From NCBI RefSeq assembly GCF_000003815.2, contig NC_049980.1, forward strand, positions 8,600,196 through 8,664,195: DNA of 64,000 nt, read 5' to 3'. This DNA comes from Branchiostoma floridae. Its lineage: Eukaryota > Chordata > Leptocardii > Amphioxiformes > Branchiostomatidae. Positions 1 through 64,000 of this stretch are shown in pieces. The translations under genes and the position numbers were made by a program. Within the stretch, counting starts at the first letter, position 1. Each line of letters opens with the position of its first letter. The notes beneath the pieces are model-generated. The model saw only the letters and a list, made by a program, of their open reading frames with translations. It was not told the DNA's origin and made no database searches.

Positions 1-756
1 GCGAATTTACGAGCAAACTTAACTGCTACGCAGTCTGTTCGGATATTGTATTTTGTAGCCTCTGCCACCTTTGCTACTGGGTAATAAAGTATATATGTGC
101 AGTTGTGTTTATCTTTTATTCAATAACTGTGCGACTACGTCCTACAGGTTGACCTGCACTGTAACTCAGGCTTTTATACTGGTCATAACTGCCCGTGAAG
201 AGCTCTGTACTACTGTTTTTTTCTACTCCACATTCTGCGTATTCGTTACCTAGTACATAGAGCGTTACATGCAACGCTAGTTCACCTTTTTCTGCGAGGT
301 AACATACATGTACATTCGTTGTTTTTAAACATATGGTGTTTAAAGTGAACGGACTGTGGTATATTGCAATATTTTCAAAGAACTACAGCTTAAAAACACC
401 GTCCGTCGACTTGATATCCCCAAAAACGCAATTTCCAAGAACAACAGATATAGGTTACCTTGCGCATAAAGGTGAACTAGTGTTATAGCGTGATATATGT
501 AACTCCCCAATCAGATATAGAAGTGGTAATTTTTCTATGTTATCTACTTATAATCAGGTTTGCATTGATATTTCATGTCTTGGCGTGGTGCGACTTTGGC
601 GCACTGCTATGTTAACTATGTTTAGTCATCAATTGTATAAAATGAAATAAAAAGTATTAAATGTGTTTTTGTATAAAATAAATTTTTATAACTTAATTGC
701 AACGCCACATTGTCACTGTTACTGTTATGTATTTATGAATAAAAAAGTGGTAGATA
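1..756. other. Left-edge spacer with one inverted-repeat element
   Basis: No coding exon is recognisable. The stretch is AT-rich, with plus-strand AATAAA motifs near 645-685. An inverted-repeat element at about 274-484 (family with GCTAGTTCACC ends, listed separately) is the only defined structure. The 3' end of the minus-strand membrane-protein gene should fall here, but I see no convincing minus-strand polyadenylation signal close to its stop codon. Confidence 0.5.
274..484. mobile_element. GCTAGTTCACC element, near full length
   Basis: Left ACGCTAGTTCACCTTTTTCT, right ACAACAGATATAGGTTACCT to AAAGGTGAACTAG. Inner TATTGCAATATTTTCAAAG palindromic centre. Confidence 0.75.
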
Positions 757-1883
757 CTATTCCAAAGGCAAACCCACCTCATAAGAGAGATTGTGTCTTC
801 TATCCACCACCAGAAGAGACTCCAAGTTTTCCTGTGAGTAGACGTCGGCATCTTGATGCAATGACACATAGTTCTCAGTAGCGTAAAGTTCGTCTTCCGG
901 CAGCTGTTCCACCTTCGACGCGACCCGCGCTTCAGGGAGTTTGTACTCTGCCGTTCCTGTTGCCGGACCCCCTCCCCCGCCGTTGTACCAGATCATGGAG
1001 ATGACGCTGAGACTGAGCGGTAGGACCGCCGTCAGGAACATGAGACAGAACTGTCTCAGCTGTAAACACAGGTGGTCAAAGCTACGGAACCAAGGATGGT
1101 CCAACACTGACCTGAAAAACAACAACAAACAGATCATGGAGATAACGCTGAGACTGAGCGGTAGGACCGCCGTCAGGAACATGAGACAGAACTGTCTCAG
1201 CTGTAAACACAGGTGGTCAAAGCTACGGAACCAAGGATGGTCCAACACTGACCTGAAAAACAACAACAAACAGATCATGGAGATGACGCTGAGACTGAGC
1301 GGTAGGACCGCCGTCAGGAACATGAGACAGAACTGTCTCAGCTGTAAACACAGGTGGTCAAAACTACGGAACCACGGGTGGTCCAACACTGACCTGAAAA
1401 ACAACAACAAACAAATGATTGGTCATCAGTATTGATCCTGAAGAAGCCGACAGTGATCGCGTTGAAAGTTGATCCGTANNNNNNNNNNNNNNNNNNNNNN
1501 NNNNNNNNNNNNNNNNNNNNNNNNNNNNNNNNNNNNNNNNNNNNNNNNNNNNNNNNNNNNNNNNNNNNNNNNNNNNNNTCAGTACACACTAGGCTTGAGC
1601 TATGCATGCCATGGCTTCTACGAGTATTGCCTCGCTGCATCTTTGCTTTAATAAAATATGAAGAAAAAAATCGTAATGGCACCATGATAAGGATATAGTC
1701 AAGACACAGAGCGAAGGTGTACGTCGAGCATTAAGGTTATCACCATGGCAACGAAAGACCTCACCTGTCATTCTGACTGAGTCCCTTGCTGTCTTCTGTC
1801 TGGTCGACCCGTTTGTGAGGAAACCGCAGGTGTCGTCTGCGATGTACCAACACAGGTCCGGCATCTTCCGCGGAATCCTCCAT
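757..1883 (-). CDS. Putative single-pass membrane protein, two exons, unrecognised
   Basis: I do not recognise this gene. Exon 1 is 1883-1765 (ATG at 1883, 39 codons plus two bases, donor GACAG|gtgagg). Exon 2 ends at the TAG at 757-759 and begins after one of three identical acceptors (TTTTTCAG|GTCAGT) at 1393, 1252 or 1111. Exon 1 ends in phase 2, which joins the exon 2 frame correctly. With the last acceptor the protein is 157 aa; with the first it is 251 aa. It shows a basic N-terminal stretch (HRRRHLRFPHKR), one hydrophobic helix per repeat copy (FCLMFLTAVLPLSLSVISMI), a glycine run (YNGGGGG) and an acidic C-terminal tail with several tyrosines (ELYATENYVSL). A 100-base assembly gap lies in the intron, so a hidden exon cannot be excluded. 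The phase match and open frame support a real gene; the function is unknown. Confidence 0.55.
970..1393 (-). repeat. Tandem triplication of intron tail plus exon 5' part (141-bp unit)
   Basis: Three near-identical copies of a 141-bp unit are phased at 1393, 1252 and 1111 (minus-strand acceptors). Each unit holds a pyrimidine-rich acceptor and the coding sequence for the hydrophobic helix. The unit length is 47 codons and the units stay open when read through. Only the last copy continues into the unique glycine-rich and tail-coding part. Confidence 0.9.
1479..1578. other. Assembly gap (100 N)
   Basis: One hundred undetermined bases inside the intron of the minus-strand membrane-protein gene. 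An exon, or further repeat copies, could be hidden here. Confidence 0.99.
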
Positions 1884-3622
1884 GTTTCCCTTCAGTCAAT
1901 GTGGAACTCTTTCTTTTACGAGGAGCAAATTTTCCACGCTACACCATTTTACAAGTCGATGTTGTATTTGAAGGCGAGTTCTTCATGTATGGCAGTGTCG
2001 GCGTTGCTCTCGTGCTCTATACGAGTATGTTACTCAATACATTATCTCTGGATGGTGTGAGCGAAAGCCACTTGAAGCCCAAGCCATTGAACACGCTATG
2101 CTGTCATACGAGCCCTGCAATCCTCACGCAGCATACAGTATAGTAGCGACAGTAATGGAACCGTAGATGCGCTATCAGGAACCGAATGGCACTCCACAGT
2201 CGCCCCGCGTGCAACTGACTATCTGTATATCCGCGTGTCCGCCGAGGTGATTTACACCGTAGAGGGGGTATCATTTGTATCAGCTTGGCGCTCCCCCATC
2301 CGCGTCCATCCTCTACCGTAGTCAATCATGAGAAAATGGAGCCATGTAAATAGGCTTACACGATACGTTATAATAACGTTATTATGCTAGAGGCGCCACG
2401 GTACGAGATGGAATCTTCCGTGGATTATTTTGCGTGTGCATGTGTCTCGTCCGCTGAGGACTTTCCCATAAGAGAGCTAAATGTTGCCATGTCCCGGATT
2501 AGGTTAATCTATCTAAGGCTTTCAAGAGGGGTGGACCAAAACTAGAAAATGACAGAAGCAAAGGAAAACGGATATACCTTCTTATGGCAGGTATTATTTC
2601 AAAATACAAATGAAGATTTTACCTGACTGATCAAGACGTGAATGCAGTAAAAACAAACAAAACAGACATAAATGTTGTTTCTAACTGTATTGCGCCCCCT
2701 AACATTTGAGTGGTCTAATCGGGGTTCCCTTATGAAAATGATGCTGGTTCGGTATTGATCTGTACATGTATGTATGGCTCGTAACATGGTAGCAGTCGTG
2801 CCAATCTCTAGGCGCTTATAGAGCAGTAAAATACCTTATTCACTCAAACCTTAGTCGTTGACTGGAAGATTTCTAGGTGAACGAGGGGTATGTGGGGAAA
2901 CATGTAACATAATGGTATATTAGATTTTGGTTTTGATGTAACCATTAGTATTGAAGAGTAAACAAATAAAAAAATAAGGACAAGATACAAAAAAATACCC
3001 CTCCTTCTCTCGATTGCGTTCTGACATTCTACCAATACCAATTCTAGCAAAGACGGTTAAATAAATGCAACGTAATTCCCATGCATGATGAGTATAACAT
3101 TAGCGCGCTAGCGCTACCGATTTTGTATCCATGAGATGTTTGTAAATTGAGGTCACTCGAATGTTCCACTGATACTAATGTAGGGTAAGGCAGGTTATTC
3201 ATACATGTATATGGCCAAATACTGATGTAGAATAGCACAATGAAATAGCATCGTGAGAATATGATCCAGTAATGCTGAACCTTTCGTTTTGCAGTCGGCG
3301 GAAATGACCGTTACAAAGCGTCTGGTTCCCCATGTGTGCTGTCCCTAGTGCTGAAAAGTAGGTTGACATGGTGTTCTAGGCCAGACTGTGGTAATCAAAT
3401 TTCTCGCTGTCCAGGGCCGTAACGTAGTCATTGTTAGCACTTACACGATACTTTGGGCTAGTCTTGGAACAGGTGTATATTAACCTCTACATCTGTCTCA
3501 AAATCTGTGGGCCGGAGAAAATAATATCCCACAGAATTCGACACCGTAATCGAGCTGCACTACATCACGCTGTCTCTACCAGACTCCTAAAGCTGTTGTT
3601 GGGTTGCCAATGTTGAAACTCA

Positions 3623-3732
3623 TAGCCTGGTATCCAGCCGTAATTTAGCTCCCGAGTCTCTTCTCTCCTCTTTGCAATTACAAAGAGGAGAGAAGAGATT
3701 CGGGAGCTATATTACGGCTGAATACCAGGCTA
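3623..3732. repeat. Foldback hairpin element, about 52-bp arms
   Basis: The left arm starts TAGCCTGGTATCCAGCCG and the right arm ends CGGCTGAATACCAGGCTA. The arms are nearly perfect reverse complements over about 50 bases and almost touch (loop about 6 nt). The size and shape suggest a MITE-like foldback element. Confidence 0.85.
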
Positions 3733-5180
3733 GAAACCCATTGGCCGGCTAACTCTTTTCAAATTATAATTATTCTGTTTGACCAATTTGTGGCAAACCA
3801 AGGCCGCACGTTGCGCACCCATTCCCACAGAAGGCTTATCACTCGGATGCCCACAAAAAGCATGACTTAGTGAAGCTCGACCACGGTGGTGAAGTCTTCT
3901 CTCCAAAAGATTTTGAAACTGAAGTTGAAATCAATTCACGTCTGTTTTGAAGACCACACGAAACTATCCTGTAAGCGTCTTTCCGATGATTAAAAAATAT
4001 ATATTGAAGTGCCAGTAAGTGATACAAGTCACAAGCTACGGACGCAGTTATTGGGTGGTATTGATATAACGTTACATCATATCAAGGAAAATTTTTAGTC
4101 CTCATGTAAGCTCAATGTTCTGGTTAAAATTGGCATTGTAAGAGCTTTCAAAGTATTGAGCTTTTCGTCGTCATTCGCATCAGCTACCAAATGTAATTGT
4201 CAGTTTGAGTTCTTGATGCTATAAGTCTCTTTTTGTCTAGTCTTATGGCTACAAGCGCTGATAGCCAATTACGGGAGGTTTAGATCTTACCAACAACGCC
4301 CTGGCCTAATCCTTGGACCTTATGGTCATTAACGTTAGCTATAGCCCAGCTGGGTTCAAGCATGGTGAGAAGTACACTGGATCAACTAAGGCATCGATGT
4401 AGACAGTCATGGAGCGCCCCCTAATGACCAACATTTGTTTTGCACAAACAAAAGGTCGCGAGGGGACAATTTACTAGCCTCTACAAGTCCCGTCTCCGTA
4501 TTCATTTTCAAGAAGTTGTAAGCGATATATCAGATCATGCTACATGAGGTCTAAAAATTCGGGGTTAAGCTGAACTTGAAAGGTGTCTAATGATGCAAAT
4601 TAGCCTGTCCTCTTTTCTTTCAGTCTTTCTCGTGACTTATGAGCTCAAACAAAGAAGCATGTTTTCGCAATGTTATAAACATTTCTCCGCAGGAGTACCT
4701 TCGCTATTTTAATAGGCCACAGCAATTAGATTCTGTGGATGGCATCAGGCCCTCATTAAGTTTTGCCGGATTTAAAAAAAAGGCAGCCTTGATCGTCGTG
4801 TAGAAGCGACAGTAGTGAGGTACATGTAGCCATTATTATTTTATTAGTGATTATTAGTGAAACTAGTTCAGAACTTCTAACATAGTAAAATTGGTACCAA
4901 TGTGGTTACTATGACTAGTTGTAACCTTCATTAATAATAACAAGGCTTGCCCACACTAAAGTAGTAGTGCACTTCTTGAAATAAAAGACTTGTTGGCTAT
5001 AATACCATGTGTTGTCGCTTTAACTCATGTTGGAACGCTTCAGCGTCTATATTTTTAAAGTCTAGTCATCTTGTTTTGTTTTGGTTTTACCCAACGTTAT
5101 ATTGTTTTTTTTTTATCCCTCTCTCACTAGATTTTGAGTCTGCAGATGATGGCATTCATAAAATTTACTTTCTGTGGTAA

Positions 5181-5367
5181 TACCCCCCTCACATTAGGCG
5201 CGATTCGATCGGACGACGAGTCTACGAGCTCTAATCTACGAGGAGGCATGACCCTGATGCCGACGAAGAAATGGCAGAGTTCCCCCTTCCCGTCAGGGTC
5301 ATGCCTCGATAATTTAGAGCTCGCAGACTCGTCGTCCGATCGAATCGCGCCTAATGTGAGGGGGGTA
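5181..5367. mobile_element. Foldback MITE-like element with TACCCCCCTCAC termini
   Basis: Terminal inverted repeats of about 43 bp (starting TACCCCCCTCACATTAGGCG) are perfect or nearly so, and the complementarity continues inward imperfectly through the AGGCATGACCCTGA segment. The element is 187 bp and has no coding capacity. I do not see an obvious target-site duplication. Confidence 0.85.
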
Positions 5368-5797
5368 TGCATCGTGTGCAGAAAGTAGTAATACAGTTTC
5401 AGGCACACCGCTCCCTTCTTTTTCTTAGTAATGACAATTTATCAAAATAGGCATAACTTGATTCAACATATGATCGTTGGAAGCCTATTAAACTAATTTC
5501 CTAATGACTGTAACGAGCTCGCCGGAGTTAGTGAGTGAGTGAGAAACGTTAAAATGATCTAACATGTTTTGGAAGAATTTATCCGTAATGTTGTCACTGA
5601 CGCAGTACGAATTCTTTTACTGCCAACGTTAATATTTTTCAATTCACTATTAATTTCAAAGAACGATGATAGATAAAACGCAGTATTAGTTTACTAAATG
5701 TGTATATCAAACCTATTTGTTTTGTATATTTTTTTCAACTACCCACGTGCGTATGACCTAATGGTATCGCCCCCAGCACCTCCTGTTTTGCCGGAAG

Positions 5798-5850
5798 CTA
5801 CGTCATGAATGTTGATTATGATGTCACTAGTGACCGCCATCTTGGACAGG
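5798..5850 (+). promoter_or_regulatory. Putative UBE2R core promoter motifs
   Basis: A CRE-like TACGTCA at about 5799 and a YY1-type motif CCGCCATCTTGG at 5834-5845 lie 110-165 bases upstream of the UBE2R start codon. YY1 motifs of this form are typical of TATA-less housekeeping promoters near the transcription start. The motifs are visible; their use here is inferred. Confidence 0.4.
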
Positions 5851-5961
5851 AGACAGGAAACATAACAAAAGATTGCCAAGATTTCTGACTCACAGTGACG
5901 GTTTCACTCACAAGAAACGGTCAGAAAGTTGCGTCCTGCGTTTGTCATATAGTTTTAGACG

Positions 5962-8900
5962 ATGGCGAGCCCTCCCATGAGTGGATCGTTGCGAGCGCTA
6001 GCGTTAGAGCTGAAAAATTTGCAAGAAGAACCAGTGGAGGGTTTTAGAGTGAACCTCGTCAATGACGAAAATCTGTATGAATGGCAAGTTGCGATCTTCG
6101 GGCCACCCGACACACTCTACGAGGGAGGATACTTTAAGGTAAGAGAAGAAATACAGACTTAAGTCGTAGTTCTACCATAATCTTGTCGGATTTAGAGAGT
6201 TTGAGAAAGTTGAAGCTCGAAAATGGCGGAAGGGGAAAAAAATTCCCCTCCGCATTGCATCATCAACATGGCGGAACAAAACAGCTGACGGACAGAACAG
6301 GCCGGCCGGCCGTAGAAAGAAAATTTACGTCGGGGCAAAATCTTATATCAAGTTCCCAACGTTACCTAACACACTAGGATAAGTTTGGCCCAACATTTAG
6401 TGCCTTTTTATGGTGTATTGACCGTTCCCTGTTTGGATATTTTTCTAACAAGACAACAAGTTTCGGTTAGCTTTTGTTTAAACCAACGTTACTTTATTTC
6501 GTCACCAAGTGAATAGCGTAGCTACCAATTGTTTGACATATTTACAAAATATCATGGAACCTTGTCCTTAAGATTGATAAGGCCGTAATGGTAAGACATT
6601 CTTGGGTCCACTCAATTGGTACTTGTGTGTAAATATGCTGGGAAGCAAAACAGAGGATGCACACATGCTTGGCTCTTGAGTCTGAGTCTGGTTGCTTGTG
6701 TGTGACTCAGTTCCGGAGCTCCTTTCCCCACAGACGTCAACAAAAATAACACCCTGAGTCGCAGGCATATAAGTCAAGACATGTTGTCACTACCAGAGCA
6801 TTTTGGCATCCACGATTCGTTCTCCCACGGAGCAAATGTTCCTTTCCATTTCTGAAACAACCCAAGCCCAGAAAACACAGATGTCGGGAAGCCGTTAGAC
6901 TGATGAGATCAGTCAGTAGTATTATTTACAATCTACTGTTATGACTGTTCTACAGAATGAGTGTTGCTAGACTGGTTTTGTAATAATAGGTATGGGTGGG
7001 GAAAAGGGTGGTTATTTTGCCATTTATGGACATTTTAAGGAGGCAAATCAACAAATCGATGTATATAAGTTTTGGTTGTCACAGGTGGAGAGTCTTTTGT
7101 CTTGCTCCTGTACATTTCCCTCACTGAACAAGCTGTGTGAAAGAGCCTGTGTGTTTGTGTTAGGTTTGGCAGTCTGACTGGATATAAAACACACAAATCT
7201 ACAGTCTGATGGAAAAATTGCCCCTCGTTAGAACCTACTATCAGCTGCTCGTTATTATTTGCGACGAAAACATGGATGTACGCATCAACGATAACCATCA
7301 ACGATAACCTGTTATTCATGTAAAATAAGCCCTCATATTACAAAGGTGTCATTTGTATCAAGTAACACACTTATAAATGAACCACAGTTTTTGGTGCTCT
7401 TTGTTGATTGAGACTATTGAGCAGTTCTAGAATTTTGTTAGACTAAATAGATTCAGCAGTGAAGCACTGAAGAAGACCCATGAAAAATTATGTTTTGTAT
7501 GATGAATGTATAAGTGTGTTATTGTGTTGTTTGTGTTACAGCTCAATGGTATATAACATTGTTAGTCTGACTCCTAGATAAACTTATAAAGGAGCAAAAT
7601 CTGATTATAGATAGTGTGTTTATATGAAGCGAGACAAAAATAGTATATCTGCGTGCTGATATCGTTGAATGGTTGGGTCGAATTTTGTGATAAAAGCCGT
7701 AAGATCACAAGATGTTATCAGTGATTTGAGACGTTTCCCATTTGTGTTTTTTAGAATGGGCATTTTTGAGCATTTTTCAGAAATAAAGTAGACATTCAGT
7801 AGATGTAGTTCTACAATTATCTCCTGATGATAGCAGGTTTTGATAAAAGGTTGTTTGAAAGGTGCTCCATACCTACTATTCATATGTATGCAATACATTA
7901 TTGATCAGGTCAACTTATGTATTGTTCATGGTTGAAAGAGTGCCTTAATGCAGGAGAAGTATTGATATCTCATTGTGGATCAGTGCTAACCTAGCTACAG
8001 GCATGGCCAGGAAACAAGCACCAGTGGCACCAGGTGTTAGCTGGCATTGTGTGTGGTGGGACAGGGTCCACATTTGTGTGTTCTGTGACCTCGCTTTACT
8101 GTAAATGCAGAAAATGTCGCGGTGGTTTAATGTTCGCGGTTTTCACAGTGGCAGCTTCACCGCAAACTAAAAACCGCCGCGAACATTTTTCCATGGCAGT
8201 AAGATACATGGTGCTACCCTAAACGTAAAACCACCGCGAAAAGTCCCTTTTCCCGCTACCGCAAAGTTAAGTCCCCACGAACTTAAATGCATTTACAGTA
8301 ACACATGCAAAGCTAGATACATGGACAGACATTGTTGCATTGCAAGCTACTCTGTGACGGCGGGTAACTTTGTATTGTACTTGTCAGATATGATGAGAGT
8401 TCGCATCTGTATCTCCCTTATTTACGTCACGGAACTATGTTACCTACGGTCACTTGTTCTGCATTTCAAAATTTGAATTGATGATATAAACAATGGTTTT
8501 CTTGAGAACAGGCACAGTTGAAATACATAGCAAATCCACAAATAATTGACACCAACATATCTAACATATGTTGGTGTCAATTATTTGTGGATTTGCTATG
8601 TATTTTGAAAGAGTTAAAAGATAAGACAATGGGAGCATATGTCCGTTACAAAATTTTCTTTCTTTAGTTTTCAGGACTTCGGGACATACACATTCAATAA
8701 TGTATAGACCTAATTGAACGTCTTGCCTTGTGGTAAATTTGATACCACGACGTTATATTTTCTCACAATGTACTACACAGTATCAATTGAAGCTCTTCCC
8801 ACCCTAGTGACTTGATAAAAGCTAAATGGTACTAAAAGCCACACGGACAACTCTCGCTTATAATTTGGTAACATCGAATAGACTGCAGATCTTTTTGAGT

Positions 8901-11900
8901 CTCCCCTGTGCCGCCCTTTCCTTTCCTAATTCAGTTACGACAAGAAACCTCCTTGGTTACGACCAGTGTTTCCGCCAGACCTCAGCTGGGAGACCGTCCA
9001 CCTTGGGGCGCGAAAACCGCGAAAATTAAATTTAATCGCAAAACCGCGAACATTAAATTCAATTGTAAAACCGCGAAAATTAAATTTAATTGTAAAATCG
9101 CGAAAATTAAAGTTAATGGTTAACTGTCGCAAGAAAAAACAAAACAACTAACGTCCGATTAAGTTCAGTGCCGAAGTGTTATGATCTGTGCCGCGTACCG
9201 GTATGCCGCACCGAACGGGTACTACGACTTTTAAAAAGTTCTAGAAACGGTTCTTGGACTTTCAAAAAAGAAATAGCATTTGTATATATTCTCGTTTATG
9301 TTGTAGTATACTTATAAATCATCTAAAACCTTCCATAGATCGAGAAATTTGCGTTCAGAAATGACGAAAAACATCGTCTATCGGCGACAGTAAGCGTAAT
9401 GGCGGCCGAAATCCCGCAATCTCACGTGGTGACTTCTCGCGAGATCTGGGAAAGCTAGCGACGTCACGGGAAAGTAGCGCTGTGATTGGCTAGGATACAC
9501 AACAGCTACTGACCGCCATTTTTGATGCGTATTTATCCCGAAAATTTCTGCCGTTTTCGGAGATTTGCGGGCTCAAAACTCATATAAAAAGGAACCAAAG
9601 TTATACTTGATGTTTTTTACGTCCATCACCTCTTATGTGAACATTTTATTTTTCCGCTGTGTTGCCGATAACGAACTTGAAAGAGATCGGGGATTTCCCG
9701 TGCCAAGCACCCGGTGGGCACATGTTTCTGATCATCGTGTTTTGTTTTGTTTACGATGATTGATGATGAAAACAGAGACTAAAGTTTTTAATATCTAGAC
9801 AAAGTTAGTGTGTTTAGCTTCAATACAAAACACAAAACTGCGGTTTACATTTATCGACTTTGTACAGATTTCTCGGCAAAATGTGGGTCGCATTTTTTTA
9901 TGAGGACGGCCTCTGTTTGCGTTCAAGCCGTCCAAAACGAAATGAGACCGTCAATGGACGGGTGGACGCCCCTCTGGCGGAAACACTGGTTACGACTACC
10001 TTGACACAGCTCGGGTCACGTCCCCAGGCCATGTTGATATTGAGTGGTCAGTGCTGGGCTAGACTGGCCTTGTCCCTGTCTTTAAGTTAAAGATGCCACC
10101 CAAGGCCAGGTTCTTTGAAGTTTGAGTCAGGATTTCTACTGTTTTATATTACTAGTAGTATTGCACTGGAATGAATCTAGAAAGGCTATCTGGGGTCAAT
10201 CTGTTATAACTATAGAGATTTATTTGCCTTTCAGCTTATTCTGTTATAGCTTGTTTTTCATAAGTCTTACATAACCAAGCAATACTATATGATAGATATA
10301 GGGTATAGGGTAATTTTCTAAAAAAAATGAAGATTTGAGATGCGGATTTGGTGCAAAAATATTTCAAGAGGATATTCTATGTTGTCACTTCCTGCATCAA
10401 ATTATTGACTTGACAATAAATTATGAATCATTTGTCTGTCTCTGATGTGGGTAATTCTCTAAAAAAAAGATTTGAGATATGGATTTGATGTAAAAATGTT
10501 ATAAGACTTATTAGGAGGATATTCTATGTAGTCATTTCCAGCATCAAATTATTGATGTGACAATGAATTATGAATCATGTATCTGTCTCTGATGTGGTTC
10601 AGAGCGAAGTAACCCCACCCTTGCGTGTAAGGTCAGACCACTTTCTTACGTTACCACAGGATGTATGTAGGAAGTTAGCACAGGGCTGTATTTACATGGA
10701 GTTGATTTGGGTTGACCTCCAGGAGGTAACATGACCAGAAACAATGAAAACACCAGGAGAAAGGGACAAATAACCTTTGTTTGAACCCATTCTGGAACAG
10801 AATAACCCAAGAATAATGTCACATATGTTATATATATATATAGCAAATTGTAAACTAGATACCAAAACTGGAAGTTCCCCTGTAGTACCGTAACAAGCTG
10901 CTTGGTGCCTAGAATGAATTACATGGAGGTCTCATCAAGACCTACCCATATACCAAATATCAAGACCATCTATTCATGCCTTCTCGAGTTCTGCTGTTCA
11001 CCCATGTAGTGATGTACAGACATACAGGTATACAAATGCTACCAAATTCATAATTTTCTTGGCGACGCTAATAAAGTTAAAATGGCAACACAAAGAAATC
11101 ATTTACAGTATTGTAAACAAAAGAGCCACATTGGATTCTTGAGTAAATGTTTGTTTAAAGTGTTGATCTTTTCAAGTCTCCATGCCATAATTCAGAAACA
11201 AATTACATAGATGTATTTATCTACAGCACAGTTTGTTAACTGTGAATATCACAACTGGCCTCAGTATTCCATTGTTAACATTGGTATTATTGTTCAGCAA
11301 GGTTCTCACTGGCATTGAAAATACGATATATATAGTATATGGAAGACACTTTGCTGCTCTCAGAGCGCATCTCATGTAGTTTAATTTTCTGGTATGGTTG
11401 TTACCAATTGATGAATAGGTCTTGCTTCACAATCACAATCCAGCTGAATGCAAGCCGAAAATACCCGCCTGCAGCCTTGGATGGTTGCAGAAAGTCGTTA
11501 AGATCGCAGAAAAAAATATAAGAATATACGACTCGCCACTCAAAATTGTAGATTTGTTATTATGAGTCACATGTCGAATGACACAAGAAGAAAAGAATTT
11601 CAAGTCTGAAAATGCCTAGTGCTGCTTCACTATATGGTGATTTGAATGTGTAGACCTTGAAGAGACGGAGACATACATGTATGCCCACTTCAGTATTAGT
11701 GATAAGGGAAGAGGGATTGAAGAGGGACCCAAGAGGGATTTCTGGGCTTCCACATGATAACCTTGTCCTAGGATTTGGTTTTAAAGTGGAATGAATAACT
11801 AAGCGGTTAGCCAACACAGAAAGTTGGAACAAACGAGTGTTACCTGACTGACTATCAACTTTAACCTTATTTAATGTGCAGAGTGCAGACTACATACAGA

Positions 11901-14900
11901 GCAAATTTTACACACAGGTGCACAGGGGTTAAATCTTGGGTCACAAAAGCAGGAAATAGCAGAGGCTTTGAGAAGAGGCTTGCGCCCTTTGAGAAGAGCC
12001 CTTGACTTTGTTGGCTGCATAGTGATGTACATGTTATTGTAGTGTTCCAGGAAAAAGATATGTTGAAATTCATGTAGTCACTGCAGCTTAGTTTGTCCCT
12101 GACCTGGACTCGTGGACAATAGAAGGATGGTAAACTAAAAAAGTACTTTTGAAAAAGTTACCCTTGTCACCTCAAGTTTTTATCGGTTGCTAATTGAACA
12201 GTATATTATTGCATTTCATATATTTGTATTCCATATATCTGTCTTAAAAGGAAAATGTGAGCTTTGCACAAATATTCCCCACTGTAAGGGATTTGCGTGA
12301 GGGCTTTGTTGTTCTATGAAAGTTAGATGACAGAGGGATACGCATGACCTTTGTAATGTTAGCGTATACTCGTACCTGAGTGCGTATGACATGCCACACG
12401 ATACTATTTTTGCAACCATATATGGTCAGGTTAATTCAACGTCAGTACGTCACACGGCTCGACTTAGCTCGCCCTGCGAAAGCCTTGATAGTGTTTACAT
12501 AGGTAGGTGAGGTCATTGCAGCAAGGTGTTTGTTACCTTCACTAAGAAGGTCATAAATGTTTTTGGTAGTATTTTGGCGTGTGCATGCGTGTGTGTGGCT
12601 AACATAAGAAGACCTGGATGGATTGTGTTGATAGTAGCTAGGTCTTGATGCGACTCTAAAATGATAAGAGTTTGGGCTCCTAGCAGCTTGTTACAGCACT
12701 GCAACTTGGAACTTGTGGTTTTGATATCTTGTCTATACTATTTTGCTAGGGTGTAGACTTCATATATTTCAGCCTGCTAAATGACACATCTGCTTATTGT
12801 TATAGCAGGTTGAGTAAGTATTTGTGGATCATCCAGTTGATGTTACCATCAGCATGCATGTCACAGCTGGTCTATACTCATGACAGTACTAGTGTTTATT
12901 TGGAGCAGTTAAACAGAATGTTATACTTATAGGTCATGTATTTTGTTGTCATGCAGCCAAATTGTGTCAGGTGATACATTACAGGCATTATGGAAAGCAT
13001 GAGTCAATAGTTCACATTGACAATTAATGTTGAAATTAGTATGCAGGACTTGAAATTCATGTTTTAAAAGTGTATGTATATGAGCTCTATGTAAGTATCA
13101 AGTCTATTCTAGGTGCGCCGGTGTGCCCACAATATGGTGCACAGTTCACATGCTGTACCCAGTATTTTGAGCCCTGATAATATATGCATTTTGATTTTGC
13201 AAATTTTACTTTTGCCTGTCCACTACAGTAACACTATTAGTATGTTTGATACAGTTAACATTATGATGTATGGGTTCAATTTGTGTTTTGATCTTATGAA
13301 ATAAGCTGACAGGTACCTGCAAAAGATGCAGGTTCAAAGATCTAACACGATAAGAGAAACCCTCTGTCTTTGGGGGAGGGAGTAACTCAATTGTGTACTG
13401 ATAATAATGCACTCTACATAATTAATCATACTGGCTTTAGATGGTTCAGCTGTAGTGATTTGCACCTGAATGGACTGCACCTGTCTACTGAAGGGTTGGT
13501 GGGAGCTGCACCTGTTCTCTCTGTGTGTATGGGATATGGGGTGTTTAAACACCACAAACAACCACCAAGAACCACAATTAGGTCTAAGGCCCAGGAAAAA
13601 AAAGTTGTGTCCTCTGTTTCAGTCCTGAAAAAAATAGGGTCTACTACTCTAGTTCACTTCTTTAATACAGGAATGAATGCCTTGTAAGTTGTGATACCAC
13701 GTTTTGTCACTTCAACTCAGAGATTGTCTTCTTTTTTTTCAAACCTTTTATTTTTTTTAGACTTTTAGCCTTTTTTTAGAGAATATTAGCAACATATTTG
13801 CCCTGTATTATATCTGTGTCGTTAGAGCAAGACGGTAACTGGGTAAAAGTGTTCTATTTGTAACGTTTGAAGTTGGTCTGCTCAGAAGCTGTGCAAATTA
13901 TATTTGATGTGTAGTGGACCAATGAGAATTGTGCACTGTGTGCACAGCACATAAAAGCTCCGAAGCACACTGAGTGAACCCGAAGTGCCTGTGCTCAACT
14001 GTGCATGGCTGAATGAATCAAGATGCCGTTTTCTAAGTCGGGGCATGTTTGGTTCGGAAGGTCTTGACAAATTGGTCCGAAAATCTTGTAACGGTCGGAA
14101 ACCAAATTTGATTTTTGCTCGGGCAAATTTCTTTGATGGGAATTTTCATTAGTGTTGGTTTTGTAACCGTTTTAAGTAATTGTCCATTCCACAAGTGTCA
14201 TTGCTTCATTGCATTGCAATGATTTAGTCTGATTTTCTGTTGAAAAAAAACAACAAACATTATAGTGCTACATGTAGCTTCAAAATGAGCCATACAAGTA
14301 CTGTATATATATATTGCCATAAGCACTAATGGTTAGTGTTGTGTAAACTCAGGATCACTGGTCCAGAGGTTCAGGTTTTGGTCTGGACTTTAAACTCCAG
14401 ACCTAAACCCACCTGAGTTTCATGATGTAGCATTAAATTTTACACGCAATTTAAAAAAACGTGCATACTAAACCATATAAAGTCAGTAGTAAATATAAAT
14501 GTTCAGTAATAAACACAATATCAACAAATTAGTTTTTTCCAACACGCATTTCACGATCTATCATAATGGAAGGTTTATGTCAAACAAAAAGGAGAATATG
14601 AACTAGAAAGTTTTTTTTGCAATTTAAAAACTTTTTTCACTGAACCTAAACATTTTCTGAGTCTAGTTCCTATTCTGTGCACAGATATACATCACTAGCA
14701 GTGATATTGGTAGTTAATTTCAGTGCAGAATTCGGTGGAAGCTATTCGTTATCGATCTTTATTCCCCGCCCTAACTGCCATGAATGGACTACATGTTCAT
14801 CACGGCTGATAAACGACATCTGCACAGCCTGTAATCGTGGCAGTGACCTTGCTTTGTGATTGAGTCTACATGGGCAAGAGCACGGCTTACGTTTCTCAGT

Positions 14901-17900
14901 ATAAATCAGCTGCGTAAAGGTTCCTTTCTTCAATACACGTCCGCACGAATACTATTATAGTGACAGTTAAAATCCTTGAACTTTCTTTTTTGGGAAACGG
15001 TCAAAAATTGATGTGTGCACGGATGTCATTCATGTGATAGAATCTATATGGCCTAATAATAAGAGAATAATCATTGATTTGTATCCAGTGCCTTATGGTC
15101 AGATTTGCTCTCTTGGCCATTGACCCCCGATGGAAGCATCGATCATAACAAAAACTGTTGTTGCAGATATGAAAAGTGATCCTTCGGATTGCCTTGTCCT
15201 TGGAAGTAATAAGGCTAAATGCACCAGAGATACTATTACTGGTATCAAAGGTGACAAGAGTCAGAGACTGGTAACTCTATACGGAGAATGTTTAAAAAAA
15301 AGTTAATGACCTTTCTGTTGCCATGGGAACAGCGAGACCTTGTGAGGTCAGCAGCATTTTGATGAAATATTGATATAACGTCTGGGTTGTATTGCAGTTG
15401 CAATATTGATCATGCCACCTGGTGTGGGAACGGTCCAGGTCCCATGTCAGGGCAGTATGCACTCGTGCACGGGGTTTACTTGGGCCGTGTTGATTGGATT
15501 ATATGGATGACATCCTCTAGGAACCCCAAAACTAGGAACCCCAAAACTGAGCATGCAAAAAAAAGGGTTACCCTCATTGTATGAAATCTAAGTAGCCAGG
15601 AAGGTTGAAGAAATGACTTAACACTGGAGTATACAGAACAACAGACTCTTCATTTTTGTTCTTTCACAGCTTCTCCTTTGGATTTGACTTTGGGATTCAG
15701 CGACTTAATCATCCATTTTTTAATATGCACTTATTCGCATATTTCTGCTCATTTTGCTGCTGCTTTGCACGTTGTACAGTATGAGTGAAAGCTTTTGGGA
15801 AGAGATGAAAATTGATGTTTGCGTGGATGTCATCCATATAATCAAATCAACATGGCCTTACCTGGCCTACCAGGGCTCGAAATATGCACCCAGGTGAACC
15901 CAAAATTGGAGCTGTGCACCCAATTATTTTCTGTGGGTGCACTGGTGCACCCAAATATTTTCTTAGGTTTATGTATGTAAAGATATCAAAGTATACTAGT
16001 ATACATCATATTCTTGACATCTAAGTTAGAAAGATGATGGAAATGTCTGTCATGGTACTTGTTTAAGAATTTGATAGCTTGTAACTAAGTTTTATTATTA
16101 TGTTATTACTTAGATTTAAGTGGTGCACCCAAATGTTTTTAGTGCAACCAATTTTTTAAGCTGGGTGCACCAGTGCATCTAATCCCAAAAATTAATTTTG
16201 AGCCCTGCCTACACACCATTAAAACACTGGGGCCTTGCTAGGTGCTTAGCAGCTAACATAAGTCCAGGGTGGAGGAAAGTAGCAATTAACAGAGGAGGAA
16301 TGTTAAGTGCCTACCCTGTAGGACTTGTACAAGTGTTGTGAATATATTGCCATTTGCCGGTGACGGTAAGCAGTACTTCATGGCTACGTTGGTATTTTGT
16401 GTGCTGGTTAAAGTATTAGTTATTTATAAAATTATTCTGCATATTGGGCTGTCACCATAGGAATATTATACATAAATATTACCAATTGAAGTATATGTAA
16501 TAAGATAAATCTTCAATGAAAAGTGCTGATTTTGTGTTTTAGCATGATTGTACTTTGGTTTCTGTATCTGTATAGTCTGTATTTACTATTTACATAGCCA
16601 CCCTACGGCATAACACATAACAGCTTTGCAGGCACACAGAGTGGCAGCAGCTGGTTACATTACACTGGACAACCTGTCACACCTTTGCATACAACTTTAC
16701 AAGGTATATAGTTGTAAGCTAATGAGGATGCCCCTATATGATACCAGAGGGAGAACGATTCCACTCTACACCATTTCTAGGGAAAATCAAATTTGTGTGA
16801 CAAGTAATGGTACACTTACTAAACATACATGTATCATCTGGAGGCTTGAAACCAAATTTGTGTTCTTGTTGTTTTCCCTAGGCTGTGATGAAGTTTCCAC
16901 AGGACTACCCCTACTCACCCCCCACTTTCCGCTTCACAACAAAGATGTGGCACCCTAACATATATGAGGTAAGTCTGATAGTACTTGTGTTGTAAATTCT
17001 TACAATTTACTTGTGTTCAGCCGGACAGAGTATGGAAGTTGAACACACGCCACTACCAGTGGACTAGCCCCCTGCTGTAGTGATTGCACAAAGTTGTGTA
17101 GCCCAGGGCTACTGAAACGGAGATGGGCGCTGCCCTATGCGCCATCAGGTGTGGGAAGGAACTTTGACTTTGACTTTGACAACCAGACACCCCAACACAA
17201 GGGTACCGGTACAGAAAATTCAGGTCCAGGTCTGGTTCAGGTCCAGAGGATCAGGTCCGGACCTGAACCTGGACCTCATTATCTGTGAAAACTTGTAAAT
17301 GGACAAAACAACAGGTCCATTTCAGTACAAAGGAATCTGTTTAGTGGAGTGTCCAACTCCCACTGGAGTTTTCAAACCCTATCATGATGTAGACAACATT
17401 AACTGCTTGACCAAGTTTGACTGTAGAAACTTGGTAATATAATTTGTTCATTTTCTATTCGGTCCAAGATCCGGTTTACTGATTTTTTCAGGTTCGTTTT
17501 TTTTTTCAAACCTGTCCAACGAGAAAAAAATGAGAAGTCAACATTTTAATCAATTAAGACAAAAATGAGTGAAGACTAAAATGACAGATTAAAATCTTAA
17601 GCTGGGAAATCACCTTTAGATAAGCACTCTTTATAACTTATTGACAAGAGCATTTGTCTGTGGGTAGGAGTTTGATTGACAGATGTCTGTCACCATGTTG
17701 TACAGAATGGAGATGTGTGCATTTGTCTGTGAGTTGGAGTTTGATTGACAGATGTCTGCCCATGTTGTACAGAATGGAGATGTGTGTATTTGTCTGTGGG
17801 TTGGAGTTTGATTGACAGATGTCTGTCCATGTTGTACAGAATGGAGATGTGTGCATCTCGATCCTCCATCCGCCTGTGGATGACCCCCAGAGCGGAGAGC

Positions 17901-20900
17901 TGCCGTCAGAGCGGTGGAACCCAACACAGAATGTCAGGTACCTGTCAATATAGTGTCATGTACAGCTGTTTGTCCCTTTAGATGGCTTCAAGTGTGTGCA
18001 CAAAATTATTCATGTTTCATTCAAAATGTATTTATGCTAAGTCCACTGTTAGTTGAATGTATTTCTATTTAAGTTGATCTATTGTTTGACTTTCAGTATT
18101 TTAAAAATTTTTATCAACTTTTTTTTTTTGACAAACGTAAACTTTGACTTTGATTTGATTGTTATTTAGTTCTACTGATTTACAGTTGTATTCATTTTTT
18201 AATCAAAATTTATGATGCTATATTATGTTCTTTTCTCTTCAGTTATTCTATTTTTGGGTTCAGGAATCCTTGAAAACTGCCAACAAGCAAAATGCATCTC
18301 CTGGTTATATGATTGAACTGAAATAAACATACAGCATGTAAAGTGCCTAAAAAGTTGTGCTAGATATTCCCAATCTTCAGATATAGCAAGTAGTATTATT
18401 TTTTTTCAGAACGATTTTAATGAGTGTAATATCGCTGCTGAACGAGCCCAACACATACTCCCCGGCTAACGTGGACGCATCAGTCATGTTCCGCAAGTGG
18501 AGGGAAAGTTCTGGCAAAGACAAGGAGTACGAAAACATTATCAGGTACGCTTCTCTTCGGTTTTCTGTGATCAAAATCTGTGTCTGAACATGTTGTGCAG
18601 TGTCCAAAATTCATTTTTGTGAATAGATGCACTGGTACACCAAACCTAAAAATCTAGGTGGGTTAAGAGATTTTTGGACGAGGGCACTGATTGATCCCTA
18701 CACATGAGCGAATAAAAGAAGGGGTTTAAGCGCTCATTCAAACAGGCCTTCCAACACCCAAAACGCCTTTCGTCCGCTTGGTGTTAGAACTCCTGTTTGG
18801 CCAAGTGGTCTATGAACCATTCCTTAATTTGCTCATTAACTGATTAATTAAAGGTTTGGAACAAACTACTACCCAGCTGGTACCCAGGCTAAAAATAAGC
18901 ATATTATTTATTAAGAAATGATTGTCCTACAGTAACCTGCCTGCTCCTGAAATAACCCCCACCTGTCAACTCAGTGTTTTTGAAGGCCCCTTGGTGGGTT
19001 GTTATTGAAAGGCCTGGTTCCCTTACATACCCTGGAGCTACCAACACAGCTGCTAATGGTTGTACTTATCCATGTGATGATCAAGCAATTACTGTAATCA
19101 GAATGAATGATGATGAATAAATGATAATTTCTAATCTTAGTAGATTTGATGAATTGTTCTCACTAGAGAAATGTACATGTAGCTTGGTAGCCATTCTGTT
19201 ATAAGGTCTTTGTTTATGATAACGTTAGTATTGACGAATATTTTTGATTCAATGTATACAACTGGATTAAAAATATGGAAAAATACTAGATATTTAAATC
19301 TCTATTTGACATCTTTCATCAGTGTGCAAAAGTTAATGTTTACTGAGACTTAACAAACAAGATGTTCTAAATAGTGTTCTAGATACACAAATACAGGTAT
19401 CAAACAAGATGTTCCAAACATTGTTCTAAATAAGCAAAACAGGTAACTAACAAGATGTTCTAAATAGTGTTCTAAATCAACAAATACAGGTAAGAAACAA
19501 GATGTTCTAAATAGTGTTCTGAATAAACAAATACAGGTGACAGACAAGATGTTCTAAATAGTGTTCTAAATAAACAAATGCAAGTAACAAAATATTCTAG
19601 ATAGTGTTCTAAATAAACAAATACAGGTAACAAACAAGATGTTCTAAATAGTGTTCTAAATCAACAAATACAGGTAACAAACAAGATGTTCTAAATAGTG
19701 TTCTAAATCAACAAATACAGGTAACAAACAAGATGTTCTAAATAGTGTTCTAAATAAACCAATCCAGGTAACTAACAAGATGTTCTAAATAGTGTTCTGA
19801 ATAAACCAATCCAGGTAACTAACAAGATGTTCTAAATAGTGTTCTAAATAAACAAATGCAGGTAACAAACAAGATGTTCTAAATAGTGTTCTGAATAAAC
19901 AAATACAGGTAACTAACAAGATGTTCTAAATAGTGTTCTGAATAAACCAATCCAGGTAACTAACAAGATGTTCTAAATAGTGTTCTAAATAAACAAATGC
20001 AGGTAACAAACAAGATGTTCTAAATAGTGTTCTGAATAAACAAATACAGGTAACTAACAAGATGTTCTAAATAGTGTTCTGAATAAACCAATCCAGGTAA
20101 CTAACAAGATGTTCTAAATAGTGTTCTAAATAAACAAATACAGGTAACAAACAAGATGTTCCAAACATTGTTTTAAATAAGCAAATACAGGTAACTAACA
20201 AGATGTTCTAAATAGTGTTCTAAATAAACAAATACAGGTAACAAACAAGATGTTCCAAACATTGTTTTAAATAAGCAAATACAGGTAACTAGCAGTTTGT
20301 TCCAAACATTGTTCTAAATAAGGAAACACTGGTAACTGCCAAGAAGGTGTTCTTTTAAGTTTTATACAAGCCAAGGGAAAATTATATTATATTTATACAA
20401 TAAAGTTAAACTTAAAGACACTATAAAGCATTGTTTCAAGTGCTGGAAAGTTTGAATGCTTTTGCTGGAAAGAAAAGAATCTACAACATATGCCAAAAAG
20501 CAGATACTCAAGCAACTGGATATGATTTTGGATGGTGGATACCATCTGAAAAGTCTGACCATTTCCAAAATCATAATAATTATCCAGTTGCTTAAATAAC
20601 TGCTTTTTTGGCATATGAATGAATGAATGGTTTTATTCGATTAATGTGATCCATGAAAAAGTATATGGCACAGGCTGAATTGCATACTTTTACAATTAAC
20701 ATATTAATTGGCTTAGGCAAATACAGCTCGAAAATACAGCGGAATTATAACTTGTAAGTTTGTATTTTTAAAATCGACAATAGACGCTATTTTAAAACAG
20801 ATAGGTTCAGCGTTAAACCGATGAGGTAGTTTTGACATGCACAATGCGTGGCTACAAATAGCTTACAGCATGTAACATGTTCAATATATGGCATAGAGTC

Positions 20901-21259
20901 CATTCAGCAGGTTGGTCATGTAAGGAAAAGGACTGATCTTATTATCTGGATGTCCAACCTTCATTGACGAATCAACAAGTTATAATATTATCTAATGTAG
21001 CAACCCTCTCCTCTTGTCCACCCGCCCCAGGAAACAAACCAACGCCACGAAAGAAGAGGCAGAGAAGGACGGAGTGAAGGTCCCCACCACACTGGCAGAC
21101 TACTGCATCAAAACCAAGCCCAAGACTTCCCACTCCTCTATGGACATGGCTGATTTCTATGATGATGATTATGACGATGGTGACATGGACGATGAGGATG
21201 ATGATGATTTCTATGAGGACGATGATGATGATTCAGGGAACGGTGGAGAAGGGTCGTGA
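5962..21259 (+). CDS. UBE2R: CDC34/UBE2R-type ubiquitin-conjugating enzyme E2
   Basis: A complete five-exon gene: 5962-6138, 16882-16968, 17840-17937, 18410-18544 and 21031-21259 (TGA). All junctions are GT-AG and in phase, giving 241 aa against 236-238 in human CDC34/UBE2R2. It is the E2 that works with SCF-type cullin-RING ligases to build K48-linked ubiquitin chains. Visible marks are the UBC HPN motif at residues 83-85, the catalytic cysteine at residue 93 ([11 protein letters not shown]), the Cdc34-type acidic loop ([16 protein letters not shown], 101-116) and a long Asp/Glu-rich C-terminal tail known to bind the cullin basic canyon. Intron 1 is 10.7 kb, intron 4 contains a 1-kb minisatellite, and the exon 3 acceptor is tandemly repeated. 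A single UBE2R is expected before the vertebrate CDC34/UBE2R2 split, so I use the family symbol. Confidence 0.95.
8097..8300. mobile_element. MITE with TACTGTAAATGC termini (copy 1)
   Basis: About 204 bp in UBE2R intron 1, bounded by TACTGTAAATGC and its reverse complement GCATTTACAGTA. The interior has repeated CGCGGTGGTTT / ACCGCGAA motifs in inverted arrangement. Related copies occur at 45014-45192 and 58585-58796. Confidence 0.8.
8521..8605. repeat. Perfect 40-bp inverted repeat with 5-nt loop
   Basis: The left arm 8521-8560 and right arm 8566-8605 are exact reverse complements, separated by CTAAC. It lies in UBE2R intron 1. No other copy is seen in the window. It could be a recent foldback element or a small-RNA hairpin. 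Confidence 0.9.
9010..9118. repeat. 27-bp tandem repeat, four copies
   Basis: Four copies of a unit around ACCGCGAAAATTAAATTTAA with a 27-bp period, in UBE2R intron 1. Because 27 is a multiple of three, several frames stay open across it; these are not evidence of coding. Confidence 0.85.
9398..9525. promoter_or_regulatory. Cluster of housekeeping-promoter motifs inside UBE2R intron 1
   Basis: Within 130 bases are ATGGCGG (YY1 type) near 9400, an E-box CACGTG at 9423-9428, the palindrome TCTCGCGAGA at 9435-9444, a CRE-like GACGTCAC at 9460-9467, an inverted CCAAT box (ATTGG) near 9484 and CCGCCATTTTT at about 9513. This combination is typical of TATA-less CpG promoters in animals. It could be an internal UBE2R promoter or the start of an unannotated transcript on either strand. 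The motifs are seen; promoter activity is inference. Confidence 0.4.
10308..10596. repeat. Direct tandem duplication of about 142 bp
   Basis: Two adjacent diverged copies run from GGTAATTTTCTAAAAAAA to CTGTCTCTGATGTG, in UBE2R intron 1. No coding potential is seen. Confidence 0.75.
13370..13687 (+). pseudogene. Possible fragment of a mobile-element SGNH/GDSL-hydrolase-like domain
   Basis: A 105-codon frame contains [14 protein letters not shown], which resembles the C-terminal D-x-x-H block (DGxHLSxEG) of SGNH hydrolase domains often found in repetitive metazoan ORFs. The preceding [14 protein letters not shown] fits the region before that block. No upstream catalytic serine block is present and the piece sits inside UBE2R intron 1, so it would be a dead fragment. 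The identification rests on one motif and is weak. Confidence 0.3.
14350..14550. repeat. Degenerate copy of the GGTCCAGAGGATCAGGT repeat family
   Basis: CTGGTCCAGAGGTTCAGGTT followed by an inverted segment CCAGACCTAAACCCACCTGA. This matches the start of better copies at 17205-17530, 33527-33955 and 52770-53195. It lies in UBE2R intron 1. Confidence 0.5.
15003..15060. repeat. Remnant of the ATATGGATGACATC element family
   Basis: Only the right-end-like segment (GGATGTCATTCATGTGATAG to TATGGCC) is present. It resembles the ends of the elements at 15483-15858, 24589-25018 and 45732-46120. Confidence 0.4.
15483..15858. mobile_element. MITE-like element with TTATATGGATGACATC inverted ends (copy 1)
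   Basis: About 376 bp in UBE2R intron 1. The left end GGCCGTGTTGATTGGATT and onward is mirrored by the right end terminating AATCAAATCAACATGGCC. No coding capacity. Other copies are at 24589-25018 and 45732-46120. Confidence 0.7.
15871..16207. mobile_element. CAGGGCTCGAAAT element, GTGCACCCA variant
   Basis: Termini CAGGGCTCGAAAT and ATTTTGAGCCCTG, flanked on both sides by CCTAC, a perfect 5-bp target-site duplication. Subterminal GTGCACCCA-type repeats replace the GTGCAGGTA repeats of the copies in LRRC49. It lies in UBE2R intron 1. The CAGGG...CCCTG ends with a 5-bp duplication would fit a non-autonomous hAT-like element (inference). Confidence 0.8.
17205..17530. repeat. GGTCCAGAGGATCAGGT repeat element (copy)
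   Basis: It begins with nested inverted CAGGTCC/GGACCTG motifs and ends in CCTGTCCAACGAGAAAAAAA. It is homologous along its length to 33527-33955 and 52770-53195, including the central CTGTTTAGTGGAGTGTCC segment. In UBE2R intron 2. Confidence 0.65.
17648..17853 (+). repeat. Tandem repeat of the UBE2R exon 3 acceptor (67-bp unit, three copies)
   Basis: The sequence GTTGTACAG|AATGGAGATG, which is the true acceptor and first codons of exon 3 at 17840, is repeated at 17773 and 17706 with a 67-bp period. Use of an upstream copy would shift the frame because 67 is not a multiple of three. Only the last copy continues into CATCTCGATCC (CISIL). Confidence 0.92.
19345..20335 (+). repeat. 47-bp minisatellite, about 21 copies, GT...AG units
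   Basis: The consensus unit runs from GTAACAAACAAGATGTTCTA to AAACAAATACAG. With this phase every unit starts GTAAC and ends ACAG, so each junction reads CAG|GTAAC, a fair donor that also carries an acceptor dinucleotide. Units fall into subtypes (CAAATACAGG, CCAATCCAGG, CAAATGCAGG) arranged in blocks, suggesting multi-unit duplications. It lies in UBE2R intron 4. Confidence 0.9.
20481..20618. repeat. Imperfect inverted repeat with CATATGCCAAAAAGCAG arms
   Basis: CATATGCCAAAAAGCAG near 20488 pairs with CTGCTTTTTTGGCATATG near 20600, and inner arms around CAAGCAACTGGAT/ATCCAGTTGCTT continue the pairing. A degenerate foldback element in UBE2R intron 4. Confidence 0.7.
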
Positions 21260-21276
21260 TATGCAACTGTCGTCAC

Positions 21277-21376
21277 NNNNNNNNNNNNNNNNNNNNNNNN
21301 NNNNNNNNNNNNNNNNNNNNNNNNNNNNNNNNNNNNNNNNNNNNNNNNNNNNNNNNNNNNNNNNNNNNNNNNNNNN
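21277..21376. other. Assembly gap (100 N)
   Basis: One hundred undetermined bases, 17 bases after the UBE2R stop codon and therefore in its 3' UTR. Confidence 0.99.
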
Positions 21377-23553
21377 CAACTACAAGATGCGCTCGGAGAC
21401 ATCCAAAAATGAGTCAACTCAAATTTCATGTACACGGGAGGAAAAATTTTGTTTAAGATCACTGTTGATAATGAGTTGGAAGGGGTTTAAGGAATATAGT
21501 GGCAACTTGTAGAACTAGACATGTCAATCAAGTTTTTTTTTTCTATGGTTTTTTTTTCTTCTTTCTATGGTTGTGTACAGATAAACTTATAAGCAATTTC
21601 ACCGATAGGAAGCTACGTCGGAACTTTGTCCTTAAATTTCTTCTCAATTCATCCAGAAGAGTGTACAGATGTACAGCATGTGTTGTTGGCCTGGCACTTT
21701 TGCCATTTCTGTGAAAGGCTGTCTTCCTTCAAAGCTTACCTTCCTATTTGAGAAAATCATAAAGACCTCACAAGTCTTCACAGTACAGTAATGAAATTGG
21801 GACGTAAGGTTTTAGGGGAAAGAAAAAAGAAACAGCCTTTAGAGAGATGGATTGACACAAGTGTCGCTTTAAATGGAGTGTGTTCTGGATATACTTTATA
21901 AGTTGTAGGTTTTGTGCACTTTGTTAAACTAACCCAGTGGAGAGAAAGCAAGAGGTGATGAAGGCATGTTACTACTTACCTGGTGTGTTATATGGCCGTT
22001 GCGTTAAAGTGTGCAGCGTAGCCATTGGGGGAGGGCCAGCCATGTGTTAACTTTCAAAAGGCACTATCTTGCGAGGGGTTTGGACCAAACCAAAACCAAT
22101 CAAACAAGCATAATAGGGCTCTGACTGTAAATTGGGAGTCTGTTTTAAACTGTACACATTTTCCTTGCATGTCTGTACAGGGAAAGAATGGTTTTATATT
22201 TGAACACGAGTCTTTGATGCATAAAGAAGTTGGTTTAGCCTTATGGATCTCACAGTGTGGAAAAAAATGTTAATTTTACCATCCCTATGTTATACCTGGA
22301 CTGCATGCGGTCCAATCATTTGTCTCTAATAATGGTTAAAGTTATATGTACATTCATCACATAAGGTTTGTGCAAAAGCCAACTTTGGAATGCTTCGTTT
22401 TGTAATCGTCATTACACAAACATTTTTTATCCTTCAATAACATCATAGCAACTTTTTTCGGCCATGTCTGTGGCAACCATTAACTAAAACTGATAAAAGT
22501 GGTTTCACCAAATTGTAACTTGGAAAAGAAGAATAATGGTAAATAAGGACAGTGCAAACTGTTGACAAAATAGTTTGCTTCATATTGTAAGTGATATTTG
22601 AATAGGAACTGCAGGGTGGAGATTCCACTTAAAGTGTGTTGTCCCGTATGCATAGTTGTTATGTGCAAGAAGAAAGTGTTTTTGTGTGTTGATCATGGAA
22701 TTGAAGGTTGCAAGAACAGATGCATTGGAAAAGCTGCCTTGGAGCTGTCATCGTTTCCACCGGACAGCATTGCAGAGAGGTACAAGGGATTTGGTTATCC
22801 TCCAAGACTTCTGTACAGGACAGCGTTTTCTATACCGAGGAAAAGAAGTTCTGATTTTGGCGTGCTATGGATTGAACTCTAGTTTAACTGAGAACGGGAC
22901 AGCTTGGTGCATGCTAGAAGAGCTGTACATTGCCTGAGCAAATTTGGCAGAGGCAAACGAGTAGTCATATGCCATTTCCATTCCTCCACTTTGTCTTGTT
23001 TTTAAAACTTTCTCCGTCCTCCTTAAGCACACAGTTATGTAATCATTCATGTATTTGGTACGATTTTCACCTGAGGAGGCGATGGAGCCATACATAGTGT
23101 TTGTATGTTTTCCCCTTTTTAAACTACAAGGAGACCTGCCGCATGCAGTGTTCTCTCTCTCTATTGGTTTGTGTGGAAACGTGGGACTAACCAATACTGG
23201 TGAGGGATTGGGAAGGTGTGTACTGATTTTAGCTGTCCAATGCATTACAGATATAAGGAACGTCTTAAACTTGTACAATTTAAGATTTCTTGGGAAGCAA
23301 GCTTCCACACATCATTGAATCTGAAGACGAATAAGGTTAGGAAAAAAGAATAATGAAGCAGCGCATGATAGCCATAAGACATGCAATTGGACAACTGAAA
23401 TTATGTTAACTTCCCATCGTCACAACTCCCTTACACTAAGCAAATAAGCTGTACAACCTGTCGTATAACCTGTATCTCTCCCGATATACTGGGACTCTGT
23501 ACCTCATAGCAGCCACACTCTGTAGGTATGTATTTTGCAACGGATTATTTAAT

Positions 23554-23559
23554 AATAAA
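23554..23559 (+). terminator. Candidate UBE2R polyadenylation signal
   Basis: AATAAA with downstream GT-rich sequence (TGGTCTCCTGTC). It is the best plus-strand candidate before the GALT 3' end. Confidence 0.35.
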
Positions 23560-24407
23560 ATTGTAAAATATTCCAAGGTACAAATGGTCTCCTGTCATGA
23601 ATTTCGTGCTCTTGAAAGTGTTAGTGACTTAGCTTTATTTTTGTAGTCGTACACCATTTGGATTGGCACTTATGCATGCTGTTCTAAACACAGTTTACCA
23701 TGATTGCTAATTAAGTTTGAGTAGACTCTTTATTTTAAAGGAAAAGCAAGTTCCACAATAAGGTGCAGAATGCCTGTAAGAACTTACAAGAAACTCTGTC
23801 TTCAATCAATGATGTATTGTGACAGCTGTGCCATATTGTGTAAGTACATGTTATCTATAATTTCTTGAAAGGCTGCAAATATTTTATTGTGCAACAACTT
23901 GGGGGTATCCCACTGCAACGTAAACAACCAAGTCTAAAAAAGGTACAGATTTAGACATCTTGGCCACAAACTATTCACTTATAAACTTTAGGAAACTTTC
24001 ATTGTCCTTTCTCAAACAATTGGTCAAGGCACACTCTGTCACAAAAAGGGTTTTAAGCAAATCAGACTGGAAAGTGAGATGAGCTTCACACAATTGCACT
24101 ACATCCATAAACATACAATTCTAGAAGCTTTGGAAGAGCCAGAACCACACATGACACACTTGAAAACCCATGTGATGTCTTTGGCACACTTTAAGTTGCC
24201 TTTTTGGAAATGAGGCATGAAACCACCCTGTAACAGTTATGATAATCAGATATTGCACTTGATTTAGTTTGGGCTCTATGTTCACAATCTTGAGCCAGTT
24301 AAGTGTATGGGAGGGGTTCCTCCTTCACAAGTGAACTTTAATCTTGAGATGATGATTGAATCAAAGAATTCTAGGCAGTTGAAAACTTGTCCATTAAAGG
24401 CTGAGTT

Positions 24408-30623
<6,216 letters not shown>

Positions 30624-31581
30624 CTATGGAAGTGAAGAGTAGACTTAGTAGTCAGTGAGTGCTCTTATTGGTTTCAACAACTGGGACTGGCAAAGTCTGT
30701 GTAACACAAACTCTGCTGTCCAGGACTGTAAATGGTCCCTCCCTGCAGACAGAGGGCCGTCCAAATGTTGGACAGGCTGCTATAAGCCAGATTTTATCTG
30801 GCTAGGTCTAGTACTGTGACATCATTGTTGTTACTGTCACATCTTTTCTTTGAACAGTGGAAATGAGACAGCAAACCAGGACTCTTACTAACTGCTCGGA
30901 ATTCTTTTCTGGGAATTGCTGCATCTTACTTAGGAATTAAGGTGCAAAGATGATGACTTTGGTACAAGGAAATGAAAATACAAACCTTATTGCCTCTCTT
31001 CAGAACTGGAATCTGACATTCTATTCACTTAATCTAACTTCAAAATTTGAAACAGTATGTTTATGTCAAAGTTTTATCATCTATTCTGACACTTAATTTT
31101 CTTAAATGTCAAGAATGTGCTGTACATTAGTGTGTAAAACATAGTATCTTTATGTATGTAACCCTACATAAATATCTTCCTAGTAGTGGTACAGCTGCTG
31201 TAGAAATTTTACCATTGGGTGCACAAGAAGGTATATGCAGCCAGTATTTCTTGCCTCATATTACATACTGTTCTAGAAAGGGTCTCCCAATGTTAAGTGT
31301 CCAAAATTGAAGTATCTGCTAGCACTACTGGGTAGTGTAAGTATACCGAATATACAAACCTGATTTTCACCGGATTTCTCTTGATATGATCTCTGTATTT
31401 TACACAATTTTGTCTTGCTAATTCATCCAAGCCAACAACCACCTCTAACACTGACTGTATCAGTCTTACTATACTTAGTGAACTTTGCAAATTTATTACA
31501 TCTTCACCAGTTCTGTTACCACATATATAACACAGTAGGAGTCAGTAACCTCAGGCCAGGACTATTAAGTATGCAATGAAG

Positions 31582-31587
31582 TTTATT
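31582..31587 (-). terminator. Candidate CEP162 polyadenylation signal
   Basis: TTTATT on the plus strand (AATAAA on the minus) about 350 bases past the CEP162 stop codon. No closer canonical signal was seen. Confidence 0.3.
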
Positions 31588-31938
31588 CAATTAGTGACCA
31601 AGTCTGATATGCAACATGAACCCAAGTAACCCGCAAGTTGACAATATTCTTTTTAAAATGTTTGGATAAAAATATCTTTCATCATCAACTTAGGATATAC
31701 AAAAATCTATATTCCACAAAAAGTGTTTTATCAGCATTTGCCTTTCACAGCAGAAGTCCATTGTGGACCATAGTACTATGTATTTATCACTTCAAGTACA
31801 TTTACAAATACAAAGTCATAGGACAGTCAGTGGCAATATACTGTTTATAGGCCTACTATCGAGTACTGAAAATTCAACGCACAGGTAGTAGCATTGTAAA
31901 ATATAAAATATATCTAGTGTTTGTTATCAACAGACGTA

Positions 31939-34900
31939 TCATATTGTTGGAATTCTGTACCCTGCTGACATCTTGTTGTGCTGAATCTGCCTGAGCACTG
32001 CTAAGATAGAGTCCAACTCTGCCCTGAACTGTTCAATCTGCCTGTTCTTAGACTCTACTATCTGTGCCCAGTGAGAGTCGGTCCTTCCTCCCTTCGGACT
32101 CAACATCCCGTTCTGCAGTCCCCTCTCTCTCTCCCTGTACTTATCCTCCATGGCCTGGATTTTAGACTGCAGCGACTCAAAGTGTCTCATCTCCGGGGAC
32201 TGCTGTGCCTTCGCCTCGGCCAGTTCCTCCTGAAGTCCCCTCAGCCGCCGCTGCAGGGTCTCCTCCCGCAGTTTCACCCGTACAAGCTCCTCCTGGTCTC
32301 TCTTGGCCGACGCTAACTCTGACTTCAGATGTTCCAGCATGACGTCCCTCGTCTGCAGTCTACTCGTGAGCTCCGCTATCTCGGAGGTGGACTGCTGTCT
32401 CGTGTACTGTGACAAGAGTTTCTCCACCTCTCTCTGGTGAGCTGCTTTCATGACGTCCAGTCGCTCCTCTGAGGCCTCGTGTGCTTTGCGGACGTTGCTC
32501 TCCGCCTCGGCGACCTGCATCTGAAGCTTGACTCGCTGCTGTTCAAGTTCAAATGAAAGAGTTTCTACCTGTTGCTTCAGGGTTTCATTCTCCCTTTGGA
32601 TGTCAGAAATGTGCAAACCACTGAAAGCGTGCGGTTCGTACGACCTGTCATCCAGAGAGTCTGGAAAGGCGACGTCATGTCTCGACGGCAAGGCATCTTT
32701 ACCCGCCGCCTTTTTCTTCCCAACACTTCTGGTCTTGCCGAATTTTCCTCCATCTTTCCCAGAGCCAGCTTGCAGTTTTTGGCACGTTTTCTGCAGCTGG
32801 AAGATTTCCTGGCTCTTTTCCTTCAACTCCTTTTTCAAAACTAAAGTCTCTGCCTCGAGCCTTTGGGCCGCAAAGGCCTCATTATCATTCATAGACTTCC
32901 TCATCTGTGCAGCTTCCAGACGTTTATGCAGCTCTGTGATTTCCCTTTTGAACTCTTCAACCATCTTGTTGTGTTCAGACCTCTCCAGGTCAAGCTGTAT
33001 CTCCAAGGAGGATACTTTGTTGGAGTCTGGCCTTGCCGATACTTGCAATCTATCGGCGAGCTGGGTCCTAAGTCTGGAGATCTCCTCTTCGTACTGAAGC
33101 TTCACCTGGTTGTGAGTCTGTTGTAGGGCACGTAGACTCAACTTGGCATCCTCGTCCCTTCTCTCCAGCTCACCCTCCAACTTCCTGATTCTGTTCTCCA
33201 GGAACTGTACAGACAGAGGCCTTGTGGGGCTACTGGGTGCCGAGGGAGGTGCTGCATTTGCGGCAAGGATCATTGCGGGAATGGAGTTCGGATGGCGTCT
33301 CTTTATGATGTTCTCCATCTCTTTTACTTGCCGCTCCAGATCGAGGATGCGCTTGGCGTCGGCTGCTCGCTCCTTTGCCCTGCCCCTGGCGCTGTCTTGT
33401 TTCTGTCCAGTTTGGGCCTCCAGCCTCTTTACCTGTAGACAAATAAACAGAGGTCAATTTCCCACTCCGGATCCCTCTTAATAAAATTCCTGCAATCATT
33501 CAAAAGTTTGTACCTGATAAGAATTTCCAGGTATGGCCCAGGTCCAGAGGAACAGGTCCAAGTCGAGACCTAAACCTAGATCTAATTGTCTGTGAAAACT
33601 AGTACTTGTGAATGGGCAGTACTCATGAAAATATTGGTCAATTTCACTACAAAAGAATCTGTCTGATGGAGTCTCTAACAGGCATTACTGTTGTTTAAAT
33701 GAAGATAGGATTTTAAACTTTATGTAAACAACAGCAATGCCTCTGTTAACTTAGACAAGGTTTGACTGTAGAAACTTGGTAAAAATAACAATCAACTCTC
33801 TTCTACTTTGCTCTTATTATTTTCACCTGCCAGTATTATAATCTGTTCATTTCATAAAATAATGGGTCAAAAATATGGCCCACTAATTTTTTTCAGGTCC
33901 GATTTTTCCGTACCGGTCCAACAAGAAACAACAGTTTTGCACCAGTACCCACTCATAATTATGATGCTAAAATAGAATCCTGGCCAGAACCCTGATGAGC
34001 ACACTCTCCCCATACCTGGCTCCGGAGTCGCTCCATCTCCTCCTCCTTCTCCCGGAGGACCCGTGTCTGTCTGTCCACCAGTTCCTGGTTCTCTGCGTAC
34101 CAGCGCAGCTTCCTCTTCAGCTCCAGGGCCTCCTCCTCATACTGCTGTGCCCTAGTCCTCACCTCCAGCTGCTGTACCTCTGTCATCTCACTCACCTAGA
34201 GAACAGATCAAACACATCACATCAGCTGCTGTACCTCTGTCATCTCACTCACCTAGACAACAGATCAAACACATTACATCAGCTGCTGTACCTCTGTCAT
34301 CTCACTCACCTAGAGAACAGATCAAACACATCACATTAACTGCTGTACCTCTGTCATCTCACTCACCTAGAGAACAGATCAAACACATCACATCAGCTGC
34401 TGTACCTCTGTCATCTCACTCACCTAGAGAACAGATCAAACACATCACATCAGCTGCTGTACCTCTGTCATCTCACTCACCTAGACAACAGATCAAACAC
34501 ATTACATCAGCTGCTGTACCTCTGTCATCTCACTCACCTAGAGAACAGATCAAACACATCACATTAACTGCTGTACCTCTGTCATCTCACTCGCCTAGAG
34601 AACAGATCAAACACATCACATTAACTGCTGTACCTCTGTCATCTCACTCGCCTAGAGAACAGATCAAACACATCACATCAGCTGCTGTACCTCTGTCATC
34701 TCACTCACCTAGACAACAGATCAAACACATTGCATCTGATTCTGACCAATTCAGGGTTTCAAGACGGGACATGTCTCTAGTCCAGAAAGGACATGATATT
34801 GGCTGTCTCTAGCTTTCAATTTTTTCTGTCCCTCTCATTCTTTGGTACTCAATGTTGATGATTTTCCTTGTAAGATCATCAATTTTATGTACTTAATTTT

Positions 34901-37900
34901 TGGGATGGATGGGGTGAATTTTTTTCTGCCCCAACAAGCAAATTTCTGTCTTAGGATGGATGGAAGGGACCTGAAGACAGCCCTTTACTGGTAAGTGGTC
35001 AATAATGTAATGCAGTAATATAGTATTTTAAAAAACATGAAACTAGGTAGCTACAGAGCCTTTTTTTCTTTGATGCCGTAAGTGCAGTGAGTTGTTTACC
35101 CACTGTGTTAAGGGTACAGTAATGGGAGCAGAGCTCCATTCACCATCTCATGAATTCAACCCATGACCTCTAGATCTCATATCAGCTAGCCTAGCCACTT
35201 GATGCCACAGTTTAGATTATCACAGTTATAAAATGTGATCCTGTCTGTCTTAAATTTGTTTGCATGTGTCAAGATATAAGCCATCAATGTTTCAATTATA
35301 TCTCTTACTTGTCTGTTAGCCTTGACACCGAGGGCCCTCTCCCTGTCTAGCTGCTGCTCCAGCTGTGACTTCTCACCCTTCAGCCTCACCACATCCCTCA
35401 GCATGTCCTCACTGTGTAGCTTGGACTTTCTCAGCTCCTGGAATCATTCACAAAAGGGTATAATGTGAAGCAAGCAAAAACAAACAAAAGTTCCTAGAAA
35501 ACATATAGCAAATGCCAACACTGCAACTTACTATGAGAAACAAACAATTGATTAATTCACTGGAAAGAGGAGAAAGGGGCATTCAGGTAAGGTACTGTAA
35601 TTCCATACATTGTCATGAAAAATTTATTTCAAGGGGGAAGAAGGCTTTTTGCATACTATGTTCTAACTTTATGTTTGAAACAGATCTACATGTATTAGCA
35701 GTTTAGCATTAGAAATGCAAATTTGTGGTTCCATGACTGCATTACTGAGGAAACTGCAAAAACAAAACCATTGCAAACATTTGAATTTTTACAGTTGCAT
35801 AAGCGCTAAAACAATGATACAGGGGATTAAAGACTTTTTTTACAAAGTAATAAATTTGTGTTGTCTTCATTGAACACATAGCTGCACATGACAATCTATT
35901 ACAAGTGATAAGCTAAATGTGCTAGACTGTACTTACTTTTTCCAGGTAGGCCACGCGAGCAGCAGCCATGGACACCTCAGCCGTGCCTGCCTTGATCTGC
36001 TGCTGTGCTGCAGGACTGGTGATGACCCCCTTAAACAGCAGGGCCCTCTCCCTCTCCTCTCCTGTCTCCTTCAGCCGGGCCACCTCTGCCTGCAGCTTCT
36101 GATTCTCCTGAAACAGCAGGGTCTCTGTCTCCTTGTACTTTGATGTACCCGTCTTAAGCTGTGCGTACAACCTCTCGTTCTCCTGTTGGTAGCCTTTAAG
36201 GAGGTCCTCTTGCACCTTGACTTCCTGTTGCAACCTCAACACTTCTTCATCTGAAGCTTTTCCTTTGGAGTCTGATTTTTGGCTTGATGGTTCGTCTTTA
36301 TTTTCCTTGCTATCATGCGCTTCTGAGTCGCCAAGTTTTGCTCGCAAGACAAAGTTTTCCTGCCTTACTTGGTCTAACTCCTTGTCGTGCTGGAGGCGCA
36401 GCTCTTCCACCTCCCGCTGGTGCTCCCTCTGCTGAGCTCGAAAGTCGGCGTGGATTTTCTCCCTGAGCTTCTGTTCGACTTCCAACTCCCTTTGCAGATC
36501 CTGTACTTGTAAGAGCAACATCTTCTCCCTGGAGAGGTGTTCTATTCCCGGAGGTGGGCCGTCTGATGACGTGACAGGGGGTTTGTCTTCCCACGCTTGC
36601 CTGGAAGACTTCCCCTTTCTTTCAGGTGAGAAGTGGTCTTGGATATAGTGAGCAAAAGACTCCACAGATGCCATTAGCTGGGTTCCAGCTACAGAGTCAT
36701 CCATAGGAACCCCTCTGGCCTTAAACGTGGAGACCTGTTTAGGAGTCCATCTATAGGGGCTAGCACTGGACGGTCTTCCCTTGACACTTTGTCCGTGGAA
36801 GCTGACAGTCTTGCCCTGTTTGCTGGGAGTACTTGTCTTTGGTATGGTCGAGTCTCTGGCATGTTTTCCTAACTTTGCATCAGGGGTGCTAGCGCTTCCG
36901 TTCTTCCTTGATGGGACAACTTTACCGTACCCAGAGCTTCGTACCTGACTCTGTTTTTTAGTACCTTTCTTTGGCTTCCCTTTCCTGCTGACTTGCTGTG
37001 ATCTACCATCCACAATGCTGTCATCAAGACTGTCCAACCTTCCCACCTGAGTCTCGATGTCCCTCTCCAGGTCCTGGATGGTTTTATAGTTTCGCTCTGG
37101 AGACTCATATGTAAACTTCTGCCCTATGTGTTTCCTTTGTCTGGGTGTGGGTACTGGTGTTTGTGGCTTACTGTCTGTGGTGTTGTCAAGGTCATGATCG
37201 TCGTAACGGAATCCTTTCGGATCAACATGTGCAGGGCTGAGGTCAAACCCATGAGCATCTGATGCCCCAGTTTGACCTTGGTCAAATCCTGTTGCAGGTT
37301 CAAGATCAAACCCATGATTCTCACCTGCAGGTCGAAGGTCAAATCCATGGTTCTCACTAGCAGGTCGAAGGTCAAATCCGTGCTTCTCACTAGCAGGTTG
37401 AAGGTCAAACCCATGGTTCTCACTAGCAGGTTGAAGGTCAAACCCATGGTTCTCGCGAGCAGGTTGAAGGTCAAACCCATGGTTTTCACTAGCAGGTTGA
37501 AGGTCAAACCCATGGTTTTCACTAGCAGGTTGAAGGTCAAACCCATGCCTCTCACCAGTTGGTTGAAGGTTGAGTCTCCTGGAGTCATCAGCTGGTTGGA
37601 GGTCAAACCCTCTGTTCTCCTCAGGTAAGGTGAATCCTTGGTCTTCTGTACCAGCTGGTTCCAAGTCAAAACCTCTCCCCCTGCTGGGTTGAGCAGGGCT
37701 GAGGTTGAACCCCCTTGCCTCGGTCCCTTCCCCCAGGTCTAAGTCTGCAGCCGTACCCGTGCCTAGCGTGGACATCTGCGCATCCTGCAGGGCTCGCTGC
37801 AGGGCCTCCACGTCACTGTTGGTTCCCGTTGCCGTGGGAACCGTCTTCATCTGGGGAGAATCCCCGTCCGTGTCCCCTCCTGAGGGGAGCAACGTCTTCC

Positions 37901-38831
37901 CCAGCTTGCCTGTCCCAAAACTGGAGTCCATGGTGTCAAACAGGGCTACCCTAGCCAACATGGGTTTGGATGGTGGGGTACTTGTCAACTTCTTGGAGCT
38001 TTCCTCATTGTCTGTCTTACTCACAGTATCTGTCACCTTCACAGGTTCATCCCTTTCTTCATCATTGTCTTCACTGTCATCAGAAAAGTCTTCACTGTAA
38101 CTGTCAAGTTTTGTCTCATTGTTTTTGCCAGACTGTGGCTGTTTGAAGGTATCTGTAAGATCTGCTTCCTCGTTAAGTCTCCCATAGTCCACAGTACCCT
38201 CTGCGCCCCCCTCTATCTCCTTAAAGAATCTTTCCTTCTCAGCCAGCTCCTCCAGTGTGTCCATTCCGGGTCCTGTCCCCGGAGCGCTCCCCGTTCTCAC
38301 ATCCTCCACAGCTTCATCACCGCTGCTGTCAATCAGAGTATCCTCAAAACTCGCTTTCTCAGGAATGACCCCACCCCTTCCACCGTTGTTACCCTTAGTC
38401 TTATTGCGGCCTGCATGGAAGAAGTCTTCCAGACTGTCCTTACTCACTTCTACATCCCTCTTGGCAGGAGGATTGTCAAAGTTTGCAGCAAGCCCTGACA
38501 AGGGGGGTTCTGTGGGACTTTTCTTGTTCAGCGACTTTAAGAACTTTGCTTCTTGTGATCCTCCTAGCTCCTTCCCAGAAGTTTCTTCCTTTTTCTTGTC
38601 CTTTTTCATCAACCACTTGTTGGTTGAGCTGCCCTTGAGTCGAGGCGATCCCTCCTCATCCTCCTCCATCCACCACAGCTTTTGTTCTTTCTTCTGCTCT
38701 CGCTGGCCGAGTTTGTGCAGGACGCTCCCAGACTTCCCACCTCCATCATCCAGGGAATCATCCGAGAGGGACTCCTTCAGGAACTGTTCAAACTGATGGT
38801 CCAGGTCTTTTTTACTCATCTTGCCACTCAT
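31939..38831 (-). CDS. CEP162: Centrosomal protein of 162 kDa (CEP162/QN1)
   Basis: Centriole distal-end and axonemal microtubule-binding protein that promotes ciliary transition-zone assembly in vertebrates. Four phase-0 coding exons: 38831-35937, 35437-35309, 34195-34016 and 33432-31939 (TGA), giving 1565 aa against about 1400 in human. Family marks: the N-terminal DLDHQFEQFLKESLSDDS, a WW pair near residue 53, YSEDFSDDSEDNDEERDE, RSSGYGK near 629, GYQQENERLYAQLK, KLRWYAENQEL, and RQVKEMENIIKRRHPNSIPA at about 1100 followed by long coiled coil to the C-terminus. The first exon is very large (2895 nt). An acceptor-like CTGCAG|GG at 38844 lies 13 bases before the ATG, so a non-coding first exon is likely. 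Residues about 373-533 hold an expanded GFDLQP repeat, and the exon 3 acceptor is amplified in a 57-bp array. The upstream methionine of two close ones (MSGKM) was taken as the start. Confidence 0.95.
33527..33955. repeat. GGTCCAGAGGATCAGGT repeat element (copy)
   Basis: About 430 bp in the last CEP162 intron, from AGGTCCAGAGGAACAGGTCC to GGTCCAACAAGAAACAACAG. Homologous to 17205-17530 and 52770-53195. Confidence 0.65.
34168..34735 (-). repeat. 57-bp tandem array of the CEP162 exon 3 acceptor (exon plus nine copies)
   Basis: On the minus strand each unit starts GTGAGTGAGATGACAGAGG, the first codons of the exon at 34195, and ends CTGTTCTCTAG, its acceptor. Nine upstream copies place identical acceptors at 34252 and every 57 bp up to 34708. 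Although 57 is a multiple of three, each intronic unit diverges after CAGCTG into ATG TGA, an in-frame stop. Variants (CTAGACAAC against CTAGAGAAC, ATTAACTG against ATCAGCTG) recur in blocks, indicating multi-unit duplication. Confidence 0.95.
37230..37715 (-). repeat. Coding repeat: GFDLQP motif array in CEP162
   Basis: About a dozen GF(D/N)L(Q/E/R/S)P motifs, of which a core of about seven is a tight 33-bp (11-residue) tandem HGFDLQPASEN. Flanking copies are more diverged (GFNLSP, GFDLEP, RLNLQP). A single such motif (GFDLQP) occurs in human CEP162, so a conserved motif has been multiplied here. The array keeps alternative frames open on both strands. Confidence 0.95.
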
Positions 38832-41358
38832 TTTGTCAGTTTCCCTGCAGTTCTAAGCTCGACGGCACAATCCTTCTCTCTCGTTCTCTCCTCAAATCTT
38901 TTGTTAAGTGTCACATCAGCCCTGTTTCTGTTTGTCTTTTTTGTCTTCTTATCTGTAGACTGCCATACCGGTTACCTTTTCACATACCACACAGCAAGGC
39001 TCACAGCTTGAGTCCTGTAGTCAGCAGGTCAATCAGCTCAATCACTTCAATCAGGCAGAGTCTGTGTAAGCAGGACAAAGTCCACATCAGATTGGCTATT
39101 GTTACTCATTAGCACGTCATTATTGGTGTTGATGGTGGAAATCCCCTATCAATAACTCGTAACAGTTGCACCCCAACATCAGAGGGTAAAGTTAACAGTA
39201 CCTCTTAGCATTGTTGTAATGCTAAAGCCAAGGTTATTGATATCATTGTATCGTATGAAAAAAACAGGAATACAGGTGTTCTACTAACTTATATATATTG
39301 CTACTAGTAAGTATGTGTTAATGTAGATATATATCAGTAGGGGGTCATAAAGCATCATAGCTATAAATTTTGATTGGGACGTACATATAATGAGTTATAC
39401 AATGTAAATGAATTTTCTTTTCATGACAACTACGTATATTATTGTTGAAAGTTTCATGTACTTATTCATAGAAAATTAGAAATAATAGATTCTACTTAGG
39501 TACTAGTATATGGAATCTTTTTTGAGCTTCTAAATGTTGAACTACTACTACTTTTTTATCAGTTAACTGTTATGCCTCATGTTACTCTGATAACTCACCC
39601 TTCAAACTGATTATTCAAACTACCAACTTATAAACTAAAGAAAATAGTCAAGATTAGAGTACTAGAGTAGATTTCTTTGGCCAGGTTGGACTTCTGGTTT
39701 CCAGTTTGGACCAGACAGATAATAATAACATAACTTATATTATACAAATGTATATGTAACTTAACGGTGCACACACCAGTTCTTCCGCGACAGGGGTCCG
39801 AGCTAGTGCACGAGAAAAAAGTGACGAAAGGCTTCCGAGGGTCCATGTTTGAGTTGACATTTCTCATTATTTCCTGCGAAATGACATTCAACGGTTACAT
39901 GGCTGAAAAGCGTAGGAAATGGTGTGTTTTCGGTGCAAATTGTGCTTTGGTCCGCGTCTTACTTCCGGGATATTCCTACGCCTGAATGTGATTAGGCTCG
40001 TGACCTAGATTGACCTCTGAAGCGCTGTGTTAAGCCTAGTTGTAATGCCGCGCGCCGTGCATGCATGATTAAAAAAACTGTAGTACTAGAATTTTCTTTA
40101 TAATTAGCTGGATTACTCGTTAGGTTTTCCTCTTTCTGACAGTATCAGTCGTGTTTGCCGGAAAAATCATCTTCATGTTTTTCTTTCAATGCCAAAATGC
40201 CCGATTTTTTGCATTATTTTTTACATGAAAATAATGTTTTTTCCCTCTAATTTTTTAAAATCAGAGAAGTTGAAGGATCGAAACTTAGTTTGTCTTGTAG
40301 CTAAAGGAATTTGCTTTCACCAGATATACAGTTATTTTGCGTCAGGATAATTCCCTGGTAGAGCTGGTCGCTAGACTTTAGGGTATGCCGCCTCCAATTG
40401 AAACCCCAAATAAACTGGTGTGTGCCCCCTTAAGATGACTCCTAAGACTTAACTAACATAACTTTACAATAATACGATAAGTCAATAAGATAACTTGTAG
40501 ATTTTAAAGGAGCACAATATGCATACTACTTTGATGATTCTGTACATATTGTTATACAAATGTAATACTATAACGTTATTCATATAATGGACACTTATGA
40601 ATATCTGAGTTATCAAACTACATAATGATAAATCATGAAGACTTACTGAAGATCCTTCGAAGAACCAGTCTGTAACTGTTAGCTGCTAGATATGTTTCTG
40701 GATAAAGCAGTGCTACACGGTATATGAATCTTTTCTGACAAGCAGATCTCAGGACAGGAAAACAGCCTGGGTTGGAAAGTTAGTTTACGCCCCCCTCCCC
40801 AACCTCACTCATCAACTTTCCCGTCAACTTTTACTTCACTCTCTGACAATAAACTTGCCATAAACACGCATAAAATACACAAGGTTATCATATTCACCTG
40901 CTGGATCAAACTTTTCCGCCATGTGGCAATTCAAAGCGAGTAAAATCCAACGAAAAAGACAGGAAACTTTCAAATCTGAACTGAGAGGAAAATATAACGA
41001 CCTTTGAACCGTGGTTGTTGAGTTAGAGCGCACGGAAACATGAATAGTGCAGTTATAAATCTATTCAATATTCTCGGTGACCCAAGAATAAAGGGACATA
41101 ATTCCTATTGTAACTTAAATAATAAAAATATGTTCAAGTTTCTTTAGTGATAAGTTATCGGAATTGAATGTTTTGTGTGTTTTTGCTCCTTTGAACTAGT
41201 GTTGGCGTTACGATGCGTTTAGACAAAATGGCGGCGAATTCCTGTCTCCAAGAACGCCCGACAACATGACGAGCATCGCGCCAAAATATAATCCCCGCTC
41301 GATATACCAGTCCGATCAACGGGGAAACAAAGTCCCCTAAATCCCAACTCTCATAGGA
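38832..41358. other. Spacer between divergent CEP162 and LRRC49
   Basis: No conserved coding exon. An ETS-like TACTTCCGGGA occurs near 39960. At 40922-40898 the minus strand has ATGGCGGAAAAG ending in a good donor (GCAG|gtgaat), a possible 5' exon of CEP162. Two short upstream ORFs of LRRC49 lie at 41228-41340. The rest is AT-rich without recognisable features. Confidence 0.45.
41228..41340 (+). promoter_or_regulatory. Two overlapping upstream ORFs before the LRRC49 start
   Basis: ATG GCG GCG at 41228 opens a 13-codon ORF whose stop overlaps the next start (ATGA at 41266). That second ORF has 24 codons and ends TAA at 41338-41340, 18 bases before the proposed LRRC49 ATG. If transcribed they could limit translation of the main ORF. 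Confidence 0.35.
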
Positions 41359-44300
41359 ATGTACCACCCAAACAAGCTGCGGAACCGTAGTGTCCTAGCG
41401 ACCAGAGACGTGAGTGTTTTGATTCGGGTGCACGACTCAGAAAAAAAAGTTGCCACCAACTTCGAATTCCAGTAACACGATATTTTTCAGTGCTCGGCCC
41501 TTTGTTGACATGCATGAATTTCTGAGCGAGTGGTCGTTGTGAGTCATTGAATGTTGCTAATGCTGGATCCCATTGTTGCGTGTGCCCAACCCTGCTACAG
41601 GTCAGTAATTTCGGGCTCAGTGTACAAGCTGCTGGCAGTGGACCGAATGAGAGACAGGGACACAGACAGGTAAACTGAGCTCCTGGTTACTTCTTCACCC
41701 TTGTCTTGTGTCTTTTCTTAAGTCTTCCATTCCTAAATTTTGCTCAACTGTGAACCGTATAGGCTTGTATCATAAGCTGTATTGTCTATATTAGTCAACT
41801 GATTAAGTCATACCATGCCTGAGCTTTGTAAACGACGGATATGTTTTCTGGAAGAAGGTATAACGACTGAAGAAGGGTGTTTACTTACATAATGACCTCA
41901 TTTGTATTTTTTGTTTACATCACTTAACCTATTAAACATTTCGTGGTGTTGATATCTTGACTTGTCATGTTGATGTTGTTGTCAATGTTTCTGTGAAAGC
42001 CCGTGGGAACAAAAACAAGATGTGGCCAATTATTCTTAATTCTTTTATCTCACCTTGAAATTAGCATAATAATATGTGTGAAGGTCATCTTTTGTTCCTG
42101 ATTGATCTGTTTTTATTAGATGATTTAATCTCTACATATGTCAAAGCAGTGTTTTTACTTGTCAAGAAAACAAAAAAAAATATGAAAGATGTTTTAAATT
42201 GCATTTCAAATGGATTGAATGTAGTTGCCAGGTTACCTTTTTCTCAGAGGTATACAGGCTATGCGCTATAAGGGATTTTCATTGCTGCCATAATAATCAT
42301 AATTCAATACTCCAACCACCATGCTGGCTGGTAATTGGATCAAATACTAGTACTAGTAGTAGCATCTCAGGGCTCGAAATACCACCTGCAGGTTTGTGCA
42401 GGTAAAATTGGAGCTGTGCAGGTATTTTTGGTGTCAACCTGCACCTAACCTGCGTAAAGTTGTCCTATGATGTAGGTGTGTATGGATTGTTATTAGCTGT
42501 TTGACTGTTACCGCCTATAATAAAGTATACAAGAAAAAATAGCAATAATTATGTAAACAATTTTAGTATGATCCATACTTCCTAAATTCAGTGCAGGTAA
42601 AATTTGTCTGGTGCAGGTAATTTTCAATGTTGCCTGCACCAGTGTAGGTATGCAGAAAATAGTATTTCGAGCCCTGCATCTTCATATGGTTTACAGACGA
42701 ACACTGTACATAATCCAACATGGCGCAGGTGACGTCAAATGAAAAGCCTGTATTGATTGGCGTATTTATTACAAGTCATTCTAGCCTAGGACAATGTCTA
42801 TTGGACACAAAAGACTGGTACACAAATATATCACACTGACATTTGAGCCCTGTTTAGCATATACAACTATGGCCAAGGTCTTACTCAATGTTATAATAAT
42901 AAGGTAGAACTTACTAGAAGGAAAAAGAACATTTAGACAACAATGTCGCTTACTCCCTGGAGGAAGGTAAACCTCCTTTTTACTCCCTTTTTGCTGTGAA
43001 CATTTGAAAGTACTGTTATAGTTTATACATCTGTTGACATTTTGATTCCATTTCTGTTGGCTTGACTGCAAAAAGCGCTGAAGAGAAAGACTTTCACATA
43101 GGTGAGGCCTGATAAAGTTGTTCAGCATGCAGTAGACCACTATTGTGAGCATGCCTTTACTAGTAGACATCTAGCAAACTGATTGCAACAAGAACTGACT
43201 GCTTTAAGAGATTCATAGCAAAGAATGCCCTCTTAAGTCTTATCAACAAATATAGGCTTTTTTTTACAAGGTTATGACCTGATTTTCTATAGTATATCAT
43301 GTCTGCATGACCGATTTATTAAGTTTTGCCAATTAATGGTCACTGCTTTGGTTGTTATTATTTTTTGCTATAGTATAACTGACTACATAAGACTAAGACT
43401 TGTAAGAGGCAAAGCCTTACATGATTACAATACTGCATGAATGCATATCTATATGTAGCACCTGCATGTTATGTCATGCAATGACCTGCTCTAGTTGGGA
43501 AGTGCTTGAGTGCTGCACGTTTTGTCACAATGGAATGGATTACAAGACAAGAACCCTACAGAATGTCCTTATCCATGAGCACCTGGCATTAGAAATCTAA
43601 GGAGAACTGAGCACAGTACAGCCTTCTAAACTTCAATGTATAGAATAAACTTAAATGTATGTATAGTATAGCAGCATGTACTTTAGTAACATGTATAATT
43701 AATGTACTGTTGCACATAGTTCCTTAAAGTTTTAAATCTTATCCTAATGCTTGCCTTGTGCATGTACAATGTATGCCCCATTTTCCTACCTGTTAAGGTT
43801 TCTTCACTAGCTAAATTGACATTTTGACTTCCATTTTTTTTCTCATTAATAATGGATTAAGAAAGAATGGTAGTTGTGCTGAATATTAATGGATGGGGAT
43901 GAAAAGAAAAAAAGAATTCTAAGTATGATTTTCCACATGATCAAGTTTTATTGCCCCAAATATTATTTATTTCTAAGAAGAAATTTGGTTCATACCACTG
44001 CAATGCGACCATTTTTTTCATGTACATAATGATCAGAGCTACAAATCTGAAGTTATTAGAAAATAAATGTTTTTGCATAATTAGAAAAAAAATGATTTTC
44101 TAATACATCATTACAACTGCTGTATTGTGTAATAGAGACTGCTTTTTTCTGAGTGTTGTGATCCATGTTCCAGGGTGCAGACTTCCGCGTTGTTCGCGAG
44201 GCTCCCAGCGCGCACACGTATCGAGCCACAGACCTGGTACAGCCGGCTCACCTGAACCAGAGACCAGGGGCTACTGAGGACCTGACTATAACTAGTGACC

Positions 44301-47300
44301 TACGTGAGTTGTCATGACAAATGTTTATTTACATAACATAAGCCTATTCAAAGCTCGAAATACTTTTTTCTGCATACCTGCACTGATGCAGGTAACATTG
44401 AAAATTACCCGCACCAGACAAATTTTGCCTGCACCACTCTAGATCTGAATTTAGGAAGTATGGATCATACTAAAATTGTTCAGGAACCATTGCTATTTTT
44501 TCTTTTATACTCTATTGGTGGTAATTAACAGTAGTAGTCCACTATGTCCTGCTGCTTTGAGTCAATGCAGCTAATAGCAATCCATATACACCTACATTAT
44601 AGGATATTTGTGCGTAAAAACCCTGGGTACATTGATCAGTGAGGGTTAGGTGCAGGTAGACACCAGAAATATCTGGCGCACAGCTTCAATTTTACCTGCA
44701 CTAACCTGCATATGCAGGTGGTATTTCGAGCCCTGCATCAGCATGTATTTTTTCCAAACTCGCAATATTCTTTAAGACAGTGCATAGTTGCCATGGCAAA
44801 AATGAGTGCTCATTTGTACTACCTGTAGCCATGGGACAAAAAGTTCATGTTTCAACCTCACTTAGCAGCGCCATCTAATGACTTTGTGCAGCACTGCATA
44901 TTTCATTTCTTATCATATCACACAAAGTTATGGGAAAGAAGGCAACAATATGCCAATACATTATAGGAAGACATCAAAGTACATGAGACTGTTTCAATCT
45001 GTAAACTGTCCAATACTGTAGCTCCTGAAACTTTTGCAGTGGTTTTATGTTCACTGCTTTTGCAGCGGACGATTCACTGCAAACTTAGATTAGTTAGAAC
45101 CACCAGAGTCTTTTCATCAGTCTATACAGTAATGCTCAATTTTCTCTATACCACAACATCAAATCACCACAAACTTAGAAGCATTTACAGTATGCTGTAC
45201 ATACATGTATGCTGTATCACTACCAGGCTGAGAATAGCTTGGAATAGTAGTTTTCCCACTCATTCTTTCCTGATGTTCCAATGGTTGCTTGAAGGGCCAT
45301 GCAGCTACTGATTCTTGGATACAGACTAAACCAATAAAAGTGGACAGGTGGTACCTAAAAAAACTGCCTTTTTATTTCTTAACAATGTTAACTTAATATG
45401 ATGTTCTAGTTTGATAGTATTTTTCTATTCAAAGTTCTGTACCAAGTATAAGGATACCCACAATGTATCTCCAGGCAGTGTTTTGTAAGAAATAAACTTT
45501 ATAAAGTAAGATTCCTATCACCCCTAAAAATAATTGTTATGGCCCAACCGTTTGCCTGTCACTGTTTGCACTGACCCATGAAGCAACAGGGCTTGGGCAA
45601 TGAATGCTATAATGCCAGCAGGTGTGTTGCCTCAACTTTGGTTGTCAGGAAAATAAACTCAGTCAATTGGAAGCTAACTAGTAAAGACCATGTCCTCAAT
45701 ACCTCAGATGAATATGGTTACTATCGGAGACCACACTGATACAAATTATATGGATGACACCCAAAACTTGTGCAAGCATGCGAAAGAAGAAACGTTGCCT
45801 TTATTATGTGCTACTAGTGGTCAGAAAGGTGACACTGAACACGGAACATAAAGTGTTTAATGTGCAACTATATGTATATGATAATTTTATGGCAAGACTA
45901 GTTTAATACAACATTTTTTTTTATGACAGGAAAAGTGACACTTTATCTTGAGTATGTTTTTTAAGATACTTTTTGCCAAATATGGCATAAATTTTGTTAA
46001 TTTTCAGCTTCTTTGTACACTTTACTGTGTTGGTTGCAAACTTTTTGGGGGGAAAACAGACAAAAATTGATGCATGTTCGGATGTCATCCATATATATGA
46101 ATTATGATCAAATCAATATAACCTGAGGTAAAAGAAATAGACTGTGAATGTTTGAACCTCTGTTTTTCCTTTCAAATATACCAAGCTAGAGAAAGTCTAT
46201 CACATCTTATATAATTAGGAATTACCATTGAAAAAACCTTGCTTTTTTCTTAGTACGTCACATCCATGGTATTGGAGCTACTAGTATACTCATGTAGCTT
46301 AGTGCACATCTAGAGGGCTATATGGTAGACAGGGAACTGTGTATGGGATAATGTTTCCTGTGTTGGCCTGGTTGTATATCAGGTTACCTGTCATTGTCCC
46401 CTTACCACACACCTGTACACAGTAAACACACGGGGGTGCAGGTGAACACGTCCTTCCGTGCTTAAGTAGCTACTTAAGAACCAGGCGTCATATATAATGC
46501 TTGGCAAGCAGAGCAGATGATAAAAACACTTTTGTCCTTCATGGAGCAGTCAAACAAACTGTTACACATTCTTGTGAAAAACAACATTGGTTTGTGTTAT
46601 GTATGATGTGTGTAGTTGAATGGTAATTTGGTTGGATAGTATGCAGACTTCTATAGTGACCATCTATTAGGTACTTGACAGACATGTACACTGATGTATT
46701 AGGTGGAAATGAAATGTTGCTTTGACAGGAGTTGTACTTTTCCTTGTGTACAAGTATTTTCTCTGAGTACAGAACACAAAAACACCATCAAATGTTTGGC
46801 ATTTTTGTTAGCGAAGTTGCTTTGTTTTGAAGTGATGTGTACTTCAAAATGTATTGTTCAGTTTTTCAAAACTAATAATTCTTAAAAAACTATCATATAA
46901 TGGTATAACACTACCAGTACTAGTTGAGACCACTGTGAAAGGAGTGTTTGATTTTTGATCATTAGTGATATTTATCAGTTAGGGTATACAATGTAATGGA
47001 GTACTACCATGACCTTGGTTCTCCAAAATAAGTTTTGTCCACATTGTATTTTTGTTGTCTCAAATTTCTTGAAACCATTTTACCCAAGTCAACTTATTTT
47101 TTGAGCTGACCGTTGAGAGAATAATGACATATGTTGGTCATCCTTTGTGAAGACGCAGCATTAGCTGGCTAGAGTTGAAAATGAACCGTCCGGGGCCCCA
47201 TGTGCGTCAATTGTTTACTTTGTTAAACCTCTGCATACTGAGGACCGCACGGGTGAAGTCACATGCAAACAAGAAATCAGATCTCTCTCGTCGCCTTTCA

Positions 47301-50300
47301 AGCCAATTTCAGACCACATCGAGCATGAAGCCTTTTGAAACATTTGCAGCTATGATTTCCTAACATGAGGCGGCAGCCGCACTTTCTGCACGATACGCTG
47401 TGCTCGGCGGAGGTCTGCTATTGCAAACACCTCGCCGCGCTCGACCTGGGTATCACCTCCACCACCAGATCGCCCAGGATGCGCCCGGTCCGGTACGGAA
47501 CATACGAACCCCTCCCTTTATGGGTACAGGGCAAAGGTATATATACCCCCTCTAAGAGTGTTTTCGGTTGTTTAAGTTTACCATCCCGACAAAGTCTTGC
47601 TTGTTGTGTAAAAGTGAGGTCAGTACAAATGGGAAAACATCAGCATGGCTATGGTGACACGTTTGGGGTCAGTCTCTGTTACGCGCGTGTTGTATTGTAA
47701 ACAAGCGCCCAATTCAGCAACTGTTTTGAGTGTACACACTGTCTGAGATTTGTATCTAAATCAATCGAATAGCATCTCCAAAGAGCGATATAACATATCG
47801 CTATGCGAGGAATGGTGGCCTTGATGACGGGAGTCCACAGTTAGCAACATCTGTGAAGAATTCTGCAACTTCGAGAATGCCAGCAAGCCTTTTCTGTTCG
47901 AATGTTCCGCAATAGAGGTATTACTCTTAATTATGGTAGTGGATATGAAGTCTTGATTTCACTTGCCTAAGATTTCACAACAGTGCTTCAAACAAGTGTG
48001 CCTACGTGAAGGTCACGGCAGGTTTTTGTTTCGCAGACCTCGAGTTTTTCTCTCTCAACTGAAAGAAATAATGCGAGTGTTAACAGTAAACAGGGCCGGT
48101 ATGGCTAGATGTAAATACTTTCTTTTTTTATGTGGGACACTGTATCCGCTGGATTTGAAGTCCGATCGCTGGCCTTGAAGCCATTTTTGATTTGGTTTCT
48201 TGGAGTAGCAAACACTCCTGCTATGGCGAAGCGAAGGTGCAACATAGAGAAAGCTGCCACTGTAAAGCTGTCTGTGTCACAGAGCTAGAGAGAGGGTCCA
48301 CAAGTTTGTTGTTGTGACTTCAGGAGAGCAGAACATTTTGTAAATTTTGTGATAGTAGTTCGGTGTGTATGAATCCCACCGTAATGCACAAATTCTGGGT
48401 AGCAGTGCTGCAGAGGGTTGCAGGTTAGTGTCGTGGCATCTGTACATACATGTAATGTTCTTCATGAACCACCTTTCTGAATCAAAGTGTCCTTGTGTTA
48501 GAAGGTTACTAGTATCTCTTAGGCTGTGACGTTAACCTTAAAGTTTGTATCTGCCAGATCGTATGAAGACCTTTGACATCATCTTTATCATAATATAAGT
48601 CAGGGCCAAGCTAGTACATCATCATCATCTGATCATATTACTCTACATTGCCCTGTTCATGTCAAGCATAACTTCTTGTAGGTTCTCTTATTTGATTTCT
48701 GAGTGTGTCCCCATCTTAAGTGTCAGTAAAACTAAAAGTCAAACTTCTGCAACACAGTTAGCCGCTTGCAATTAGTTTCTTTAGGAAGACCTACGACACA
48801 ACTTTTGTCATTTCACTCAGGTGTACAAATGGTTACTTGACTTTGGCTGGGAAGGCAAAAGGCAGTTAAAGGAGAGGGTTAGCTATACCCTGCCCTTATT
48901 GAACACAGTGGATAACATTAACAACCCACTGCCCCTACGACCTCAATATATAGTACTCAGGGCTCGAAATACTACCTGCATATGCATGTTAGTGCAGGTA
49001 AAATTGGAGCTGTGCAGATATTTCTGATGTCTACCTGCAACTAACCTGCACCGGTCCATGTATATGTACTGGGTTTTATACATAAATGTCATATGATGTA
49101 CCTGTAGGTGTATTGTTATTAGATGCATTGACTGTTACCACCTATATATGTAAAGGAAAAAACTAGCAATGGTTCTTGAACAATTTTAGTATGATCCATA
49201 CTTCCTAAATTCAGAGTGGTGCAGGTAAACTTTGTCTGGTGCAGGTAATTTTCAATGTTACCTGCACCAGTGCAGGTATGCAGAAAAAAGTATTTCGAGC
49301 CCTGGTACTATAAGACCCTCACCTTACCTCGAGGGAGAATACAATGTACTTAATAGATGCATGTCATTGTTTTAAGTACATTGCTGTTAGCCCTACCATA
49401 GAATTGTTTTCAGCTTGGATCACGTTTCCCTCTTCAATGAGGAGACATGTCAAATAGATCAATACATTCTCCACCAAGGGCAAATAGGCATGTCATTCAT
49501 GGGGTACTAAATGTCAACAACAGGGGACTAGAAATGGTGACCCTTGTTCTGTGGCAGGCATTGTTAACTACAAATTAACTCCCCAGATTTGGCAAAACAG
49601 CCTGTATTAATGTCCATACGCCACATTCCTTGTCGAGAGACTGAAAAAAAAGTAACTGAATGCTGTACTTTAAATGCATGCTCTGCTGCAGTTAATTTAT
49701 TACCATTTGATAATCATATAGTGGGAAGAGAGTCTATAAAACTCATGTTACCTATTCACTTGAATCTCCAACCAGATGTGGGGAGACAGATTTCATTACA
49801 TTTTGCCAGCTGCCAGTTTTAGTGACAAATCTCCATACAGTAATGACATAAAAATTTTGCCCCCTGACATCTGCTTGGAGATTTGTCATACCTGATTTTG
49901 TATGTATTGGAATGTGCACACCCAGATTGTTTTTGTGGAGGCTAACCTGTGTCGTGTTTTAATCACAAAGTTCTTGATGCACAACCATGAATTTTATTAC
50001 GAGCCAATGTTTCGATGACCATCTGTCATCTTCGTCAGGGCTAATATGTATACCATCATCGAACCGTTGGCTTGTAATAAAATTCATGGTTGTGTATCAA
50101 GAGCTAAAATTTGTAAGTCTTTGTGATTACTGTAATTCCTGATATTTTCAATGTACTGTTATGTTCACGGTTTTCACTGTGACCACTGTAACGTGAACTT
50201 ATCATTACTGATACATTGTAACAAATAATTCACTGCCTTTTTTTATGTGCACTTGCCGTGACAGTGAACATTTAGTTCCGAGAACAAGTTAAATTTTTTC

Positions 50301-53300
50301 AGACCGTGAAAGTTTGGTACCGAGAAGACAAAGTGAATTACAGTACTAGTAAGTAGATTACCAACCTTGATGAAATTAATCACTGTGTCGTGTTTTGTTT
50401 CGCCAGTATCGCCTGGCGCGGCCCGCGGCACCACCCCTCCGCTACAGAAGGACCAGCGCGGGAACAGGCAGGTCCACACGCCCTCCACGGCGTACGTGTC
50501 CGAGCTCAGCTTCAACTCAGGGCCGCAGCGGAACCAACATCATCAACAACAACAACAACAACAGCAGCAACAGGTATTGGGAAAATCTTACCCTGGTTAT
50601 AGGCAACAATATTTTTACCTTTTCTTTCTTGAGCAAGATTTTTTTTCTTGCGTCATTTCTGGATCCCTTTTTTTCTTTTGGACAATTTGCCGTTCCCAAA
50701 TTTGTTTTTCCATTTTTTAGTTTCTTGTCAGTGTTATTCTCTTCCCTATCTGTTGTACTTTTTGTTACATTAATTATAATAGGTGTTAACGGACATTTGA
50801 TAGTTTAGGAATAAATTGAATTGTTTCATACCAAAATGTTGGAATAGATTTAGGAGTAAATACTGGATATACCTAGAGTACATTTTATATTTCTCATCTG
50901 AGTCAGAATCTTTGTACTAGTAACTCAATGCTACTTAACTCTCTGACGCATCTGTTTATCTGACATCATGTTACCATGGTTACAGGATCCCATGAAAGAT
51001 GAGATGAGCTCCCACAATGCCCGGCACACCCAGTCAGCTGGGGCCCTGTCGTCACGGCAACAGAAGGGAAACTACCTGCCAGGTAAGTTTTGGATGTCCT
51101 AAAACATGAAAATGTCCTGGTCTGTTCCTAATAGATAGATGTCCTGCACTACTGAAAGTAGTCAACAGGGGGCGCTTCAGAGAAAGGAGGCTCCTGTTTG
51201 GAAGGATGACAGAAATGAAAGAAGTAATCTGGTAGCTGTAACTACCAGGTAAGTTTTGGATGTGCTGTCTGAAAACATGCACAAATGTCCTTGTCTGTTC
51301 CCAATACATGTCCTGCACTACTGAAAGTATCCAACAGGGGGCACTTTAGAGAAAGCAGGCTCCTGTTTGACAGAAATGAAAGAGGTAATCTGGTAACTAT
51401 AACTTGATTATGTTGGAAAAAAAGGGGGGTTCCAGGATCTTTTGTGGTCCTTAATCAGAGTGACCTTCGGATTGACCCAGTCCCACAGGGACGGCAACCG
51501 GACATTGTCAGCCCTGGGTTTACAAAACAGTAATTAAAATTACAATACACCTGGTATTATCCAGGCTTCATCTCTCTGGTTACCTCTAGCTGGGTGGAGC
51601 TATTGATTGTGTCCATTCTCTATTGTGTCCGAATCTGATATGTACGTGCATAGCGAGGTGTTTGAGTTGTCAGGTAGAGAAAATAGGGCACCATGGAAAA
51701 CTGACTGCAGCTGTGCCATTGCTTTGTTTGTTGTGTAAATTGTAACGTTGGTATTAGTAAGAAGGACTGAGTATACCGGCGTGCACATGTCGTCTTGGGG
51801 GTGGTGGAAGAAACAGAGTCCTTGCAGTAAGGATAGTCAAATCTGTTGTCTGTCTTGTTTCTAAGTGTTTAACTTTAAGATAGCTTTATGTACTAGTAGA
51901 ATCTTGTTTTCAAGTTGTTCCACAGATATTACTGTGTACTGTGCTGTCAAACACATGCCATATGCACCATCTTGTTTCTATGTACTCTATGTACAAATGT
52001 AACTGCTGGGCTATGTTCAATATATCCTTTACAAAAAGAGTCAACTTTTTGCCTTGATCTAGATTTTAACAGCTTTATCTATTAGTATCAGGCTGCTTTT
52101 TGTATGTTATCATAATGATTGTGTATGTTATCAGTCATGGTAAAGTTAATAAACTAGTCTGCCTATAATGTGCCTACTGTATTTGCTCAAAAAGTACACA
52201 ACCCAGTTAAGGTACGCACACATGATTTGTGGCATGTCTGTGGGAATGAATCGTAAATTGGAAACACTGAAATAAAGTATGCGCCCCTTCTCCACCAATC
52301 TTGCACACATCCTGAGCCAGATAAATGTTGTACATGAAAGCAAAAATCTTTATAGATAGTTTTGCATCCTTCCTAGAAACTGTAGTACCACCTTGATCTA
52401 TTTGAGGTCCTTTTTTCATTTATAGTATGTAATAACCTCAAAAAAAGTAGACACCCCAACTTTGGTAAAAGCTTTTGAATTTTGAAAATTCAAAAAGTGT
52501 GGATGTCTTGAAAAATGGCTTAGGTCAAAGATGTATCAAGGTTGAATAAAAGAAATAAATTATTCGAGAAAATACATTACAGTGAAAATATTTCTAGTAT
52601 CAAAGATTGTTTTTCATGTATTTTAGGTGACAGGGTCATCTTTGCGGAGAGCCCCTCTGCACCAGGGATCCCCATTGTGTACAGGACACAGGAGGAGAGG
52701 GCCAGCAACCCGGACAGACTCAACTTAGATAGGTCAGTATATTTAATTCTACAAAACTAGGGGTAGGTATCAATACTGAAAACTTAGGTACAGTTAAGGT
52801 TCTGGTCCAGAGGATCAGGTCCAGACCTGAACCTGGACCTAATTGTCTGAGAAAAAGTTGTAATGGACAATTTCGCTACAAATGAATCTGTTTGGGGAAG
52901 TATCCGACTCCCACTAAGTGTTTTGAAATCATCATGTAAACAGTGCCAACTTTGACTGTAGAAAGATGGTAGAAATGACTATAAACGCTACCCTGTTCTT
53001 TGCTCTTGTTAATTTCTTGGACCAGTAAGCTCCAAAAGTTTTGTTTGTTTGCTTCTCCTGCCCATATTGTTCATTGAGCTTCTGTCCATATTGTTCATTG
53101 TCTAATCAGTCCAAGGTTTGGTCTACTGATTTTTTCAAGTCCGTTATTTTCGGACTGGTCCAACAAGAAAAAAGGGTGTAAATGTACCCACACCTACACT
53201 GTCTTGACTTTCCTAAATGTAGAAAATACCAATTCTTATTCCAGGAGACGGCTGACAGTCTGTCCCATCTTGGAGGGGGAGGAACACCTGAGACTACTCA

Positions 53301-56300
53301 ACCTTCAGCACAACCTCATCTCTAAGATCCAGCACCTGTCCAACCTCAGGAGACTCATCTTCCTGGACCTGTATGATAATCAGATAGAGGAGATCACAGG
53401 CCTGGCTGCTCTCAAGTCCCTCAGGGTACTTATGCTGGGCAAAAATAGGTGAGATGTACAAAATGACTAGAAACAGGCTATGCTAGTTCACTTTTTCTGC
53501 GGGATAACCTATATCCGTTATTTAGGGATATGGTTTCATACTTGAAACAGATGCTGGTTTCAAATTGCAATAGTTTCCAAACATACATGGTCCATCGACC
53601 TGATATCCCTGTACAGTAGCTACTAGTAGATACTATATTTTAAAAAACCATGTTTGCAGTCAGATGTGTATAACTAATATTTAGTAAGATGTAATTATAA
53701 TCATCTGCTGTCACACCACATACCTGCGAAGCTGGTATATTATGCCAAAGGACGCTTATATACCGGTTACAAAGGTACAGAGATCGCTAGGGGCAAATTG
53801 CATGACTTTACAATGATTGGAGTACATGCAACTTGTACCATTTTGATCCTATATTGAGCAGTCTCTCGATTAACAGCTTGGAAGCCTGTTCACAGTTAGA
53901 GTTGCCATGGAGACGTTAGGATTGGTTGCTAGGATACATGAACTTTGCACATTTAATGGTAGCTGGGATGATTTGACAGTACAGGTGGTTATTCCTTTGA
54001 TCATTTGATGATGAAAGGCTTTGGTATAAATCCAATTTTGTTAGACCATAATTAAGAAATACCGTACTTGGTTATTATACATTGTACAGCTTTCATGTTT
54101 TTGTACCTTTTAAGTTACTTCTATAAAGATGCATAAAATAATATTATTAGCATCCTACAAGTATTGGCACCTTAGGTGCTAGAAAGTTTAATGATGTTTT
54201 ATGTAAAGGCCAGACAATATCTATTTTCCAGAAGATGTTGCATTTTAGGACTACTAAACAATTTTTTTTTTGTTTGAAAAAAGTCCTCTTTACTGTGTAG
54301 CAACATGAAGACACAATTCGGACTGATCCATAGTATTAAATTCTCTTTTTGTTTCAGAATCAAGAAAATTGCTAACCTGGATAATCTTCAAAAACTGGAT
54401 GTCTTAGATCTCCATGGAAACCTGGTGAGTATTTTGGACAAGCGTTGATAGTGTCAGTAGTGTACAGTGTAGTTTTAGGCCACAACAATTTTATCTGTTG
54501 CTTCTCGAATTTGCCTGTCCATTTTTTGTTGAACTTCATTTTAAAAAAAACAAGTCCCGAGAAAAACATTATAGGTTTTACTATCACAAACCTGTAAATA
54601 TAATGATTCCACATACACATATTACTTTCAAGCTAAAAATAATGCTTTTTATTCAGGACATTGGTAACAAATCAAAGGAAGGTATGTAATTGAATAAAAC
54701 ATCATCACCCCAGACCTTTTGAAAAAATTCATTTTAATTTTTTTCTGAAAAAATTCGAGAAGCATTACAGATAAATTTGGTGTGGTCTTATCAAGGCCTG
54801 AAAACAGATATGAAACCATGCTCACACCTTGACGGTTATAAGTTGACCTATATCTTCATGTATCTTTGTCATTCTCCCCCTGTGCAAATGTCAGTGCAGT
54901 GGTTAAGCATTGGTCCCTGTGCTGACAATGACATATTGTGCTATATTTCATAGATCAATTATACTGCCCATTCATTAAACAAGCTTTTCTGGGAGAATGA
55001 TATATAATGTTAGCTCTAAGCAGGGTAACAAAAGAGAAACATTAGGGAAAATGACAAAGTACATCGTCTCAGATTTATGTTGCAATATCGTGTCTGTGTG
55101 TATTTAGCTCAAGCAAACAAAGAAGTCACTTGTCTTTTATCTGAGTTATGGCTTTCATATTAGGTTGTTTAAAAACTTTTATAATCGTGTGTATCAGTCT
55201 TGATTCTCTACGCTTATTGGGTTGTGGTACATGTACGCGTATTCGTAAATAAGTTTATCAGGTTGGTAGTATGATTACAATAATTATCTTATTTTACAAT
55301 ATCATTGAGTTACATCTACATGTAGAACTTGAGTTAGTACTTTGTGCTTAGCTGTTTTCTTTCTAAAAGTTTGTACTGAAGACTAGTAAAGACGTTTTGG
55401 GTTACCCTGCCTACATGTGTATCCGATTCGGTGTTTTATGTTAGACTTGCTTATTCATAATTTCTTTGTATATTTTCAAGTTTTCTGACACTGATGTACA
55501 TTTATATAACATTATATAAGACTTATGAAAGTTATACTTTTAATTGAGTACACAGGGCTCAAAATACCACCTGCAGTATGATCCATACTTCCTAAATTCA
55601 TAGCGGTGCAGGTAAAATTTGTCTGGTGCAGGTAATTTCAATGCCACCTGCACCAGTGCAGGTATGCAGAAAAAAGTATTCCGAGCCCTAGTACACTTTG
55701 TATGAAGTGTGTATGTGTCTGACAGATCAGTAAGATTGAGAACCTGCAGCACCTGAGTGAACTGAGATTACTGAACCTGGCAGGCAACAGTCACAGTGTA
55801 GTAACAGTTTTTAATTTTCTCCTGACAGATCAGTATGATTGAGAACCTGCAGCATCTGAGTGAACTGAGAGTACTGAACCTGGCAGGGAACAGTCACAGT
55901 GTAGTAACAGTTTGTTATTTCCCTCCTGACAGATCAGTAAGATTGAGAACCTGCAGCACCTGAGTGAACTGAGAGTACTGAACCTGGCAGGGAACAGTCA
56001 CAGTGTAGTAACAGTTTGTTATTTCCTCCTGACAGATCAGTAAGATTGAGAACCTGCAGCACCTGAGTGAACTGAGAGTACTGAACCTGGCAGGGAACAG
56101 TCACAGTGTAGTAACAGTTTGTTATTTCCTCCTGACAGATCAGTAAGATTGAGAACCTGCAGCACCTGAGTGAACTGAGAGTACTGAACCTGGCAGGGAA
56201 CAGTCACAGTGTAGTAACAGTTTGTTATTTCCCCCCTGACAGATCAGTAAGATTGAGAACCTGCAGCACCTGAGTGAACTGAGAGTGCAGAACCTGGCAG

Positions 56301-59300
56301 GGAACAGTCACAGTGTAGTTTGTTATTTTCCTCCTGACAGATCAGTAAGATTGAGAACCTGCAGCACCTGAGTGAACTGAGAGTGCTGAACCTGGCAGGG
56401 AACAGTCACAGTGTAGTAACGGTTTGTTATTTCCTCCTGACAGATCAGTGAGATTGAGAACCTGCAGCACCTGAGTGAACTGAGAGTACTGAACCTGGCA
56501 GGGAACAGTCACAGTGTAGTAACAGTTTGTTATATTTCCTCCTGACAGATCAGTAAGATTGAGAACCTGCAGCACCTGAGTGAACTGAGAGTACTGAACC
56601 TGGCAGGGAACAGTATCATCCATGTGGAGAACCTCAGTGGCATGGACTCACTCGCTGAGCTCAACCTGCGCAGGAACCAGATCGTCAATGTGGTAAGCAT
56701 GTATTGCTAGTTCACTTTTATCCACAACTATAATCTATATCTGTTCTTTTTAAGAACAAGGTATTTAGGGACGGTGGTTTCAAACTGCAATATTTTGAAA
56801 ATAGTAGCCTCTACCAGGCTCTGCAGATGGGTGGTCTAACCATGATGAGGAAATAAGTCCTCTGGCCAGCCAAATCCCCTAGCATACTATTAACTCTATT
56901 TGTCCAATTTTTACTATAATTAGGCCACCGTTTCGAGTTACTGCTTTAAGCATATTTTACTACCTGTATGTCTAACCTTCATCGACGTACATCCTGTATA
57001 GTCTTCCTATTAAATGCATTTGAGTTTGAGAGGATTTAATTTTGCTGTAGGGAGAAAATGGAGTGTTCGCGGTGGTTTTGAGTTCACTGTTTCTAAATTA
57101 CATGTATGTTGATGTTGTAATAGAAAGTTGGCAGAGTCGTGAAAAGTCAATTCTGTAACATGTAAATTCTTCCTTTAAATATTGCTTAATGTATTGTGGT
57201 TAAGAGATGGTCTACTTGTTAGATTTGCATAATTATTTATGACCAGTGACCACAACTTGTCTATATTTTCAGTCAAAGCCCTATTAATGTGAAGCCCCTC
57301 TCATAAAATACATTTAATCTAATTTTGTGATTCCTGAAGAACCCATCCTAAAATAACATTTAAAATTCAGTTTCTTGCCTTCGGTACAAAGAAAAATTAC
57401 TATCACCTAACTTGACTAAAGACAGATTGCACGATTTTGTGCAGATCATGTCAGTTTCGAGGCAACCACAATTTTCCATGCAAACCAGATCTCGGCATTC
57501 ATACCAGTCATTGTTGTAGAAGAAAGGGCCTTAACAGTTGATCCTGGGCGCTCCAGTGTGAGCGGAGATATGACCCTGTTCAGGTTCATGTCTGACTCAC
57601 CATAAAGATCAGCTTTCTCGAAACAGAACAATAGCTTTGTTCATGTCTTGACTTTGAAGGAAGGCATTGTGTCATCGTTGTGGCGGGCCAGGCTTTTCTT
57701 TAAAGTAAGCATTGGCTTGGGTTACTGTGCAAATAAGGCCAAGAACTAGCAGCAGTTTCCTCATGCTGTTTCCATGTATTACCACATACATTTGGGCACT
57801 GCAAAGACTGTACATGTACTACCTACCTGTGTGTGATGTGGGGGTCTTGATGGGTAATGTGGTCTTATTTCTGTAACAATATAACTTCCGTTGTAATGCA
57901 ATGTTTGACTGAGAATTTCTACTGACTTGCTTATGATATAAGAAGATCTAGATTGAGAATTGAATCGGGTACGGTAATTGTACCTGCAAGAGAATAGAGA
58001 GTGTTCAACCTGTGTTAAATTCATGTTTGGCATTGGTAAATTGAATATGTTTTTAAGGAATAGGAGGTGACAGTGTTTTACTACAGTCGTACTCTTTAAA
58101 AAAGTGTAATCGTTCCTCAACGTATGGTATTCAACATCTTATGTTGTGGGAAATTGATTTTATTTGCAAAGTATGTGTCTCAAAATGTCATCTGTTTTGT
58201 GAGATAAGAGTTACACGTAAAAGGATTATTTGACATGTAACGCTACTTCACTTTTATTCGGTCACTCTATATCCGTTTTTGAAAACAGGGTAATATAGTC
58301 TAGTATTTAGGGATATCAAGTTGAAGGACAATGGTTTCAAATTCTATTATATCTGAAATATTGCAGTTTGAAACCACCGCTTGTCAACTTGATATCTCTA
58401 GATATATCCTGTTTTTAAAAACAACAGATAAAGGTTACCCCTCGGATAAATGTAACTAATAATGCCTTACTGTGTGGCAGTAACACTACTGCACCCTAGG
58501 TAGTCTGTTTAAATCCAGTCAGCTGGCACATAACTACTGGGTCTGACCCATTCCAGCATGGGCACAATCAATAATTCCATAACCTACTGTAAATGCATTT
58601 AAGTTTGCAGGGATTTAATTTCGCGGTAGTTGGAAAAATGACTTTTCGCGGTGGATTTAAGTTCGCGGTAACACTGTAGACTGCAGTCTAATACCATTAT
58701 AGAAAAATGTTCGCGGTGGATTTAAGTTCGCTGTGAAGTGGTCACCGCGAAAACCGCGAACATTAATCCACCGCGAACATTTCTGCATTTACAGTACTTA
58801 CCTGGGTGAAAGGCACCGTCCTGGAATGTTGCTATGAATATTTCATCCATAGCAATCATGGATCCACATGTAATTCTGGGGACGTTTCACCAAAGTTGCT
58901 TTGCCACGACCTTGTAAAAGGTTGTCGCTATAAGATATAATTTCATATTATATAGAGTACAAAACATGATTTGGCAGATACCAAGACATGCTGTGAGTTA
59001 CTTACTAACAGATGTGAAAAGTGCGATTCACATCTTAAATGATGGTCTTCTTGTTCTTTAGTGTTATTGATTTAGGATAATAAGCGTACGTGACTCATAC
59101 GAAGGGATGTTTTTGACACGTATAATAATCAAAGTCTGGGTGGGCCGTCCCAGCGGAATCCCATTCAGTACCCGGGACAGATTTTTCTGACACGTCCTGT
59201 CAAGCGTGATTTCATTAATGATCAATAAATGGGGTGATTTGGGCGCGGATTGTGCTGGGGTCTCATATTACATGTGGCAGTGTGCATGGCTGATGTTACA

Positions 59301-59415
59301 TGTAATGTTGTGTGTGAAAGCTTCATCTCTTCTGTGTTGTTCTGTGCCCACAGACAGAGGTAGACACCCTGCCCAGCATACAGAGACTTTTCCTCAGCTT
59401 CAACAATATATCCAG
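41359..59415 (+). CDS. LRRC49: Leucine-rich repeat protein 49, 3' end outside window
   Basis: Subunit (TPGS4) of the neuronal and ciliary tubulin polyglutamylase complex. Exons: 41359-41409, 41601-41669, 44174-44303, 50407-50573, 50986-51082, 52627-52732, 53245-53448, 54358-54424, 56549-56692 and 59354-59415, all GT-AG and in phase, giving 365 codons plus two bases. Residues from about 208 match human LRRC49 closely: RLTVCPILEGEEHLRLLNLQ, LDLYDNQIEEI, VLMLGKNRIKKIANLDNLQK, LDVLDLHGN, VLNLAGNSIIHVENLSG, RLFLSFNNIS. The N-terminal approximately 200 residues are low complexity, with a ten-glutamine run at 130-139. The start ATG at 41359 was chosen because its exon ends in phase 0 (AGAGAC|gtgagt) and matches the next exon; this is the least certain exon. 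Remaining exons (about 60% of the human protein) must lie beyond 64000. Confidence 0.9.
41390..41403 (+). promoter_or_regulatory. X-box-like RFX motif at the start of LRRC49
   Basis: GTGTCCTAGCGACC resembles the RFX X-box GTTTCCTAGCAACC with two mismatches. X-boxes sit near transcription starts of ciliary genes. It overlaps the first coding exon, so it may be chance. Confidence 0.25.
42368..42676. mobile_element. CAGGGCTCGAAAT element (LRRC49 copy 1)
   Basis: Ends CAGGGCTCGAAAT and ATTTCGAGCCCTG, flanked on both sides by CATCT, a perfect 5-bp target-site duplication. Interior repeats of GTGCAGGTA/TACCTGCAC lie near both ends. In LRRC49 intron 2. Confidence 0.88.
44351..44735. mobile_element. 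CAGGGCTCGAAAT element (LRRC49 copy 2, inverted)
   Basis: Same family in the opposite orientation, with a degraded left end (AAAGCTCGAAAT) and an intact right end ATTTCGAGCCCTG. It starts 48 bases after LRRC49 exon 3. Confidence 0.82.
45014..45192. mobile_element. MITE with TACTGTA...TTTACAGTA termini (copy 2)
   Basis: Degenerate relative of 8097-8300: TACTGTAGCTCC at the left, GCATTTACAGTA at the right, with inner TTTTGCAGTGG repeats. In LRRC49 intron 3. Confidence 0.6.
45732..46120. mobile_element. MITE-like element with TTATATGGATGACATC inverted ends (copy 3)
   Basis: Left AAATTATATGGATGACACC, right GATGTCATCCATATATATGA to GATCAAATCAATATAACC. Homologous to 15483-15858 and 24589-25018. In LRRC49 intron 3. 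Confidence 0.6.
48958..49304. mobile_element. CAGGGCTCGAAAT element (LRRC49 copy 3)
   Basis: Intact ends with GTACT on both sides, a perfect 5-bp target-site duplication. It shares the central segment TAGTATGATCCATACTTCC with the other LRRC49 copies. In LRRC49 intron 3. Confidence 0.88.
49961..50128. mobile_element. Foldback element with AATCACAAAG ends
   Basis: Inverted arms AATCACAAAG...AACCATGAATTTTATTACGA and the complementary TAATAAAATTCATGGTT...CTTTGTGATT enclose about 55 bases. In LRRC49 intron 3, 280 bases before exon 4. Confidence 0.75.
51071..51400 (+). repeat. Tandem duplication of LRRC49 exon 5 end and donor (about 167 bp, two copies)
   Basis: The end of exon 5 (ACTACC..CCAG|gtaagttttggatg, donor at 51083) is repeated with its intron flank at 51238 onward (ACTACCAG|gtaagttttggatg, second donor at 51249). 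Downstream text (CCTGCACTACTGAAAGTA, CAACAGGGGGC, GGCTCCTGTTT) is also duplicated. The donors are 166 bp apart, so using the second would shift the frame. Confidence 0.88.
52770..53195. repeat. GGTCCAGAGGATCAGGT repeat element (best copy)
   Basis: About 425 bp in LRRC49 intron 6, starting GGTTCTGGTCCAGAGGATCA and ending CTGGTCCAACAAGAAAAAAG. Short inverted ends GGGTAGGT and ACACCTAC may bound it. Homologous to 17205-17530 and 33527-33955. Confidence 0.65.
53481..53625. repeat. GCTAGTTCACC element, truncated
   Basis: Left half only (TGCTAGTTCACTTTTTCTGC to CATCGACCTGATATCCCTG), beginning about 30 bases after LRRC49 exon 7. Confidence 0.6.
55554..55690. mobile_element. CAGGGCTCGAAAT element (LRRC49 copy 4, internally deleted)
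   Basis: Only about 137 bp; ends CAGGGCTCAAAAT and ATTCCGAGCCCTA with flanking GTACA on both sides. It stops about 36 bases before the first acceptor of the LRRC49 exon 9 array. Confidence 0.82.
55716..56620 (+). repeat. 103-bp tandem array of the LRRC49 exon 9 acceptor (nine copies)
   Basis: CTGACAG|ATCAGTAAGATT plus about 66 bases of LRR-coding sequence is repeated nine times; acceptor starts are 55726, 55829, 55933, 56036, 56139, 56243, 56341, 56444 and 56549. Only the ninth continues into ATCATCCATGTGGAG and the exon donor at 56693. The first eight diverge at AACAGTCACAGTGTAG and lack a donor there. Most spacings shift the frame; copy 8 is in frame (105 bp) but meets TGA just before the last acceptor. 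Confidence 0.95.
56705..56815. repeat. GCTAGTTCACC element, truncated
   Basis: Starts 13 bases after LRRC49 exon 9 with TTGCTAGTTCACTTTTATCC and keeps only the left half (to TTTCAAACTGCAATATTTTG). Confidence 0.6.
57012..57100. repeat. Half copy of the TACTGTAAATGC MITE
   Basis: TAAATGCATTTGAGTTTGAG to GTGTTCGCGGTGGTTTTGAG matches the left part of 58585-58796. In LRRC49 intron 9. Confidence 0.5.
58240..58461. mobile_element. GCTAGTTCACC element, near full length
   Basis: Left ACGCTACTTCACTTTTATTC, right GATAAAGGTTACCCCTCGGA; the two halves are inverted around a central AAATATTGCAGTTTGAAACC. In LRRC49 intron 9. The other full-length copy, at 274-484, has the same architecture. Confidence 0.75.
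58585..58796. mobile_element. MITE with TACTGTAAATGC termini (copy 3)
   Basis: About 212 bp, with terminal inverted repeats of 12 bp and more and an interior rich in TTCGCGGTGGATTTAAGTTC and its complement. In LRRC49 intron 9. The best-preserved copy in the window. Confidence 0.85.
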
Positions 59416-59490
59416 GTAAGTCCTTGCAAACAGTTGTAAAATCTAAATGTGTGGGTATGTTGAATTTTTATTTTCTTACTTTATGGTAGT

Positions 59491-59712
59491 GTTCCCCTTT
59501 AACCACAAGGTAACCTATATCCATTATTTAAAGGCATTTAGTGTACCGTAGGTGTAAGTGTATCAAGTTAACAGACTGTGGTTTGAATTGAAATATTTTG
59601 AAAACATTGCAATTTGAAATTGCTGTTCGTTGACTTGACTTGATATCCTTAAATACCCCATTTTCAGAAACTGTTAGGATACCCCCTAAGTAAAGGTGAA
59701 GTACAAGTGTTA
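59491..59712. repeat. GCTAGTTCACC element, diverged
   Basis: AAGGTAACCTATATCCATTA at the left and AAAGGTGAAGTACAAGTGTT at the right, with the same central TATTTTGAAAACATTGCAAT. It starts about 75 bases after LRRC49 exon 10. Confidence 0.6.
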
Positions 59713-62104
59713 GCACAATCCAGTTATACTACAACTAGATTATCTAAATTTTATTTGATGTTTGATAATTCCTGATAAAGTCATTTAATACAACTGTTCC
59801 TTTATGACATTTTACATGCCTTTGATATCACGATTCTGATAGGACTTCAATATTTAAGACTAAAGCTTAAAATTCTGTTGTACAAGGTATGTTTGCCTTG
59901 CAGTGAATGACAATAAATTTGTTCTAAAAGGCATCAGAAGTTGTCCTTTACAGCATCACACCAAAAAAGTACCAGTTTCTAACATGAGGATGTGATCATT
60001 TGAAGATATTATTATTGATTTATCAAATATACAGTTGGGTTTGATGGTCTGTATTCATGAGCTATTTAGAGATGGTTGCACCATGTCTCTTATTACGACT
60101 CCCTGTACTGGTTTCATCTCTTGTTATTGATTTTTTGGCCTCCATGTCTTTTCATCCAAATTGATGTGGCAGCTTGGGAGCTTTGTTGGTCAGATACTGG
60201 TAATGGCTTCAACAGCAGCCAACCTCAGCTGGGAAAATAAATGAAGTCTCTATAATCTTACATTTAGATAAGATTGTGATTGGGTAGGTGTCAGGGAGAC
60301 AAGGGTAAAAAAAATCAATGAAACATTTTACTCTACACCCTTATTCCATTTAATCCTAATCCGAGCACATTATTATTGGAATTAGAATGTTAGATGCTAA
60401 CATTTTCTTTAAAAGCAGACCCACCTTTCTACATGTTAGACTAGTATATATTTGAACTGGCAATTCTACCTACCGTACTGGTACCCAGCCCTAGTTCTTG
60501 CTGTTTGCAATATTATCCTATACATCAGTTTGATTTAAACAAGCCCAACTTAACCTATATATTCAACATCATTACATCATTAAAAGACAAGAGGAACCAC
60601 AACAATGTCATTATCATGATAATGGTAGTTTTAGAACCCATGTTTTAGACTACCTAGTATCAGAAGTCCTGTCACAAATTATGTACAGTACTGTAATAAA
60701 TAATCTTAAAATTTGTATCTGGGGCATGAATATTAATAAAAAAAAGTAATTACCTTTGCCAAGAAGTTTATGTTTTCGTCAATGTTTGTATTGTTATAAT
60801 GTCTGTCTGTTGGCCTCTCAACACAATATCTTGAGAATGCCTGGATAGATGTTCGAAATGGCTTAGATTTTAGGCCCATTAGCAGCTTTCTAAGGTACTG
60901 CACGCCCATTCCTCATTAACTGGGAAAATTGGAGGTAGAAAATTGTAAAATATAAAGTTGTCCAAAACGCTTACCTGCTGGTATGAACTTGTTACCACTT
61001 ATATCGACTATCTTTTGCTATTTTTGTCTGGTGCTAACACGCTTAATTTTGGAGATATTTGATTTTTAGTAGGCCATGTCATCTTTCCTACAATTTCGTA
61101 ATAAAGAGCATATTACTACACAGAGAAATGTTCCAGCAAGTAATAGTGGATTAACAACAGCCAAATTAGCGAATTTTCCAACCCAAAACCTTCAAATTAC
61201 ACGCCAATGAGAAATATTTAACCGCCGTGTCATTTGTTTCGGAATAATTATCAAAATTACTAGCTATTAAGTTTGCTACATTTGTATAAAAGTAAATAAA
61301 TGATATATTTTTTTTCTGATATGAAGACAAACCGTTTAATACTCCTTAATTTTCACCCTGTAGGATGGGATAAGAGCGATAGAATATATTTATGAAAATG
61401 GTTGGAAGCAGGCGATATCTATTCTACAGGTAAATGCCAATGAACTGTGGTAACGTAAATTACAGAATCTCTAACATTTGGAGGAAAGCCGAATAGTGTA
61501 CATACTGGCTCTATTTGAACTGATCAGGTCATGTTCGTCTATAATGCTGGACCTCTTATCTTCATGTTGCTAACTCAGAGTAGCAAAAAAGTGTATCTTT
61601 GTTATCCGGAATACCCGTATAATCTTGTTCGTCCTATACCCTCCCGGACTCTGCGGAAAGACACCCAAGATATGCAAGGTCTCTATCTTGGCGGGGACTA
61701 TTTAAATACATGCTAAGTAACAAAGGATTCACGCAATCACACGCTCTAGGTCAGAACCGCTTCGTCCTCGCGTCCTTTAATCAAGTCTTTGGGAACAGCA
61801 GGACATGATGCGATGGCAACATGCACCAGATGGACTGGGCCTTTCTAGCACAAGCTTTCGATATTGGAAAGACAACAAACTAAACACGAGTTATCACACT
61901 TCTTATAAAACATTTTTTAATGTCTGGACAATCTTTGTTCGTGGAACAAACACAATGTCACATCAATATAGAATGAATGTGCTACCTAACAAAATGTCCA
62001 TCCATACACCTTATATCGTGTGGTTCAATAATACCGACAGAAAGAACTGTGTAATATGTGTATAACAAGGCTTTTGTTGATGAGCAAGGCTATAAACAAC
62101 ATTA

Positions 62105-62350
62105 TCATATAGCCAGGCGCCGCGGACCAATCAGAAGGCCCCGTTCCACGTTGGTTATGACGCCGTAACACAATGATCCAGGCCAGGCAGGTGGGTTTCG
62201 CTCCTCTGATTTGTCAGAATGAATCGACACCGGCACCGGTGTCGATTTGCATCGACACCGGCACCAGTGTCGATGCTCATAAAACCAGCTCGTTCGCTTC
62301 GCTCACATCGGTGGTTTTATTCGGTGGTTATAGCAAAGGACCAGGCGTTA
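62105..62350. repeat. GC-rich hairpin cluster around TCGACACCGGCACC
   Basis: Two adjacent short palindromes, TCGACACCGGCACCGGTGTC and TCGACACCGGCACCAGTGTC (62223-62275), are followed by AAAACCAGCTCGTTCGCTTC and CGGTGGTTTTATTCGGTGG. This looks like a dispersed repeat rather than coding sequence. Confidence 0.6.
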
Positions 62351-63051
62351 TGACACCATATACACCTCGGGGCGGGTCATTAACCCTTAAGTGAATTTTC
62401 CAAAAGAGAGCTGCATGTGTAAAGGCAGTCTGTTCTACAGTTATCCTGGCAGCCTGTCCCTTTATACTAATGCCACATGATTACATGACAAGCCTGACGT
62501 TATATAGATCTTGACTTTATAGAGTGGGATTGGTTTCACAAATAGCTTTCTGCCTTGAATCATGTGTCTGTCCATGTAAAACAATTCTGTGCATCAATTC
62601 TGTGCATTCACGACTGGTTGAAAGAGTAGTTTGCTTCTAATTAACAAGATTTCCAACCTAAACAAGCAAAGGTGAAAACTTCGGAACATCTAATGATAGT
62701 GAAGTCTTAACTTAAGTTAGCTATTAACTTCTGCAGCCCATATGCTTTTGATCATGGAGCTTATAACTCAATGACAAGTCCTCAATGTAGATAACGTGGC
62801 GCTAGCGTAAATAGTGTCGCTGATTTAACATGCATTGGCATAATACCGGTAGTAAGACTTATACCGGTAGATTAAAAATACTGGAACTTAAAGAGATCTA
62901 CACATGCAACAATAGTTATTTCTGAGCTGTGCACACTTCAGACATCTAGGTGTCCAATACACCATTTACAAAGCATCGATAACAATGCATTCGAAGACAA
63001 CAAGGCCAAAAGTTTTCAGTATACTTTTTTTTAATTTCGGGGTAGGCAGCT

Positions 63052-63194
63052 NNNNNNNNNNNNNNNNNNNNNNNNNNNNNNNNNNNNNNNNNNNNNNNNN
63101 NNNNNNNNNNNNNNNNNNNNNNNNNNNNNNNNNNNNNNNNNNNNNNNNNNNNNNNNNNNNNNNNNNNNNNNNNNNNNNNNNNNNNNNNNNNNNN
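63052..63194. other. Assembly gap (143 N)
   Basis: Undetermined bases near the right end; it could hide sequence of LRRC49 or repeats. Confidence 0.99.
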
Positions 63195-64000
63195 CCGTTG
63201 CATAATAGCCCGGATCTACGACTGAATGGGCAAAATTGAACGTACGCAGCCATTTCCCGCCATTTTTATATCTACGCTAGCAGTGAAGTGTTACGTCATA
63301 GCGGTTGTGACGGACAGAAGTTAAATGAAAATTCTTGACAGTATACGTCCGTTTTCTCATGACATTTTGTATGCTCATGCAGGTTTATGTTTTATGCATT
63401 TACTGACAGAAAAGGAAGGAACATCAGACGATGTATAAATGTACATAGCGGCAGTTAATTGTGCCGTGTTTCTTCCTACCGGTATTTTGTACCCCCTCCC
63501 AACCACGCGCCCGTTCGCCGTGTAATTCCGCGGCGTGTTACAATTACAATATTAACGTTACGCTTTTAGCAGGACAAGAGTGGCAGAAAAGTTACACAGA
63601 AGAAGTGGCAAGGGTAACCTATAACAGCAACATGTAACGTTAACTGGAGAAAATGATGCGTTGACAATTTGTCAAATCAGTATGGCTAGAGAAATCGTCG
63701 TAAACGTACCGGTATTATGATAATAGATGTTACCGCCGTCTGTACGTTTATATAAAGGGGTCCACTGTGTAAAACGAGAAATATTTCTGTGACACGAATC
63801 TTGACTACATTGACCTTCATAATTAGCTGATCATAATCTCTGTTGCTATTTAAGACAAACATGCTTGAAACGTACCTTACTTCATCAGTCAGTGTTGAGC
63901 ATGAATTTCTGTCATTCCAGTCGTGTGATCTTCAAAAAGCGCGCGAAAATGACAACAAACTTGGACGAGTCTACCTTGACAACAGGGGTTTATTTTGGTT

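Follow-up and report, generated by a model that had tools for sequence, protein, structure and literature searches.

Known repeats at intron-exon boundaries

Lancelet genes are known to carry tandem repeats across intron-exon boundaries, so-called mirages, and two reports on them, which proceed gene by gene, name Adh3, troponin C, the globins Gb6 and Gb9, and PGBD5, with repeat lengths of 10-72, 60, 108, and about 150-160 bp (PMC3087553, PMC3902484). There, RT-PCR supports regular splicing and copy number differs between haplotypes (PMC3087553) as well as between assemblies (PMC3902484), and an intron-gain route for lancelet mirages has already been proposed in print (PMC3087553). The arrays that we describe are of the same kind, i.e., repeats at a 5' or 3' exon boundary in which many units carry splice signals, and the phenomenon as such is already known in lancelets. 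New here are further members in other genes and an initial, rough idea of how frequent and how biased such arrays are; our literature search, with most subscription journals outside its reach, found no genome-wide count of mirages.

Intron gain by tandem duplication, as described for vertebrate ATP2A1, potato RdRp, and fission yeasts, likewise involves duplications that carry splice signals, and in potato RdRp an intron-exon structure was duplicated. Our arrays differ from intron gain of the ATP2A1 and RdRp type in that no new intron was detected and introns already present grow longer at one of their ends.

Sample and prediction of splice sites

The window, as we call the 64-kb stretch of DNA at C2:8600196-8664195, belongs to a genome of 513 Mb in 431 contigs. 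Judged by its genes, the host is a lancelet because a search of the genome with a lancelet fluorescent protein gave 68 exon-sized matches of up to 88% identity; a Pfam GFP profile search of the genome gave 0 matches. All statistics refer to a test sample of 344 kb composed of the window, 200 kb around it, and eight 10-kb loci drawn at random. A ninth such locus (L030), with a single coding zinc-finger array and none at a boundary, is excluded from the P values. Tandem clusters with a period of at least 35 bp were collected by TRF and self-BLAST (n = 32), and those with a best copy identity of at least 90% are called young arrays. Splice sites are exon-finder predictions, not transcript-based, and the exon finder was trained on sequence with arrays collapsed to about one copy; its output of 208 exons, distributed over 56 fragments, had sensible splice profiles, and the main set of 283 sites comprises those of exons scoring at least 4 in fragments scoring at least 20.

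Boundary arrays in the window

All six arrays claimed by the first-pass annotation are indeed present, five of them on predicted coding splice sites, and its reading of AG|GT in four of the six is borne out by three junctions (given below) and by the sixth array, a minisatellite with a 47-bp unit containing ...CAGGT. The first acceptor array (989..1413, minus strand, 3.0 × 141 bp, TCAG|GTCAGT) lies in an unnamed gene that had been called a membrane protein and whose predicted product gave no match in a Pfam search. We note that an assembly gap at 1479-1578 starts 65 bp past the end of this array, the copy number of which may thus be a minimum. In a UBE2R-like gene, the spliced model of which has a UQ_con match in Pfam, an acceptor array (17650..17856, plus strand, 3.1 × 67 bp, ACAG|AATGGA) continues with its final copy into the exon, and the 47-bp minisatellite (19351..20336, plus strand, 21 copies) is located inside an intron of the same model, off predicted splice sites.

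Another acceptor array is located at 34166..34730 (minus strand, 9.9 × 57 bp, CTAG|GTGAGT) in a gene that we, like the first-pass annotation, take to be CEP162. GCGAGT replaces GTGAGT in 2 copies, and units 4 and 8 of the 10 carry identical variants. The Pfam matches of the CEP162 model are galactose-1-phosphate uridyl transferase domains from an adjoining gene fused on, besides one weak Tup_N match under its cut-off. An LRRC49-like gene with LRR matches (Pfam) carries two arrays, of which the donor duplication (51073..51404, plus strand, 2 × 166 bp, CCAG|GTAAGT) was missed by TRF and found by self-BLAST (offset 166, 81% identity). Its acceptor array (55719..56614, plus strand, 8.7 × 103 bp, 9 copies) has units composed of a repeated element of about 72 bp and a spacer of about 31 bp. 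Two other repeats serve as contrast cases, namely an ordinary coding repeat within a large CEP162-like coding exon (37294..37610, minus strand, about 8 copies of 33 bp) and a two-copy 147-bp array at 10308..10597 (strand not given) with no gene assigned.

Boundary arrays beyond the window

The process behind these arrays had been thought of as local, a view that does not hold, with the same pattern on C2 outside the window, on C11, C4, and C17, and in the published lancelet genes. Additional boundary arrays were found in PTPN9-like, FAM199X, ES2, and CRT-like transporter genes and in two GFP genes, so that the two GFP-gene cases come on top of ten robust arrays in the 344 kb. Seven of the ten are acceptor arrays (PTPN9-like, membrane protein, UBE2R, CEP162, LRRC49, FAM199X, and ES2) and three are donor arrays (LRRC49, CRT-like transporter, and ES2), with unit lengths of 57-166 bp. 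Spliced models of six of the eight array genes in the 344 kb have Pfam matches (PTPN9-like, UBE2R, LRRC49, CRT-like, FAM199X, and Es2); of the remaining two, neither CEP162 nor the membrane-protein gene has a supporting family match. The ES2 acceptor array (L027:5369-6102) is irregular, with five unevenly spaced acceptor copies, one of which has its own donor, and it contains a predicted extra exon with acceptor and donor that would come closest to a nascent exon in the sample.

Both GFP-gene cases were confirmed at the DNA level: one gene (L031) has a donor duplication of 98 bp × 2 with 100% identity, the other (L032) an acceptor duplication with splice sites 127 bp apart and 89% identity, and both splice-site copies are intact in each. 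At L031:361-635, the exon with the duplication also shows a stop-containing insertion by tblastn, and this GFP copy looks disrupted. The GFP-gene cases are silent on boundary versus intron because the search begins from exons. HMM searches yielded 404 exon matches (myosin 142, PTP 144, and p450 118) that, judged by eye, include no tandem exon fragments, but this is a weak test because profile searches also failed to show the arrays known from the ES2 and PTPN9-like genes; the ES2 profile gave only 3 ordinary matches although two arrays are known there. Two other repeats of the sample may be mentioned in passing: a 206-bp satellite (15.6 copies, 96% matches) that runs into a gap in the left flank of the window (L002:1983-5195), and an identical 52-bp array at 2875 and 5574 in a near-duplicate arrangement of histone genes (L029).

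Splice signals and reading frame

The last copy of acceptor arrays continues into the remaining exon, and in donor arrays the first copy comes after the exon body. AG is intact in 38/38 acceptor copies, in keeping with the published description of mirages as having splice signals in many units; GT-containing motifs served to find the 8 donor copies, and their GT is no test of conservation. Inner copies score near the presumed functional copy, only the first ones in LRRC49 and UBE2R being weaker. If an inner copy were used, open sequence would be added in frame in the membrane-protein and FAM199X arrays, and a stop would be met in CEP162 and the 132-bp ES2 unit (read by hand). In the six remaining arrays, the length added would not be divisible by three. 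Such stops and frameshifts in most arrays imply that splicing from a single copy is needed in most of these genes. Selection for the reading frame was considered and rejected, with periods divisible by 3 in only 4 of the 10 robust arrays.

The perfect record of AG dinucleotides could be taken as a sign that surplus copies are kept by selection to secure or regulate splicing at weak sites; for the donor copies, having been found by GT, the equivalent observation is uninformative. We consider such selection for redundancy quite improbable, given that the neutral expectation is only about 1.8 broken copies in 36 (a rough figure from hand-entered divergences), which makes zero unsurprising, and that the repeated sites do not stand out as weak (scores of 5.0-12.5, compared to quartiles of 5.9-10.4 for predicted acceptors and 5.5-9.6 for predicted donors).

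Relatedness of the units

The earlier claim that the unit sequences are unrelated is confirmed: the 11 units (10 boundary units and the 47-bp unit) have no match of more than 15 bp in common, with a best E value of 0.02. Matches outside of the arrays in the 344 kb are partial and concern only 2/11 units (CRT-like, 44 bp; ES2 donor, 25 bp). In the genome, no other copy was found among the 40 of 115 candidates scored for the CEP162 acceptor unit or among the 40 of 2943 scored for the LRRC49 acceptor unit. Introner elements are repeats linked to intron edges, from which, as from a transposon, our arrays differ in that units are unrelated between loci and both units searched genome-wide are single-locus among the candidates scored, so that the proposed exclusion of one common transposon also stands. 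The 44 bp of the CRT-like donor unit are found at L025:2783-2825 with 84% match inside an unrelated 121-bp array, and a dispersed repeat may be the source of part of this unit.

Heterozygosity is very high in lancelet genomes, and haplotypes or reads joined end to end by the assembler might mimic tandem arrays, an idea to which the proximity of the membrane-protein array to an assembly gap lends itself. Patterned differences among up to 10 copies of 57 bp are hard to reconcile with such an artefact, no second CEP162 or LRRC49 allele was seen elsewhere in the assembly among the candidates scored, and resequencing backed the PGBD5 repeats (PMC3902484). Altogether, we regard an artefact as extremely improbable.

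Enrichment at predicted splice sites

The first-pass annotation had proposed to compare the overlap of tandem repeats and splice sites with chance, which we did in the 344 kb using predicted sites. The outcome is positive overall and for young arrays and weak for all arrays outside the window. Across the 344 kb, 10/32 arrays lie on a predicted splice site compared to 3.30 expected (P = 0.0009), and in the window alone 5/8 arrays with a period of at least 35 bp do so compared to 0.72 expected (P = 0.0002). The window is the discovery sample, and the fair figures are those from outside of it: 5/24 for all arrays (2.58 expected, P = 0.11), 5/13 for arrays within genes (2.18 expected, P = 0.05), and, for the eight random loci alone, 2/11 (0.96 expected, P = 0.25), both of them from one gene. 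Young arrays show the effect most clearly, with 8/14 on a site in the 344 kb (1.32 expected, P about 1e-5) and 4/9 outside the window (0.93 expected, P = 0.009), while arrays of less than 90% identity do not deviate from expectation (2/18, 1.98 expected). These tests assume independent arrays, though LRRC49 and ES2 have two each, and several subsets were tried.

The picture is unchanged with a looser site set (12/32, 3.8 expected) or with a stricter one (9/32, 2.8 expected), and circular shifting of arrays in the 264-kb block gives a mean of 2.33 compared to 8 observed (P = 0.0003). Two weak boundary calls with exon scores below 3 (BLK 95419 and BLK 244873) bring a plain tally of boundary arrays to 12/32 and are excluded from the 10/32. 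Boundaries are thus struck above random placement, most clearly by young arrays, and boundary repeats look fairly common in the lancelet genome and biased to real exon edges.

The first-pass annotation had left open whether duplications are biased to boundaries or tolerated there. In the second case, they would arise everywhere, be purged from exons, and be hidden by splicing at boundaries without any bias, which would fit the weak excess of all arrays outside the window and the missing excess of old arrays. However, tolerance alone fits poorly because introns should tolerate arrays at least equally, yet young arrays reach a density of 28.3 per 100 kb at boundaries (100 bp per site) compared to 1.4 in introns and 3.0 elsewhere, a difference between boundaries and introns of about 20-fold that includes the discovery window. 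Outside the window, the 4/9 young arrays at boundaries also exceed what tolerance would predict. Moreover, a slower decay of the constrained exon copy predicts an excess of old arrays, the opposite of the observed excess of young ones. We therefore retain the bias, as seen in young arrays, and consider tolerance on its own unlikely.

When sites are shifted into the intron, the 8/14 young arrays matched drop to 4 with a shift of 50 bp and to 2 with one of 100 bp; a single match is left over the range of 150-600 bp and none over that of 800-1000 bp. Shifts into the exon still match 4-5 of the 14 young arrays at 50-200 bp, partly because short exons bring their other end near, and the excess may reflect exon proximity in general. 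Decoys, i.e., splice-like sequences outside coding exons with scores that equal or exceed the real-site median, show no clear excess for all arrays (12/32, 9.8 expected) or young ones (5/14, 3.9 expected), while real sites in the same score range are matched by 6/32 arrays (1.7 expected) and 4/14 young arrays (0.7 expected). The splice motif as driver was rejected on the grounds of these equal-score decoys.

Intron gain

The proposal that intron gain through tandem duplication of AGGT-containing segments has been caught in progress draws on AG|GT at four of the six junctions in the window and might also invoke the predicted extra exon of the ES2 array with its acceptor and donor. Our results argue against it and make it very improbable that such gain is under way, because all ten robust arrays occupy one end of an intron already present in the gene model, donor and acceptor contexts resemble each other beyond the 99% level of the null in only 3 introns (about 1 expected) out of the 99 that were testable among 102 found, and AG|GT is not enriched (2/7 acceptor arrays compared to 26/144 predicted acceptors overall). 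The top-scoring intron with similar junctions lies within the ES2 array itself, and no intron with both junctions copied from one segment was recognized among the 99 introns in 344 kb. Predicted donors are preceded by AG in 72/139 cases. As a general rule, the interpretation of AG|GT units as serial small introns was rejected on the same acceptor counts; serial re-splicing via CTAG|GTGAGT in CEP162 is possible.

Origin of the arrays

At a probability of roughly 70%, we favor the reading that these arrays are lancelet mirages that originate as end-joining duplications spanning existing splice sites, some of them later expanded, with one copy being spliced and births biased to real exon edges. 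It builds on the ten predicted sites in 344 kb, the splice signals kept in the copies, and the excess among young arrays. Each array would go back to a single tandem duplication by end joining, for which paired nicks or overhang-bearing breaks are the probable sites, and copy number would afterwards rise and fall via unequal exchange or slippage. The mRNA would use the copy adjoining the remaining exon and the other copies would become intron, leaving the protein unaltered at any copy number since the surplus copies are intronic. Births would be steered to real exon edges by transcription, splicing, or chromatin and not by the splice motif.

The end-joining tandem duplications at breaks with overhangs described in a previous study are short and have microhomology or extra bases at the joint (PMC5730883). 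Joints deduced by array arithmetic for nine of our ten arrays, leaving out the irregular ES2 acceptor array, seem alike, with an overlap of 0-5 bp in five and about 8, 11, 31, and 46 bp extra in four. By this analogy, the arrays resemble end-joining duplications at overhang breaks, of which the break itself would be our inference and to which array growth and concentration at exon edges are added here. The spacers of about 31 bp (window 55719-56614) and 46 bp (L027:639-1164) match neither flank, and no convincing donor sequence for either was found in the 344 kb; the ES2 spacer has a 25-bp match of 96% in L028. With regard to subsequent growth, the variants shared by CEP162 units 4 and 8 suggest turnover of several units at once, by unequal exchange or slippage.

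Going further, a mutational process that favors working exon edges for tandem duplication, guided by the boundary as transcribed or spliced instead of by a motif, might have produced thousands of mirages and lengthened introns from their ends. We put this forward only tentatively. The rate outside the window, 5 in 290 kb, would correspond to roughly 2,900-20,700 mirages per genome (Poisson limits).

Implications

For the interpretation of lancelet genes, caution is advised against taking AG|GT arrays for new introns, and the published model of mirages seeding introns becomes testable genome-wide. The part worth following is the boundary bias. If mirages are common and truly biased to exon edges, lancelets would be a natural system for studying the choice among up to ten near-identical acceptors and would also be suited for tracing the cause of DNA breaks at exon edges.
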